DNA of 64,000 nt, from the NCBI RefSeq assembly GCF_006352065.1, contig NZ_CP040915.1, positions 3,410,001 to 3,474,000 on the forward strand, written 5' to 3'. The notes below the pieces were generated by a model. It was given only the letters and a program-made list of their open reading frames with translations. It made no database searches and was not told the origin of the DNA. A program made the position numbers and the translations under genes. Positions 1 to 64,000 of the stretch are shown here, piece after piece. Positions within the stretch are counted from its first letter, which is position 1; every line of letters starts with the position of its first letter. This DNA is from Georgenia yuyongxinii (lineage in GTDB: Bacteria > Actinomycetota > Actinomycetes > Actinomycetales > Actinomycetaceae).

Positions 1-1
1 G

Positions 2-1462
2 CTCCTGGGCGACGAGGCCCTGCTGGACCGCGAGGCCGAGCAGCTGCTCGTCTCCGGCATGAACACCGAGCACATCCTCGAGCGGCTCAAGGACGGCATG
101 CTCGCCATCGCCGCCGGCGACCGGCCCGAGGTACTCATGACCCTGGTGATGGCGCACGCCTCCGAGGGGTTCCCGTCCCTGTCCGGCATCGTGCTCAACG
201 GCGGCTACCGGCCCAGCCCCCAGGTCATCAAGATGGTCGAGGGCCTGGGGCAGCGGCTGCCGATCATCTCCACCTCGCACGACACCTACGAGTCCGCCCG
301 CATCGTGGCCACCACCCGCGGGGTCTTCTCCCGCGGCACCCAGCGCAAGAAGGACGTCGCGCTCGGCCTGTTCGAGCAGCACATCGACGCCGAGGAGCTG
401 ATGCACACCCTCGACGTCCCCCGCAGCGCCGTCGTCACCCCGCTGATGTTCGAGTCCACCCTGCTCGAGCGGGCCCGCGCCGACCGGCAGCGGGTGGTGC
501 TGCCCGAGGGCAAGGACGACCGCATCCTGCGGGCCGCCTCCACCCTGCTCTCCCGCCAGGTCGCCGACCTGACCATCCTGGGCAACGAGGCGAAGATCCG
601 CGCCCGGGCCGCCGAGCTCGGCCTGGACCTGGACGCCGCGCAGATCATCGACCCGGCGACCTCGGAGCTCCTCGAGCGGTTCGCCGAAGAGTACGCCCGG
701 CTGCGCGCCCACAAGGGCATGACGATCGAGAGGGCCCGGGAGATCGTCCGGGACGTGTCCTATTTCGGCACGATGATGGTGCACACCGGCGAGGCCGACG
801 GCATGGTCTCCGGCGCCGCGCACACCACGGCGCACACCATCAAGCCGTCCTTCGAGATCATCAAGACCAAGCCGGGCACCTCGATCGTCTCCTCGGTGTT
901 CCTCATGTGCCTCGCCGACCGGGTGCTCGTCTACGGCGACTGCGCCGTCAACCCCGACCCCACCGCCGAGCAGCTCGCCGACATCGCGATCTCCTCCGCG
1001 GCCACCGCCGCCCAGTTCGGCGTGGCCCCCCGGGTGGCGATGCTGTCCTACTCCACCGGGCAGTCCGGCACGGGCGCGGACGTCGACAAGGTCCGCGCAG
1101 CCACCGACTTCGTCCGCGAGCACCGCCCCGACCTCGACGTCGAGGGCCCCATCCAGTACGACGCCGCCGTCGACGCCTCCGTCGCGCAGACGAAGCTGCC
1201 CGACTCCGCCGTCGCGGGCAAGGCCACGGTGTTCGTCTTCCCCGACCTGAACACCGGCAACAACACCTACAAGGCCGTCCAGCGCTCGGCCGGCGCGATC
1301 GCCGTGGGCCCGGTGCTGCAGGGTCTGAACAAGCCGGTCAACGACCTCTCGCGCGGCGCGCTCGTGCAGGACATCGTCAACACCGTCGCCATCACCGCGG
1401 TCCAGGCCCAGGCCGACAAGGCCGCCCGCGCCGCCGCCACCCCCAAGGAGATCCACGCATGA
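2..1462 (+). CDS. pta: Phosphate acetyltransferase, C-terminal part (partial at the window edge)
   Basis: Interconverts acetyl-CoA plus phosphate and acetyl-phosphate plus CoA in the cytosol. The frame is open from the window edge, so the N-terminal P-loop region is missing. The visible protein starts in a DRTGG-type regulatory domain (about the first 120 residues) and continues into the catalytic PTA/PTB domain, seen in VVLPEGKDDRILRAA, DGMVSGAAHTTAHT and QGLNKPVNDLSRG. The stop overlaps the ackA start as ATGA, so the two are translationally coupled and form the usual Pta-AckA acetate pathway. An ATG at 59 is internal and is not the real start. Confidence 0.95.
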   Translation, partial: LLGDEALLDREAEQLLVSGMNTEHILERLKDGMLAIAAGDRPEVLMTLVMAHASEGFPSLSGIVLNGGYRPSPQVIKMVEGLGQRLPIISTSHDTYESARIVATTRGVFSRGTQRKKDVALGLFEQHIDAEELMHTLDVPRSAVVTPLMFESTLLERARADRQRVVLPEGKDDRILRAASTLLSRQVADLTILGNEAKIRARAAELGLDLDAAQIIDPATSELLERFAEEYARLRAHKGMTIERAREIVRDVSYFGTMMVHTGEADGMVSGAAHTTAHTIKPSFEIIKTKPGTSIVSSVFLMCLADRVLVYGDCAVNPDPTAEQLADIAISSAATAAQFGVAPRVAMLSYSTGQSGTGADVDKVRAATDFVREHRPDLDVEGPIQYDAAVDASVAQTKLPDSAVAGKATVFVFPDLNTGNNTYKAVQRSAGAIAVGPVLQGLNKPVNDLSRGALVQDIVNTVAITAVQAQADKAARAAATPKEIHA

Positions 1463-2646
1463 GCCCCCGCCGCACCGTCCTCGTCATCAACTCCGGTTCG
1501 TCGTCCATCAAGTACCAGCTGGTCGACCCGGACGAGGGCACCGCGCTCGCCTCCGGCCTGGTGGAGCGCATCGGCCAGTCCGAGGGGCACCTCGAGCACA
1601 AGGCCGGCGGGACCAAGACCGAGAAGCACGACCCGGTCCCGGACCACAACGAGGGCCTGCGCCGCGTCCTGGCCCTCTTCGACGAGGTCGGCCCGAAGCT
1701 GGACGAGGCGAACATCGTCGCGGTGGGGCACCGCGTCGTCATGGGCGGGCAGGCCTACGACGGGCCGGTGCTCATCGACGACGAGCTCGTCGACATCGTC
1801 GAACGCCTCTCCCCCCTCGCCCCGCTGCACAACCCGGCGAACCTCACCGGGATCCGGGTGGGCCGCGAGCTGCTGCCCGACGTGCCGCACGTGGCCGTCT
1901 TCGACACCGCGTTCTTCCGGGACCTGCCCGAGGACGCCGCCACCTACGCGCTGAACAAGGAGGTCGCCGAGCAGTACTCGGTGCGCCGCTACGGCGCGCA
2001 CGGCACCTCCCACCAGTACGTCTCCGCCCAGGCCGCCGAGATCCTCGGCCGGGACGACCTCAAGCAGATCGTCCTGCACATCGGCAACGGGGCCTCGGCC
2101 TCGGCCGTGGTCGCCGGCAAGGCCGTCGACACCTCCATGGGGCTGACGCCGCTGGAGGGCCTGGTCATGGGCACCCGCACCGGCGACATCGACGCCGCGG
2201 TGGTGTTCCACCTGGCCCGCAACGCCGGCATGAGCATCGACGAGATCGACAACCTCTTCAACAAGCGGTCGGGGCTGCTCGGCCTCGCCGGGGAGAGCGA
2301 CCTGCGCGAGGTGCACCGGTTGGTGGAGGGCGGCGACGGCGACGCCAAGCTCGGGCTGGCCGTCTACGCCCACCGGCTGCGCAAGTACATCGGCTCCTAC
2401 GCCGCGGTCATGGGCGGGCTCGACGCGATCTCCTTCACCGCCGGCGTGGGCGAGAACGACGACATCGTGCGCGCCGGCGCCCTGGCCGGCCTGGAGTTCC
2501 TCGGGATCCGGCTGGACCAGGAGAAGAACGCCGTGCGCTCGAAGGAGGCTCGGGTGATCTCCACCGAGGACTCGGCCGTCACGGTGCTGATCATCCCGAC
2601 CAACGAGGAGCTCGCGATCGCCCGGCAGGCTATGACGCTGGTCTGA
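1459..2646 (+). CDS. ackA: Acetate kinase
   Basis: Transfers phosphate between acetyl-phosphate and ADP to give acetate and ATP; second step of the Pta-AckA pathway. The 395-residue length is usual for the family. The N-terminal VLVINSGSSSIKYQL is the ASKHA-fold phosphate-1 motif, and HIGNGASA, TPLEGLVMGTRTGDID and FTAGVGEN are family signatures. The ATG lies in the ATGA overlap with pta, which fixes the start. Transcription should end in the hairpins that follow, ahead of the convergent fumC. Confidence 0.97.
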   Translation: MSPRRTVLVINSGSSSIKYQLVDPDEGTALASGLVERIGQSEGHLEHKAGGTKTEKHDPVPDHNEGLRRVLALFDEVGPKLDEANIVAVGHRVVMGGQAYDGPVLIDDELVDIVERLSPLAPLHNPANLTGIRVGRELLPDVPHVAVFDTAFFRDLPEDAATYALNKEVAEQYSVRRYGAHGTSHQYVSAQAAEILGRDDLKQIVLHIGNGASASAVVAGKAVDTSMGLTPLEGLVMGTRTGDIDAAVVFHLARNAGMSIDEIDNLFNKRSGLLGLAGESDLREVHRLVEGGDGDAKLGLAVYAHRLRKYIGSYAAVMGGLDAISFTAGVGENDDIVRAGALAGLEFLGIRLDQEKNAVRSKEARVISTEDSAVTVLIIPTNEELAIARQAMTLV

Positions 2647-2659
2647 GCAAGTAGCCACG

Positions 2660-2687
2660 CTCGGCGAGGGCGGCCGCTCTCGCCGAG
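2660..2687 (+). terminator. Hairpin after ackA
   Basis: CTCGGCGAG and CTCGCCGAG form a 9-bp stem around a 10-nt loop, beginning 13 bp after the ackA stop. There is no T-run, which is common for terminators in high-GC genomes. It is the first of three hairpins between the convergent ackA and fumC. Confidence 0.5.
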
Positions 2688-2695
2688 GGCGCCTC

Positions 2696-2739
2696 TTCGC
2701 GGCTCGCGCGGGTGGTGGACCACCCGCGCGTGCCGCGAA
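2696..2739. terminator. Long hairpin between convergent ackA and fumC
   Basis: An outer 8-bp stem (TTCGCGGC with GCCGCGAA) and an inner 11-bp stem (GCGCGGGTGGT with ACCACCCGCGC) form one extended hairpin with a small symmetric internal loop. It can work from either strand and lies midway between two convergent genes, so it is a likely bidirectional terminator. Confidence 0.6.
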
Positions 2740-2765
2740 CGGGCGCGCTGCCTGGCCCGAGCGAC

Positions 2766-2799
2766 ACGGCGCCCTCTCCCGCAAGCGAGGGGGCGCCGT
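2766..2799. terminator. Third hairpin in the ackA-fumC gap
   Basis: ACGGCGCCC pairs with GGGCGCCGT, with additional pairing toward a short loop. Seen from fumC it lies beyond the 19-bp-period repeat at 2866-2896, so that repeat would be inside the fumC 3' UTR. Confidence 0.45.
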
Positions 2800-2865
2800 C
2801 GTCGAGTGAGGCGGTCGAACAGGGTCAGCCTTCGGGCCCACCACGGACCTCGGGACAGCGCCCGG

Positions 2866-2896
2866 TGACATCTGGCGGAGAAGATGACATCTCGCG
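2866..2896 (-). repeat. 19-bp-period repeat, copy A (after fumC)
   Basis: On the + strand TGACATCT occurs at 2866 and again at 2885, exactly 19 bp apart, with GGAGAAGA between. On the fumC sense strand this reads GAGATGTCATCTTCTCCGC followed by a second, partial unit. It starts 9 nt after the fumC stop codon. It contains the 11-bp palindrome AGATGTCATCT that most family members share. Confidence 0.85.
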
Positions 2897-2905
2897 CCTC
2901 TTCGG

Positions 2906-4327
2906 TCAGGCCTGCTTGGGCGCCGTCATGCTGCGCACGTCCAGGGCGGCGTCGAGCTGCTCGGGCGTGACCTCCCCACGCTCGACGTAGCCGAGGTCCT
3001 CCACCGCGGCCCGCACCGTGATCCCCTGCTTCACCGAGTGCTTGGCGATCTTCGCGGCCGCCTCGTAGCCGATGACCCGGTTCAGCGGGGTCACGATCGA
3101 CGGCGAGGACTCGGCGAGCTCGAGGCACCGGTCCACGTTCGCGACCAGCCCGTCCACCGTCTTGGTCGCCAGTACGCGGGAGACGTTGCCGACCAGGGTG
3201 ATGGACTCGAGCAGGTTCCGGGCCATGACGGGCAGCATGACGAGCAGGTCGAAGTTGCCCTGCGCGCCGGCGAACGCGATCGCCGCGTCGTTGCCGATCA
3301 CCTGCGCGGCAACCATGACGGTGGCCTCCGGGACGACCGGGTTGACCTTGCCCGGCATGATCGACGAGCCCGGCTGCAGGTCCGGCAGGGTCAGCTCGCC
3401 CAGGCCGGTGCGCGGGCCGGACCCCATCCACCGCAGGTCGTTGGCGATCTTGGTGAGAGAGACGGCGATAGTGCGCAGCGCGCCGGAGGTCTCCACCAGG
3501 GAGTCCTGCGCGGCCTGGGCCTCGAAGTGATTCGTGGCCTCGACCAGCGGCAGGCCGGTGTTCTGGGCGATGAGCTCGATGACCCGCTGGGAGAACCCGG
3601 GCGGGGTGTTGATGCCGGTGCCGACGGCGGTGCCGCCCAGGGGCAGCTCGGCGAGCCGCGGCAAGGTCGTGTTCACCCGGTCGATCCCGTAGCGGATCTG
3701 GGTGGCGTAGCCGGAGAACTCCTGCCCCAGGGTGATCGGGGTGGCATCCATGAGGTGGGTACGCCCGGACTTCACGACGTCCTTGAACTCCTCTGCCTTG
3801 CGCTCCAGCGAGGTGGCGAGGACCTCCAGGCCGGGCAGCAGCTCCGCCGTCACCGCCTGCATGGCGGCGATGTGGATGGAGGAGGGGAAGACGTCGTTCG
3901 ACGACTGTGAGGCGTTGACGTGGTCGTTCGGGTGCACCGGCCGGCCGAGCCGAGTGCTCGCGAGGTTGGCCACGACCTCGTTGGTGTTCATGTTCGACGA
4001 GGTGCCCGAGCCGGTCTGGAAGACGTCGATCGGGAACTCGGTGTCGTGCTGGCCGGCGATGACCTCGTCGGCCGCGCCGACGATCGCCTGGGCGACGTCC
4101 TCGGGCAGCACGCCCAGCTCGGCGTTCGCCAGCGCAGCGGCGCGCTTGACCTCGCCGAGCGCGGCGATGTGGTGCGCGGACAGGCCCCTGCCCGAGATGG
4201 GGAAGTTCTCCACCGCGCGCTGGGTCTGCGCGGAGTACAGGGCCTCCTTAGGCACCCGCACCTCACCCATGGTGTCGTGCTCGACCCGGTACTCCTGCGC
4301 GGCCTCGCCGGTCTGCTGCTGCGTCAC
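2906..4327 (-). CDS. fumC: Class II fumarate hydratase
   Basis: Converts fumarate and L-malate in the TCA cycle; an iron-independent, homotetrameric cytosolic enzyme of the fumarase/aspartase superfamily. The signature [11 protein letters not shown], containing the mobile catalytic Ser loop, and [11 protein letters not shown] are present. The GTG at 4327 ([16 protein letters not shown]) gives 473 residues, close to the family's usual 460-470, and has GGAG about 7 nt upstream; longer in-frame readings add only an Arg/Pro-rich stretch. The succinate dehydrogenase that makes its substrate is encoded at 23-26 kb. Confidence 0.96.
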
Positions 4328-4418
4328 TGCTGCTCCATGTTCGTCAGGGCGCCGCGGGCGCCGCTTCGGTCCTGTGCGAGGCCATCCTCGCATCTGCCGG
4401 TGACAGGGCTCACGCCCG

Positions 4419-4462
4419 TCCGGTCAGGCGTCCAGGTCGGTCCGGTCAGGCGTCCAGGTCGG
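4419..4462. repeat. Perfect 22-bp tandem duplication at the end of ptsH
   Basis: The 22 bases at 4419-4440 are repeated exactly at 4441-4462. The second copy carries the last codons and the stop of ptsH; the first lies just downstream, so the 3' end of the gene has been duplicated without altering the protein. Confidence 0.9.
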
Positions 4463-4712
4463 TGCTCAGCAGCTCCGCCAGCTCGTCGAGCACCGTGTCG
4501 GCGCCCTCGCCCTCGGCGGTGAGGGTGACCTCGTCGCCGTGCCCGGCGCCCAGTGTCATGACGCCGAGGATGCTGGTGGCGTCCACCGGCTCGCCGTCGC
4601 CCTTGGCGATCGTCACGGGGATCCCGGCGGCCGTGACGGCCTTGACGAAGACGGCGGCGGGCCGGGCGTGCAGCCCGACCTTCGAGGCGACGACGGCACT
4701 GCGCTGGGACAT
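4446..4712 (-). CDS. ptsH: Phosphocarrier protein HPr
   Basis: Small cytosolic phosphocarrier of the sugar phosphotransferase system, passing phosphate from enzyme I to sugar-specific IIA domains. The 88-residue size is standard. His15 lies in the active-site motif GLHARPA, and the SILGVMTLGAG region corresponds to the Ser46 segment. ATG at 4712 is preceded by AAGGA. No other PTS gene is in the window, so it stands alone as in many actinobacteria. Its 3' end is duplicated (4419-4462). Confidence 0.95.
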   Translation of the reverse strand: MSQRSAVVASKVGLHARPAAVFVKAVTAAGIPVTIAKGDGEPVDATSILGVMTLGAGHGDEVTLTAEGEGADTVLDELAELLSTDLDA

Positions 4713-4890
4713 GGTGGTCCTTCCTTCGACGACGACGGCGAGGCAGGCGCCGGTCAATATACCGACGGCCACCGCCAGGATATCGACAGGCGAAGGCAAG
4801 CCGGTCACCGTGTCAGGGCGTGGGCCGGCCGCCGCCCGGGGGCCTCGGCGTTCCTCAGGGGTCCGCTGCCGTCCGAAGTCCCGCCGCGGC

Positions 4891-6015
4891 TCAGTCCGGG
4901 TTGTACGGCGAGACCACGACCTCCACCCGCTGGAACTCCTTGACGTCGGAGTACCCGGTGGTAGCCATCGTCCGGCGCAGCGCGCCGATGAGGTTCAGGG
5001 TGCCGTCGGCGGTGCGGGACGGGCCGTGCAGGATCTCCGCGAGCGTCCCGACGGTGCCCACGCGCACCCGCTCCCCGCGAGGCAGCTCGGAGTGGTGGGC
5101 CTCGGAGCCCCAGTGCCACCCGCGGCCCGGCGCCTCGCTGGCCCGCGCCAACGCGGCGCCGAGCATGACGGCGTCAGCCCCGCAGGCCACGGCCTTGACC
5201 AGGTCGCCCGAGCGGCCCACGCCGCCGTCGGCGATGACGTGCACGTACCGGCCGCCGGACTCGTCCATGTAGTCCCGGCGGGCGGCGGCCACGTCCGCGA
5301 CGGCGCTGGCCATGGGGGCGTGGATGCCCAGCGAGCGGCGGGTGGTGTGCGCGGCGCCGCCGCCGAAGCCGACCAGCACACCGGCGGCCCCGGTGCGCAT
5401 GAGGTGCAGCGCGGCGGTGTACGTGGCCGCGCCGCCGACGATGACCGGCACGTCGAGCTCGTAGATGAAGCGCTTGAGGTTCAGCGGCTCGGCCCGGGAG
5501 GAGACGTGCTCGGCCGAGACGGTGGTGCCACGGATGACGAACAGGTCCACGCCCGCCTCGACGACGGTGCGCCAGTGCTCCTGGGTGCGCTGCGGGGACA
5601 GGCTGCCCGCCACGGTCACGCCGGCGCCGCGGATCTCCTTGAGCCGGTCCCGGATCAGCTCTGGCACGATCGGACCGGAGTAGATCTCCTGCATCCGCGT
5701 GGTGGCCCGGTCGGCCGGCAGGTCGACGATCTCGTCGAACAGCGGCGTGGGGTCCTCGTAGCGGGTCCACAGGCCCTCGAGGTCGAGCACCCCGATGCCG
5801 CCGAGGTTGCCCAGCTCGATCGCGGTGGCCGGGCTCATCACCGAGTCCATCGGGGCGGCGAGGACCGGCGCGTCCACGTGGAACGCGTCGATCTGCCAGC
5901 TCACCGAGACGTCCTCGGGGTCCCGCGTGCGACGGGAGGGGACGACGGCGACGTCGTCGAAGCTGTAGGCGCGACGCGCGCGCTTGCCACGGCCGATCTC
6001 GATCTCGTTGGTCAC
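4891..6015 (-). CDS. guaB3: GuaB3-type IMP dehydrogenase family protein
   Basis: 374-residue TIM-barrel protein of the IMPDH/GMP reductase superfamily, lacking the CBS-domain insert of true GuaB. The N-terminal YSFDDVAVVPSRRT and APVLAAPMDSVMSP match the family. Where IMPDH has its catalytic Cys loop (GPGSICTTR), this protein reads IRGTTVSAEHVSS, with no cysteine. The family is conserved in actinobacteria; related GuaB3 proteins have been linked to GMP reductase-type activity, so function here is uncertain. GTG start at 6015, 20 bp after the upstream Nudix gene, probably co-transcribed. Confidence 0.85.
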   Translation of the reverse strand: MTNEIEIGRGKRARRAYSFDDVAVVPSRRTRDPEDVSVSWQIDAFHVDAPVLAAPMDSVMSPATAIELGNLGGIGVLDLEGLWTRYEDPTPLFDEIVDLPADRATTRMQEIYSGPIVPELIRDRLKEIRGAGVTVAGSLSPQRTQEHWRTVVEAGVDLFVIRGTTVSAEHVSSRAEPLNLKRFIYELDVPVIVGGAATYTAALHLMRTGAAGVLVGFGGGAAHTTRRSLGIHAPMASAVADVAAARRDYMDESGGRYVHVIADGGVGRSGDLVKAVACGADAVMLGAALARASEAPGRGWHWGSEAHHSELPRGERVRVGTVGTLAEILHGPSRTADGTLNLIGALRRTMATTGYSDVKEFQRVEVVVSPYNPD

Positions 6016-6035
6016 CGGACGAGGCTACCGCCCGC

Positions 6036-6824
6036 TCAGGCGGGCGGGCGGGGGGTGGCCAGCCGCCGGACCGGGTCGTAGTCCATGAGCACCTCGCGGT
6101 CGCGGTCCCACTCCCGGGTCCAGCCGAGCTCGGTGAAGACGTGGTCGAGCAGGTTGCCGGTGAAGCCCCACACCCACCCGCCCGAGGTGCGGAAGCCCGC
6201 GCTGCGGTGGTCGCGGATCCGCACGGTGGCACGTTCGGCCGGGTCGAGGAGGGCGTCGACTGGGACCCGGATGGTGTGCAAGACCTCGCCGGGGTCCACC
6301 TCGGCGCAGAGGTCGGCGCGCGTCGTCCAGCCCAGCACCGGGGTGACGACGAAACCGCTGACCGGGACCATCACGGGTGGCAGCTGCCCGAGGACCTCCA
6401 CGTACTCCGGGGGCAGGCCGATCTCCTCGTGGGTCTCCCGCAGCGCCGCGCCGGCCTCGTCGGCGTCGTCGTCGTCCACCCGGCCGCCCGGCAGCGCGAT
6501 CTGCCCGGGATGGTCCCGCAGGTGCGGCGAGCGCTGCACCAGGAACAGGTCCGCGCCGCCCGGGCCCTGCCCGTCGGGCGGCGCGAGCAGGATCATGACG
6601 GCGGAGCGCCGGTACCCGGGGGCCACCGCGGGGTCGTAGGTGTGCACGCCGAGCAGCGGCCGGAACGTCCCGGCCGCGGCCCGCACCCCGAGCTCGACCA
6701 GCGCGTCCCGGGCGCGCGCGGTCACGCTGGCACCACCCGCCGGGGCTGCCCCGGCGGCCGACGGCGACGGATCGTCTGCGGCGCCCGCCGCAGGTCCGGC
6801 GGCGGAGGGGTCAAGGACATCCAC
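6036..6824 (-). CDS. Nudix hydrolase, CoA pyrophosphatase type
   Basis: Nudix-fold hydrolase. LPGGR followed by an acidic stretch and RETHEEIGL is the Nudix box, in the form found in CoA pyrophosphatases (NudL/YeaB type), which cleave CoA to phosphopantetheine and 3',5'-ADP. The first ~35 residues are Ala/Pro/Gly-rich and may not be structured. The GTG at 6824 gives 262 residues; no strong Shine-Dalgarno supports it, so an internal start is possible. Upstream of and co-oriented with guaB3. Confidence 0.8.
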   Translation of the reverse strand: MDVLDPSAAGPAAGAADDPSPSAAGAAPAGGASVTARARDALVELGVRAAAGTFRPLLGVHTYDPAVAPGYRRSAVMILLAPPDGQGPGGADLFLVQRSPHLRDHPGQIALPGGRVDDDDADEAGAALRETHEEIGLPPEYVEVLGQLPPVMVPVSGFVVTPVLGWTTRADLCAEVDPGEVLHTIRVPVDALLDPAERATVRIRDHRSAGFRTSGGWVWGFTGNLLDHVFTELGWTREWDRDREVLMDYDPVRRLATPRPPA

Positions 6825-6932
6825 GCGGCCAGAGTAGGCGGACGGCGGTCGGGCCGCCGAGTCCCACGTGCCACCCTCCGCCGACGGCGATGTCGGTGGC
6901 GGCTGGCAGACTCGGCGAGAAAGGAGGTGCCG

Positions 6933-9325
<2,393 letters not shown>

Positions 9326-10375
9326 TCACTCCTCCATGAGGCCGGCGATCTCCTCCACGGCGGCCAGCGCGCTGCGCACCCGGTGCACCCGGGGCAGCCA
9401 CAGGTCCGGGGCGTCGCCGCCGAGCAGGAACACCTCGACGTCTCCGCGGGCCGAGACCGCGCGGACCAGCTCGTCGGTGCCGGGCGGGTTCCCGACGACG
9501 GCGAGCACGCGCGCCGCACGCTCGGCGATCGTCCGCAGCCCCTGCTCCGGCCCGCCCAGGCTCTCGGCGCGCAGGACGCGCGCGCGGACCCCGCGCTCGG
9601 CAAGACCGCCGCCGATGACGTGGGCGCGCAGCCGGCGGTCCTGCGCCGCGCAGAGCAGCGCGGTGCGGCTGGCCGAGGCGGTGGGGCCGTCGCCGGGGCG
9701 CAGCAGGTGCACGCCGCTCTCGCGGGCCCGTTCAGCTGCCGTCGCGACCTCGCGGACTGCGGTGAGGACGGCGGTGGCGATGACGCCCTCGGGGTCCACG
9801 CCGGGGCGGTCGGAACGCTCCCGCTGGGACAGCATCGCCAGCGCTGGCTTGGCGAGGCTGGTCCAGGCCTTGACGATGCCGGCGTCGCGGACCTCCTGGT
9901 CGAGCATCCGGTGCACGCGCGGCGCGTCCGGCTCGAGCGCGGCGGCGGCGAGGGAGAGCGGGTCGACGAGCAACCGCTCGTGGTGTGCGGGCTCCTCGGC
10001 CGCGGACTCCTGCAGCCGCCTGGGCCACGGGTGGGCCTCGAGGGGGACCGCGGGGTCCGAGCTGAGGGCGGCGCGGGCGGCGTCGGAGGGGGCGACCCCC
10101 TGCAGGGTGAGATGACGCATCCGCTCGAGCCGGGCGACGTCGGCGGGGGTGTAGCGCCGATGGCTGCCGGCCTCGTGCGAGGACGGTCCCAGCCCGTAGC
10201 GCCGGTCCCACGTGCGCAGGGTCGAGGCGGCGACCCCGAGCCTGGCCGCGACGGCGGCCACGGTCAGCGGAGCACCGCCCTCGCCGTCCGGCGAGGGCCG
10301 CCTCCGGGACCCGTCGCGGCCCGATGGCCCGGGAGGACGGCCGGATCCACGCGCGGACGCAGCCATGCCCGTCAC
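9326..10375 (-). CDS. MerR-family transcriptional regulator with a large C-terminal domain
   Basis: About 349 residues. A Pro/Arg/Gly-rich N-terminus of ~35 residues is followed by a MerR-type winged helix (TVAAVAARLGVAASTLRTWD, then YGLGPSSHEAGSHRRYTP). The rest, ~270 residues, resembles the layout of MerR proteins with cobalamin-binding-like modules, but I see no DxHxxG cobalamin motif. The GTG at 10375 with GGGAG upstream is chosen; an in-frame ATG at 10366 is possible. Divergent from whiB across a ~210-bp shared control region. Confidence 0.75.
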   Translation of the reverse strand: MTGMAASARGSGRPPGPSGRDGSRRRPSPDGEGGAPLTVAAVAARLGVAASTLRTWDRRYGLGPSSHEAGSHRRYTPADVARLERMRHLTLQGVAPSDAARAALSSDPAVPLEAHPWPRRLQESAAEEPAHHERLLVDPLSLAAAALEPDAPRVHRMLDQEVRDAGIVKAWTSLAKPALAMLSQRERSDRPGVDPEGVIATAVLTAVREVATAAERARESGVHLLRPGDGPTASASRTALLCAAQDRRLRAHVIGGGLAERGVRARVLRAESLGGPEQGLRTIAERAARVLAVVGNPPGTDELVRAVSARGDVEVFLLGGDAPDLWLPRVHRVRSALAAVEEIAGLMEE

Positions 10376-10487
10376 CGCACTCCCTTCGTTGCCATGGATC
10401 GATCTTGACGCGATTTCGCCCATCTCGCCACCGCGCCGCTCCGACGACGGACGGAAAGTGACCGAATGACCAACTTTCGCGAGGGTC

Positions 10488-10517
10488 TTGAACAAGTTGT
10501 GCATCGGTTGCTAGTTT
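10488..10517 (+). promoter_or_regulatory. Candidate whiB promoter
   Basis: TTGAAC (10488-10493) and TAGTTT (10512-10517) are separated by 18 bp and precede the whiB start by about 70 bp. This is a reasonable match to a housekeeping sigma -35/-10 pair and lies immediately before the inverted repeat at 10528-10552. Confidence 0.5.
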
Positions 10518-10527
10518 CTCTGACAGG

Positions 10528-10552
10528 GGGAACTCCCCCGGGGGGAGTTCCC
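10528..10552. promoter_or_regulatory. Perfect 12-bp inverted repeat upstream of whiB
   Basis: GGGAACTCCCCC and GGGGGAGTTCCC flank a single central G. It lies just after the candidate -10 box and 33 bp before the whiB ATG, so it could be an operator over the early transcribed region or a leader hairpin. No factor is assigned. Confidence 0.6.
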
Positions 10553-10584
10553 ACCGCAGGCAGACCTACGGAAGGACGATGAAG

Positions 10585-10875
10585 ATGGCAGAGCTCTCGA
10601 GGCTTCCGGGCCCGGTGATGGATCTGTGGGAATGGCAGTACCAGGGGAAGTGCCGCGAGGCGGACCCCAACCTCTTCTTCCACCCCGAAGGTGAGCGGGG
10701 TGGCACACGCCGTCGCAGGGACGAGGCGGCGAAGGCGATCTGCGCCACGTGCCCGGTGATCGAGCAGTGCCGCTCGCACGCGTTGCGGGTGCGTGAGCCG
10801 TACGGCGTCTGGGGCGGCCTGAGCGAGGACGACCGTCAGGCGATCCTCGCCCGCCCGGCACGTCGCGCGTCCTGA
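10585..10875 (+). CDS. WhiB-family transcriptional regulator (WhiD/WhiB3-like)
   Basis: 96-residue iron-sulfur regulator found only in actinobacteria and their phages. Four cluster cysteines (Cys23, Cys53, Cys56, Cys62; CATC spacing) and the GVWGGLSEDDR turn are present. The N-terminus AELSRLPGP and FFHPEGERGG resemble Streptomyces WhiD and mycobacterial WhiB3, which respond to redox/NO and control sporulation or lipid metabolism. Two in-frame ATGs exist (10579 and 10585); the second is chosen because GGAAGGA lies ~9 nt upstream and it matches the WhiD start. Confidence 0.93.
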   Translation: MAELSRLPGPVMDLWEWQYQGKCREADPNLFFHPEGERGGTRRRRDEAAKAICATCPVIEQCRSHALRVREPYGVWGGLSEDDRQAILARPARRAS

Positions 10876-10919
10876 CGGCGCTGCCTGCGGACGACGGAGC
10901 TGCGCGGCCACGGTGGACG

Positions 10920-10962
10920 CCACGCAGCCCCGGACCTCACGAGGAGGTCCGGGGCTGCGTGG
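10920..10962. terminator. Bidirectional terminator between whiB and groES
   Basis: A perfect 19-bp stem (10920-10938 with 10944-10962) closes a 5-nt ACGAG loop in the gap between two convergent genes, 17 bp past the groES stop. No T-run is present. Confidence 0.85.
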
Positions 10963-10979
10963 TGCCGGCTAGGCGGCGG

Positions 10980-11276
10980 TCACTTCTCGACGACGGCGAG
11001 GATGTCGCGCGCGGAGAGGATCAGGTACTCCTCACCCGCGTACTTCACCTCCGTGCCGCCGTACTTGCTGTAGATGACGACGTCGCCGACGGCGACGTCG
11101 AGCGGAACCCGGTTGCCGTTGTCGTCGATGCGACCCGGGCCGACCGCCAGGACGGTGCCCTCCTGGGGCTTCTCCTTGGCGGTGTCCGGGATGACCAGAC
11201 CGGAAGCCGTGGTCTGCTCGGCCTCGAGGGTCTGAACGACGATACGGTCCTCGAGCGGCTTGATGGAGACCGACAC
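10980..11276 (-). CDS. groES: Co-chaperonin GroES (10 kDa)
   Basis: Heptameric lid of the GroEL folding chamber. 98 residues; KPLEDRIVV, the mobile-loop region around [17 protein letters not shown] and [14 protein letters not shown] are typical. The GTG at 11276 has GGGAGG 7 nt upstream. No groEL follows: the gene ends at a terminator before whiB, so groES is monocistronic here and groEL must be elsewhere. A CIRCE operator lies in its promoter. Confidence 0.96.
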
Positions 11277-11415
11277 TGCGGACCTCCCCTTCGCGTGTGT
11301 GATGGGACAGTACATAGGGTTTCGCGCACCCTCCGCTCCGCACCCGCCGTCGCGGGGGTCGGGCGCCGAGCATCCGGTACGCCGCCGCGACCCCGAAGGG
11401 CCGCGCCTGGCCCTC

Positions 11416-11445
11416 AATCTAGGACCGGAATTAGCACTCGGTCAA
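11416..11445 (-). promoter_or_regulatory. groES promoter
   Basis: Read on the minus strand, TTGACC (11445-11440) and TAGATT (11421-11416) are spaced 18 bp. One CIRCE half-site lies inside the spacer, so bound HrcA would block RNA polymerase. Confidence 0.65.
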
Positions 11446-11457
11446 GGTGAGTGCCAA
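11431..11457. promoter_or_regulatory. CIRCE operator (HrcA-binding site)
   Basis: TTAGCACTC, a 9-bp spacer, then GAGTGCCAA: this matches the CIRCE consensus TTAGCACTC-N9-GAGTGCTAA except for one base. It overlaps the groES promoter, implying heat-shock control by the repressor HrcA. Confidence 0.93.
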
Positions 11458-11512
11458 TGCGTGGCCGGGGCAGCGCGCCCACCGCCGCCGCGCACGCACC
11501 ACAGCGGCGCTG

Positions 11513-12279
<767 letters not shown>

Positions 12280-12283
<4 letters not shown>

Positions 12284-13215
12284 CGCTCCGGGCTCCCGTC
12301 GCCGCCCAGTGGTCCGCCCACGGGGCCGGTGACGGCGCTCGGGCTCCACGTGCCCGCGAGCGCGGCATCCAGCAGCCTGGCCCCCTCGACCAGACGCTGG
12401 GTGTACGGGTGCTGCGGCGCCGCGATCGTGCCGGCCACACTGCCCTCCTCGACCTTCCGCCCCGAGCGCAGCACCACCACCCGCTCGGCGACCTCGGCGA
12501 CGACGCCCATGTCGTGGGTGATGAAGACCAGCGCCATGTCGCGCTCGCGCACCTCGCGCTGCAGCAGCTCGAGGATCCCCGCCTGCACCGTGACGTCCAG
12601 CGCGGTGGTGGGCTCGTCGGCGATGAGCACCTTGGGGTCGCAGGCCAGGGCCATGGCGATGGCCACGCGCTGGCGCTGCCCGCCGGAGACCTCGTGCGGG
12701 AACGCCTGCTCCGCCCGCTCGGGCAGCGCCACCTCCCGCATCAGCCCGCGCACGCCGTCGCGCAGCTCCGTCCCGCGCAGCCCACGGTGGCGCCGCAGCG
12801 GCTCGGCGATCTGCCGGCCGATCCGCATGAGCGGGTCCAGCGCGGTGCGCGGCTCCTGGAACACCAGGCTCACCCCGGCGCCGCGCACACGATTGAGCAC
12901 CGCCTCCGGAGCTCCGACCACCTCGCGGCCCGCCACCGACACCGAGCCGCTGGCCTGCAGGCCGGGCGCCAGCAGACCCGCGACCGCGAGCGCCGTCAGC
13001 GACTTGCCCGAGCCAGACTCGCCGATGATGGCCAGCCGCTCCCCCGCCGCGACGGTGAACGAGAGGTCGTCGACCAGGCGCCGGGCAGGCTCGCCGGCCC
13101 GGCGGGCGCCAGCGGCACCGCGGGCGCCAGTGGCGCCCCGGGCCCCGGCGGCGCCTCGGGCCTCCCCCGCGAGGACGGTGAGCCCGGCCACGCTCAGCAC
13201 GGGTGCCGCGGTCAT
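12280..13215 (-). CDS. ABC transporter ATP-binding protein (DppD/OppD type)
   Basis: 311-residue ATPase partner of the importer. Walker A GESGSGKS, VFQEPRTALDP, signature VSGGQRQR, Walker B VLIADEPTTALD and the C-terminal HPYTQRL are intact. Residues ~19-41 form a Gly-Ala-Arg tandem insert (three 6-residue GAxGAR units, 18-bp period) between the first strand and the P-loop, which is unusual for the family. ATGA overlaps with both neighbours indicate tight coupling. Confidence 0.93.
13093..13161 (-). repeat. 18-bp-period tandem repeat coding Gly-Ala-Arg
   Basis: Three near-identical 18-bp units encode GAxGAR repeats inside the DppD-type ATPase. The array falls in a surface-loop position before Walker A, so length change could be tolerated. 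Confidence 0.6.
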
Positions 13216-14099
13216 CGGGCCCTCCGCCGGGTGGGGTCGAACCGGTCGCGCAGCCCGTCCGCCAGGAAGTTGGCCCCGAGCACGATCGCGACGACGACCA
13301 CGCCCGGTGCGATGGCCCCCCACGGCGCGGTGAGCACCGTCCCCTGCGCCTGCTGCAGGAGCCGGCCGAGCGAGGCGTTCGGGGGCGGCACGCCCAGGCC
13401 CAGGTAGGACAGGCTGGCCTCGGCGAGGACGGCCACGCCGAAGAGCACGGCGACGTTGACCACCAGGCTGGGCCAGATGTTGGGCAGCACGTGGCGCCCG
13501 ACGATGCCGAGCGTCCCCGTGCCGGACGTCCTCGCGGCCAGCACATACTGCTTGGCGAGCACCCGTTTGGTGAGGATCCGCGCGAACCGGGCGGCGATCG
13601 CCGAGGCACCGATGCCGATGGCGATAATCACGCTCCAGGTGCTCGACCCCTGGGCCGCCACGAGGAGCATCGCGAGCAGCAGCGTGGGGAAGGCGATGAG
13701 GATGTCGAGGGCGGAGGAGACGGCGTCGTCCAGCCACGGCGGCGCGAAGGCCGCGACGATCCCCAGGGTCACCCCGACCAGCACCGCCACTGCCGTCGCG
13801 CCCACGCCCACGGTCAGGGCGATGCGGGTGCCGACCATCGTCTGGCTCAGCAGGTCCCGGCCGAGGGTGTCGGTGCCCAGCCAGTGCGCGCTGCTGGGCT
13901 GCTCGAGCCGCCCCCCGGACGTGTCCGCCAGGTCGTAGGGCAGCCAGAACACGGAGAGGACGGCGACGGCGGCCACCAGGCCCAGCAGCACCGTGCCGAG
14001 CACGAGGGTCACCGACCGGTGCCGACGGCGCGGGCGAGGTGCGGGGGGCGCCTCGGGACCCAGCTCGTCCAGCGTGGTCCCGCCGTCGGACTCGCTCAT
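13212..14099 (-). CDS. ABC transporter permease (DppC/OppC type)
   Basis: Second membrane subunit of the importer. 295 residues: a polar N-terminus, one TM at about 32-50, the periplasmic HWLGTDTLGRDLLSQ motif of DppC proteins, then five TMs with the EAA-type loop around ARTSGTGTLGIVGRHVLPN. ATGA overlaps on both sides. Confidence 0.93.
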   Translation of the reverse strand: MSESDGGTTLDELGPEAPPAPRPRRRHRSVTLVLGTVLLGLVAAVAVLSVFWLPYDLADTSGGRLEQPSSAHWLGTDTLGRDLLSQTMVGTRIALTVGVGATAVAVLVGVTLGIVAAFAPPWLDDAVSSALDILIAFPTLLLAMLLVAAQGSSTWSVIIAIGIGASAIAARFARILTKRVLAKQYVLAARTSGTGTLGIVGRHVLPNIWPSLVVNVAVLFGVAVLAEASLSYLGLGVPPPNASLGRLLQQAQGTVLTAPWGAIAPGVVVVAIVLGANFLADGLRDRFDPTRRRAR

Positions 14100-15061
14100 G
14101 CGGCCCTCCCGGTCGTGGTGCTCCGCAGCCGCGGGTCGACGAGCCGCTGGGCGATGTCGGCGACGAAGCCGATCACGAGCACCAGCAGCGTGGTGACGAG
14201 GAGGACGCCCTGGATGCTGGGGTAGTCGTGCTGGGCGATGGCGCGGGTGAGCATGCTGCCCAGGCCGGGGAGGGCGAAGACGCTCTCGATGACGACGGCG
14301 CCGAGCAGCGTGGACGCCAGCTCCACGCCGAGGATCGAGATGACCGGGACGGCCGCGTTGCGCACCCCGTGCCGCCGGAACGCGCCGGGCAGGCTGCTGC
14401 CCAGCGCCCGTGCGGTGCGCAGGTAGTCGCTGCCCAGCACCTCGAGGGTGGCCGAGCGCACGTAGCGCGACAGGGACGCCGTCATGACGATGACGATCGT
14501 GAGGATGGGCAGCGCCAGGTAGCGCAGCGTCTCGGCCGGGTCCTCCCAGCCGCCGCGCGGGTAGCCGCCGGAGGGGAACCAGCCCAGGTACAGCGCGAAG
14601 ATCCAGATCAGGATCATGCCCACCCAGAACGCGGGCACCGCGATGCCGAGCTGGGCGAAGCCGGAGAGCACGATCCCGTACCAGCGGTCGGCCCGGTAGG
14701 CGGCGACGAAACCGATCAGGCAGGCCGCCACCACCGCCAGCACGAAGGCGATGAGGGTCAGCGGCACGGTCACCGAGAGCCGGGACACGACGTCGGGCAG
14801 CACGGCCTGGCCGCTGATGAACGAGGTGCCCAGGTCCCCGGCGAGGAGCTGGCCCGCCCACGTCTGGAGCTGGGCGAGCATCGGGTCCCCGGCGCTGACC
14901 TGCTCGCGGGCAGCCTCGATCTGCTCCTGGGTGGCGTTGACGGAGATGAGTGCGTTGGCGGGGTCGCCCGGCAGCAGCCGCAGCAGCGCGAAGATCACGA
15001 GCATGGCGACGACGAGCGAGAGCAGCAGGAACGCCGCCCGTCGCGCGAGGTACCGAGCCAT
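14096..15061 (-). CDS. ABC transporter permease (DppB/OppB type)
   Basis: First membrane subunit. 321 residues, with a first TM at about 9-30 (FLLLSLVVAMLVIFALLRL), the family segment RLLPGDPA, LGTSFISGQAV before the core helices, and an EAA-like loop (YLRTARALGSS). It pairs with the DppC-type subunit downstream. It follows the binding-protein gene by 116 bp, including a stable hairpin. Confidence 0.93.
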   Translation of the reverse strand: MARYLARRAAFLLLSLVVAMLVIFALLRLLPGDPANALISVNATQEQIEAAREQVSAGDPMLAQLQTWAGQLLAGDLGTSFISGQAVLPDVVSRLSVTVPLTLIAFVLAVVAACLIGFVAAYRADRWYGIVLSGFAQLGIAVPAFWVGMILIWIFALYLGWFPSGGYPRGGWEDPAETLRYLALPILTIVIVMTASLSRYVRSATLEVLGSDYLRTARALGSSLPGAFRRHGVRNAAVPVISILGVELASTLLGAVVIESVFALPGLGSMLTRAIAQHDYPSIQGVLLVTTLLVLVIGFVADIAQRLVDPRLRSTTTGRAA

Positions 15062-15131
15062 GGCGGGTGCTCCTGTTGCTGAAGGTCGGGGGCTTGGCGG
15101 GGCCGATTGCTTCCGGCGGCGGGCGTGGGAC

Positions 15132-15163
15132 GGGGCGGGACGGACCGCCGTCCGCCCCGCCCC
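15132..15163 (-). promoter_or_regulatory. Intercistronic hairpin between binding-protein and permease genes
   Basis: GACGG pairs with CCGTC around a 4-nt loop, extended by GGGGCGG with CCGCCCC across a 4-nt bulge. Stems at this position commonly stabilise the binding-protein mRNA or partly terminate transcription, so the lipoprotein is made in excess over the permeases. Confidence 0.5.
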
Positions 15164-15177
15164 ATTGTGTCCCGGGA

Positions 15178-16701
15178 TCAGCCCTTGACGATGTCGTAGG
15201 CGAAGAACTGCGAGTTCAGCCCGTTGACCGGGTAGCCGCTCACGTCGGACGACGCGACGACGATCTGCGGGTAGAGGTACAGCCACGCGCTCGCGGCGTC
15301 CTTGGCGATCTGCTCGTTGACCTGCTTGAGCTTCGCCGTCTGCTCCTCCGGGGTCGCGGCGGCCTCGGCCTCGGCGACCCACGTGGTCACGTCCGGGTTG
15401 TCGTAGCCCCAGTAGAAGTCGGGGTTGCCGTACCAGACCACGTCACGGTCGTTGACGTGCTCCTGCAGGGTCGCCTCGAAGTCGCGCTCCTGGAACACCT
15501 TCGTGTACCACTCGTCCGCGCTGATCGGGTTGATCTCGACCGTGATCCCGACCTTGGCGAGCTCGCTCTGCACGAACTCGGCGACCACCGGGTGCGGGTC
15601 GTAGGTGGGGGTGTCCAGCGTGAAGGTGAACCCGTCGGGGAGCCCGGCCTCGGTCAGGAGGGACTTGGCCAGCGCGGGGTCGTACGGGTTCTCCTGGGTG
15701 AGGTCCTCGATGTACCAGGGGTCGGTCGGGGGCACCATGGAGCCGATGAGGGTGCCGTAGTCGCCCCAGATCGAGCTGAGCAGCTTCTCGCGGTCGATGG
15801 CCGAGTAGACGGCCTTGCGGACCTCGACCTTGTCGAACGGCGCGACACGGTCGTTGAACGCGAGCAGCTCCTTGGTGGTCGACGTCCCCTCCGAGATCGT
15901 GAAGTCCGGGTTGGACTCGAACTGAGCCAGTGCGTCCGGGCTCTGGATGGACGTGACCAGATCCACCTCGTTCGTCAGCAGCGCGTTGCTCAGGGCGCTG
16001 GCGTCGGTGAAGTACTGGAACACCACCTCACCGTTCGCGGCCGGCTCACCCCAGTAGTCGTCCGCGCGGGTCAGCGTCAGCGAGCTGCCGCGCGTCCACT
16101 CGCCCACGGTGTACGGCCCGGTGCCGTCCGCGGTGGTCTTGAGGTCGGTCGCCTCGGAGTCGACCACCCAGATGTAGGACAGGTTGTACGGGAAGGAGAT
16201 CGACGGCGTGGAGAGCGTGAACACCACCGTCTGGTCGTCCGGGGTCTCGATCCCCACGATCGGCTCGAACGAGGACTTGCGGGCCGACTGCGAGGTCTCG
16301 GCGGTGACGCGCTCGACGCTGGCCTTGACGTCTTCGGAGGTGAGCTCGGCGCCCGACTGGAACGTCACGCCGTCGCGCAGCGTGACGGTGTAGGTGAGGC
16401 CGTCGTCGCTGACCGAGTAGTCCTCGGCGAGCAGGTTCTCGACCGACCCGTCGTCGGCGAGACGGAACAACCCCTCGTACACGTTGCCGTTCAGCGCCTC
16501 GGTGACGCCTTGCCCGCCGCCGTCGACGTTGCTGAGGTTCTGGGGCTCGTAGAGCGAGCCGATGTGGATGGTCGCGTCCGCGGCCTCCTCCGGCGTCGCC
16601 TCGTCGTCGCCTCCGCCGCCGGAGCCGCAGGCGGCCATCAGCGAGAGGGCGGCGACGGCGGCACCCGCGAGGGCGATACGACTTCTTATCATCAAGCTCA
16701 T
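15178..16701 (-). CDS. ABC transporter substrate-binding lipoprotein (SBP family 5)
   Basis: Extracellular binding lipoprotein of the importer, 507 residues, of the type binding peptides, nickel or opines. A signal peptide with lipobox LMAAC places the lipidated Cys at residue 25, followed by a Gly/Asp-rich linker. Family-5 features include the YEGLFRLADDG segment and DVKASVERV. ATG at 16701 is preceded by AAGGAG. First gene of the operon; the leader immediately upstream holds tandem repeats. Confidence 0.93.
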   Translation of the reverse strand: MSLMIRSRIALAGAAVAALSLMAACGSGGGGDDEATPEEAADATIHIGSLYEPQNLSNVDGGGQGVTEALNGNVYEGLFRLADDGSVENLLAEDYSVSDDGLTYTVTLRDGVTFQSGAELTSEDVKASVERVTAETSQSARKSSFEPIVGIETPDDQTVVFTLSTPSISFPYNLSYIWVVDSEATDLKTTADGTGPYTVGEWTRGSSLTLTRADDYWGEPAANGEVVFQYFTDASALSNALLTNEVDLVTSIQSPDALAQFESNPDFTISEGTSTTKELLAFNDRVAPFDKVEVRKAVYSAIDREKLLSSIWGDYGTLIGSMVPPTDPWYIEDLTQENPYDPALAKSLLTEAGLPDGFTFTLDTPTYDPHPVVAEFVQSELAKVGITVEINPISADEWYTKVFQERDFEATLQEHVNDRDVVWYGNPDFYWGYDNPDVTTWVAEAEAAATPEEQTAKLKQVNEQIAKDAASAWLYLYPQIVVASSDVSGYPVNGLNSQFFAYDIVKG

Positions 16702-16707
16702 GTCTCC

Positions 16708-16808
16708 TTGTGCTGCGCCTGTGGCGCATTGTGCTGCGCCTGTGGCGCATTGTGGTGCGCCTGCGGCGCGGTCCGGGCATGTGGCGCGTCCCGGGCATGT
16801 GGCGCGTC
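16708..16808. repeat. Tandem repeats in the leader of the binding-protein gene
   Basis: Three 21-bp units (16708-16728, 16729-16749, 16750-16770; the first two identical) are followed by two identical 18-bp units (16773-16790, 16791-16808). The array begins at the ribosome-binding site of the minus-strand binding-protein gene. The rest of the ~310-bp gap up to 17013 shows nothing I can name. Confidence 0.85.
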
Positions 16809-17013
16809 AGCGTCAGAGCCCGGCGCCGGTCGGCGACTCACAGCGCCGACAGCGCCGCCTCGCACCTGCCACCGGCAACGTAACGCCGGGCGTGCGGCGG
16901 TGCTTCCCCGGGGCGGATTGCGTCCGTCACGTGAGACAGCACCCGCCCGGCGGCACGGCGCGCGACGACGTCGGCCGCGCTCGGACCATGCCGGCCGGTG
17001 GCAGGATCGAGCG

Positions 17014-18225
17014 GTGGACGCCGCCTCCCTCACCCAGCTGCTCAGCCCGCAGGGGCGGGCGCTGCTCGCCGAGCTCCCGCCCTACGTGGCGGAGGAGTCG
17101 CTGCGCGTGTCCACCCGGTTGCGTGAGCGTGGCGTGGACGCGGGGCTGGTCGCGGCGGCGCTGACGCAGTCCCGCCTGCGCGAGCGGGCCCGAGCGAAGT
17201 TCGGCGAGCGTGCCGGGCGGATGTTCTTCACCGTCGCGGGGCTGGAGCAGGCGACCCGGCAGGTGGTCGCCGCCCACCACGCCCGCCGCTACGCCGGCGC
17301 GGGCAGCCGGCTCGTGGCCGACCTGGGCTGCGGGCTGGGCGGGGACGCGATCGCGCTGTCCGGGCTCGGCGTCGCCGTCCTCGCAGTCGAGGCGGACCCG
17401 GTGACGGCCGACCTGGCCGAGGCCAACCTGCGCGAGTTCCCCACCGCGTCGGTGCGCCACGGCGACGCGCTCGCGCTCGACCTCGCCGCCGAGGGCGTCG
17501 ACGCCGTCTTCGCGGACCCGGCACGGCGGGCGGGCGGGCGACGCATCTTCGACCCCACCGCCTACTCCCCGCCGCTCGACGTCGTCCTGGCGCTCCGGGC
17601 CCGGGTCCCGGCGCTCGGTGTGAAGGTGGCGCCGGGCGTGCCTTACAGCGCCCTGCCGCCGGACGCCCGCGCCCAGTGGGTCAGCGTGGACGGCGACGTG
17701 GTCGAGGCCGGGCTCTGGTTCGGCCCCCTCGCGGCCGAGGGTCCGGGCCGCTCGGCGCTGGTCCTCGCCGGCGGCGCCGCGCACGTGCTGACCGAGGCCG
17801 ACGGCGCGGGCGCGGCCGGGCGGCCGGACGCACCGGCCCGGGCCGGCGAGGTGCGGCCGGTGGGCGCATTCCTGTACGAGCCGGACGGCGCGGTCATCCG
17901 CGCGGGCCTGGTGGCCCGGGCGGCGGAGCTGCTGGGCGCCGGGCTGCTCAGCGAGGACATCGCCTACCTGACCGGCGACACCCTGGTGGCGACGCCGTTC
18001 GCCACGGCCTACCGGGTGCTCGACCACTTCCCGTTCGGGCTCAAGCCCCTGCGGGCATACCTGCGTGCCCGCGACGTCGGCGTCGTCACCATCAAGAAGC
18101 GGGGCACCGCCGTCGAGCCCGAGCAGCTGCGCCGTCAGCTCGGGCTGCGGGGCACGCGCGCCGCGACGATCGTGCTCACGCGGATCGCCGGCCGGCAGAG
18201 CGTGCTCGTCGTCGAGCCTGCGTGA
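17014..18225 (+). CDS. Class I SAM-dependent methyltransferase with THUMP-like domain
   Basis: 403 residues. An N-terminal helical region (~1-85) precedes a Rossmann methyltransferase core with SAM motif I VADLGCGLGGDAIAL and the acidic residue in VEADP. The DPARR sequence resembles the NPPY-type catalytic motif position of nucleic-acid methyltransferases. The C-terminal ~100 residues (LKPLRAYLRARDVGVVTIKKRG) match the THUMP-like domain often fused to this group, suggesting an RNA substrate. GTG at 17014 is the first plausible start; its Shine-Dalgarno is weak. Confidence 0.82.
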   Translation: MDAASLTQLLSPQGRALLAELPPYVAEESLRVSTRLRERGVDAGLVAAALTQSRLRERARAKFGERAGRMFFTVAGLEQATRQVVAAHHARRYAGAGSRLVADLGCGLGGDAIALSGLGVAVLAVEADPVTADLAEANLREFPTASVRHGDALALDLAAEGVDAVFADPARRAGGRRIFDPTAYSPPLDVVLALRARVPALGVKVAPGVPYSALPPDARAQWVSVDGDVVEAGLWFGPLAAEGPGRSALVLAGGAAHVLTEADGAGAAGRPDAPARAGEVRPVGAFLYEPDGAVIRAGLVARAAELLGAGLLSEDIAYLTGDTLVATPFATAYRVLDHFPFGLKPLRAYLRARDVGVVTIKKRGTAVEPEQLRRQLGLRGTRAATIVLTRIAGRQSVLVVEPA

Positions 18226-18260
18226 CGGCGGAGCGCGGCGGGCTGCCGGCGCGCAGACGA

Positions 18261-18304
18261 ACCGGCGGTCCGTGCCCGGAGGGGGTCGGGCACGGACCGC
18301 CGGT
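18261..18304. terminator. Bidirectional terminator, methyltransferase/alcohol dehydrogenase
   Basis: A perfect 18-bp stem (18261-18278 with 18287-18304) with an 8-nt loop sits between two convergent genes, 35 bp from each stop. Confidence 0.87.
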
Positions 18305-18337
18305 GGTCCGTCGTCGCGCCTGAGCGGCGCGGGCGCG

Positions 18338-19393
18338 TCAGCGGGAGATCACGACCTTCAGCGCCTTGGTCTCGGCCGCCCGGCCGAAGGTGTCGTAGGC
18401 GTCGAGGACCTGGTCGAAGGTGAAGTGGTGGGTCGCGAACTTCTCGGCCTCGAGCTTGTGCTGGGCGACCAGCTTGAGCAGCATCGAGGTGGTCGAGGTG
18501 CTCACCAGTCCCATCGTTATCGCGATGTCCTGGATCCACAGGTCTTGGAGCGGCAGCTCCACCGCCTTGCCGTGGACGCCGACGTTGGCGACCGTGCCGC
18601 CGGGTCGCACGAGCTTGAGGCAGGTCTCGAAGGTGGCGGGGATGCCGACCGCCTCGATGGCCACGTCGACGCCCAGCCCGTCGGTCATCGCCTTGACCGT
18701 GTCGACGAAGTCCGGCTTGCCGCTGTTGACGCCGTCGGAGGCCCCGAAGGTCCTCGCCAGCTCCAGGCGGTTGTCGTCCAGGTCGATGGCGATGATCCGC
18801 GCCGCGCCGTACAGGCCCGCCGTCATGATCGCGGCCAGCCCGACCGGTCCGGCGCCGACGACCGCGACCACGTCGCCGGGCTTGACGCGGCCGTAGCGCA
18901 CGCCGATCTCGAAGCCCGTCGGCAGGATGTCGGAGAGCATGACCGCGGCCTCGTCGCTGACGCCGTCGGGCACCTTGTACACGGAGTTGTCGGCGAACGG
19001 GACCCGGACGTACTCCGCCTGGGTGCCGTCGATGAGGTGGCCGAAGATCCAGCCGATGCCGCTCGCACCCTCGTCCGCCAGGCAGTGGGCGTAGAGCCCC
19101 TGGTGGCAGTACGAGCACGCGCCGCAGGCGCTGATGCAGGAGATGATCACGCGGTCGCCGACGGCCAGCGTGGAGACGGCGTCGCCCACCTCGGTGATCG
19201 TGCCGACGCCCTCGTGCCCGAGGATCCGGCCGTCGGTCACGGCGGGGACGTCGCCCTTGAGGATGTGCAGGTCGGTGCCGCAGATGGTGGTGGTGTCCAT
19301 CCGGACGATGACGTCGGTGGGGGCCTGGATCGTCGGGTCGGGCACGTCCTCCCACGCCTTCTGACCCGGTCCGTGGTACACGAGTGCCTTCAT
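18338..19393 (-). CDS. Zinc-dependent alcohol dehydrogenase
   Basis: 351-residue medium-chain dehydrogenase/reductase. Catalytic zinc ligands begin with Cys38 in ICGTDLH and the His in GHEGVG; structural zinc Cys are in CGACSYCHQGLYAHC. The NAD(P) Rossmann motif is VVGAGPVG. Similarity is to alcohol/threonine-type dehydrogenases; the substrate is uncertain. Start ATG at 19393 with AAGGAGG upstream. Monocistronic, divergent from the carboxylate-amine ligase gene. Confidence 0.9.
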   Translation of the reverse strand: MKALVYHGPGQKAWEDVPDPTIQAPTDVIVRMDTTTICGTDLHILKGDVPAVTDGRILGHEGVGTITEVGDAVSTLAVGDRVIISCISACGACSYCHQGLYAHCLADEGASGIGWIFGHLIDGTQAEYVRVPFADNSVYKVPDGVSDEAAVMLSDILPTGFEIGVRYGRVKPGDVVAVVGAGPVGLAAIMTAGLYGAARIIAIDLDDNRLELARTFGASDGVNSGKPDFVDTVKAMTDGLGVDVAIEAVGIPATFETCLKLVRPGGTVANVGVHGKAVELPLQDLWIQDIAITMGLVSTSTTSMLLKLVAQHKLEAEKFATHHFTFDQVLDAYDTFGRAAETKALKVVISR

Positions 19394-19587
19394 TGCTCAC
19401 GACCTCCTTGTCGCTGCCGGCCTGACGGCCGGTGCCCGCCACACCGCGGACCTGGTTTCCATGGTGCGGTGCGGGCGGCGCCGGCGGCAAGGACGTTGGT
19501 CCTGCGTCACGGTTAGCAGCACCTGAGCCCGCGCCCACCGCGCCGCCGCGTGGGCGACCCGGCCCGCCGGCACGGCAGACTGAGGGA

Positions 19588-20715
19588 GTGATCGTCCCCT
19601 TCGCGCCTTCGGAGCGCTCGACCGTCGGCATCGAGTGGGAGCTGCAGCTCGTCGACGCCGACTCCGGTGACCTCCGGCAGGCCGCCGGCACCGTCCTCGA
19701 ACGGCTCACCGGTCCCGACGGCCCCCACCCGAACGTCCATCCCGAGCTCCTCCTCAACACCGTCGAGGTGGTCTCCGGCGTCAACCGCACGGTCGGCGGG
19801 GCGGGACGCGACCTCGAGCGCGCCATCGCCGACCTGCGCCCCATCACCGACTCCCTGCGGATCGAGCTGGCCAGCGCCGGGACTCACCCCTTCGCGCGCC
19901 CCGCCTACCAGCGGGTCACCGACAAGGAGCGCTACGCCACCCTCATCGACCGCACCCGGTGGTGGGGCCGGCAGATGCTGCTCTACGGCGTGCACGTGCA
20001 CGTGGGCATCGAGGACCGGGACAAGGTGCTGCCGCTCATCGGGGCGCTGATGACCCGGTTCGCGCATCTGCAGTCCCTGGCGGCGTCGTCGCCGTTCTGG
20101 GGCGGGGAGGACACCGGCTACGCGTCCAACCGGGCAATGATGTTCCAGCAGCTGCCCACCGCCGGGGTGCCGTACATGTTCCGCCGCTGGGAGCATCTGG
20201 AGCGCTACGTCGAGGACATGACCCGCACCGGCGTCATCGACGACTTCAGCGAGCTGCGCTGGGACGTGCGCCCCTCCCCCGGCCTGGGCACGATCGAGGT
20301 GCGGGTGTGCGACGCCGCCACGAACCTCCAGGAGGTGCTCGCCGTCTCGGCGCTCACCCACTGCCTGGTGGAGCACTACTCCGCCATGCTCGACGCCGGT
20401 GAGGAGCTGCCGCGGGTGCCGCCGTGGTTCGTCGCGGAGAACAAGTGGCGCTCGGCGCGCTACGGCATGGACGCGATCCTCATCCTCGACGACGCCGGCG
20501 AGGAGGAGCTCGTCACCGACACGGTCGCCAAGATGCTCGTCGAGCTCGCCCCCGTGGCCGAGCGGCTGGGCTGCGCGGCCGAGCTGGCGGACGTCCAGCG
20601 CATCCTCGACGGCGGCGCCTCCTACCAGCGCCAGCTCAAGGTCGCCGAGCGCGGCACGCTCGACGCCGTCGTCGCCTCGATGGTCGCCGAGATGCGGGCG
20701 GGCCACCCGCTCTGA
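19588..20715 (+). CDS. Glutamate-cysteine ligase family protein (YbdK-type carboxylate-amine ligase)
   Basis: 375 residues of the GCS2 family. GIEWELQLVD at the N-terminus, HVHVGIEDRDKVLPLI, the arginine-rich RPSPGLGTIEVRVCD and ENKWRSARYG are family signatures. YbdK-like enzymes join carboxylates and amines using ATP, with weak glutamate-cysteine ligase activity; the true product here is unknown. GTG at 19588 has GAGGGAG just upstream. Followed after 18 bp by repeat copy B. Confidence 0.88.
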   Translation: MIVPFAPSERSTVGIEWELQLVDADSGDLRQAAGTVLERLTGPDGPHPNVHPELLLNTVEVVSGVNRTVGGAGRDLERAIADLRPITDSLRIELASAGTHPFARPAYQRVTDKERYATLIDRTRWWGRQMLLYGVHVHVGIEDRDKVLPLIGALMTRFAHLQSLAASSPFWGGEDTGYASNRAMMFQQLPTAGVPYMFRRWEHLERYVEDMTRTGVIDDFSELRWDVRPSPGLGTIEVRVCDAATNLQEVLAVSALTHCLVEHYSAMLDAGEELPRVPPWFVAENKWRSARYGMDAILILDDAGEEELVTDTVAKMLVELAPVAERLGCAAELADVQRILDGGASYQRQLKVAERGTLDAVVASMVAEMRAGHPL

Positions 20716-20733
20716 CCCGCCCCCGCCCCTTCC

Positions 20734-20777
20734 CGCGAGATGTCAACTTCTCCGCGACATGTCGAGTTCTCGGCGAC
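20734..20777 (+). repeat. 19-bp-period repeat, copy B (after the ligase gene)
   Basis: GAGATGTCA at 20737 and GACATGTCG at 20756 are 19 bp apart, with ACTTCTCCGC between, and a third degenerate unit (AGTTCTCGGCGA) follows. This is the longest direct array of the family. It lies 18 bp after the ligase stop and reads in the ligase direction. Confidence 0.85.
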
Positions 20778-20795
20778 GCCCACTACTAGTCATTA

Positions 20796-20807
20796 CCCAG
20801 TACTGGG
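20796..20807. promoter_or_regulatory. 12-bp palindrome upstream of padR, candidate operator
   Basis: CCCAGTACTGGG is a perfect palindrome ending 14 bp before the padR ATG, flanked by TTA and CATA. PadR repressors usually bind palindromes in their own promoter, so this is a candidate autoregulatory site. Confidence 0.55.
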
Positions 20808-20821
20808 CATAGGTTGATGCC

Positions 20822-21178
20822 ATGGCTCTGGCCGTCAGCCCCGCACGGGACCCGCAGCTGCTCAAGGGCGTGCTGCCGATGCTCGTGCTCGCGTTGCTGA
20901 AAGACCGCGACTCCTACGGGTACGAGCTGGTCACCCGACTGCAGCATGCCGGCCTGGTCGACATCGCTGCCGGTTCGGTCTACCCCGTCCTGGCCCGCCT
21001 CGAGCGCGACGAGCTGGTGGGCTCCTACCTCGTGCCCTCGTCCGCCGGCCCAGCCCGCAAGTACTACACCCCCGTGCCCGCCGGCCTGAGCCACCTCGCC
21101 ACCCAACGCCGCGCCTGGCGGGCACTGGGCGACGTCGTCGACGCCGTGTTTGCCGCCGCACACCAGGAGGAGCCATGA
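20822..21178 (+). CDS. PadR-family transcriptional regulator
   Basis: 118-residue winged-helix repressor. LLKGVLPMLVLALLKDRDSYGYEL and GSVYPVLARLERDELV are the PadR helix-turn-helix and wing core. The stop overlaps the next gene as ATGA, pairing the regulator with a membrane protein, the classical arrangement for PadR-controlled membrane stress modules. The ligand is unknown. Confidence 0.92.
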   Translation: MALAVSPARDPQLLKGVLPMLVLALLKDRDSYGYELVTRLQHAGLVDIAAGSVYPVLARLERDELVGSYLVPSSAGPARKYYTPVPAGLSHLATQRRAWRALGDVVDAVFAAAHQEEP

Positions 21179-21729
21179 GCACCCCAGCACCGTCCGCGAC
21201 GCCCCGGCACCGCCCGAGCCTGCGCGAGCGATTGCGGCGCGAGGCCTACCTGCTCGACCTCCAAGTCTGGCTGGACACCTACCCCGGGCGGCGGCGCCGG
21301 GCCCTGGTGCGCCAGCTGCGGGCGGACCTCGACGCCGCCGCCGTGGAGTCGTCGATGAGCGAGGCGATCGCCTCGCTGGGTGACGCGCGCTCATTCGCCC
21401 GCGAGTACCTCGATCTGCTCCCGCGCGACAGGCCGCGCTGGCAGGTGGGTGCCGCCTGGGCGCTGGGATGGCTCGCCGCCTGGCTGCTCGTGGTGAGTGT
21501 CTTCGTTGCGGCACTGCTGCAGGTGGCGGCCGGGGCGGGGCCCGACGGCGTGCGCGCTCGCCTGCTCTGGGCGGAGCTCACGGTGCGGAACACCGGGGCG
21601 GGTGTCTCCGTGGAGAGCCTCGCCGGGTTCCCGTGGTCCCTGGTGATCGCGCTGACTCTGTTCCTCTTCGTCGGTCGGGCGTGGCGGGTGGTGCCGGCGC
21701 TCCGACCGGGGCGGCGCGACGGGGCCTAG
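21175..21729 (+). CDS. Membrane protein with HAAS-like N-terminal region, partner of PadR
   Basis: 184 residues. The N-terminal ~75 residues are helical and charged (LRREAYLLDLQVWLDTYPGRRR, then ALVRQLRADLDAA and SLGDARSFAREYLDLL), resembling the HAAS/DUF1700 segments usually paired with PadR. Two hydrophobic helices follow at about 98-118 and 150-170. Co-translated with padR through ATGA. No enzymatic motif is seen; a sensor or accessory role is inferred from context. Confidence 0.78.
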   Translation: MSTPAPSATPRHRPSLRERLRREAYLLDLQVWLDTYPGRRRRALVRQLRADLDAAAVESSMSEAIASLGDARSFAREYLDLLPRDRPRWQVGAAWALGWLAAWLLVVSVFVAALLQVAAGAGPDGVRARLLWAELTVRNTGAGVSVESLAGFPWSLVIALTLFLFVGRAWRVVPALRPGRRDGA

Positions 21730-21763
21730 GGCACGCCGTCGTCCCTTCGACGGCGGAACCGGC

Positions 21764-22807
21764 TCAGACGCGCACCGTCTCCAGCGGCATCCCGGAGTCG
21801 GTGGGCAGATCCAGGGACGACGGCGCCGCCCCCTCCCGCACGAGGGCCGAGCCGAGCGCGGCGATCATCGCCCCGTTGTCGGTGCAGTAACGGATGGGCG
21901 GGATGCGCACCGTGATTCCGTGCTGCTCGGCCCGCTCGGCGGCCAGGGCACGCAGGCGCGAGTTGGCGGAGAACCCGCCGCCGACCACGAGGGTGTCGCA
22001 GCCGTGGGTCTGGCAGGCGGCGAGCGCCTTGGCGGTCAGCACATCGGCGACAGCCTCGGAGAAGCCGGCGGCGACGTCGGCGGCGGGCACCGCCTCGCCC
22101 CGGTCCTCACAGCCCTCCACGTAGCGGGCGACCGCCGTCTTCAGGCCGGAGAAGGAGAAGTCGTACGGGTGACGGACCTTGTCCTTGCCGGTGGACAGCC
22201 CGCGCGGGAAGCGGATGGCCCCGGGGTCCCCGGTCTGGGCCAGCCGGTCGACGTGGGGGCCGCCGGGGTACGGCAGCCCCAGCAGTCGGCCGACCTTGTC
22301 GAAGGCCTCGCCGGCGGCGTCGTCGAGGGTCTGGCCCAGCTGTCGGACCCCGGTGGCAATGTTGTCCACAAGCAGGAGGGAGGTGTGCCCGCCCGAGACG
22401 ACCAGCGCGACGAACCGCTCCGGGAACGCTCCGTGCACGAGCTCGTCGACGGCGGCATGGCCGATGACGTGGTTGACGCCGTAGAGCGGCTTGCCGGTGG
22501 CCAGCGCGAGGGCCTTGGCGCCGGCGACACCGACGGTCAGGGAGCCGACGAGCCCGGGCCCGGCCGTGACGGCGATGGCGTCGACGTCGCCCAGGTCCAC
22601 CCGTGCCGCCTCGAGCGCGGCGTCGACGGTGGGCACGAACGTCTCGAGGTGGGCGCGGGAGGCGACCTCCGGAACGATGCCGCCGTAGCGGGCGTGCTCG
22701 TCCATCGAGGAGGCGGTGACGTCGGCCAGCAGCTCACGGCCACGCACCAGCGCGGCGCCGGTCTCGTCGCAGGAGGTCTCGATGCCCAGGATGAGGGGTT
22801 CGCTCAC
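21764..22807 (-). CDS. tsaD: tRNA threonylcarbamoyladenosine (t6A) synthase subunit TsaD
   Basis: Catalytic subunit transferring the threonylcarbamoyl group to A37 of ANN-decoding tRNAs, working with TsaB and TsaE. 347 residues of the Kae1/Qri7 family: [12 protein letters not shown] at the N-terminus, the metal-binding [29 protein letters not shown], and [15 protein letters not shown] at 22807 (VSEPLILG) fixes the usual start. It is separated by ~5 kb from tsaB and tsaE; sdhBAC and sseA lie between. Confidence 0.96.
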
Positions 22808-22904
22808 CGCACCAGGGTACGCGGGTGCCGCGGGCGCCCCGTCAGCGCAGCGCACGAAGGCGATCAGCGCAGGTGCCTGACGGCGCTCGGCGCCCGCACA
22901 TGGC

Positions 22905-22936
22905 GGTGGGCCCCACCCGACCGGGTGAGGCCCACC
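22905..22936 (-). terminator. Terminator after sdhB
   Basis: GGTGGGCC pairs with GGCCCACC and CACCCG with CGGGTG around a tiny loop with one mismatch. It lies ~50 bp past the sdhB stop, beyond repeat copy C. Confidence 0.65.
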
Positions 22937-22938
22937 GA

Positions 22939-22971
22939 TGACATCTCACGGAGAAGATGACATCTCGCGGG
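22939..22971 (-). repeat. 19-bp-period repeat, copy C (sdhB 3' UTR)
   Basis: On the + strand TGACATCTC occurs at 22939 and 22958, 19 bp apart, with ACGGAGAAGA between. On the sdhB sense strand it reads GAGATGTCATCTTCTCC and so on, starting 15 bp after the stop codon and ending just before the terminator hairpin. Confidence 0.87.
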
Positions 22972-22986
22972 ATGTTGGGGTGCGGG

Positions 22987-23726
22987 TCAGCGGCCGTGCA
23001 CCAGCGCGCGCTGCAGGTCGCCGTTGAGCGTGGAGATGACGTCGAGCGGGATCTCCTTGGGGCACACCGCGGCGCACTCGCCGATGTTGGTGCAGCCTCC
23101 GAAGCCCTCGGCGTCGTGCTGAGCCAGCATGTTCACCACGCGGGCGTCGCGCTCGGGCTGGCCCTGGGGCAGCAGCCCGAGGTGGGTCACCTTGGCGGCG
23201 GTGAAGAGCATCGCGGAGGCGTTCGGGCAGGCCGCCACGCAGGCGCCGCAGCCGATGCAGGCGGCCGCCTCGAAGGCGCGGTCGGCATCGCGCTTGTTCA
23301 CCGGCGCGGCGTGCGCGTCGGGCGCGGCGCCCGTGTTCACCGAGATGTAGCCGCCGGCGTCGATGATGCGGTCGAAGGAGGAGCGGTCCACGACCAGGTC
23401 CTTGATCACCGGGAACGCGGTGGAACGCCACGGCTCGAGGGTGATCTTGTCGCCGTCCTTGAACGAGCGCATGTGCAGCTGGCACGTGGTGGTGCGCTCC
23501 GGGCCGTGCGCGTTGCCGTTGACCATAATGCCGCACATGCCGCAGATACCCTCGCGGCAGTCGGAGTCGAAGGCCACCGGGTCCTCGCCGCGCTCCGTGA
23601 GCTCCTCGTTGAGCACGTCGAGCATCTCCAGGAACGACATCTCCTCGGAGATGCCGACCAGGTCGTAGGCGACCAGGCGGGGCTCGGCGCTCGGGCCGGC
23701 CTGGCGCATGACGTTGAGGGTGATCT

Positions 23727-23730
<4 letters not shown>
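22987..23730 (-). CDS. sdhB: Succinate dehydrogenase/fumarate reductase iron-sulfur subunit
   Basis: Electron-transfer subunit of respiratory complex II, 247 residues. [2Fe-2S] ligands are in [10 protein letters not shown] plus a later Cys; the [4Fe-4S] motif is [12 protein letters not shown]; and [12 protein letters not shown] provides the [3Fe-4S] ligands. The GTG at 23730 overlaps the sdhA stop by 4 bp. The architecture with a single membrane subunit (SdhC) is the non-E. coli type found in actinobacteria and Bacteroidetes. Confidence 0.96.
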
Positions 23731-25712
<1,982 letters not shown>

Positions 25713-25725
25713 GTCTGTTCCGTTC

Positions 25726-26427
25726 TCAGTTCACGAAGCCGAGCAGGATGGCGGTGGGAGGCGCCATGAACCCGACCAGGAGGACCGCGGCGACCGCGTA
25801 GGCAGCGAGGTTGATGGCCCGCTGGCGGCGCCGGTTGGACGCTCCGAGGGTCTGCAGGCCGCTCCACACACCGTGCCGCACGTGCATGGTCAGCGCCAGG
25901 ATCGCGACCAGGTAGGCGAGGTAGACGTACCAGTGCTCGGGCTGGAAGGCCTCGACGAGGCGCTGGTAGGGGCTGTCGAACGTCCCGCCCACGTTGATGG
26001 TCAGCGTCGTGAACTGCAGCAGGTGGAAGATCACGAACGCCAGGATGATGAGGCCGCCCCACCGCATCGTCCGCGAGGCGTAGGTCTGCACCTGCCGCTT
26101 GTGCATGACGTAGCGGGTGTGCCGCGCCCCCCGCGCCCGCCGCCAGAGCGTGGCGGCCGCCGCCACGTGGACCACCAGGGCGATCACGAGGACCGCACGC
26201 TGGATCCACAGGAAGCCCTCGTGGGGGAGGTAGGGGTACAGCAGCGTGCGGAGACCGGCCGCGTAGCCGTCGAAGGCCTCCTGGCCGGAGAACGCCTTGA
26301 GGTTGCCGTACATGTGCAGAAGGACGAAGAGCACGAAGAGCACCCCGGTCACAGCCATCGTCACCTTGAGGGCGACAGTGGTGTTCCGGGCGCGGCGCGG
26401 CCTCGTCGGCGCTGTGGTCGTGACCAT
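25726..26427 (-). CDS. sdhC: Succinate dehydrogenase cytochrome b subunit
   Basis: Single membrane anchor of complex II, 233 residues with five hydrophobic helices (about 20-42, 75-97, 124-148, 166-185, 205-227). His residues in the helices (LLHMYGN, VVHVAAA, FHLLQFT, MHVRHG) are candidate haem ligands of the di-haem type. ATG at 26427 begins after AGGACC. First gene of sdhC-A-B. Confidence 0.92.
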
Positions 26428-26520
26428 GGTCCTGATGGTAGCGAGTTCTAGGTCACAGCAGCGCCACCGTCCGGGCATCTGTCCGGCTTTTCGTTCGCAT
26501 ACCGGCCACCGACGTGTTCA

Positions 26521-26570
26521 GTCTCACACCGAGTTTCGGGACGTCTCAGGCGCGATCGTCCGTCTCAGCG
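26521..26570. repeat. Possible degenerate relatives of the 19-bp-period repeats
   Basis: GTCTCA occurs at 26521, 26543 and 26562; the last two are 19 bp apart, and ACCGAGTTTCGGGAC between the first two resembles the CACCGAGAAGTTGACAC segment of copy D. Similarity is weak. Confidence 0.3.
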
Positions 26571-26574
26571 AACC

Positions 26575-26784
26575 GTGACCCAAAGACCGATGCCCTTCGT
26601 CGCCGCGCGCCTGCTCGACGAAACCGCCCTCGCCGTCCTCTTCGACGGCGCCCGCGCGACCAACACCTTCACCCCGGAGCCGGTGCGCGCGCGTGTCGTC
26701 GCGCGCACCCGACCCGGCGGACCCCGCACGCCCAGCGCCCGCGCGCGTCGACTTCAGTTCGCTCAGGTGACAAACGTTCGCTGA
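26575..26784 (+). pseudogene. Fragment resembling the N-terminus of a nitroreductase-family protein
   Basis: A GTG at 26575 opens a 69-codon frame. Residues ~12-38 (LLDETALAVLFDGARATNTF, then TPEPV) resemble the N-terminus of RutE/malonic-semialdehyde-reductase-like nitroreductases. After about residue 38 the resemblance stops, the sequence becomes Arg/Pro-rich and it runs into direct repeats at 26757. A complete protein of that family is ~200 residues, so this would be a remnant. The homology call is from memory of the family and is tentative. The rest of the sdhC-sseA gap holds only the repeats. Confidence 0.4.
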
Positions 26785-26790
26785 GGTGAC
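26757..26790 (-). repeat. Second 19-bp-period direct repeat (after sseA)
   Basis: On the + strand GTTCGCTCAGGTGAC (26757-26771) and GTTCGCTGAGGTGAC (26776-26790) differ by one base and are spaced 19 bp, the same period as the GAGATGTCA family but with unrelated sequence. On the sseA sense strand it reads GTCACCTCAGCGAAC. A lone TGACATCTC (26802-26810), a half unit of the first family, lies between it and the sseA stop. Confidence 0.7.
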
Positions 26791-26859
26791 GCCTTGGCGC
26801 CTGACATCTCCCCGATGACGGGCCCGCTCAACGGCACGGCTAGCGTTCGTCGACCGCCG

Positions 26860-27714
26860 TCAGTCCGAGCCCGTCGCTGCCGGCCGGGCCGGGTCGCCGC
26901 ACCACTGCGACCACGAGCCCGCGTAGAGGGTGGCCGTGACGCCCACGCTGGCCAGCGCGGCCACCTCGTGCGCGGCGGTGACTCCCGAGCCGCAGTAGAC
27001 GGCAACCGGGCTGGTCCCGTCCGCACCGAGTGAGGCGAACCGCTCCCGCAGCTCGGCCGCCGGGCGGAACGTGACGTCGGGTCCGAGGTTGTCGGTGGTC
27101 GGCGCGCTCCGGGCCCCGGGGATGTGCCCGGCGCGGGGGTCCACCGGTTCCACCTCGCCGCGGTAGCGCTCTGCTGCGCGGGCGTCGAGCAGCACCCCGG
27201 TGGCGGGCCAGGCCGCCGCGTCGCGGGCCGCTGCCGTCGGCATCCCGGCCCGGCCGGTCGCGACGATCGGCAGGACGACGTCGCCCGGTTCCGGTGCCGC
27301 CTCCCCCTCCTCCAGCGGCAGCCCGGCGCGGCGCCAGGCGGCCAGGCCGCCGTCGAGCAGGCGCACCTGCAGGCCCGCCCAGCGCAGCAGCCACCAGGCG
27401 CGCGCCGCGGAGGTGCCGCCGACGTCGTCGTAGGCCACCACCTGGTCCCCCGCATGCAGCCCCCAGCGGCGGGCGGCGGCCTGCAGGTCGACAGGGTCAG
27501 GCAGCGGGTGCCGGCCGGCGGCGGCGGACGGCGGCGCCGCCAGCTCGGACTCCAGGTCCACGTACACCGCACGGGGCAGGTGTCCGGCCCGGTACGCCGC
27601 GCGCCCGTCCGGCGCGCCCAGCGCCCAGCGCACGTCCAGCAGCGCGGGCGCCCGGGGGCCGTCGACCTCGGCGGCAAGCGCCCGCGCGGTCACGAGCACG
27701 TCGCTGCGCTCCAT
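26860..27714 (-). CDS. sseA: Sulfurtransferase (3-mercaptopyruvate type, tandem rhodanese)
   Basis: 284 residues with two rhodanese domains, the second catalytic. The active loop CGSGVTA is the CG[ST]GVT form of mercaptopyruvate sulfurtransferases rather than the CRKGVT of thiosulfate:cyanide enzymes. DARAAERYRGEVEPVDPRAGHIPGA is the typical catalytic-domain start. ATG at 27714 shares its first base with the rimI stop (TGATG). Last gene of the alr-tsaE-tsaB-rimI run; its sulfur role is unrelated to t6A and probably reflects co-transcription. Confidence 0.9.
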   Translation of the reverse strand: MERSDVLVTARALAAEVDGPRAPALLDVRWALGAPDGRAAYRAGHLPRAVYVDLESELAAPPSAAAGRHPLPDPVDLQAAARRWGLHAGDQVVAYDDVGGTSAARAWWLLRWAGLQVRLLDGGLAAWRRAGLPLEEGEAAPEPGDVVLPIVATGRAGMPTAAARDAAAWPATGVLLDARAAERYRGEVEPVDPRAGHIPGARSAPTTDNLGPDVTFRPAAELRERFASLGADGTSPVAVYCGSGVTAAHEVAALASVGVTATLYAGSWSQWCGDPARPAATGSD

Positions 27715-28232
27715 CAGTCCTCCCCGAGCTCGTTGCCGACCGGCCCCGGGCCGCGGCGCAGCACCTTGCGCATGACCACCGCGTCCTCCCGCTCGGCGAG
27801 GTAGTAGTTCCGGCGCCGGCCGATCGGTACGAAACCGGCTCGGGCGTACAGCGCCTGCGCACCCTCGTCGGAGGCGCGCACCTCGAGGAGCATCGAGCGC
27901 GCCCCCTCCTCGGCGGCGGTGCGCACGAGCGCGTCGAGCAGTCGCGTGCCGATGCCGCGCCGCCGGTACCCGGCCGCGACGCCCACGGTCATCACCTGCG
28001 CCTCCTCGCCCGCCGCCACGCCGGCGTAGCCCACGAGCCGCTCGGCGCCGTCGGCCTCGATCACCGCGGCCACGTAGGTGCGTCCGGCGGCGGCGAGCTC
28101 CTCGATGTAGGTGCCGCGGCTCCAGGCGCCGGCGCCGAAGAGCTGGGGCTCGAGCTCGAGTACCCGGCCCAGGTCGGCCGTCGTCAACGGGCGCAACCGG
28201 ACCGCGTCGGGCTCCGGCGTCGGGGCCGTCAT
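27714..28232 (-). CDS. rimI: Ribosomal-protein-alanine N-acetyltransferase RimI-like
   Basis: 172-residue GNAT acetyltransferase. The acetyl-CoA loop VAAGYRRRGIGTRLLDAL, the EVRASDEGAQALYARAGF motif and the YY near the C-terminus are those of RimI, which acetylates the N-terminal Ala of ribosomal protein S18. Located between tsaB and sseA, coupled by TGATG at both ends; rimI is a usual neighbour of the t6A genes. Confidence 0.9.
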   Translation of the reverse strand: MTAPTPEPDAVRLRPLTTADLGRVLELEPQLFGAGAWSRGTYIEELAAAGRTYVAAVIEADGAERLVGYAGVAAGEEAQVMTVGVAAGYRRRGIGTRLLDALVRTAAEEGARSMLLEVRASDEGAQALYARAGFVPIGRRRNYYLAEREDAVVMRKVLRRGPGPVGNELGED

Positions 28233-28915
28233 CAGGTGGCGCGCTTGGGCGCGGCCGCGACGTGGACGTCGGGGCGGCGCAGGTAGCGCGGCTCGGTGCC
28301 CAGCTCGACCCGCTCCCCCGCCACGCGCCCGGCGAGCCGGGCGCGTACGAGTCGGGCCAGGACGGCCGGGTCGAGGCGGGTGGGCAGCCCGGGGGTGGGC
28401 GGGAGCTGTTCGGAGTACAGCTCGGCTCCCGCACCGACGACCAGCGCCCCGCTCGCGTCCTCGGCGGCACGGGCGGCGGGTCCGACCTCGGGGCCCGTGA
28501 GCCGCTCGACGTCGTCGGCGCCGCGGGCGCGGTAGCGGGCCCAGTAGACCTCCTTGCGCCGGGCATCGGTGGCGACCAGCACCTCGGCGTCGGGGCGCAG
28601 GTCGAGGGCCTGGCGGGCGAGGACGTCGAGCGAGCAGACCCCGTGGACCTCGACGCCGCGGGCCCGCCCGAGCGCCGCGGCCGTGATCAGGCCCACCCGC
28701 AGGCCGGTGAACGGTGCGGGGCCGGTGCCGACGGCGACGGCGTCGAGCTCGCTTCCCGCAGGCAGGAGCTCCGCGGTCATGGGCGCGAGGGACTCCGCGT
28801 GCCGCCGCGGGTCGGGGCTGTGCGCGGCGCCCAGGACGGTGACCGGCCCCTCGGCCGGGGCGTCCGTGAGCGCGACGGCGCTGCCGCTGGAGGTGTCGAG
28901 GCACAGGATCCGCAC
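28232..28915 (-). CDS. tsaB: tRNA t6A biosynthesis protein TsaB
   Basis: 227-residue ASKHA-fold scaffold that dimerises with TsaD. MRILCLDTSSGSAVALTD, GTGPAPFTGLRVGLITA and the conserved GVEVHGVCSLDVLA are diagnostic. GTG at 28915. Its stop overlaps the rimI start (TGATG). Confidence 0.93.
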   Translation of the reverse strand: MRILCLDTSSGSAVALTDAPAEGPVTVLGAAHSPDPRRHAESLAPMTAELLPAGSELDAVAVGTGPAPFTGLRVGLITAAALGRARGVEVHGVCSLDVLARQALDLRPDAEVLVATDARRKEVYWARYRARGADDVERLTGPEVGPAARAAEDASGALVVGAGAELYSEQLPPTPGLPTRLDPAVLARLVRARLAGRVAGERVELGTEPRYLRRPDVHVAAAPKRAT

Positions 28916-28970
28916 CTGGCCAGGGTAGTGCGCGCGGCCGGGACGGTAGCGCGGGGCCCCGGCCCGTGCG

Positions 28971-29876
28971 TCAGCGCCGGGCGCCGCGCCCGGGCCGGTG
29001 GCGGGCGCTTCGGCCCGGCGGCTGCTCGGCGCGGCTGCCTTCCTCGGGGCGGCGCAGCCACACGACGATCCCGACCCAGACCAGCACCACGGCCACCGCC
29101 ACGGCCACCCAGACGAACGGCTCGGGGCCGCCCTGCGGTGCCGGTTCCGGGGCGCCGGAGCCCGGCTCGGCCGAGCCGGGGGTCTGGTCCGCGCGCTGTT
29201 TGATGAACTGCTGGTAGACCTCGAGCGGTGCGGCGCCGGCGAGGTTCTCGCGGGCGACGGGGTCGAGGGGGCGCACCTCGCCGTCGGTCACCGTGAACCA
29301 GCCGTCGAGCGGCACGTCGTGGATCAGCGGGTCGGCGAGGTCCAGTCCACGCATCGCCTCCGCCAGCTCGGCCGCGCCGGTGATCTGTGCGGTCGGGTCG
29401 GCGCCGTCGTCGGGCTCGTCGGCGAAGAGGACGCCGACGGCGGTGTCGTCGAGCACGAGGGGGGCCGCCCACTCGGCGGGGTTCGTCTTGGGCTCTGCCG
29501 CGGGGGTGAGGTCGGCGCGCTCGATCAGGCCCGGTGTCCAGACCATGACCGTGCGCACGGCGCCGATCTCGACGTCGGCACGCTGCTGCACGGTGAGCCC
29601 GGCCAGCTGACCGGCGCCCTGGGTGACGACGGCGTCGGGTCCCTCGAGCGCGAACCAGTCTGCGACGGCGGGCGGCACTCCCGGCCCGATGGGCAGCGGC
29701 TGGGGCGTGGGCCCAGGTTCGCTGACGGGGTGGGCGGGCGTCGGCCCTAGGAGCAGGATCACGAGCGCGCCGAGCAGCGCCAGCACGACGGTCAGTGCGG
29801 GAGCGGCCGGGCCGGCGGGAGTGGGAACAAGCCGCCCCGCAGCCGCAAGCCGCCCTGCAGTGGCTCGTCCGCTCAC
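28971..29876 (-). CDS. Membrane-anchored protein of unknown function between tsaE and tsaB
   Basis: 301 residues by the GTG at 29876, which overlaps the tsaE stop by 4 bp; an ATG at 29885 is the alternative. One TM near the N-terminus (LTVVLALLGALVILLL, about 30-46) and one near the C-terminus (FVWVAVAVAVVLVWVGIVVW) bracket a ~210-residue Pro/Asp-rich soluble region, probably extracytoplasmic, and an Arg-rich tail follows. I recognise no domain. It separates two genes of the t6A pathway that are usually adjacent. Confidence 0.7.
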   Translation of the reverse strand: MSGRATAGRLAAAGRLVPTPAGPAAPALTVVLALLGALVILLLGPTPAHPVSEPGPTPQPLPIGPGVPPAVADWFALEGPDAVVTQGAGQLAGLTVQQRADVEIGAVRTVMVWTPGLIERADLTPAAEPKTNPAEWAAPLVLDDTAVGVLFADEPDDGADPTAQITGAAELAEAMRGLDLADPLIHDVPLDGWFTVTDGEVRPLDPVARENLAGAAPLEVYQQFIKQRADQTPGSAEPGSGAPEPAPQGGPEPFVWVAVAVAVVLVWVGIVVWLRRPEEGSRAEQPPGRSARHRPGRGARR

Positions 29877-30396
29877 AGGTGCCATGGCGCCAGCACGCCG
29901 GCGAGGTCTGCCTCGGCCCACCGGGCGCCGACGGCGGTGACGCGCACCTCGCGCGGGCTCGCCCCGGCCAGGTCCTCCGGTCCCGCCGCGCCGTTCCCGC
30001 CGCCGCGCGGGCGGCGCACCTCCACCTCGAGGCGGTCCTCCGCGAGCGCCTCCACCTTGCCCTCGCCCCACTCGACCACCGTGACGGAGTCCTCCAGCGA
30101 GGTGTCCAGGTCGAGGGCGTCCACCTCCTCGAACGACCCCAGCCGGTAGGCGTCGACGTGCACCAGGTCCGGCCCCCGCCCAGGGCGGAATGCACCCGGG
30201 CGATGATGAAGGTCGGCGACGCCACCTGGCCGCGCACGCCCAGCCCGGCGCCGATGCCCTGGGTCAGCGTGGTCTTGCCCGCCCCGAGCGAACCGCTCAG
30301 CAGCACCAGGTCCCCGGCGCGCAGCACGCCGGCCAGGGCCTCCCCGAGCGCCCGGGTGGCGGCGGCGTCCGGGACGGTGACGGTCACGTCGGTCAT
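29873..30396 (-). pseudogene. tsaE: tRNA t6A ATPase TsaE, interrupted by a -1 frameshift
   Basis: ATPase of the t6A complex. From ATG 30396 (ATGA overlap with alr) the protein reads normally through the Walker A GSLGAGKTT and ASPTFIIARVH. At the G-run at 30173-30177 (C-run on the + strand) the frame is lost; the -1 neighbour frame continues the family exactly (DLVHVDAYRLG, then SVTVVEWGEGK). Restoring one G gives 174 codons and LGGGPDLVHVDAY. The gene is normally essential, so a homopolymer sequencing error is the likeliest cause; a real mutation or programmed slip is possible. Confidence 0.85.
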
Positions 30397-31610
30397 GCGT
30401 CCTCCCACGTCCCCGCCGCACCGACGTGCACGCGGGGCACTCGGCACCCGAGGCGGGTGACGATCTCGTAGTTGATGGTGCCGACGGCGCGCGCCCAGTC
30501 GTCGGCGGTGGGGCCGCCGTCGCCGCCGTCACCGAACAGGACCGCGGTGTCCCCGACGGCGACGTCGCCGCTCTCCGGGCCCAGGTCGACGACCACCTGG
30601 TCCATGCACACCCGCCCGGCCACGTGGTAGCGCCGGCCGGCGACGGCGAGCGGGCCCGCCCCGGAGGCGGCGCGCGGGATGCCGTCGCCGTAGCCCAGCG
30701 GCACCACGCCCAGGTGGGTGTCGGCGGTGGTGACGGCGGTGTGCCCGTAGGAGAGCGGGGTGCCGGCCGGTGCGGCCTTGACCACGGTGAGCCGGGCCTC
30801 CAGCGTCATGGCCGGGCGCAGGCCGAGCGCCGCGGAGGTGGCGACCTCGGGCGCCGGGGACAGTCCGTAGACGGCGATCCCGGGACGCACGAGGTCGAAG
30901 TGGGTGGCCGGGTGGAACAGGGTGCCGGCCGAGGCGGCCAGGTGCCGTAGCTGCGGGCGCAGCCCGGCCCGCTCCGCCTGCGCCAGGGCCGCGGAGAACA
31001 CCTCCACCTGACGGGCGGTGGCCGGGTTCGCCGGCTCGTCGGCACAGGCCAGGTGGGACCAGACGCCGACGACGTCCACAGTGCCCTCGGCCCGGGCGGC
31101 CATGGCGGCGGCAACGAGCTCTGCGAAGGCCTCCGGGCGGGCGCCGCCACGACCCATGCCGGTGTCGACCTTGAGGTGGACTCGGGCGGTGCGGCCGGTG
31201 GTCCGGGCGGCGGCGGCGATCTCGTGGACCGCCCACGGTGCGGAGGCGGACAGGTCGATGCCAGCCTCGAGGGCACGGCCCAGCGGCGCTCCCGGCGGGA
31301 AGATCCAGCTGAGGATCGGCGGGCGGCCCGCGGAGGGGGTCCGGTCCAGACCAGCGCGCAGCTCGAGCGCCTCGGTGAGCTGCGCCACCCCGAGCCAGGC
31401 GGCCCCGCCGGCCAGTGCCGCGCGCGCCACCGGCAGCAGCCCGTGCCCGTAGGCGTCGGCCTTCACCACGACCATCGTCGCGGCGCCCGGGGCAGCGGCA
31501 CGCAGCAGGCCCACGTTGGCCGCGATGGCGTCGAGGTCGACGACGGCGCGCGCCGGGTGCGTGGCCGCGGTCTCGGCCGCGGTGAGCGGCAACGTCTCGG
31601 ACGAAGTCAC
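30393..31610 (-). CDS. alr: Alanine racemase
   Basis: PLP enzyme making D-alanine for peptidoglycan. 405 residues: the PLP-binding Lys50 is in VVKADAYGHG, and the second catalytic base region and substrate loop are in VPLGYGDGIPR and RVCMDQVVVDLG. GTG start at 31610. Heads the run alr-tsaE-(membrane protein)-tsaB-rimI-sseA, 62 bp after nnrED. Confidence 0.96.
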   Translation of the reverse strand: MTSSETLPLTAAETAATHPARAVVDLDAIAANVGLLRAAAPGAATMVVVKADAYGHGLLPVARAALAGGAAWLGVAQLTEALELRAGLDRTPSAGRPPILSWIFPPGAPLGRALEAGIDLSASAPWAVHEIAAAARTTGRTARVHLKVDTGMGRGGARPEAFAELVAAAMAARAEGTVDVVGVWSHLACADEPANPATARQVEVFSAALAQAERAGLRPQLRHLAASAGTLFHPATHFDLVRPGIAVYGLSPAPEVATSAALGLRPAMTLEARLTVVKAAPAGTPLSYGHTAVTTADTHLGVVPLGYGDGIPRAASGAGPLAVAGRRYHVAGRVCMDQVVVDLGPESGDVAVGDTAVLFGDGGDGGPTADDWARAVGTINYEIVTRLGCRVPRVHVGAAGTWEDA

Positions 31611-31672
31611 GTCCCCCAGTCTTTCATCCGTGCGGGGTGTCTCTGCGCAGCGAGGCTGGGCGGGAGCCCGGC

Positions 31673-33304
31673 TCAGCGCAGCAGCCCGGCGACGGCGGCC
31701 GGCAGCGCCGCGGCGACGTCGAGGGCGCTGATCGGCCCACCCGGCGCCGCCCCGTGCCGTGAGATGTCATCTTCGCGGCGAGATGGACGTCTCACCGAGA
31801 AGTTGACACGTCTCGGGAGGGCGGTGCCCTGGCCGGCGGCGAGCCGGGCCGCGCGTCCGTGCACGTACGCCGCGGCCGCGGCGAGCGAGGCGGGGACGCC
31901 GGCCAGCCGGCCCTCGGCGTCGACGGCGAGCGCCTCCCCGTACCCCGCGAGCAGCGCGCCGAGGACGCCTGCGAGCACGTCCCCGGCCCCGGCGGTCGCC
32001 AGCCAGGGTGTGGCGTCGGCCTGTGCGTAGAGGGGCCCGTCGGGGGCGGCGACGACGGTCGTAGGGCCCTTGAGCAGCACGGTGGCGCCGGTGACCTCGG
32101 CCGCCAGGCGGGCGTGGCGCGCCGGGGCGGCGTCGACGGCCGCCCGGGTGGTCTCCTCGCCGCGTGCGGTCAGCAGCAGGGCGAGCTCGCCGGCGTGCGG
32201 GGTCAGCACCACCGTGGCCGGCAGGTCGGCGTGGGCGTCGTCGTGGACGAGGCTGAGCCCGCCGGCGTCGAGGACGACGGGCACGCGGGCGGCCAGCCCC
32301 GCGGTGAACGCCTTCTCCATCTCCTGGGCGCGGGCGGCGTCGTCGGGGTCGATGCCACAGCCGATGGTCCAGGCCTGCACCCGGCCGGGCGTCGTGACCA
32401 CCTCGGGGTGGCGGGCGTGCACCAGCGACGTCGGGACCTCCGGGCCGTGGTAGCGCACCATGCCCAGCCCGGTGCGAACGGCCCCGGCGACGGCGAGCAC
32501 CGCGGCGCCGGGGTAGGCCTGCGACCCGGCCACCACGCCGAGGACGCCGCGGGTGTACTTGTGGTCCGCCGGGCCGGGCAGCGGCCACAGGTCGGCCACG
32601 TCCGTCGCGGACAGCCGGCACACGGCGGGCGCCTGGCCGGCGAGGGCCTCCAGCCCCACGTCGACCACCTCCACGCGCCCCGCGAGCGCCGCGGCCGGGG
32701 GCAGCAGGAGCCCGGGCTTGGCGGCGCCCATGGTGACGGTGACGTCGGCGGGGAGCACGGGACCGGGCAGGGCGCCGTCATCGACGCCGATGCCGCTGGG
32801 CACGTCGACCGCTACGACCACGGGCTCGTCCGGGGACGCCGCCCGCTCGGCGGCGAGCGCGGTGACGACGCCGGCCAGCGGCTCGCGGAGCGGCGCCCGG
32901 GCGCCGATGCCGGTGAGCGCGTCGACCCAGACGCCGGCCCGGCGGGCCAACGCGGTGACGGCGTCGTTCAGTTCCGGCGCACCGGCGAGCTCGTGCACCC
33001 GGACCCCGGCGGCGCGGGCGGCCGCGAGCCCGGCGGCGTGCGGGTGCTCGGCGAGCACCGCGGCGTGCACCTGGCAGCCGCGCCGGGCCAGGTGGCTGCC
33101 GGCGAACAGCGCGTCCCCGCCGTTGTTGCCGCCGCCGACCAGGAGCAGGATCACCGAACCGGGAATGCGGTGACCGCGCTCGCGCAGCTCGGCGGCCACG
33201 TGGGTGGTGAGCGCGAAGGCGGCTCGGGCCATGAGGGGTTCACCGGCGGCGAGGAGAGGCTCCTCGGCCGTCCGGACGTCGGCGGCGGTGTGTGCGCGGA
33301 TCAT
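31673..33304 (-). CDS. nnrE-nnrD: Bifunctional NAD(P)HX epimerase/dehydratase
   Basis: 543-residue fusion repairing hydrated NAD(P)H. The N-terminal epimerase domain (about 1-215) has GGGNNGGDALFAGSHLARRG; the C-terminal ADP-dependent dehydratase has TPHAGEL, LKGPTTVV and ATAGAGDVLAGVLGALLA. Near the end (RRVNFSVRRPSRREDDISRH) the sequence is encoded by an intergenic-type repeat (31760-31816) inserted in frame; the normal tail GGPISALDVAAALPA resumes after it. ATG at 33304 overlaps the stop of a possible small ORF upstream. Confidence 0.93.
   Translation of the reverse strand: MIRAHTAADVRTAEEPLLAAGEPLMARAAFALTTHVAAELRERGHRIPGSVILLLVGGGNNGGDALFAGSHLARRGCQVHAAVLAEHPHAAGLAAARAAGVRVHELAGAPELNDAVTALARRAGVWVDALTGIGARAPLREPLAGVVTALAAERAASPDEPVVVAVDVPSGIGVDDGALPGPVLPADVTVTMGAAKPGLLLPPAAALAGRVEVVDVGLEALAGQAPAVCRLSATDVADLWPLPGPADHKYTRGVLGVVAGSQAYPGAAVLAVAGAVRTGLGMVRYHGPEVPTSLVHARHPEVVTTPGRVQAWTIGCGIDPDDAARAQEMEKAFTAGLAARVPVVLDAGGLSLVHDDAHADLPATVVLTPHAGELALLLTARGEETTRAAVDAAPARHARLAAEVTGATVLLKGPTTVVAAPDGPLYAQADATPWLATAGAGDVLAGVLGALLAGYGEALAVDAEGRLAGVPASLAAAAAYVHGRAARLAAGQGTALPRRVNFSVRRPSRREDDISRHGAAPGGPISALDVAAALPAAVAGLLR
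31760..31816 (+). repeat. 19-bp-period repeat, copy D (inside nnrD)
   Basis: GAGATGTCA at 31761 and GAGATGGAC at 31780 are 19 bp apart; directly after, the opposite orientation follows (GACGTCTCACCGAGAAGTTG, then ACACGTCTCGG). Two units therefore face each other. The whole element lies in the nnrD reading frame without a stop and adds about 20 residues to the C-terminal region. Confidence 0.8.
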
Positions 33305-33480
33305 GTGCCCATGGTGCCCGGGCCAGGGCGCAGCCGAGCGTCATCTCGCGCGCCGGGCTCGCTGGCGAGTTTTGCCTTCTCGAGGAGGTGGCGGTCCGAT
33401 CGCGCCGCATTGTCCGGTCGGCTCCGGCCGCACAGCTGAGCGACCAGGGCTTTTGCCTCGCGCGCCACCACCTCCGCCAT
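33301..33480 (-). CDS. Possible small ORF between acpS and nnrE
   Basis: A 59-residue frame (MAEVVAREAKALVAQL at its start) begins at the edge of repeat copy E and its stop overlaps the nnrE ATG as ATGA, the spacing expected of a coupled gene. It lacks a Shine-Dalgarno and matches nothing I recognise. The DNA is somewhat less GC-rich than its neighbours (two AAAA runs) and holds fragments reminiscent of decayed repeat units. It may be a spurious frame. Confidence 0.25.
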   Translation of the reverse strand: MAEVVAREAKALVAQLCGRSRPDNAARSDRHLLEKAKLASEPGARDDARLRPGPGTMGT

Positions 33481-33513
33481 GACATCTGGCCGAGAAGATG
33501 ACATCTCGCGGCG
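33480..33513 (-). repeat. 19-bp-period repeat, copy E (after acpS)
   Basis: TGACATCT on the + strand at 33480 and 33499 (19 bp apart) with GGCCGAGAAGA between. On the acpS sense strand it starts 11 bp after the stop codon and reads CGCCGCGAGATGTCATC onward. Confidence 0.86.
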
Positions 33514-33524
33514 AAACGGGTGGC

Positions 33525-33875
33525 TCAGCCTTCCGCGACCACCATGGCCGAGGCGATGCCGGCGTCGTGGGAGATGGTCAGGTGCCACCGGGTGATGCCC
33601 AGCTCGGCGGCGCGGGCCGCGACGGTCCCGCGGATCTCCACCACGGGGGGCCCGCCCGCGACCCGGTGCACGGTGCAGTCGTGCCAGCGCATCCCCGCGG
33701 GGGCGCCCAGCGCCTTGGCGATGGCCTCCTTGGCGGCGAACCGGGCGGCGAGGGAGGCGTCGGGCAGGTCGCGCTCCTCCGGGGTGAAGAGCTTCTCCCG
33801 CAGGCGCGGCACGCGGTCGAGCTCGGCGATGAACCGGGCGACGTCGCACACGTCGATACCGACCGAGATGATCAT
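33525..33875 (-). CDS. acpS: Holo-[acyl-carrier-protein] synthase
   Basis: Transfers 4'-phosphopantetheine from CoA to acyl carrier protein. 116 residues; [10 protein letters not shown] carries the Mg-binding Asp and [12 protein letters not shown] the catalytic Glu/Lys, both diagnostic of AcpS. Lies 58 bp after glmS on the same strand, in the usual glmS-acpS-nnrED order. Confidence 0.95.
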
Positions 33876-33933
33876 CGCTGGGCCTTGGATCGTGCCGCCC
33901 CGGATCGCCGGGCCCGGACCGGTGCCGGGCGGC

Positions 33934-35784
33934 TCACTCGACCGTGACGGACTTGGCGAGGTTACGCGGCTGGTCCACGTCCAGGCCCTTCGCGCCGGCG
34001 AGCTCGCACGCGAAGATCTGCAGCGGTACCACGGTAACCAGCGGCATCATCAGCGTCGGGGTGCGCGGCACCCGGAAGATGACCTCGGCGAACTCGTTCA
34101 CCGCGTCGTCGCCCTCCTCCGCGATGACCAGTGTGCGGGCGCCGCGGGCGCGCACCTCCTGGATGTTGGAGATGACCTTGTTGTGCAGCAGCGGCCGCCG
34201 CGGGGTGGGGACGATGAAGAAGACCGCCTGACCCTCCTCGACCAGCGCGATGGGACCGTGCTTGAGCTCGCCCGCGGCGAAGCCCTCGGCGTGGATGTAG
34301 GCGAGCTCCTTGAGCTTCAGCGCGCCCTCCAAGGCCACCGGGTAGCCCACGTGCCGGCCGAGGAAGAGCACCGAGGTGGTGTCCTTCATCGCCCGTGCCA
34401 CCTCGCGGATCTGGTCCTCGTTGTCGATGACCTGCTGGATCTTCGCCGGCATCTGGGCGAGCTCGTCGAGGTAGCCGGCGACCTCGTCGGGGTACTTGTT
34501 GCCACGCAGCTGGGCCAGGTACAGGCCGAGCAGGTAGCAGGCGGTGATCTGGGCGAGGAACGCCTTCGTGGAGGCGACGGCGACCTCCGGGCCGGCGTGG
34601 GTGTAGAGCACCGCGTCGGACTCGCGCGGGATGGTCGAGCCGTGGGTGTTGACGACGGCGAGCACTTTGGCGCCCTGCTCACGGGCGTGGCGCACGGCCA
34701 TGATCGTGTCCATGGTCTCCCCGGACTGGGAGATGGCCACGACGAGGGTCTTCTCGCTCACCACCGGGTCGCGGTAGCGGAACTCGTGCGCCAGCTCGAC
34801 CTCGACGGGGATGCGGCACCAGTGCTCGATGGCGTATTTCGCCACGTGCCCGGCGTAGGCGGCGGTCCCGCAGGCGACCACGATGATCTTGTCGACGCTG
34901 CGCAGGATCGACTCGTCGATGCGCAGCTCGTCGAGGATGAGGTTGCCGTGCCCGTCCGTGCGGCCCAGGAGGGTGTCGGCGACCGCCTTGGGCTGGTCGT
35001 GGATCTCCTTGGCCATGAACGTGGGAAACCCGCCCTTGACCGCGGCGCTGGCGTCCCAGTCCACGGTGAAGCGGCGCCCCTCGGCGGGGTTGCCGTCGGC
35101 GTCGACGACGCGGACGTCGTCGGCGGTGATGGTGACGACCTGGTCCTGCCCCATCTCCAGGGCTTCCTTGGTGTGGGAGATGAAGGCGGCGACGTCGGAG
35201 CCCAGGAAGTTCTCGCCGTCGCCCAGGCCGATGACCAGCGGGGAGTTGCGCCGGGCGCCGACGACGGTGGCCGGCTCGTCGGCGTGGACGGCGAGCAGGG
35301 TGTAGGCGCCCTCGAGGCGGGGGGTGACCGCGAGCATGGCGGCGGTGAGGTCGCCGGTCTCCTCGTAGGCCCGGCCGAGGAGGTGGGCGACAACCTCGGT
35401 GTCTGTCTCGGACGTGAAGGCGGTGCCGTCGAGCTCGGCCTTGAGGGCCTGGAAGTTCTCGATGATGCCGTTGTGGATGACGGCGAGGCGGCCGTCCGCG
35501 CTCAGGTGCGGGTGGGCGTTGGCGTCCGTGGGGGCGCCGTGGGTGGCCCACCGGGTGTGCCCGATGGCGACGGTCGCGTCGGGCAGCGGCCGCTCCGCCA
35601 GCTCCTCGCGGAGGTTGGCGAGCTTGCCGGCCTTCTTCGCGGAGGTCAGGCCGTCCGGGGTGACCAGGGCGACGCCGGCGGAGTCGTACCCGCGGTACTC
35701 CAGGCGGGCGAGACCCTCGAGGGTCACCTGCAGCGGACGGTTGCTGGGTGCCAGCGGCCCCACGTACCCGACGATTCCACACAT
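33934..35784 (-). CDS. glmS: Glutamine-fructose-6-phosphate aminotransferase
   Basis: Makes glucosamine-6-phosphate, the first step to UDP-GlcNAc. 616 residues: an Ntn glutaminase domain with Cys2 as nucleophile (MCGIVGYVG), the [11 protein letters not shown] and HTRWATHG motifs, then two SIS domains ([23 protein letters not shown]) and the C-terminal AKSVTVE loop. glmM, the next enzyme of the pathway, is at 38-39 kb. No glmS ribozyme is evident upstream; a hairpin at 35875-35924 lies between it and coaA. Confidence 0.97.
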
Positions 35785-35874
35785 GCGCGCCAGGATAACT
35801 GCCGCGCCGGTCCCGTCTTGATGACGCGCGTCACGGGCGGCCTGGCCCAGACGGGTGCACAAGCCGGCTCCGAC

Positions 35875-35924
35875 AACGAATAGGTCCAGATGGCTGCCAC
35901 ACCAGCCATCTCGTCCTATTCGTT
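35875..35924. other. Large imperfect inverted repeat between divergent glmS and coaA
   Basis: AACGAATAGG and AGATGGCT (35875-35895) pair with AGCCATCT and CCTATTCGTT (35904-35924): 18 of 21 positions pair, with one 3-nt internal mismatch and an 8-nt loop. It lies ~90 bp upstream of glmS and ~80 bp upstream of coaA, is AT-richer than its surroundings, and may be an operator for both genes or a small structured RNA. Confidence 0.7.
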
Positions 35925-36002
35925 CTGCGATCAGCGTCGAACGCCGGACCGGCGCCCGGACCGTCTGCGCGCGTGGGCGAGGGCTTACGCCACACTGACC
36001 CC

Positions 36003-36962
36003 GTGCCCGCCCACCCACGCGCCGCCGTCGCCGCCTCCCCGTTCGTCGAGTTCGACCGGGACTCCTGGAGCCGGCTGGCCTCGTCCACCCCGCTGCCGCT
36101 GACGGATGCGGACGTGGTGAACCTGCGCGGGCTGGGCGACCCGCTCGACCTGGCCGAGGTGGACGTGGTCTACCGCCCGCTGTCCGGGCTGCTGCAGCTC
36201 TACGCCGCCGCCACGCGGGCGCTGCACCAGGCGACGTCGACGTTCCTCGGCGAGCGGGCCACCCGCACGCCCTACGTCATCGGGGTGGCCGGCTCGGTGG
36301 CGGTCGGGAAGTCCTCGACCGCGCGGCTGCTCAGGGAGCTGCTGCGTCGCTGGCCGCAGACCCCGAAGGTGGAGCTCATCACCACCGACGGGTTCCTCTA
36401 CCCCAACGCCGAGCTGGAGCGGCGCGGGCTGCTCGAGCGCAAGGGCTTTCCCGAGTCCTACGACCGGCGGGCGCTGCTGCGGTTCGTCGCGGAGGTCAAG
36501 GCCGGGGCGGCGGAGGTCGCGGCGCCGCTGTACGACCACGTCACCTACGACATCGTCGAGGACCGTCAGCAGGTGGTGCACCGCCCGGACGTGCTCATCG
36601 TCGAGGGGCTCAACGTGCTCCAGCCGGCGCGGGCGACGGCGACCGGCCGGTCGTCGCTGGCGGTGAGCGACTTCTTCGACTTCTCGATCTACGTCGACGC
36701 CCGGACCGCGGACGTCAACCGCTGGTACGTCGACCGGTTCCTCAAGCTGCGGCGGACGGCGTTCTCGCAGCCGGACTCCTACTTCCGCAAGTACGCCGAC
36801 CTCGACGACGACGACGCCGTCGCCAAGGCGCAGTCCATCTGGGACGCGATCAACGCGCCGAACCTGGCCAACAACATCCTGCCCACGCGGGGCCGGGCGA
36901 CGCTGGTGCTGACGAAGTCGTCGGACCACAGCATGCACCGGATGCGGCTGCGCAAGCTCTGA
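36003..36962 (+). CDS. coaA: Type I pantothenate kinase
   Basis: First committed step of CoA synthesis. 319 residues; the P-loop [26 protein letters not shown], the RKGFPESYD loop and [12 protein letters not shown] are those of bacterial CoaA. GTG at 36003 begins the conserved FVEFDRDSW region after a short leader; its Shine-Dalgarno is weak. Divergent from glmS and convergent with the DedA gene. Confidence 0.95.
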
Positions 36963-37028
36963 AGCGGGCAGGCCAAGCGCCGCTGGAGCGGCGGGCCCGG
37001 CACCTCTGAGGCCCGCGGCCAGCAGGGC

Positions 37029-37832
37029 TCAGGCGCCGGGTGCTGGAGCCGGCTCACCGCCGTCGCCGCGCAGCTCCCAGCCGTCCTCTGCCCGGGGCTC
37101 GATCCGCGGGGGCGTGCCAGGGGCGTGCGGGGAGGGACGCTGCTCGGTGCGGCGCGTCCCGCCGTCCGGCCCTGGCGTGGTGGCCTCGTCCTCGAGCAGC
37201 TCCTCCGGTGTGGGCAACGACGGGAACCAGCGGCGCTGCACCAGGCCGAGAAGCATGTCGACGCCGAACCCGATGAACACCCCGCCGGCCACCCCGATGG
37301 CCACCGCCACGAGGGGATGGTCGTGCAGGAACACCCCGGCGCTCATGCCGAGCAGGGTCGAGTAGGACGCCCAGACGACGGCGGCGATGGCCACGATGAT
37401 CACGAAGCGGCGGCGGGGGAAGCCGACCGCGCCCGCGGTCATGTTCACGGCGACCCGGCCGATCGGGACGAAGCGCGCCGAGAGGATGAACACCGTGCCG
37501 CGCCGCGCAAGTGCCCGCTTGGCCCAGCGCAGCATGGACTGCCCGCGAGGCGAGGCGAAGATCCGGAGCCGGTCGATCGGCACCTTCGTACCGATGGTGT
37601 ACGCGATCAGGTCGCCGCAGAACGCCCCGACGGCCCCGGCGAGGATCAGGAACCACAGGCTCGGCCCGCCGCCGGCGACGGTGAGCACGGCGACGGCGAT
37701 GATGACCGACTCGCTCGGCACCGGCGGGAAGAACCCGTCGATGGTGGCCAGGACGACGACCGCGAGGAGGATCCAGGGCGAGCCGGCGAGGCCGAGGACG
37801 ACCTCCTCGACGGCGAGCATGGCCTCGGTCAC
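37029..37832 (-). CDS. DedA-family membrane protein
   Basis: 267 residues. The SNARE-associated/DedA core has helices at about 18-40 and 55-80 and the motifs GFFPPVPSE and ARFVPIGR; the last ~60 residues are a charged, Pro-rich cytoplasmic tail. DedA proteins are linked to lipid flipping and envelope homeostasis; substrate unknown. GTG start at 37832. Confidence 0.88.
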   Translation of the reverse strand: MTEAMLAVEEVVLGLAGSPWILLAVVVLATIDGFFPPVPSESVIIAVAVLTVAGGGPSLWFLILAGAVGAFCGDLIAYTIGTKVPIDRLRIFASPRGQSMLRWAKRALARRGTVFILSARFVPIGRVAVNMTAGAVGFPRRRFVIIVAIAAVVWASYSTLLGMSAGVFLHDHPLVAVAIGVAGGVFIGFGVDMLLGLVQRRWFPSLPTPEELLEDEATTPGPDGGTRRTEQRPSPHAPGTPPRIEPRAEDGWELRGDGGEPAPAPGA

Positions 37833-37962
37833 GCCTGGCTCCTGGGGGATTTCGGGGGCGCCCGACGGGGCACCGGCGCCGCGGTGGCGCTGGTCACCAA
37901 CGGTAGTTCACCGCACGGCCGGCGCGGCACCCGGGTCACCCCCGAGGTTTCCCTGAGACGCG

Positions 37963-39312
37963 TCAGAGGGAGAGGCGCTCGCGTACCACGCCCGCGAGCC
38001 GGTGCGCTGCGGCGTCGGCCTCCTCCTGGGTGGCCGCCTCGACCATCACCCGGACCAGCGGCTCGGTGCCGGAGGGGCGCAGCAGCACCCGGCCGGTCTC
38101 GCCGAGCTCGGCCTCGACGGCGGCGACGGCGGCGGTCAGGCCGGCGTCCTCGCTCGCCCGGGCCTTGTCCACCCCCGGCACGTTGACCAGGACCTGCGGC
38201 AGCCGGGTGACGACCGACGCGAGGTCGGCGAGCGTCCGGCCGGTCTCGACCACGCGGGCCGCCAGGAGCAGGGACGTCAGGATGCCGTCCCCGGTGGTGG
38301 CGTGCTCGGCGTTGATGATGTGCCCGGACTGCTCACCGCCGAGGGTGTGGCCGCCCGCGCGCATGGCCTCGAGCACGTACCGGTCCCCCACCCCGGCCTG
38401 CACCGTGGCGATACCGGCCGCCTTCATGGCGAGCAGCAGGCCGAGGTTGCTCATGACGGTCACCACGAGCGTGTCCCCGGCGAGCGTGCCGGCCTCCTTC
38501 ATCGCGGTGGCCAGCACCCCCATGATCTGGTCGCCGTCGACCAGGCGCCCGGTGTGGTCGACGGCGAGGCACCGGTCGGCGTCGCCGTCGTAGGCCACCC
38601 CGAACGCGGCCCCGGACGCCACCGTGACCGCCTGGAGCTGCTCGGGGTGGGTGGAGCCGCAGTCCTTGTTGATGTTGCGCCCGTCGGGCGAGGCGTTGAC
38701 GACCACCACGTCCGCGCCCGCCTCCCGCAGGGCGAGCGGGGCGATGTCGCTGGCCGCGCCGTTGGCACAGTCGATGGCGATGCGCACGCCCTTCAGGTGG
38801 GTCCCGGCGGCGGCGACCAGGTGGTCGATGTAGTTGCGGTCGGCCAGGGCGGACTCCACGGTGATGCGGCCGACATCGCCGCCGACCGGCCGCTCCCACT
38901 CGGTCGCCATGCGGGACTCGATCTCGTCCTCGATGGCGTCCTCGAGCTTGAAACCGCCACGCGCGAAGAACTTGATGCCGTTGTCCGGCATGGGGTTGTG
39001 CGAGGCGGAGATGACCACACCGAGGTCGACGTCGGTACTCGCGGTCAGGTGGGCGACGCCCGGGGTCGGGAGCACGCCGACCTGGGTGACGTCCACGCCG
39101 GCGCTCGCCAGCCCGGCGGCGACGGCGGAGGAGAGGAACTCCCCAGAGATCCGGGTGTCGCGGCCGATGACGGCGCGGGGCCGGCGCCCGGTGATCTCAC
39201 CGGAGGTGGTCAGCACCCTGGCGGCGGCGGCGCCCAGGTTCAGGGCCAGCTCGGCGCTGACGTCGCGGTTGGCGAGCCCACGCACGCCGTCGGTGCCGAA
39301 GAGCCGTGCCAT
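37963..39312 (-). CDS. glmM: Phosphoglucosamine mutase
   Basis: Interconverts glucosamine-6- and -1-phosphate. 449 residues of the phosphohexomutase family: LFGTDGVRG at the N-terminus, the phosphoserine loop [15 protein letters not shown], the metal loop DGDADR, the sugar loop GGEQSGH and the phosphate loop [15 protein letters not shown] at 39312 is preceded by GGAGGA. Follows rpsI with a ~470-bp gap. Confidence 0.97.
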
Positions 39313-39340
39313 GTGTCCTCCGAAGGGTTCCTGAGTCTGT

Positions 39341-39398
39341 GCGTGCGGGAGTCGGTGGGTGCAGGTTTCTGTTCGTGCGGGGAGTCGGTGCGTGCAGG
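39341..39398. repeat. Imperfect tandem repeat in the glmM leader
   Basis: Two ~25-bp copies (39341-39365 and 39372-39398) sharing GTGCG-GGAGTCGGTG-GTGCAGG, separated by 6 bp, lie 30-90 bp upstream of the glmM start. The rest of the gap to 39590 shows no gene. Confidence 0.5.
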
Positions 39399-39593
39399 GC
39401 CGCCGATGCCCACCGGTGGCCCGCCGTCGTACCTTCACCGCGGTGCCACCGCGGACGGCGGAGCGCCGGCCGTTGGGCGACCGGGTCCATGGTGCCATCT
39501 CACGACGCGCAGCCCGGCAGTGCGAGCACGCTTCCCCACCGTGCGCGCGTGCCGCGGCACGTGGCGCAGGGCGCGCCGGGCACGGGTGTTCGC

Positions 39594-39667
39594 GTCGACC
39601 GAGGGTCCTCGGGTCGAGCGAGTGTGGCCCGCCACGGTCGCTCGGCCCGGCGACCCTCGGTCGATGT
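39594..39667. other. Long imperfect inverted repeat upstream of glmM
   Basis: TCGACCGAGGGTC near 39596 pairs with GACCCTCGGTCGA ending near 39664; inside, TCGAGCGA pairs with TCGCTCGG. The structure spans ~70 nt. Its position between rpsI and glmM suggests an operon-internal structure or a relic of a small element. Confidence 0.5.
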
Positions 39668-39735
39668 GCAGCAGCGGCGCATGAGCCCCGGACGCCCGCT
39701 CGACCAGGCCGGCCCGGGTTGCCCCGCACACGCGA

Positions 39736-39767
39736 AGGCCCCGCCACGCAGCTGCGTGGCGGGGCCT
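39736..39767 (-). terminator. Terminator after rpsI
   Basis: A perfect 32-bp palindrome with arms AGGCCCCGCCACGCAG and CTGCGTGGCGGGGCCT begins 17 bp beyond the rpsI stop. It probably ends the rplM-rpsI transcript, leaving glmM with its own promoter. Confidence 0.7.
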
Positions 39768-39783
39768 CGGCGCAAAGCGCAGA

Positions 39784-40275
39784 TCAGCGCTTCGAGTACT
39801 GCGGGGCCTTACGGGCCTTCTTGAGACCAGCCTTCTTGCGCTCGACCGAACGGTCGTCACGCGTGAGGAAGCCGGCCTTCTTCAGCGCCGGGCGGTTGGA
39901 GTCGCGGTCGATCTCGTTCAGCGCGCGGGAGATGCCCATGCGCAGCGCACCGGCCTGGCCGGAGGTGCCACCGCCGTGGATACGGGCGATGACGTCGAAG
40001 CGGCCGTCGATGTCGAGCAGCGTGAACGGCGAGCGCACCAGCTGCTGGTGGAGCTTGTTGGGGAAGTAGTCCTCGAGCGTGCGCCCGTTGACCTTCCACT
40101 GACCGGTGCCGGGGACGAGCCGCACGCGGGCGACTGCCTCCTTGCGGCGACCGAGCGCCTGGCCCGGAGCGGTCAGGGACTGGCCCAGACCGCCAGCGGG
40201 AGCAGAGCTCTCGGTGGTGTAGGTGCTGGGGGCGTTCTCGTCGCCCAGCTCGATGTCCGAAGTGGTCTCAGCCAC
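39784..40275 (-). CDS. rpsI: 30S ribosomal protein S9
   Basis: 163 residues with a ~40-residue actinobacterial N-terminal extension before the conserved [31 protein letters not shown] and the basic C-terminal tail ending QYSKR, which contacts P-site tRNA, are intact. GTG at 40275. Second gene of rplM-rpsI, 44 bp after rplM. Confidence 0.97.
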
Positions 40276-40319
40276 AGTTCTCCTTCAGTCCTTTTCCTGC
40301 GGTGCCCGTGGCGCGAGGC

Positions 40320-40763
40320 CTACTGGGCTACCTGGGTGATCTCGAAGGTCTGCGGCTTCTGCGCGCTGTGCGGGTGCTCCGCACCGCGGTAGACCTTCAG
40401 CTTGCTGAGCTGGGCGCGGCCGAGGGTCGTCTTCGGGATCATGCCGCGAACGGCCTTCTCCACGGCGCGCTCCGGCTTCTTCTCGAGGAGCTCGGCGTAG
40501 GTGGTGGCCTTCAGCCCGCCCGGGAAACCGGAGTGGCGGTACGCAAGCTTCTTCTCACGCTTGCTACCGGTCAGGGCGATCTTGTCAGCGTTGATCACGA
40601 TGACGAAGTCGCCGTTGTCCACGTGCGGGGCGAAGGTCGGCTTGTGCTTCCCACGGAGCAGGGTGGCGACCTGGGTCGCCAGTCGGCCGAGGACGACGTC
40701 GGTAGCGTCAATGACGTACCAGTTCTTCGTGACGTCGCCGGGCTTCGGTGTGTACGTGCGCAC
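40320..40763 (-). CDS. rplM: 50S ribosomal protein L13
   Basis: 147 residues, the standard length. [38 protein letters not shown] and [11 protein letters not shown] are conserved. GTG at 40763 with AAGG ~8 nt upstream is preferred over an upstream in-frame ATG at about 40830 because it reproduces the usual N-terminus. The ~320-bp gap upstream contains a possible promoter (40805-40835) and no gene. Confidence 0.96.
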
Positions 40764-40804
40764 GGGCGTAGCCTTCGTTTCTTCAGCGTTCTTGTCGTCG
40801 GGTA

Positions 40805-40835
40805 CAGCTATGGCGGCGCTGAGACCCATGGTCAA
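40805..40835 (-). promoter_or_regulatory. Candidate rplM promoter
   Basis: On the minus strand TTGACC (40835-40830) and TAGCTG (40810-40805) are separated by 19 bp, ~45 bp before the rplM start. Spacing is long and the -10 is weak. Confidence 0.3.
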
Positions 40836-41085
40836 ATTGGTGCTCGCTGCGCGCATCCGGGCGGCTACGCCGGCGAGTGGGAGCACCGGGAGCGCATGGG
40901 GATGCACAACGACGTCCCAGGGTACTCCGACGCGAGCGACGCGGTCAAAACATCTCACCCACTCGACCTGCGTGAGGCCCGCCACGAAACCCGGCCACGC
41001 CGCGCCGGGAGCCCGGGTGGAATGTGCGTCATGAGGCCCCGCGGCGCCGGACATCAAGCACCCCAGACCAACGCAGGCGGACCGC

Positions 41086-42783
41086 TCAACGACGGCGGAC
41101 GCCGTCGTCCTCCCACACCGGCTCCGAGGTCTCCACGACCGTGCCGTCCGCGCGGACCTGGAGGAAGCGATCGAAGCCACGGGTGAACCACCGGTCGTGG
41201 GTGACCGCCACCACGGTGCCCTCGAACGCGTCCAGGCCCGCCTCGAGGGCCTCGGCTGAGTGCAGGTCGAGGTTGTCGGTGGGCTCGTCGAGCAGGAGGA
41301 GCGTCGCCCCGGAGAGCTCGAGCAAAAGGATCTGGAACCTCGCCTGCTGCCCGCCGGAGAGAGTCTCCACCCGCTGTTCGGCGGCGTGGGCGAGCTCGTA
41401 GCGGTCCAGCGCGCGGCCGGCCTGCTCGCGCCCCATGCCGGCCCGCGTCCCCGCACCGCGGTGGAGCACCTCGAGCAGGGTCCGGCCGGTGAGGTCCGCG
41501 CGCAGCTGCCCCTGAGCGAACCACCCGGGCCGCACACGCGCCCCGAGCCGGGCCTCGCCGGTGTGCGGGACGTCCGCGACGGGCTGACCGTCGGCGGGAA
41601 GGTGTTCCGGCCCGGGGTCCGAGCCGCCCCGCGCGAGCAGCCTGAGCAGGTGCGACTTGCCCGTGCCGTTCGCACCGAGCACGGCCACGCGCTCGCCGAA
41701 CCACACCTCCAGGTCGAACGGCGTGGTCAGCCCGGGCAGCTCGAGAGCGGTGCAGACGATCGCCCGTTTGCCGGTGCGTCCGCCGCGCAGGCGCATGGTG
41801 ACGTGCTGGGCGGCGACGACCACCTCCGGTGGGCCCGCCGCCTCGAAGCGGGCGAGGCGGGTGCGGGCCGCCTGCAGCCGGGCGGCCATGTCGGAGTTGT
41901 AGGCCGCCTTCTGCCGGTACATGACCACCAGCTGGCGCAGCTTGGCGTGCTCCTCGTCCCAGCGGCGCCGCAGCTCCTCCAGCCGGCTCATCCGCTCGGC
42001 CCGCGCGGCGGGGAACGTGGCGAAGGAGCCGCCGTGCACCCAGGACGTGGCGCCGGCGGGGCCGGGCTCGAGGGCGGCGACGTGCGTGGCCGTGCGGGCG
42101 AGGAGCTCGCGGTCGTGGCTGACGAAGAGGACGCCCTTGGTGGTGGCGCGCAGCTGGTCCTCGAGCCAGCGCTTGGTGGGCACGTCGAGGGAGTTGTCCG
42201 GTTCGTCCAGGACAAGCAGCCCGGCGGGGCCGCGCAGCAGGGCCGTGAGCGCCAGCCGCTTGGCCTCGCCGCCGGAGAGGGTGCGCACCGCGCGCCATTG
42301 AGCGCGGTCGAACGGCTGGGCGAGCACCTCCATGGTGATCTCGTCCCACTCGGCCTCGGCGGCGTAGCCGTCCACCTCGGCCCAGTCGGCCAGCGCCTGG
42401 GCGTACGCGAGCTGGGCGGGCTCGTCGTCGTCGGTCATCATCGCCAGCTCCGCGGCCTCGAGCCGGTGGGCCACCTCACGCAGCCGGTCGGGCGCGTGGG
42501 CGACGAGGAGGTCACGCACGGTGCGGTCGTCGGCCGTGCGACCGACGAGCTGGTCCATGACGGCGAGCGTGCCGCTGCGGCTGACGGTGCCGCGGTGGGG
42601 CTCCAGCTGACCGGTGGCGATGCGCACGAGGGTGGTCTTGCCGGCGCCGTTCGGGCCGATCAGCGCCACCCGGTCGCCCTCACCCGCGCGGAGCGAGACG
42701 TCGGCGAGGAGTCCGCGACCGTCCGGCAGGTCGTAGCCGATGCCGGCCAGGTCCAGGTGTGCCACCGCGTCAGGATCGCGCAC
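41086..42783 (-). CDS. ABC-F family ATPase
   Basis: 565 residues with two ABC domains in one chain and no membrane segment, the ABC-F architecture of ribosome-acting proteins. Domain 1 has [17 protein letters not shown] and [12 protein letters not shown]; domain 2 has [16 protein letters not shown] and [12 protein letters not shown]. The linker ([17 protein letters not shown] and on) is the charged coiled-coil that reaches the ribosome. Whether it is a translation factor or gives antibiotic protection cannot be told. GTG at 42783 is used; GTG at 42765 (VAHLDLAG) is an equally plausible start. Confidence 0.9.
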
Positions 42784-42882
42784 GGGGTGCGCGGTGGTCC
42801 AACGGATTGGGGCCGGCTGTCCGTCCGTGCGAGCCCGCCGTCCGCCGGTGCGAGGCCGGCAGACCGGTGGCAGGCTGGCCGT

Positions 42883-43419
42883 ATGAGTACCGATGTTCCC
42901 AACCTGCCCCAGGACTCTCCCGGCGACGACCAGTTCCTCAGCGACGAGTCGTGGCAGCCCAACAAGGAGGACGCGCTGCTGACGACGGACAGCGAGGACG
43001 TCCTCGACGACGGCCTGACCGCCCCGGACACCGACCCTTTGGCGTCACTCGACCTGACCGAGTCGGGACAGCGCGAGGGCGAGACATGGGACGACCGGCT
43101 CGCCCGCGAGGAGCCGGAGGTGTGGGAGGAACAGCCGCCCGCCGACGCGAGCGACCAGGCGGGCACGGGGATCAACGGTGAGGAGCCGACCGGTGAGGAG
43201 TCCGCCGTCGGGACCCTCGTGGCCGCGCCGGACGACGACGACCCCTCCGACCGTCCAGGTGAGGAGCAGGACGTGTTCGCCGCGACCGCCGCGCGAACCG
43301 GCAACCTCGCACCCGAGGAACAGGCCATGCACCTTGAGGACCAGGGCATCGCCGTCGACGAGGGCGGCACGATCGAGCCCGACGGCGAGGACGTCATCGC
43401 CGGTGAGGACCGCCTCTAG
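42883..43419 (+). CDS. DUF5709-type acidic protein
   Basis: 178 residues, about a third Asp/Glu, no TM or signal. The order (PEDALL/TSDVLDDG, then GETWDDRLAREEPEV and a terminal GEDRL) resembles the actinobacterial DUF5709 family, whose function is unknown. ATG at 42883; the Shine-Dalgarno is poor. Lies between the ABC-F gene (divergent) and fdhD (60 bp downstream, same strand). Confidence 0.72.
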   Translation: MSTDVPNLPQDSPGDDQFLSDESWQPNKEDALLTTDSEDVLDDGLTAPDTDPLASLDLTESGQREGETWDDRLAREEPEVWEEQPPADASDQAGTGINGEEPTGEESAVGTLVAAPDDDDPSDRPGEEQDVFAATAARTGNLAPEEQAMHLEDQGIAVDEGGTIEPDGEDVIAGEDRL

Positions 43420-43479
43420 ACCGGGGTCGCCGCACCCGAGGCGCCCGTAGACTGCACCGCACCACGAGGAGGTGCGGCC

Positions 43480-44316
43480 GTGCGAGCAACCAAGCGACGC
43501 CCGGTGGTGCGGCTCGACGCCGACGGCGGTCGCCGCGCCCGCGCGGACACCCTCGCGGGCGAGGAGCCGCTCGAGATCCGCGTGGCCGGCGTGCCGTACA
43601 GCATCACCATGCGCACGCCCGGCGCAGACTTCGACCTGGTGGCCGGTTTCCTGGTCTCCGAGGGTCTGGTGTGGCACGCCGGGCAGATCGTGTCCATCGC
43701 GTACGGCGCCGGCGTGGAGCCCGACGGCTCCCGCAGCTACAACTTGGTCGAGGTGCGGCTGGCAGCCGGAGTCGCGCCGCCCGACCCCTCGTTGAGCCGA
43801 CACGTCTACACCTCCAGCTCGTGCGGCATCTGCGGGACCGCCTCCATCGAGGCGGTGACGCGCGCCTCCCGCTTCCCGCCCGACGGGGACGGCCTGCGCA
43901 TCAGGCTTCCGGAGCTCCTCGCGCTGACCGAGCGGCTGCGCCAGGGCCAGCAGGTCTTCGACAGCACGGGCGGCGTGCACGCGGCCGGCTTGTTCGCGGT
44001 CACCGCGGACGGGCGCGCGGACCTCGCGTGCCTGCGCGAGGACGTGGGTCGCCACAACGCCGTCGACAAGACGGTCGGCTGGGCACTGCGGGAGGGCAGC
44101 CTGCCGCTGAGCGGGACCGTCCTGCAGGTGTCCGGCCGGGCGTCCTTCGAGCTCGTGCAGAAGGCGTACATGGCCGGGATCCCCGCACTGGCTGCGGTGA
44201 GCGCACCATCCGCGCTCGCCGTCGAGCTCGCCGCGGAGTGCGGCATCACGCTGGTCGGGTTCAGCCGCGGCGCGAGCGTCAACGTCTACGCGGGCGAGCA
44301 CCGGATCCTGACCTGA
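43480..44316 (+). CDS. fdhD: Formate dehydrogenase accessory sulfurtransferase FdhD
   Basis: Moves sulfur from IscS-type desulfurase to the Mo-bisMGD cofactor of formate dehydrogenase, without which the enzyme is inactive. 278 residues; Cys115 and Cys118 in SSSCGICGTAS are the sulfur-carrying pair, and FDSTGGVHAAGL, REDVGRHNAVDK and SGRASFELVQKA are diagnostic. GTG at 43480 with GAGGAGG upstream. Its client is the fdh operon at 48.5-54 kb, not adjacent. Confidence 0.95.
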   Translation: MRATKRRPVVRLDADGGRRARADTLAGEEPLEIRVAGVPYSITMRTPGADFDLVAGFLVSEGLVWHAGQIVSIAYGAGVEPDGSRSYNLVEVRLAAGVAPPDPSLSRHVYTSSSCGICGTASIEAVTRASRFPPDGDGLRIRLPELLALTERLRQGQQVFDSTGGVHAAGLFAVTADGRADLACLREDVGRHNAVDKTVGWALREGSLPLSGTVLQVSGRASFELVQKAYMAGIPALAAVSAPSALAVELAAECGITLVGFSRGASVNVYAGEHRILT

Positions 44317-44320
44317 CCTG

Positions 44321-44380
44321 TCAGTTCTTCTTGGCCGGCGCCTTGCTCTTCCCGACGGCGTTGCCGGGCTTGGCGGTGCC
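44321..44380 (-). pseudogene. Possible 3' remnant of a minus-strand gene
   Basis: On the minus strand the ~20 codons before the stop at 44323-44321 end KPGNAVGKSKAPAKKN, the look of a real basic C-terminus, but the frame is closed by a stop just upstream. It lies between fdhD and the start of the DUF222/HNH gene, so it may be the end of a gene truncated when that element arrived. Confidence 0.3.
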
Positions 44381-44463
44381 GCATCACCGCGGCGGTGCGG
44401 TTTTGCACCAGGGTTCGGGGGTGTCGACGCTGGTCGGCGGTGTGTGCACAGGCGTGAGGTGGG

Positions 44464-45998
44464 ATGTCGGTGGTCGTCGCTAGTGTCGTACACATGTTCG
44501 ATACGGGCGGTGGTGCGGGATCGGTGGTGGTGGTGCCGGGCGGCGCTGGCACGCCGGGCGGCGCTGGGGTGCCGGGCGGCGCTGGGGTGCCGGGCCGGCC
44601 TGTGTCCGCGGTGGACGTGGACCGGTGGCGGGCGGCGGTGGTGGGGCTGGACCGGGATGTCTCGGATGCCGAGCGGGTGGACCAGCTGCGTGCCTTGGAG
44701 GACCTCAAGGCCGCCGCGGCGGCGGCGCAGGCGCGGATCGCGGTCGACTTCGAGGCCTCTCAGCGCAAGGCCCAGGCCTCGGCCGGTGTGCCGGCCGCCC
44801 GCCGGGGCCGGGGCATCGGCGCCCAGATCGCGTTGGCGAGGCGGGAGTCCCCGGCCCGGGCGGGGCGGCTGCTGGGTCTGGCCAAGGCGCTGGTGGAGGA
44901 GATGCCGCACACCTTCGCCGCGCTGGCGGCCGGGGTCCTGAGCGAGGGGCGTGCGACGTTGCTGGTGCGCGAGTCCGCGTGCCTGTCCGTGACGGACCGG
45001 GCCGTGTTCGACGCCGAGGTCGCCGCCGACCCCGCCGCCCTGGACGGGGTGGGCGACCGGCGGCTGGTGGCCCGCGCCAAGGCGGTGGCCTACCGGCTCG
45101 ACGCGGCCGCGGCCGTGGGACGGCTGCGCCAGGTCGAGGCCGACCGCTACGTGAGCCTGCGCCCGGCGCCGGACACCATGACCTACCTGACTTGCCGGTG
45201 GTCCAGGGCGTGGGCGTCTACGCGGCGCAGAGCCGCGTCGCGCAGAGCCTGCGCGCCCAGGGCGACCCGCGTAGCCGCGGGCAGATCATGGCCGACACCC
45301 TCGTCGAGCGGGTCACCGGCCAGGCGGTGGCCGCCGCCGTGCCGGTCGAGGTCCAGGTCGTCATGACCGACCGGGCCCTGCTCGCCGGGGACGACGAACC
45401 CGCCACGATCCCCGGGTACGGCACCGTGCCCGCCGCGTGGGCCCGCCTGCTGGTCCACGAGCGCACCAACGGCGCCGGCTGCGCCGCCGGCACCGCGGAT
45501 GAGCCGGTCCTGGTGTGGTTGCGGCGGTTGTTCACCGCCCCGAGCACCGGGCAGCTGGTCGCGCTGGACTCCCGGCGCCGCAGCGTCCCGGCCGGGCTGG
45601 CGCGGTTCATCGACCTGCGCGACCAGGGCTGTCGCACCCCGTGCTGCGACGCCCCGGTCCGCCACCACGACCACGTCGTGGCCCACGCCGACGGCGGACC
45701 CACCACCGCGGCGAACCTCAAGGGCACCTGCGAGGCCTGCAACTACGCCAAACAAGCACCCGGCTGGCGCGACCACCCCCTGACCACCGGCGAGCAACGC
45801 GCCGGACCGGCAGAACAGCAACGCGCCGGACCCGACCCCGGGCACCTCGTGCAGACCACCACCCCGACGGGCCACCGCTACACCTCGGCCGCGCCCGCCC
45901 TACCCGGCCACCACGCGCCCACACCCCAGGCACCGAACCCGGCCGCCAACCACAGCCCCATCGAACGCCTCCTGCTCGACCTATACTGGGCAGCCTGA
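44464..45998 (+). pseudogene. DUF222 / HNH endonuclease-domain protein, frameshifted
   Basis: Belongs to the multicopy actinobacterial DUF222-HNH family (13E12-repeat type). The first frame runs from ATG 44464 (GAGGTGGG upstream) through a Gly/Pro tandem repeat and the DUF222 helices to DTMTYLT near 45190. There the frame is lost; the +1 neighbour frame resumes with LPVVQGVGVYA and holds the HNH motif (HHDHVVAHADGG, then CEACNYAK). The family usually has about two more residues here, fitting a 7-bp deletion or a 1-bp loss. Probably an inactive copy. Confidence 0.85.
44535..44594 (+). repeat. 18-bp tandem repeat coding Gly-Gly-Ala-Gly-x-Pro
   Basis: GCCGGGCGGCGCTGG recurs at 44535, 44553 and 44571, with a partial fourth unit at 44589; period 18 bp. 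It encodes PGGAGx units in the N-terminus of the DUF222 protein, a region expected to vary in length. Confidence 0.8.
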
Positions 45999-46077
45999 GA
46001 CCCCGGGTCTCGGCGGAGGCGGGCGCGGACCCTCCGTGTCGCCGCAGCCGCTGGTCGGGAATGCTCGCGACCCGGCT

Positions 46078-46977
46078 TCAGGGCGCAGGCAGCACGCGCC
46101 GGGCGCGGGCCTGAACCGCCCGGGCCGTGAGCTCGTGATCGGCCGGGTATGCGACCTCCTCGAGCGTGAGTCCGTGCGCCGGCGCCACCGTCACGGCGGC
46201 GTCGCGCAGGCCGGTGGCGAGCACCTGTGCGGGCCACCCCACCGGGCGGCGTCCCTCGCCTACCGCCAGGCACGCCCCGACGAGCGCACGGACCATGGAG
46301 TGGCAGAACGCGTCGGCGCGCACGGAGGCGACGACCAGACCGGCGTCCGGCTCGCCGGCGGGCCCCCTCCGCCACCGCAGGTCGAGCAGGGTCCGAATCG
46401 TCGTCGCGCCCTCACGAGGCTTGCAGTAGGCGGCGAAGTCGTGCTCGCCGAGCAGGTGCTGGGCCGCCGCGTCCATGCCGGCGACGTCGAGCGCCCGGCC
46501 GTGCCACACCACATCATGGCGACGCAACGGATCCCGGCACGCGACGTCGTCGGCGATGCGGTAGGCGTAGCGCCGCCAGACGGCGGCGAACCGGGCGTCG
46601 AAACCCGTCGGCGCCGCCACCGCCCGGTGCACGACGATGTCGCTCGCCCCACGCGGGGACCCCCCGCGGCCCAGCACACCAGCGAGCCGGACCACGAGGG
46701 CCTCCCCAGGCGTGCGGTCGCTGCGACCAGGGACCGCTACCCACGCCCGCGCGGGGACGTCGACGTGCGCGACCTGGCCCCGGGCGTGGACGCCCGCGTC
46801 GGTGCGGCCCGCCACGGTGAGCCGCACCGACGGCAGCCGCAGCACCGTGGCGAGCGCCTCCTCCAGCGTCCCCTGCACGGTGCGCAAACCAGGCTGCGCC
46901 GCCCACCCGGCGAACGCCGCGCCGTCGTAGGACAGGTCGAGGCGAACCCGCAGATCGGCCGTGTCGGGGGTGCTCAC
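46078..46977 (-). CDS. truA: tRNA pseudouridine(38-40) synthase
   Basis: 299 residues. [19 protein letters not shown] at the N-terminus, catalytic Asp60 in GRTDAGVHA and [15 protein letters not shown] near the C-terminus are diagnostic. GTG at 46977. In many actinobacteria truA directly follows rplQ; here they are 13 kb apart with the C1/selenium island between. Confidence 0.95.
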
Positions 46978-47210
46978 GCACGCAGGCTAACGCGAGACAC
47001 CACGCCGTCCGAGGTCGCCATCGGAACCTCCGGGGGCACAGAGCCGACGGTAACCGTCCGGAGCACCACCCCTTCCGGCCCCCGAGGGCGCATGGCATGG
47101 TGGGGGTTCGGCCGGATGCTTCTGAGGCACGGCCGCGTCTCGGCCGGATGCAGGACACGGCCGCACTTTCGAGTCCGCACGACGACGTCAGACACGAAGG
47201 AGACCCAGCT

Positions 47211-48431
47211 GTGGGTGGAAACAAGGCAATCAGCTACGCAGGGACCGGCAAGGTCGAGGTGATCGACACCGATTACCCCACGTTCGAGCTCAAGGACGGG
47301 CCGGGGGTCAACCCGGCCAACATCGGCCGCAAGGTCGACCACGGGGTGATCCTCAAGACGGTCGCCACGAACATCTGCGGCTCGGACCAGCACATGGTCC
47401 GCGGCCGCACGACGGCGCCCACGGGGCTCGTCCTGGGGCACGAGATCACCGGCGAGGTGGTCGAGTGCGGCCCCGGCGTCGAGTTCATCAAGGAGGGGGA
47501 CATCGTCTCGGTGCCCTTCAACATCTCCTGCGGCCGCTGCCGCAACTGTAAGGAGCGCAAGACCGGCATCTGCCTGAACGTCAACCCCGACCGGCCCGGC
47601 TCGGCCTACGGGTATGTGGACATGGGCGGCTGGGTCGGGGGGCAGGCACAGTACGTGCTGGTGCCCTACGCCGACTGGAACCTGCTGAAGTTCCCCGACA
47701 AGGACCAGGCCATGGAGAAGATCCTGGACCTGACCATGCTCTCCGACATCTTCCCGACCGGGTACCACGGCGCCTACACCGCCGGGGTGACCACGGGGTC
47801 GACGGTCTACATCGCCGGTGCCGGCCCGGTGGGGCTCGCTGCCGCCACCGCTGCGCAGCTGCTCGGCGCGGCCGTGGTGATCGTGGGCGACCTCAATGAG
47901 GAGCGTCTGGCGCAGGCCCGCAGCTTCGGCTGCGAGACGGTCGACGTGTCCAAGGGCGACCCGAAGGAACAGCTCGAGCAGATCCTCCGCGTCCCGGAGG
48001 TGGACTGCGCCGTCGACGCGGTCGGCTTCGAGGCACGCGGCCACGGCAAGGATGCGGCGACCGAGCAGCCGGCGACGGTGCTCAACTCGCTCATGGACCT
48101 CACCGCAGCCGGCGGCGCGATGGGCATCCCAGGCCTGTACGTCACCGGTGACCCGGGCGGCGTGGACGAGGCCGCGCAGCACGGCGACCTCTCCATCCGG
48201 CTCGGCCTCGGTTGGTCGAAGTCCCTCGGCTTCACCACCGGCCAGTGCCCGGTGATGAAGTACCACCGCGGCCTGATGATGGCGATCCTGCACGACAAGG
48301 TCCAGATCGCTAAGAACGTCAACGCCACGGCGATCCCGCTGGAGGAGGCCCCGCAGGGCTACGCCGACTTCGACAAGGGCGCCGCGAAGAAGTACGTGCT
48401 CAACCCGAACGACATGATCAAGGTGGCCTGA
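47211..48431 (+). CDS. fdhA: Glutathione-independent formaldehyde dehydrogenase (zinc, NAD-linked)
   Basis: Oxidises formaldehyde to formate with tightly bound NAD, Pseudomonas putida type. 406 residues, longer than ordinary zinc alcohol dehydrogenases. Catalytic zinc Cys56 in TNICGSDQHMVRGRTTA, structural zinc Cys in CGRCRNCKERKTGIC, YGYVDMGGWVGGQAQYVLVP, the NAD fold AGAGPVG and EVDCAVDAVGFEARGHG match that subgroup closely. GTG at 47211 with AAGGAGA 7 nt upstream. Its product is the substrate of the convergent formate dehydrogenase. Confidence 0.92.
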   Translation: MGGNKAISYAGTGKVEVIDTDYPTFELKDGPGVNPANIGRKVDHGVILKTVATNICGSDQHMVRGRTTAPTGLVLGHEITGEVVECGPGVEFIKEGDIVSVPFNISCGRCRNCKERKTGICLNVNPDRPGSAYGYVDMGGWVGGQAQYVLVPYADWNLLKFPDKDQAMEKILDLTMLSDIFPTGYHGAYTAGVTTGSTVYIAGAGPVGLAAATAAQLLGAAVVIVGDLNEERLAQARSFGCETVDVSKGDPKEQLEQILRVPEVDCAVDAVGFEARGHGKDAATEQPATVLNSLMDLTAAGGAMGIPGLYVTGDPGGVDEAAQHGDLSIRLGLGWSKSLGFTTGQCPVMKYHRGLMMAILHDKVQIAKNVNATAIPLEEAPQGYADFDKGAAKKYVLNPNDMIKVA

Positions 48432-48445
48432 CCGCCTCATGCCCG

Positions 48446-48489
48446 ACGGCGGGGCCCGGCGTGCGTGCACCGCGCCGGGCCCCGCCGTC
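48446..48489. terminator. Terminator after fdhA
   Basis: GACGGCGGGGCCCGGCG pairs with CGCCGGGCCCGCCGTC (one bulged base) around a ~10-nt loop, beginning 14 bp after the stop. It separates fdhA from the convergent formate dehydrogenase operon. Confidence 0.75.
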
Positions 48490-48504
48490 ACCCCCTACGT
48501 GCCC

Positions 48505-48536
48505 CGCGAGATGTCATCTTCTCCGCGAGATGTCAG
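48505..48536 (+). repeat. 19-bp-period repeat, copy F (overlaps nrfD stop)
   Basis: GAGATGTCA at 48508 and again at 48527, spacing 19 bp, separated by TCTTCTCCGC. It follows the fdhA terminator in fdhA orientation, and its last bases contain the stop codon (48533-48535) of the convergent nrfD-type gene. Confidence 0.87.
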
Positions 48537-49723
48537 TTTGGTCCTTCGTACCGCACGCGCTCACCGCGCTCCAGGCGCTCTCGCTGCGGCACCACGGTGT
48601 AACGGGGGTCCTTCGCCGACTGCTGCCCGGCCTCGAACACGCCCACGCGCGTGCACGCGGAGCCCGCGACCAGCGCGGCCCCGGAGATGACCGCCGCCAC
48701 GCGGCTGCGACCCGCCACCAGCGAACCGAGCGCCCCGCCCACGGTGAGCACCCGGGCGGCGCGCATCAGCCGGCCCGCGAGGCCCTGGTGCAACGGCTCG
48801 GCCGTGATGCCCATCGACCGTTCCATGCGGGCCTCGGCCAGCTGCTCGACGATCGCGCCGCCGAGCGCCAGGCGACGCGCGGGTCCCGCCTGGGCCGCGG
48901 GGGCGGTCACCATGCCCAGCCCACCGGCCGCCGCGGCCGCGGAGGCGGTGAAGACGAACGGCAGCTCCCGGTAGGCCTCGTGCCAGGACGGCGTCGCCGT
49001 GTCCGCCAGCAGGACGGCCGTGTACGCGGCGACAGGCGGCGCCGTCACCGCCGCGACCAGGCCGGCCGGGCGACCCAGGGCCATCAGCAGCCGCACCGGC
49101 CCACGACGCCAGCGGGCCGGGAGCACGGCGGCGACCTCCGCCGCGGCGGCGACCCCGGCGAACGGCCCATAGGCGGAGAGGATCCACGTGCCCACCGACA
49201 TCGGTGAGGTCAGCTTCGCGACGCGCAGCATGTTGAGGAAGCGGGCGGGCCGTCCGAGGTCGTGGACGAGGGCCACGACGCTGAAGCTCAGGCCCGCGAG
49301 CGCCGCGAGCCGGCCCGACCGGCGCAGCGCGTCTCTGCCGGTGAGGTCGGCGCCGGCGGCGAGGAGCGAGGAGCCTGCCGCCAGCCCGCCGGCGAACATG
49401 TAGGCGGGGATGTCGATCTCCCACGGGGAGGGCTTGACGATCGGCCGCCCGTAGTAGGACGTGAACTCGGCGGGCGGCACCATGGGGCGCTCGCCGCCAC
49501 GGTCGCCAGGGCCACCGCCACTACGGCCCCGGCGACGGCCCCGGTCTCGACCACCGCGGCCACCGTCTCGCCCCGCGTCGCGGCCGCTCCGCTCACCCCG
49601 GTCCGGACCGCCGCGCCGCTCCCCCGCGCCCGCCCACCGGCCCTGCCGGATGCCGTCCGGTCCTGTCTCCCCTGCCCCCACCGGCCCCCGTGATGCGTCC
49701 TGGGGCACCTCCGCGCCGCTCAA
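48533..49723 (-). CDS. nrfD: Formate dehydrogenase membrane anchor, NrfD/PsrC family
   Basis: Quinone-reactive membrane subunit. After an ~80-residue Arg/Gly-rich leader, PPAEFTSYYGRPIVKPSPWE and DIPAYMFAGGLAAGSSLL begin the NrfD fold; HDLGRPARFLNMLRVAKLTS and SPMSVGTW are family motifs; about eight hydrophobic segments follow. The TTG at 49723 overlaps the iron-sulfur gene stop by 4 bp and is used; an ATG at 49483 (MVPPAEF) would drop the leader. It replaces the cytochrome b FdnI of E. coli. Its stop lies in repeat copy F. Confidence 0.85.
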   Translation of the reverse strand: MSGAEVPQDASRGPVGAGETGPDGIRQGRWAGAGERRGGPDRGERSGRDAGRDGGRGGRDRGRRRGRSGGGPGDRGGERPMVPPAEFTSYYGRPIVKPSPWEIDIPAYMFAGGLAAGSSLLAAGADLTGRDALRRSGRLAALAGLSFSVVALVHDLGRPARFLNMLRVAKLTSPMSVGTWILSAYGPFAGVAAAAEVAAVLPARWRRGPVRLLMALGRPAGLVAAVTAPPVAAYTAVLLADTATPSWHEAYRELPFVFTASAAAAAGGLGMVTAPAAQAGPARRLALGGAIVEQLAEARMERSMGITAEPLHQGLAGRLMRAARVLTVGGALGSLVAGRSRVAAVISGAALVAGSACTRVGVFEAGQQSAKDPRYTVVPQRERLERGERVRYEGPN

Positions 49724-50688
49724 CGCTTCCCCAGGAACACCGCGGCCGCACCGAGGAAGAGCGCGACAGCCGCCGTGGTGGCGCGGTTGAACATGTGTGG
49801 CAGATCGCGGGTGGTGACGACCGGATCCGGCGGCAGGCCGTAGACCTCGGGCTCATCGAGGAGCAGGAAGAACGCGCCGGCGCCGCCCACGCCGTCGTTC
49901 GGGTCGTCGCCGTAGAGGCGGGCCTCGCTCACCCCGGCACCGCGCAGCGTCTCCGCGCGCGCGCGGGCCCGCTCACGCAGCTCGTCGACGTCACCGAACT
50001 GGATGGAGTCGGTGGGGCACGCCTTGGCGCAGGCCGGCTCCATCCCGGCACCGAGCCGGTCGTAGCAGAGGGTGCACTTCTGGGCGACCCCGACGTTGCG
50101 TGCCCCCTCCGGGCCCTTGCGCCGCTCGATCACGCCGTACGGGCAGGCGGGCACGCAGTAGCCACACCCGTTACAGATGTCGGGCTGGACGACGACGGTG
50201 CCGAACTCGGTGCGGAAGAGCGACCCGGTGGGGCACACGTCCAGGCAGGCGGCGTGCGTGCAGTGCTTGCACACGTCCGAGGACATCAGCCACCGGAAGT
50301 CGGGCCGCTCGCCGTCGGACGAGCCGACCTCAGCCCTCCCGCCGTCGGGCGCGCCGACGTCGGAGCCTGGCCCGCCGGGCGGCCTCACTGACGGCATGCC
50401 GAGGTCCACCGTCGCCCGGTTCCCGCCGGACCGGGCCCCGGCGGGCTGCTCGACGAACGCCACGTGCCGCCAGGTGTTCGCGCCGAGCGCGCCGGTGTTG
50501 TCGAAGGACATGCCAAGCAGGTCGTAGCCCTCGTCGGGGACGAGATTCCACTCCTTGCAGGCCACCTCGCAGGCCTTGCACCCGATGCACACGCTGGTGT
50601 CGGTGAAGAAGCCCATGCGCGACGGCGGGTCCGAGTAACCCGCCTCGCGCGCCGGGTCGATCGGACCGAACAGGCTGTTCCTAGCCAT
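49720..50688 (-). CDS. fdhB: Formate dehydrogenase iron-sulfur subunit (four 4Fe-4S clusters)
   Basis: 322-residue FdnH/FdoH-like electron carrier. Sixteen cluster Cys fall in four groups: CIGCKACEVAC, CKHCTHAACLDVC, CNGCGYCVPAC and CTLCYDRLGAGMEPACAKAC. A ~40-residue Gly/Asp-rich insert (about 95-135) and a C-terminal hydrophobic helix (AAVALFLGAAAVF) are seen; there is no Tat signal. ATG at 50688 overlaps the catalytic-subunit stop by 8 bp. Passes electrons from the Mo subunit to the NrfD-type anchor. Confidence 0.94.
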   Translation of the reverse strand: MARNSLFGPIDPAREAGYSDPPSRMGFFTDTSVCIGCKACEVACKEWNLVPDEGYDLLGMSFDNTGALGANTWRHVAFVEQPAGARSGGNRATVDLGMPSVRPPGGPGSDVGAPDGGRAEVGSSDGERPDFRWLMSSDVCKHCTHAACLDVCPTGSLFRTEFGTVVVQPDICNGCGYCVPACPYGVIERRKGPEGARNVGVAQKCTLCYDRLGAGMEPACAKACPTDSIQFGDVDELRERARARAETLRGAGVSEARLYGDDPNDGVGGAGAFFLLLDEPEVYGLPPDPVVTTRDLPHMFNRATTAAVALFLGAAAVFLGKR

Positions 50689-53600
50689 GAGCGCCCTCCT
50701 GCTCCTCGCCGCCGTTCCCGGCTGCCCCAGCCCCGCCACCGCCGTCGTCGCCGCTACCGCCCGCCCCGCCACCGCCGTCGCCACCAGCACTGTCGCCACC
50801 ACCACCACCGCGCGCCGTGACGAACGGGGCATACCGCTCCCCCGCCACCCCCGCACGACCACGGTAGCCAGCCACGTACGCCAACAGTGCCGGCCCGGTC
50901 GGCCGACGCCCGGCCCGCACGTCGCACGTGCCCGCCTTCGTCTCCTGGATGAGGACGTTGGGGTCCAGCGTGATGCCGAACAGGTCGTTGGCGGAGTCGC
51001 CCTGCACCAGGCCGCTGGTGCCCCAGTGGTAGGGCAACCACACCTGGTGCACCGTGCGTCCCTCCACCCGCAGCGGCACCAGCCGGTCGGTGACGAGCAC
51101 CCGGCCCTCCACGGCGGCGCGCGCGGTCACGACGTGGCACCAGCCCAGGTGCTCCAACCCCCGCTCCGCCGCCAGCTCCGGGGAGACCTCGACGAACATC
51201 TCCGGCTGCAGCTCGGACAGGTACGGCACGAACCGGCTCATGCCGCCGGCCGTGTGGTGCTCGGTCAGGCGGCTGGTGGTGAACACGTACGGGAAGACCT
51301 CACCGTGGGCGAGCGGCGGGCTCGGGTTCAGCGGGTTGTCATCGCGCCGGTACTCGATGCGGGTGGGGTTGGCCTGCTGCCCGTACAGCGGGTTGGCGAA
51401 CGGGGACTCCACCGGCTCGTAGTGGGTGGGCAGCGGCCCGTCCAGCAGGCCCTGCGGCACGAACAGGCTGCCCTTGCCGTCCCCCTGCATGATGAATGCG
51501 TCGTCCCCGGCGATGCCCGCCACCCCGGCCGCCCCCTCCGGCGGGCGGTAGGACGGCGGCTTGTCCGGTTCGAAGTCGGGCACGTCGTGGCCAGTCCACC
51601 GCCCGGCGTCGGCGTCCCACCACACGTAGGCCTTGCGCTCGCTCCACGGGCGTCCCTGCGGGTCGGCGGAGGCACGGTTGTACAGGATCCGCCGGTTTGC
51701 CGGCCACACCCACCCCCACTCCGGTGCCACCCAGCTCTGCTCCGAGCCGGGCTTGCGGCGGGCCGCCTGGTTCACGCCGTCGGCGAAGACGCCGGTGTAG
51801 ATCCAGCAGCCGCCCACCGTGGAGCCGTCGGACCGCAGCTGCGTGAACGACGACAGCTCACGTCCCGTGGCGACCTCGTAACCGTTGATCTCCCGCAGCA
51901 CGGCCTCCGCACTGGGCTCCGCCGTCGGGCCGTGGGTGGGGTAGTCCCAGGCCAGGTCGAGGACCGGACGGTCCTTGGGGTCGGTGGAAGCGGCCAGCTT
52001 CTCGCGGACCATCCGGCCGAGGTGGAAGAAGAACCACAGCTCCGAGCGCCGGTCCCCGGTCGGCTCGACCGCCTTCTCCCGCCACTGCAGCATCCGCTGG
52101 GTCTGGGTGAAGGTGCCCTCCTTCTCCACGTGCGAGGCGGCCGGCAGGAGGAAGACCTCGGTGGGGCACTCCTCGGTCACGATCTCACCGGTGGCGACCT
52201 CCGGGGAGTCCCTCCAGAACGTCGCGCTCTCGATCTCGTACAGGTCCCGGACCACGAGCCAGTCCAGCTGGGCCATGCCCAGGCGCTGGGCGCGGCCGTG
52301 CGCGGAGCCGACGGCGGGGTTCTGCCCGAGCAGGAAGTAGCCCTTGACCTTCCCGTCGATCATGTCCAGCACCGTGCGGTAGGTGCCGTGGTCGCCAGTC
52401 AGGCGGGGCAGGTAGTCGTAGCAGAAGTCGTTCTCCGCGGTCGCGGCCTCGCCCCAGTAGGCCTTGAGCAGGCTGACGGCGTAGGCGTCGGCCTGGGCCC
52501 AGTACCCCTTGGCGCCTGGGTGGCGCACGCTGTCCACCCACGCCTGGAGGTCCGGGTGGTCCGTGGCGTGCGGCATGGGCAGGTACCCGGGCAGGAGGTT
52601 GTACAGGGTGGGGATGTCGGTGGAGCCCTGGATGCTGGCGTGGCCGCGCAGGGCCATGATCCCGCCCCCGGGGCGGCCCATGTTGCCCAGCAGCAGCTGG
52701 AGGATGGCGCCGGTGCGGATGTACTGCGCGCCCACGCTGTGCTGGGTCCACCCCACGCTGTAGACCAGCGCCGTCGTCCGCTCCCGTCCGGAGTTCTCCG
52801 CCCAGGCCCGGGCGACCTCGAGGAACTGCTTTCGCGGGACCCCGCACGTAGTCTCGACGAGCTCGGGGGTGTACCGGGCGAAGTGCCGCTTGAGCACCTG
52901 GAAGACGCAGCGCGGGTCCTGCAGGGTCTCGTCCCGTGGCGGGTGGCCCTCGATCTGCACGCCGTGGGTCTCGTGCTGCATGGGGCTGGCGACGGCGCGC
53001 TCGCGGGCCGCGTCCGTCTCGTCCGAGCCGGAGTGCTCCTGGCCGGCGTACTGCCAGCTGCTCGTGTCGTAGGTGCGGGTGTCGGGGTCGAAGCCGGAGA
53101 AGAGCCCGTCGAGGTCCTCGGCGTCGGTGTAGTCCGCGCTGAGGATCGTGGCGGCGTTGGTGTACGCGAGCACGTACTCGCGGAAGTCGAGCTCGTTGCT
53201 CAGGACGTAGTTGATGATCGCGCCGAGGAAGACGATGTCGGTGCCGGCGCGCAGCGGCACGAAGGTGTCCGCGAGCGCGCTGGTCCGGGTGAAGCGGGGG
53301 TCGACGTGGATGACCCGCGCGCCGCGGGCCTTGGCCTCCATGACCCACTGGAACCCCACCGGGTGGGCCTCGGCCATGTTCGAGCCCTGGATGACGATGC
53401 AGTCAGCGTTGGCGAGGTCCTGCTGGAAACCGGTGGCGCCGCCGCGACCGAAGCTGGTCCCCAGACCGGGGACCGTTGCGGAGTGTCATATGCGCGCCTG
53501 GTTCTCGATCTGCAGGGCGCCGAGGGCGGTGAAGAGCTTCTTGATGAGGTAGTTCTCTTCGTTGTCCAGGGTCGCCCCGCCCAGGCTGGCGATGCCGAGG

Positions 53601-54055
53601 GTGCGCCGGACCTTCCGGTCCCGCTCGTCCAGGTCCTGCCAGGTGGCCTCGCGTGCCTTGAGGACCCGCTCGGCGATCATCTCCATGGCGACGTCGAGGT
53701 CGAGGTCCTCCCAGTCGGTGCCATAGGGACGGCGGTAGCGCACCTTGGACAGCCGGGCGGCGCCGGTGACCAGGCTCTTGCTGGCCGAGCCCTTCGGGCA
53801 CAGCCGCCCCCGGGAGATGGGGCTGTCCGGGTCGCCCTCGATCTGCACGACCTGCTCGTCCTTGACGTAGACCCGCTGACCGCAGCCGACGGCGCAGTAC
53901 GGGCACACGCTGCGGGCCACCCGGTCCGCGGTGACGGTGCGCGCGGTGAGCTCCTCGGTGGCCCGGGACCGGGCGGCGGGGCCGCGACCGAGCACGTCCG
54001 GGCCGAGTGCCTGGCGCACCACGGGCCAGCTGAGGAACACCTTGGAAACGTCCAT
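50681..54055 (-). CDS. fdhA (fdnG-type): Formate dehydrogenase catalytic subunit, selenocysteine-containing
   Basis: Molybdopterin formate dehydrogenase oxidising formate to CO2. Read through an in-frame TGA (minus strand, 53488-53486) it has 1124 residues with selenocysteine 190 in NQAR-I-Sec-H, the exact position of Sec in E. coli FdnG/FdhF. Upstream, Cys51, Cys54, Cys58 and Cys86 (CPYCAVGCG; GRLCPKG) bind a 4Fe-4S cluster. Molybdopterin-binding segments continue to MEVSPE-type C-terminal sequence; a Gly-rich tail of ~50 residues ends it. No twin-Arg signal is present, so the enzyme should face the cytoplasm. Followed by fdhB and nrfD. Confidence 0.95.
53456..53488 (-). promoter_or_regulatory. 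Bacterial SECIS element and Sec UGA codon
   Basis: In the mRNA the UGA (53488-53486) is followed by 11 nt and then GGUCCCC-GGUCU-GGGGACC, a 7-bp stem with a 5-nt loop (53474-53456). The E. coli fdhF SECIS upper stem-loop has the same 11-nt distance and a GGUCU loop bound by SelB. The element codes for protein at the same time (TVPGLGTSFG). Confidence 0.93.
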
Positions 54056-54105
54056 GTCGATCCCCTCCCCGTGCCGCCGAACCTAGCGCGCCCGCCGCCG
54101 GTCCA

Positions 54106-55098
54106 CTACCGGACGTCGATCGCGTGCTCGCGGGCGGGCACCAGCTCGCCGATGACCGGGAAGCCGGGGATCTCCCCGGCCACGAGCAGGCCGCCGGAGG
54201 TCTGCGCGTCGGCGAGCAGGAGCAGCTCGTCCTCGCTCACCGCCGAGCGCAGGTGCGGGCGCACCCAGTCGAGGTTGCGCCGGCTGCCGCCGGGGACGAA
54301 CCTGTCGGCGAGGGCCTGGCGGGCGCCGTCGAGGTAGGGCACGGCGGCGGCCTCGACGACGGCGGTCAGCCCGCTGGCCCGGACGAGCTTGTACAGGTGG
54401 CCCAGCAGCCCGAAGCCGGTGACGTCGGTGGCGCAGCGCGCGCCGGTGGCCAGCGCCGCGACCGAGGCGTCCCGGTTGAGGGTGGTCATGGTGGCGACCG
54501 CCTCCTCGAAGCGCACCCCCGTGGCTTTGTGCCGGTTGTTGAGCACGCCGAGGCCGAGCGGCTTGGTCAGCGTCAGCGGCAGCCCCGCCTCGCCGGCGTC
54601 GTTGCGCAGCAGCCGGTCGGCGTCGGCCAGGCCGGTGACGGCCTGCCCGTACTTGGGCTCGGGGTCGTCCACGCTGTGCCCGCCGCCGAGGAAGGTCCCG
54701 GCCGCGGCGCACACGTCGGCGCCGCCGCGCAGCACCTCGGCGGCGACGTCGAACGGGATCTTCTGCCGCGGCCAGGACAGCAGGTTGACGGCGACCAGCG
54801 GGGTGCCACCCATGGCGTAGACGTCGGAGAGGGCGTTGGTGGCGGCGATGCGGCCCCAGTCGTAGGGGTCGTCGACCACCGGGGTGAAGAAGTCTGCGGT
54901 GACGATGACGGCCCGGCCGCCGTCGATGCGCACCGCCGCGGCGTCGTCGCCGTTCTCGAGGCCGACCAGCAGGTCCTCCCCGGTCGGGAGGGACAGCCCG
55001 CCGAGCACCCGTTCGAGCTCGCCGGGCGGCACCTTGCAGGCGCACCCGCCGCCGGCGGCGTACTGGGTCAGGCGCAGTGGGGACGTCGTCGTCGTCAC
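54106..55098 (-). CDS. selD: Selenide, water dikinase (selenophosphate synthetase)
   Basis: Makes selenophosphate, the selenium donor for Sec-tRNA. 330 residues of the AIR-synthase fold. The catalytic position is Cys19 in GGGCACKVPP, so the enzyme is the cysteine form and not itself a selenoprotein. The ATP-binding ENGDDAAAVR and VTADFFTPVVDDPYDWG match the family. GTG at 55098. It precedes the catalytic subunit gene by 50 bp and probably shares its transcript; divergent from selC-selA-selB. Confidence 0.96.
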   Translation of the reverse strand: MTTTTSPLRLTQYAAGGGCACKVPPGELERVLGGLSLPTGEDLLVGLENGDDAAAVRIDGGRAVIVTADFFTPVVDDPYDWGRIAATNALSDVYAMGGTPLVAVNLLSWPRQKIPFDVAAEVLRGGADVCAAAGTFLGGGHSVDDPEPKYGQAVTGLADADRLLRNDAGEAGLPLTLTKPLGLGVLNNRHKATGVRFEEAVATMTTLNRDASVAALATGARCATDVTGFGLLGHLYKLVRASGLTAVVEAAAVPYLDGARQALADRFVPGGSRRNLDWVRPHLRSAVSEDELLLLADAQTSGGLLVAGEIPGFPVIGELVPAREHAIDVR

Positions 55099-55262
55099 CC
55101 GCGTCAGCCTAGGGAGGATCCGCGGGGCCGTCGAGGGGGAGCAACGTCGGCGGTCCGCGCCCGCCGTCGAGGGGAGGTACGACGGGCGGCCGGCGCACCC
55201 GCCCGTCGCGAGGGCCCGCCATACACGGGCCCCGGCCCGACGCCGCCGCTAGGGTGACCGGC

Positions 55263-55357
55263 GGAGGCGTACCTCGTCTGGTGATGGGCGCGGTCCTCAA
55301 AACCGTTGTGGTCGAGCATCTCGGCCAGGCGGGTTCGATTCCCGTCCGCCTCCGCCA
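55263..55357 (+). tRNA. selC: tRNA-Sec (anticodon TCA)
   Basis: 95 nt including an encoded CCA. The acceptor GGAGGCG pairs with CGCCTCC; a 6-bp D-stem (CTCGTC with GATGGG), anticodon loop CCTCAAA with TCA at 55297-55299, a long variable arm and the T-arm GCGGG-TTCGATT-CCCGT follow. Long variable arm, 6-bp D-stem and TCA anticodon identify selenocysteine tRNA. The eighth acceptor pair is a T-C mismatch. Its 3' CCA is separated by only one base from the selA ribosome-binding site. Confidence 0.96.
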
Positions 55358-55370
55358 GAAGGAGGCGTGC

Positions 55371-56687
55371 GTGCCCGAGGTGCCGGAGGGGCCCGACCCG
55401 CGCCGTGCGACGCCGCGCGCCGACCGGGTCCTGGCCGACCCGCGGCTTCGTGCCGCCCGCGACCGGCTCGGCGACGGCCTGGTCAAGACCGCGGTGGACC
55501 GGTCGCTGGCCCGCTGCCGGGCCGGGGAGCTGCCGGCCGAGGCGGTGACCGAGGCCGCCGTCGCCGCCCTGCCCGCGGCGGCCACGTCGTTGCGCCGGGT
55601 GGTCAACGCGACCGGCGTCGTCGTCCACACCAACCTCGGCCGGGCACCGCTCTCCGCCGCCGCCGTGACCGCGGTGGCGGTGGCAGCCGGCGCCACCGAC
55701 GTCGAGCTCGACCTGGCCACCGGCCGCCGCGGGCCGCGCGGGGCCGGGGCGCTGGCGGCGCTGCGGGCCGCGGTGCCGGACGCCGGGGACGTCCACGTGG
55801 TCAACAACGGTGCGGCGGCCCTGGCGCTGGCCACGCTGGTCCTGGCCGCCGGACGCACCGTGGTGCTCGCGCGCGGGGAGATGGTGGAGATCGGGGACGG
55901 CTTCCGCATCCCCGAGCTGCTGGAGTCCGTCGGGGCCACGCTGCGCGAGGTGGGCACCACGAACCGGGTGCGCCTCGCCGACTACGCCGACGCCCTCGAC
56001 GACACCGTGGCGTTCGTGCTGAAGGTCCACCCGTCGAACTTCGTGGTCGAGGGCTTCACCGCCGCGGTTCCGGTGGCCGAGCTGGCCACGCTCCGGGTGC
56101 CCGTGGTCGCGGACATCGGCTCGGGCCTGCTCGCACCGCACCCCCGCCTACCGGGCGAGCCGGATGCAGCGACCACCCTGCGGGCCGGGGCGGACCTGGT
56201 CACCGCCTCGGGCGACAAGCTCCTCGGCGGCCCGCAGTGCGGGCTGCTGCTGGGCCGCGCCGACCTCGTCCAGAGCCTGCGCCGCCACCCGTTCGCGCGG
56301 GCGTTGCGGGTGGACAAGCTCACGCTGGCCGCGCTGGAGGCCACCCTTACCGGGCCGCCACCACCCGTGGCGGCCGCCCTGGCGGCGGACCCGGCCGCGC
56401 TGCTGGCGCGGGCCGAGGCGATCGCGGCTCGGCTGCGGCCGGACGTGCCGGCGCAGGCCGTGCCGTCCAGGGCGGCGGTCGGTGGCGGCGGGGCGCCCGG
56501 GGTGCGGCTCGAGAGTGCCGCCGTGGCGCTGCGGGCGGACCTGGCCGCCCCGTTGCGGGCCGGGCCGGTGCCGGTGGTCGGGCACGTCGAGCGCGGGCGC
56601 CTGCTCCTGGACCTGCTGATGGTGCCGCCCGCGGACGACGGCGAGCTCGAGGCCGCGGTCCGGCAGGCCGCGCTGCGGCGGCCCTGA
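55371..56687 (+). CDS. selA: L-seryl-tRNA(Sec) selenium transferase
   Basis: PLP enzyme converting Ser-tRNA(Sec) to Sec-tRNA(Sec) with selenophosphate. 438 residues; NATGVVVHTNLGRAPLS and the PLP lysine Lys283 in SGDKLLGGPQCG are the SelA signatures. GTG at 55371 has AAGGAGG 5 nt upstream. The stop overlaps selB (TGATG). The operon is selC-selA-selB. Confidence 0.97.
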   Translation: MPEVPEGPDPRRATPRADRVLADPRLRAARDRLGDGLVKTAVDRSLARCRAGELPAEAVTEAAVAALPAAATSLRRVVNATGVVVHTNLGRAPLSAAAVTAVAVAAGATDVELDLATGRRGPRGAGALAALRAAVPDAGDVHVVNNGAAALALATLVLAAGRTVVLARGEMVEIGDGFRIPELLESVGATLREVGTTNRVRLADYADALDDTVAFVLKVHPSNFVVEGFTAAVPVAELATLRVPVVADIGSGLLAPHPRLPGEPDAATTLRAGADLVTASGDKLLGGPQCGLLLGRADLVQSLRRHPFARALRVDKLTLAALEATLTGPPPPVAAALAADPAALLARAEAIAARLRPDVPAQAVPSRAAVGGGGAPGVRLESAAVALRADLAAPLRAGPVPVVGHVERGRLLLDLLMVPPADDGELEAAVRQAALRRP

Positions 56688-58459
56688 TGCACGTCGTCGC
56701 GACGGCGGGGCACGTCGACCACGGCAAGTCCACCCTCGTGCGGGCGCTGACCGGGACGGACCCGGACCGGCTCGCGGAGGAGCGGCGCCGCGGCCTGACC
56801 ATCGAGCTCGGGTTCGCCTGGACGTCCCTGCCGGGCGTGGGCGACGTGGCGTTCGTCGACGTGCCTGGTCACGAGCGTTTCGTGCCCACCATGCTCGCCG
56901 GCATCGGCCCGGTGCCCGCGGTCCTGCTCGCCGTCGCCGCCGACGACCCGTGGATGCCGCAGGCCGCCGAGCACCTCGCCGCGCTGGACGCGCTCGGCGT
57001 CACGCACGGTCTCGTCGCCGTCACCCGCGCCGACCTTGCCGATCCCGCCGCCGCCGTCGCCCGAGCGCGTACCCAGCTCGGGCCGACCACCCTGCGCGAC
57101 GCCGCCGTCGTCCCGGTCAGCGCCGCCACCGGGCAGGGGATGGACGAGCTGCGCGCCGCCCTGGTGGCCATGCTGCGCGCGCTGCCCGCCCCCGACACCA
57201 CCGGTGACGTGCGGCTGTGGGTGGACCGCCGCTTCAGCATGCGGGGCGCCGGCGTGGTGGTGACCGGCACGCTCAGCGCCGGGCGGGTCGCGGCGGGTGA
57301 CCGGCTCGAGCACGAGGGCCGCCTGCTCCGGGTGCGCGCCGTGCAGTCCCTCGGCCGGGAGGTGCCCACCGCCACCGCCGTCGCCCGGGTGGCACTGAAC
57401 CTCACCGGGGACGGCGTGGCGGACGTCGGGCGCGGCAGCGTGCTGCTCACCCCCGGCCGGTGGCACCTCACCGACGTCACCGACGTGCACCTGAGCGGCG
57501 CCGAGCCCCCGCCGACCCGGCCGTTGCTCCATGTGGGGGCGACGGCGGTGGCCGCCCATCACCGCCCGCTCGGCGACGGCGTCGCCCGGCTGCGGCTGGA
57601 CCGTGCAGTGCCGCTGCGCGTGGGTGACCGGGCGCTGCTGCGCGACCCCGGCTCGCGGGCGCTGTGGGGCGTCACGGTGCTCGACCCCGCACCCCCACCC
57701 CTGACCCGCCGGGGCGACGGCGCCCGGCGGGCCCGCGCCCTGGCCGGCGCGACCGGCCGCCCGGACCTCGCCGAGGAGCTGCGCCGTCGCCCCCTGACCG
57801 ACCTCGAGCTGCTCGCCCGCCTGGGCGTGCCCGTCGCGGGCGCGGCCGAGCTCGCCGTGGTGGCCGGGCGGTGGGCGCTGCCCCGCGACCGGGCGGCGGC
57901 GGCCGCGCGGGAAGCCGAGCGGGCCGTGCGTGCCCACGACGCCGCCGAGCCGCTCAGCCCAGGCGTGCCACCCGCCGTCCTGGCCGCGCACCTCGACGTG
58001 CCCGAGCCGCTGCTGCGGGCGCTGCTGCGCCCGCCGCTCGTCGTGGTGGGCGGACGCGTGACCACCGGGGAGGACACCGCCCTGCCCCCGGCCGTCGACC
58101 GGGCGCTTACCGATCTCGAGGCCGACCTGGTCGCCTCCCCGTTTGCCGCCCCGACCGTCGACCGGCTCCGCGAGCTCGGCCTCGACGAGCGGGCCCTGGC
58201 GGCAGCCGCACGGGCCGGCCGGGTGCTGCGCCCCGCCCCGGGCATCGTGCTGGCGGCCGGTGCCGCGGAGGCCGCCGCCCGCCGGCTCGCCGCCCTGGAC
58301 CAGCCCTTCACCACCAGCGAGGCGCGGGTCTGCCTGGGCACGTCCCGTCGGGTGGCCCTGCCGCTCCTGGAGCACCTGGACCGCCGGGGCCTGACCCGCC
58401 GGCTGCCGGACGACCGCCGCACCGTGACCACAGCCGGAACCACATCCGGCCCCCGGTAG
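56687..58459 (+). CDS. selB: Selenocysteine-specific elongation factor
   Basis: GTPase delivering Sec-tRNA to UGA codons marked by a SECIS. 590 residues: G1 AGHVDHGKS, G3 DVPGHERF, EF-Tu-like domains 2 and 3, and a C-terminal region of winged helices (~410-590) that binds the SECIS RNA. The G4 position reads TRAD, where most EF-Tu-type GTPases have NKxD, as SelB proteins often vary. ATG shares its first base with the selA stop. Confidence 0.95.
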   Translation: MHVVATAGHVDHGKSTLVRALTGTDPDRLAEERRRGLTIELGFAWTSLPGVGDVAFVDVPGHERFVPTMLAGIGPVPAVLLAVAADDPWMPQAAEHLAALDALGVTHGLVAVTRADLADPAAAVARARTQLGPTTLRDAAVVPVSAATGQGMDELRAALVAMLRALPAPDTTGDVRLWVDRRFSMRGAGVVVTGTLSAGRVAAGDRLEHEGRLLRVRAVQSLGREVPTATAVARVALNLTGDGVADVGRGSVLLTPGRWHLTDVTDVHLSGAEPPPTRPLLHVGATAVAAHHRPLGDGVARLRLDRAVPLRVGDRALLRDPGSRALWGVTVLDPAPPPLTRRGDGARRARALAGATGRPDLAEELRRRPLTDLELLARLGVPVAGAAELAVVAGRWALPRDRAAAAAREAERAVRAHDAAEPLSPGVPPAVLAAHLDVPEPLLRALLRPPLVVVGGRVTTGEDTALPPAVDRALTDLEADLVASPFAAPTVDRLRELGLDERALAAAARAGRVLRPAPGIVLAAGAAEAAARRLAALDQPFTTSEARVCLGTSRRVALPLLEHLDRRGLTRRLPDDRRTVTTAGTTSGPR

Positions 58460-58468
58460 TCTCACGAT

Positions 58469-59248
58469 GTGAAGCCCGATGTCCTGACCCTCGCCGTGGA
58501 CTGCGGCGGCGGTGGCATCAAGGCCTCGGTGCTCGACACCGCCGGCACCGTGCACGCGCCACCGGTGCGCGCCACCACGCCCTACCCGCTGCCTCCGCAT
58601 CGCCTCGTCCGCACCATCGCCTCGCTGGCCGAGCAGCTGCCCGCCGCCTCGCGTGCCACCGTGGGGATGCCGGGCATGCTGCGCCACGGGGTCGTCGTGG
58701 CCACCCCGCACTACGTCACCAAGTCCGGGCCGCGGACCCGGGTGCTGCCCGAGCTCGTGCTGCACTGGTCCGGCTTCGACATGCGCAGCGCCGTCGAGGA
58801 CGCCCTCGGGATGCCCGCGCTGGTCCTCAACGACGCCGAGGTGCACGGGGCTGGGGTGATCGCGGGCGCGGGTCTGGAGATCATCGTGACCCTGGGGACC
58901 GGGCTGGGCAACGCCGTGTTCGACGGCGGCCGGCTCGCCCCGCACGTCGAGCTCAGCCAGGGGCCGGTGCGGTGGGGCCTGACCTACGACGACTACATCG
59001 GCGAGCACGAGCGGCTGCGCCTCGGTGACGCGCACTGGTCGCGCCGGGTCCGCAAGGTGGTCGACGCGCTGCGCCCGATGTACCTGTGGGACCGGCTCTA
59101 CGTCGGCGGCGGCAACTCCCGCCGGATCGTCCCGGCGGTGCTCGAGCGGCTGGGTGACGACGTCGTCATCGTGCCCAACAGCGCCGGGATCGTCGGCGGG
59201 GTGCGCGCCTGGGAGCTGGAGATCCCGGGAACGGCGCGCCGGGACTGA
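58469..59248 (+). CDS. ROK-family protein, polyphosphate-glucokinase-like
   Basis: 259 residues of the ASKHA superfamily. VDCGGGGIKASVLDTAG is the phosphate-1 loop, VLNDAEVHGAG has the catalytic Asp, and TLGTGLGNAVFDGG is the phosphate-2 loop; the family with these features includes actinobacterial polyphosphate glucokinase (PpgK), but Arg/Lys-rich polyphosphate motifs are not obvious and the sugar is unproven. GTG at 58469, 9 bp after selB, so it may ride on the sel transcript without a selenium role. Confidence 0.75.
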   Translation: MKPDVLTLAVDCGGGGIKASVLDTAGTVHAPPVRATTPYPLPPHRLVRTIASLAEQLPAASRATVGMPGMLRHGVVVATPHYVTKSGPRTRVLPELVLHWSGFDMRSAVEDALGMPALVLNDAEVHGAGVIAGAGLEIIVTLGTGLGNAVFDGGRLAPHVELSQGPVRWGLTYDDYIGEHERLRLGDAHWSRRVRKVVDALRPMYLWDRLYVGGGNSRRIVPAVLERLGDDVVIVPNSAGIVGGVRAWELEIPGTARRD

Positions 59249-59309
59249 GGCGCCGCCGCGGCCGTGGGCATCCTCCACCGGCCCTCGCGTACAGCCCCAC
59301 CGGGCCCGC

Positions 59310-60038
59310 TCAGGCGGCCCGCGCCGGCGCCCGGACGTGCTCGACCAGCTCCAGCACCACCCGGGTGAAGGCGACCGGCTGCACGAGGGACACCAGGTGC
59401 GTCGCCCGCGGGATGATCACCAGGCGACCGTTCCCGCACCGGCGCACGAACCGGCGCTCCTGCGTGCGGAAGTGGTCCCACCGGCCGTTGACCAGCCACA
59501 CCGGCATGCCATCGAGGGCCTCCAGGTCGGCCAGCATGTCGACGCCGGCCATCCCCGCGAGGACGGCATCCATGACGCCGAGCGCCATGCCGCCACCGGC
59601 CACGTCGTCCTGCGCGGCGACGGGCAGGAAGCGGCGGGCGAGGGCGTCGCTGAGGCGGGCCCCGCCGTCGGGCATGCGGCCGACGGCCCGGGCGACGTGC
59701 CGGTACGCCCACAGCCCGGGTCCCCGGGGCTGGGTGCTGCACGAGGCCGCGAGGACGGCGTCCGGCCGGTGCGTGGTGTGCGCGGCCCAGTGCACGGCGA
59801 GGTAGCCGCCCATCGACATCCCGACGACGACGAGCGGCCCCTGGACGCCAGCGGCCGCGGCGTCGATCGTGTCAAGAGCACCGGCCAGCGTGTACGGCGT
59901 CCTCGTGCGGGTGCCGTGACCGGGCATGTCCGGCGCCAGGACGGGCACGCCGACGGAGGTCAGCGCCTCGACCTGACGGCGCCACATCGTGGCGGACGTG
60001 CGCACGCCGTGGACGAGCAGCACGGTCGGGGTGGCCAC
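59310..60038 (-). CDS. Alpha/beta-fold hydrolase
   Basis: 242 residues. LLVHGVRTSATMW (oxyanion-hole HG), nucleophile Ser in GMSMGG, the acid near WLVNGRWDHFR and His in PRATHLVSLVQP complete a Ser-Asp-His triad. Resembles small esterases/C-C hydrolases; the substrate is unknown. GTG at 60038. It lies between the sel island and the rplQ terminator. Confidence 0.83.
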   Translation of the reverse strand: MATPTVLLVHGVRTSATMWRRQVEALTSVGVPVLAPDMPGHGTRTRTPYTLAGALDTIDAAAAGVQGPLVVVGMSMGGYLAVHWAAHTTHRPDAVLAASCSTQPRGPGLWAYRHVARAVGRMPDGGARLSDALARRFLPVAAQDDVAGGGMALGVMDAVLAGMAGVDMLADLEALDGMPVWLVNGRWDHFRTQERRFVRRCGNGRLVIIPRATHLVSLVQPVAFTRVVLELVEHVRAPARAA

Positions 60039-60058
60039 GGCCCCACCCTCACACACGC

Positions 60059-60098
60059 CGAAGGGCCCGGTCCGGGTTTCCCCGGACCGGGCCCTTCG
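60059..60098 (-). terminator. Terminator after rplQ
   Basis: A perfect 18-bp stem (60059-60076 with 60081-60098) with a TTTC loop, 10 bp after the rplQ stop. It closes the ribosomal operon. Confidence 0.88.
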
Positions 60099-60108
60099 AC
60101 GTCGCTGA

Positions 60109-60696
60109 TCAGGCGTGCGGGTCGGGCTCGCCCTCGGCCTGGCCGGCCTCGGCGTCCGTGGCCTGCTCGGTCGCTGCCTCGGCCGAGCTCTCGGCTGCCT
60201 CCGCCTCGGCGGCGGGGGCCTCGGCGGCCGGGGTCTCCTCGGCAGCCTCGGCGGCCGGGGTCTTCTCGACCGGCGTGGCCTTCGCGGCCCGCTCGGTGGC
60301 CTTCTCGGCCTCACGGACGGTGGCCTGCTTGGGGCTCACCGGCTCGAGCACCAGCTCGATGACCGCCATGGGGGCGTTGTCGCCCTTGCGGGGGCCGATC
60401 TTCGTGATGCGGGTGTACCCGCCGTTACGCTCGGCGAACTGCTGCGCGGTCTGCTCGAACAGCTCCGCGACGATGTCCTTGCGGCTCAGCGTCGTCAGCA
60501 CCTTGCGGCGCGAGGCGAGGTCACCCCGCTTGGCGAGCGTGATGAGCTTCTCGGCCACCGGGCGCAGGCGCTTCGCGCGGTGCTCGGTGGTCGTGATCTT
60601 CTTGTGCTCGAACAGCGCGGTGGCCAGGTTGGCCAGCATGTGCCGCTCGTGCGCAGCGCTGCCACCCAGACGGGGACCCTTGGGAGGGGTAGGCAT
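60109..60696 (-). CDS. rplQ: 50S ribosomal protein L17
   Basis: 195 residues: the conserved ~118-residue core ([20 protein letters not shown], and NGGYTRI) followed by a ~75-residue Ala/Glu-rich tail seen in actinobacterial L17. ATG at 60696 with GGAG. 25 bp after rpoA. Confidence 0.97.
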
Positions 60697-60721
60697 GGTG
60701 TCTCCTAGTTGATATGGAAAG

Positions 60722-61744
60722 TCAGCTGGGCTGCTCGTCGCTGAACTGGATGTCGCCGTACGCGTCGTCGTCCTCGTCGCCGGCGTGCGCCGAGAGGTCG
60801 AAGTCCGCGGGGCTGTCCTTCAGGCCCAGCCCCAGCCCGGCCAGCTTCTCCTTGATCTCGCCGATCGACTTGGCGCCGAAGTTGCGGATGTCCAGGAGGT
60901 CGGCCTCGCTGCGGGCCACGAGCTCGCCCACGGTGTGGATGCCCTCGCGCTTGAGGCAGTTGTACGAGCGCGAGAGGAGCCCGAGGTCCTCGATCGGCAG
61001 TGCCAGGTCCTGAGCCAGGGCCGCGTCGGTCGGCGAGGGGCCGATCTCGATGCCCTCGGCCTCGACGTTGAGCTCGCGGGCAAGGCCGAAGAGCTCGACG
61101 AGGGTCTTGCCGGCGGAGGCGAGCGCGTCGCGCGGGTCGATCGCGTTCTTGGTCTCCACGTCGACGATCAGCTTGTCGAAGTCCGTGCGCTGCTCCACAC
61201 GGGTGGCCTCGACCTTGTACGTGACCTTCAGGACCGGCGAGTAGATCGAGTCGACCGGGATGCGGCCGATTTCGGCGTCCGCGCTCTTGTTCTGCACCGC
61301 GGAGACATAACCGCGGCCACGCTCGACGGTGAGCTCGATCTCGAGCTTGCCCTTGGAGTTGATCGTGGCGATGTGCAGGTCGGGGTTGTGCACCTCCACA
61401 CCGGCGGGCGGGGTGATGTCACCGGCGGTGACGACACCCGGGCCCTGCTTGCGCAGGTACATCACGACGGGCTCGTCGTTCTCCGAGGAGACGACGACGT
61501 TCTTGATGTTCAGGATGATCTCGGTGACGTCTTCCTTGACACCGGGAACGGTCGAGAACTCGTGGAGCACGCCGTCGATGCGGATCGACGTGACCGCCGC
61601 GCCAGGGATCGAGGACAGCAGGGTCCGGCGCAACGAGTTGCCGAGGGTGTAGCCGAAGCCGGGCTCGAGGGGCTCGACCACGAACCGCGAACGGTAGTCG
61701 GAGACGACCTCTTCGGTGAGCGAGGGGCGCTGTGCGATGAGCAC
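60722..61744 (-). CDS. rpoA: DNA-directed RNA polymerase subunit alpha
   Basis: 340 residues. The N-terminal assembly domain ([21 protein letters not shown]) and the C-terminal DNA-binding domain ([21 protein letters not shown] and [19 protein letters not shown]) are joined by a linker; an acidic tail ends the protein. GTG at 61744 after AAAGGA. rpsD, which usually sits directly upstream, is absent here. Confidence 0.98.
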
Positions 61745-61843
61745 TGGTGGGTTCCTTTCAGCCGACGTCCGCTATATGACGCCGAGGCGAGGACCCTGCC
61801 GGGCATCTGTCCGTCCGGCAGGGGTGGTGCTGAGGGCACGGAG

Positions 61844-61871
61844 CGGGGTGTGCGCCGTAGCGCACACCCCG
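61844..61871 (-). terminator. Hairpin between rpsK and rpoA
   Basis: A 12-bp perfect stem (CGGGGTGTGCGC with GCGCACACCCCG) with a CGTA loop starts 13 bp after the rpsK stop. A weaker hairpin (CCCTGCCGG with CCGGCAGGG) and an AT-rich CGCTATATGACG follow before rpoA, suggesting partial termination and perhaps an rpoA promoter. Confidence 0.6.
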
Positions 61872-61884
61872 GCCCGAGAGTCGA

Positions 61885-62292
61885 TCAGACGCGGCGGCGC
61901 TTGGGCGGGCGGCAGCCGTTGTGCGCCTGGGGCGTCACGTCCTGGATCGAGCCCACCTCGAGGCCGGTGGCCTGGAGGGAGCGGATCGCGGTCTCACGGC
62001 CGGAGCCGGGACCCTTGACGAAGACATCGACCTTCTTCATGCCGTGCTCCTGGGCGCGGCGAGCGGCGGCCTCGGCCGCGAGCTGCGCGGCGAAGGGCGT
62101 CGACTTGCGCGAGCCCTTGAAGCCGACCTGGCCGGAGGACGCCCAGGCGAGGACGGCGCCGGTCGGGTCCGTGATGGACACGATCGTGTTGTTGAAGGTG
62201 CTCTTGATGTAGGCGTGGCCGTGGGAGACGTTCTTCCGCTCCTTGCGGCGCGGCTTGCGCGCCGCGGTCGCCGTACGAGTCTTGGGAGGCAT
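61885..62292 (-). CDS. rpsK: 30S ribosomal protein S11
   Basis: 135 residues with the conserved [39 protein letters not shown] and the basic C-terminus [15 protein letters not shown] at 62292 with AGGAG upstream, 71 bp after rpsM. Confidence 0.97.
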
Positions 62293-62363
62293 AGGGGTTT
62301 TTTTCTCCTGGTGAGGTCATCGGACCGGGCCGGCGCGGCGGGCGCCGGGCTCGGACTGCTGGG

Positions 62364-62738
62364 TCAGCGGGCCTTCTTCTTGCCGGCCACGGTGCGCTTG
62401 GGTCCCTTGCGGGTGCGCGCGTTGGTCTTGGTGCGCTGCCCGTGCACGGGCAGGCCACGACGGTGGCGCAGGCCCTGGTAGCAGCCGATCTCCACCTTGC
62501 GGCGGATGTCCGCGGCGACCTCGCGGCGGAGGTCACCCTCGACCTTGAAGTTGCCCTCGATGTAGTCACGCAGCGCGACGAGGTCCGCGTCTGTCATGTC
62601 CTTGACGCGCAGGTCAGGGCTGATGCCCGTCGCCTGGAGCGTCTCGGCGGCGCGGGTGCGCCCGACGCCGTAGATGTAGGTGAGCGCAACCTCGAGCCGC
62701 TTCTCGCGGGGGAGGTCGACGCCAGAGAGACGTGCCAA
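62364..62738 (-). CDS. rpsM: 30S ribosomal protein S13
   Basis: 124 residues: [49 protein letters not shown] and the basic tail contacting tRNA and S19. The start is a TTG (62738-62736) with GGAG 7 nt upstream; TTG is rare for a ribosomal protein. Confidence 0.96.
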
Positions 62739-62883
62739 CTTTCACTCCTGTTGTGGGTCGGAGGTCTGGTGCACCACCCTCCCGCGAAGCCGCGGGCCCC
62801 GGCCTCCGAGCCGGGGGTCGCCCCCGCCTTCCGGCGGGCGTTGCGGTGGTGCGTTGGTGCCGGGGAGACCCCGGCTCAGGGCG

Positions 62884-62997
62884 TCAGCCCTGACGCTGCT
62901 TGTGGCGCAGGTTCTGGCAGATGACCATGACCCGGCCGTGGCGACGGATGACCTTGCAGTTGTCGCAGATCTTCTTGACGCTGGGCTTGACCTTCAT
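62884..62997 (-). CDS. rpmJ: 50S ribosomal protein L36
   Basis: 37 residues, the standard length. [20 protein letters not shown] carries the first two zinc-ribbon Cys; a further Cys and His follow in [10 protein letters not shown], so this is the zinc-binding (C+) form. ATG at 62997 after GGAGGAAAC. Between infA and rpsM as usual. Confidence 0.97.
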
Positions 62998-63064
62998 GTT
63001 TCCTCCGCCGCCGCGCATGGTGGACCCACCCAGGTCCGTCACGACGGCGATTCGATCGTGGTGG

Positions 63065-63286
63065 TTACTTGTAGCGGTAGACGATGCGACCCCGGGTGAG
63101 GTCGTACGGGCTCAGCTCGACGACCACCCGGTCCTCGGGGAGGATCCGGATGTAGTGCTGGCGCATCTTGCCCGAGATGTGTGCAAGGACCTTGTGCCCG
63201 TTGCTCAGCTCCACGCGGAACATCGCATTGGGGAGTGCCTCGACCACACTGCCCTCGATCTCGATGACGCCGTCCTTCTTCGCCAT
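63065..63286 (-). CDS. infA: Translation initiation factor IF-1
   Basis: 73-residue OB-fold factor that occupies the ribosomal A site at initiation. [36 protein letters not shown] and the terminal GRIVYRYK are diagnostic. First gene of infA-rpmJ-rpsM-rpsK-rpoA-rplQ. ATG at 63286. The 214-bp gap upstream should hold the promoter; I see no other gene. Confidence 0.98.
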
Positions 63287-63500
63287 GACCCCCGCTAACG
63301 TAGGTGTTTGAACTATCTGCGGTGCCGACTCCGTCCGCCGTGCGAGCGCACGGACGTAGAAGCCACGCCCAGCGGACCATCCTACGGCATCCCCTCCACC
63401 CAGGAAACCGTGCCGCCGGTGACGGCCGTCACCGGCAGGCCCGAGAAGCGGGGACGACGGCAGCCGGCGCACCGTCAGGCACGCGACGACGGCGCCCGGC

Positions 63501-64000
63501 TCACCCAGTAGGCAGGATACCGAGCGCCCGGGCCCGGCTGAGGGCGTCGGCGCGGGTGTGCACGTCCAGCTTGCGGTAGATGCTGCGCACCTGGGTCTTG
63601 ACCGTGCTCTCGGACACGAACAGGCGCCGTGCCACATAGGTGACCGGCCGCCCGGTCGCCAGCTCGACCAGCACGCGCAGCTCGCTGCGGCTCAGGTTCA
63701 CGGGCCGGCTGGGGAGCGGCTGTGCCACGGCACCGGCGGCGAGCTCGGGCCGGTCGAGGATCTCCCGAGCGCGCGGGGCGTGCGCGGCGAGCTGCTCGAT
63801 GTCACCCCGGGGCACCAAGGCGAAGGCGCGGATGTTGCCCGAGCCGACCGCCAGCCCGGTCGCCAGGTCGAGAGCCTCGACGGCGGTCTGCCGGTGCCCG
63901 GCGCGGTGGGCCGCCACCGCGCGGATGACCGCCAGCTTCAGGGCGGTGCGGGGCCGCAGCGCCGCGAGCTGGTTGACGTCCCCCGTGAGCTCCATCGCGA
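63501..64000 (-). CDS. LuxR-family regulator, C-terminal part (partial at the window edge)
   Basis: The frame is open to the window end, so the N-terminus is missing. The last ~65 residues are a LuxR-type helix-turn-helix ([17 protein letters not shown], then [20 protein letters not shown] and [11 protein letters not shown]). The part before it is Ala/Leu-rich and helical, like the TPR-like region of MalT/LAL-type regulators. The ATG at 63995 is probably internal. Confidence 0.85.

Follow-up and report, generated by a model that had tools for sequence, protein, structure and literature searches.

We lean, with modest confidence, towards reading the 19-bp-period repeats in this DNA as a Georgenia-specific family of short dispersed repeats, amplified by lineage and homogenised, STAR/REP-like in behaviour and with an oriented preference for gene ends. 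In each element at least two copies of a conserved box, CGYGAGNNGTCA, spaced at 19 bp, come after a tract of about 15-30 nt that is rich in C and poor in G; arrays reach six boxes. Below, G000 is the genome that contains the window (the whole 64-kb stretch analysed) and the other G numbers are congeners.

Copies in the window and anatomy of the element

A search of the window with the 19-mer at up to three mismatches gave six matches against 0.03 expected, and six or more were reached in 0 of 100 shuffles. All six copies (A-F) reported by the first-pass annotation were recovered in their places:

2866..2893, minus strand: copy A, box-spacer-box, 12 nt past the fumC stop (fumC by Pfam)
2894..2905, minus strand: tract from the fumC stop to copy A, without clear C-richness here
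20716..20736, plus strand: C-rich leader from the GCS2/YbdK-like stop to copy B
20737..20773, plus strand: copy B, about two units, GAGATGTCAACTTCTCCGC GACATGTCGAGTTCTCGG
22939..22966, minus strand: copy C, box-spacer-box, then a terminator-like hairpin within about 3 nt
22967..22986, minus strand: C-rich leader from the sdhB stop to copy C
31761..31814, no strand: copy D, inverted pair within the nnr coding sequence, in-frame insertion
33480..33507, minus strand: copy E, box-spacer-box behind acpS (acpS by Pfam)
33508..33524, minus strand: leader from the acpS stop to copy E
48445..48489, plus strand: terminator-like hairpin after the dehydrogenase stop and ahead of copy F
48508..48535, plus strand: copy F, box-spacer-box between convergent genes, 76 nt past the dehydrogenase stop

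In the 4.17-Mb genome the 16-mer GAGATGTCATCTTCTC has 103 exact matches and its reversed control none. A chance or low-complexity likeness of GC-rich gene ends, for which it may be said that post-stop sequence is generally somewhat C-rich across the genus (C 0.41-0.47 and G 0.34-0.39 in six congeners), is refuted by these counts and has a practically negligible probability. Ordinary tandem repeats were also rejected, since TRF detects copy B and not the dispersed family.

The placement proposed earlier, just behind a stop codon, was borne out for copies A (fumC), B (GCS2/YbdK-like), C (sdhB) and E (acpS). The first GAGATG lies 12-21 nt past the stop, and the 9-18 nt given before applies only when CGC is included. 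The proposed position ahead of a terminator hairpin holds for copy C and not for copy F, which lies after a strong hairpin (-43.6 kcal/mol in the best 44-nt window) and whose final TCA serves as the stop of the NrfD-like gene that converges on it. The lone half unit described behind sseA corresponds to an exact 9-mer, GAGATGTCA, at 26802-26810 behind a rhodanese (sseA-like) gene, which carries little weight alone because shuffling the window would be expected to yield 0.18 of them.

Copy D is an exception to the stop rule, being an inverted pair in frame inside nnr with no preceding stop. It is an insertion of 66 bp into coding sequence that adds 22 codons to the gene; these codons are missing in G002 and G004 and are not present as repeat in G001, G003 and G005.

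Genome-wide, the second box of 100 G000 copies is conserved at 0.61-0.96 over 12 nt and at 0.21-0.61 directly after the box, with a sharp right-hand boundary just past the second GTCA. The third unit of 63 arrays in G002 lies outside the detection pattern, and its seven fixed positions are kept at 0.70-0.92 as against 0.44-0.67 elsewhere. Leaders in the three species rich in the repeat contain C at 0.56-0.63 and G at 0.20-0.22, whereas array-free gene ends of G000 and G002 contain C at 0.39-0.44 and G at 0.37-0.40 (p=3e-12 for G000). The C-rich tract also stands ahead of copies lacking a stop on their own strand within 60 nt (C 0.52-0.57). A conserved RNA hairpin was rejected: the CTC at unit positions 14-16 that would pair with GAG is found in 0 of 62 G002 units (38 of 39 in G003, and 100 of 100 in G000, a count built in by the CTC of the search seed), and leader plus array is, if anything, more strongly structured than shuffles, with z between -0.6 and -1.5.

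Orientation and position relative to genes

Solo copies in one-way gaps of G000 read with the gene in 27 cases and against it in 3 (p=8e-6), and the ratio is 37:12 when palindromic arms are included. A further 25 solo copies occupy convergent gaps, divergent gaps hold only 2, and 64 of the 79 same-strand copies start 6-48 nt past a stop. The rule recurs in G002 (21 with the gene, 8 against), and in G003 it is not significant on its own (6:4). This oriented preference for the DNA just past stop codons holds across the genome, and the random orientation that the first-pass annotation had named as speaking against its proposal was not found. Its suggestion that the element is directed at the ends of genes is a good fit.

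Two other causes of the placement were rejected. Orientation by replication strand is not supported, as the halves of the record, set without locating the origin, hold 29 plus and 26 minus copies and 19 plus and 27 minus copies, with no clear bias. Nor do arrays appear to stand in for hairpin terminators: a hairpin of at least this strength, -26 kcal/mol, comes after 28% of the 43 solo arrays and 39% of the 61 array-free ends, no clear difference.

Distribution and common gene ends

Counting two-box matches, by which an array of n boxes gives n-1, three of the nine Georgenia species are rich in the repeat (G000 109, G002 195, G003 147). The sister species G001 and G004 have 7 and 3, and none was found in the other four congeners or in 50 non-Georgenia genomes; with the reversed control each genome gave 0-1. 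Copy number is lineage-specific, and the family is absent outside the genus in the genomes searched. With a looser pattern, all 46 matching stretches of the GTDB collection belong to G. thermotolerans, in a set that does not hold every Georgenia (G003 is not shown and the own genome was possibly left out). The G000 spelling gave no exact or near match in this collection, with the same proviso on the own genome, and exact and near patterns gave none in viral contigs. A GAGTCAGCA version in G006 and G007 was rejected, with two two-box matches at a single G007 locus among the nine genomes.

Arrays stand at seven orthologous gene ends in both G000 and G002, each in the spelling of its own species, against 2.1 expected (p=1.3e-4). 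G000 and G003 have three such ends in common (0.8 expected, p=0.024), and G002 and G003 only one among 19 pairs; these p-values are rough because the samples were drawn around repeats. Common ends in different spelling suggest that selection has maintained old positions, or that the target is strict. In G004 no two-box match was found in 459.7 kb of its sequence, and arrays are absent at all 13 gene ends compared (0/4 orthologs of G002 array genes and 0/9 of G000 array genes outside the window), with one partial box.

These data bear on a possible, though doubtful, alternative, a two-part signal at transcript 3' ends in which the C-rich tract would be read in the RNA, like Rho loading sites, and the boxes, either in RNA form or as a roadblock on the DNA, would be bound by a protein that aids termination or 3'-end maturation; species dialects would then reflect co-evolution with the box-binding protein. 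The first-pass annotation had likewise proposed that the RNA in the 3' UTR matters, and the hints in its favour are the orientation and distance rule, the C-rich, G-poor leaders compared with array-free ends, the arrays common to orthologous gene ends, and a third box that in each of the three species is slightly better preserved after stops than at other places (p=0.03 in G000, 0.09 in G002 and 0.16 in G003). Against these stand the C-rich tract at copies away from stops, the absence of any sign of reduced structure or of a conserved fold, the copies within coding sequences and behind terminator-like hairpins, and the array-free ends of the sister G004. A transcript-level role of the repeat is possible. 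A bolder form, an undescribed oriented 3'-end system whose C-rich tract and 19-bp-phased boxes would be read by a putative Georgenia protein marking transcript ends (as termination roadblock or RNA binder), with a target spelling that drifts in concert over about 100 sites per genome to give species dialects at partly the same genes, seems to us rather unlikely.

Possible mode of spread and relation to known systems

Under the preferred reading, that of a lineage-amplified repeat family, the box would be the recognition site of a putative trans-acting protein that copies or homogenises elements within a genome, gene ends would be a tolerated or preferred landing place, and arrays may then lengthen or shorten locally by tandem duplication. 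In favour of this reading are the lineage-specific copy numbers, the spelling by species at common gene ends, the insertion of copy D, the dispersed duplicates of a box-framed core (described below), the near lack of arrays in the sister G004 and the conservation of the box. However, no mobilising gene was found among the families searched (rve in the own genome, Y1 transposase and reverse transcriptase in the genus), simple transposition does not account for the fixed orientation to the gene, the rule in G003 alone is not significant, and the common ends in different spelling may point to selection or a strict target.

It is quite improbable that the repeats are remnants of DNA transposons, with box-spacer-box as a terminal repeat carrying several transposase sites, palindromes and composites as MITEs and solos as single ends. 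Indeed, inverted pairs abut and have set lengths (exactly 56 bp in 8 of 16 and 52 bp in 3 of 16), a core of about 90 bp framed by boxes recurs in three places and one diverged copy, and the right-hand boundary is sharp, all in favour of this reading. However, no target duplication is visible around the 16 exact inverted pairs (the longest direct repeat in the flanks averages 2.4 nt, vs 2.2 in mismatched flanks), copies without a facing mate (62 of 101) exceed the arms of pairs (39), and gene-fixed orientation and arrays of up to six boxes are a poor fit. IS ends found no support in two further observations: eight inward pairs 0.7-3.5 kb apart enclose ORFs that by eye resemble ordinary genes, and the three rve matches in G000 have no arrays in the flanks read. 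A telomerase- or retron-like reverse-transcriptase origin of the tandem units was rejected as well, RVT_1 being found in 0 of 9 Georgenia genomes and in 3 of 14 controls.

If the orientation rule reflects targeting, it would imply a mobilising or homogenising machinery, of neither RAYT nor reverse-transcriptase kind, able to sense where genes end and which way they run; if the rule reflects selection, it would imply a so far unrecognised sequence-specific 3'-end factor in high-GC actinobacteria. The close sisters G002 and G004, so different in two-box matches, make both readings testable by comparison.

A match to a catalogued element, the other outcome named against the first-pass proposal, was found neither in Rfam (searched with the window) nor in the open-access literature by text search. 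At gathering score, the sole Rfam match in the window is tRNA-Sec at 55263-55353, and the repeats are unmatched.

Rho-dependent terminators have a C-rich, G-poor transcribed tract behind the stop codon, and the Georgenia element resembles them in this. We know of no sequence-specific repeated box at Rho sites, whereas the Georgenia element has one, and its leader and array are not less structured than shuffles. Neisseria DNA uptake sequences form inverted pairs behind genes and have dialects between relatives; the Georgenia family is similar in both respects. They are not known to be tandem at a fixed period, unlike the Georgenia boxes with their 19-bp period.

The STAR elements of staphylococci have the 14-bp signature T(G/A/T)TGTTG(G/T)GGCCC(C/A) with at least 40 bp between signatures, and no neighbourhood common to two species (PMC3532100). 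As in the Georgenia family, they are interspersed direct repeats in which a short signature is conserved and the spacers vary, their copy number is independent of species kinship, and their loci expand and contract (PMC3532100). The Georgenia family differs in its box and 19-bp period, its C-rich leader, its gene-following orientation and its loci partly common to species.

REP and REPIN sequences with their RAYT transposases (see also PMC3116915) are likewise short and numerous in each genome, lie chiefly in one-way and convergent gaps with some in genes, and come in families that vary between species and in single and inverted-pair forms (PMC3733652, PMC12306157). The Georgenia repeat is not RAYT-REP, which goes with a RAYT gene flanked by the repeats: a Pfam search found the RAYT-type Y1 transposase (PF01797) in 0 of 9 Georgenia genomes and in 5 of 14 controls. 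The usual G002 box contains CGTC and the G000 box lacks it. REPs are marked by a palindrome of 20-40 bp that carries GTAG or CGTC as terminal tag. The Georgenia unit is instead a direct 19-bp repeat in tandem arrays whose orientation follows the gene, and the family appears to be a new one, made of small repeats that spread and are oriented.

Copies and their placement at gene ends

The first-pass annotation had counted six copies of the repeat in the window, and our search agrees with it, since the 19-mer GAGATGTCATCTTCTCCGC was matched six times with at most three mismatches, against 0.03 in shuffled sequence. In the whole genome of G. yuyongxinii (4,171,640 bases in one contig, the window being positions 3410001-3474000) the 16-mer GAGATGTCATCTTCTC occurs 103 times, 48 on the plus and 55 on the minus strand, and the reversed 16-mer used as control has no match. 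A single box is also found behind the rhodanese gene (window 26802-26810, minus strand); 0.18 such 9-mers per window are expected by chance. The sole Rfam match in the window at gathering score is a selenocysteine tRNA gene (RF01852, 55263-55353, plus strand, 76.4 bits).

Genes were called with a purpose-written codon-usage gene finder, and 101 of the 103 copies were read. Of these, 93 lie between two called genes: in one-way gaps 37 run with the gene and 12 against it, while 42 are in convergent gaps and two in divergent ones. A same-strand stop precedes 79 copies, and 64 of these begin 6-48 nt past it (median 26). The fixed orientation claimed from the window holds genome-wide for copies without a facing inverted mate, which in one-way gaps run 27:3 with the gene (p=8e-6) and are otherwise found 25 times in convergent and twice in divergent gaps; palindrome arms, which point both ways by construction, are split 10:9. 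As only 6 of the 40 window gaps of at least 60 nt are convergent, such gaps, having two gene ends each, are enriched in copies. The related species G002 gave 21:8 in one-way gaps (p=0.024), 16 convergent and 5 divergent, with same-strand distances of 4-37 nt in 32 of 40 copies, and the species G003 gave 6:4 (p=0.75), 21 convergent and 4 divergent, with 5-49 nt in 22 of 27. The orientation rule is strong in G. yuyongxinii, moderate in G002 and not significant alone in G003; pooled over the three, the ratio is 54:15.

Anatomy of the element and its C-rich tract

Beyond the 16-mer, on sequence that played no part in copy detection, 100 G. yuyongxinii copies are conserved at 0.61-0.96 through CGC-GAGATGTCA and drop to 0.21-0.61 immediately after, so the usual element in this species is a box-spacer-box of 28 bp, at times longer. 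The G002 arrays (n=63) have two to six boxes each. In their third unit, which the detection pattern does not cover, conservation is 0.70-0.92 at the seven fixed positions of GAGNNGTCA and 0.44-0.67 in NN plus spacer. This contrast is weaker in G003 (0.56-0.85 against 0.33-0.74, 39 arrays). Because the boxes are kept while spacers drift inside arrays, and the hairpin partner CTC at positions 14-16 is absent from all 62 G002 units, the box would behave as a recognition site.

The tract between stop and array is rich in C and poor in G (C 0.56, G 0.21 in 68 G. yuyongxinii ends; 0.63, 0.22 in 34 G002 ends; 0.63, 0.20 in 22 G003 ends), compared with 0.39 and 0.37 at 61 array-free ends in G. yuyongxinii (p=3e-12) and 0.44 and 0.40 at 95 in G002. 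It persists in copies that have no same-strand stop inside 60 nt (C 0.52-0.57 over the last 15 nt; 28 G002, 17 G003 and 31 G. yuyongxinii copies) and has faded by 31-50 nt upstream, and thus seems to be part of the element and not of gene ends. In the species G004, 15 orthologs of array genes lack arrays and have a weak tract, with C at 0.52 and G at 0.36 (p=0.09). Window copy A, behind fumC, is exceptional in that its tract is short and mixed in composition.

It is possible, if rather unlikely, that a 3'-end signal is the chief reason for these repeats, a reading compatible with a mobile dispersed repeat. Conservation of the boxes is slightly higher behind stops than at other places (p 0.03 in G. 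yuyongxinii, 0.09 in G002 and 0.16 in G003), a mild argument that they are used at gene ends. Leader plus array RNA is not unstructured (z -1.5, -0.6 and -0.7 for 36 G. yuyongxinii, 32 G002 and 19 G003 copies), which weakens a plain Rho-loading reading.

Distribution and sharing of gene ends

Two boxes at 19-bp spacing are matched 109 times in G. yuyongxinii, 195 in G002, 147 in G003, 7 in G001 and 3 in G004, and not at all in G005-G008 or in 50 genomes outside the genus. The exact 16-mer is present in 2 of the 39 genomes of a sample of relatives (our own and G003, with six copies) and in 1 of 297 of the order sample, again our own. With a looser two-box pattern, all 46 matching stretches in the GTDB collection come from G. 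thermotolerans NBRC 104148, a collection that is incomplete for Georgenia, as G003 was not returned though its units fit and our own genome is possibly omitted. A tree built on 26 proteins common to eight species, all but G008, pairs G002 with G004 and G003 with G001; array-rich and array-poor species are therefore sisters.

Arrays in the spelling of G002 lie behind its fumC, GCS2 and sdhB orthologs, and G003 likewise has one behind fumC; the three orthologs in G001, G004 and G005 have none. The acpS end carries a copy only in G. yuyongxinii among eight genomes. In samples of reciprocal-best pairs drawn around repeats, 54 G. yuyongxinii-G002 pairs comprise seven with repeats behind both, seven in G. 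yuyongxinii only, one in G002 only and 39 in neither (7 shared against 2.1 expected, p=1.3e-4). Visual inspection of six of the seven G. yuyongxinii-only pairs showed that in two of them G002 does have an array, altered or decayed, which the pattern missed. G. yuyongxinii and G003 share 3 of 71 (0.8 expected, p=0.024), and G002 and G003 share 1 of 19. No two-box match was found in 459.7 kb of G004, whose orthologs keep an array at none of four G002 array genes and none of nine G. yuyongxinii array genes outside the window; one retains a partial box. Another palindromic motif, centred around GAGTCAGCA and spaced at 19-20 bp, is found at the G006 fumC end and behind fumC at G007:C1:852762-852829, the only place among nine genomes with two such boxes in succession.

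Insertion into genes and likeness to known repeats

Copy D is a 66-bp insertion that keeps the reading frame of nnr (Pfam YjeF_N and Carb_kinase) and sits close to the 3' end of that gene. Its site is uninterrupted in G002 and G004 and holds other, non-repeat sequence in G001, G003 and G005, so it is a variable linker. An in-frame array also precedes the ABC domain of a transporter (ABC_tran by Pfam; 2664419-2666356, L050 and L192) that we take to be cydC-like. The same site carries an in-frame array in G002 and a decayed one in G004, but G001, G003, G006, G007 and G008 lack it and G005 is not placeable; the simplest history would be one old insertion, later respelled in each species. Linker length and content vary among the orthologs (L193-L199). 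A palindrome lies in frame within a PucR-type regulator gene. A DUF5719 gene has three units across its called start (3090679-3090767, L060); either the call may be off, or the gene may contain the repeat in its 5' part. The 16 exact inverted pairs in the genome have fixed lengths, 56 bp in eight and 52 bp in three, the latter with identical or near-identical centres. A second repeated core, framed by boxes, has three similar copies and a diverged fourth:

Near 503.1, 581.8, 934.3 and 1878.1 kb (L075, L076, L077, L082): MITE-like composite, ~90-bp core with inverted arms GAAATGCTCGCG / CGCGAGCATTTC

We lean towards regarding the family as a mobile, homogenised dispersed repeat. Copy number, insertion into genes and composite copies point to spread within the genome; the means of that spread are inferred. 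Y1 transposases and reverse transcriptases gave no match in nine genomes, with positive controls, and the 16 inverted pairs show no target duplication. To account for the orientation at gene ends, either the insertion process must sense the direction of transcripts or the opposite orientation must be selected against.

Among known systems, STAR elements are closest in evolutionary behaviour; according to PMC3532100, no STAR neighbourhood is common to two species. REPs are closest in placement and intragenic copies, and PMC3733652 describes CGTC REPs as a class seemingly without dedicated transposase; the REP unit and tag differ from those seen here. The Georgenia repeats are assigned to neither family.
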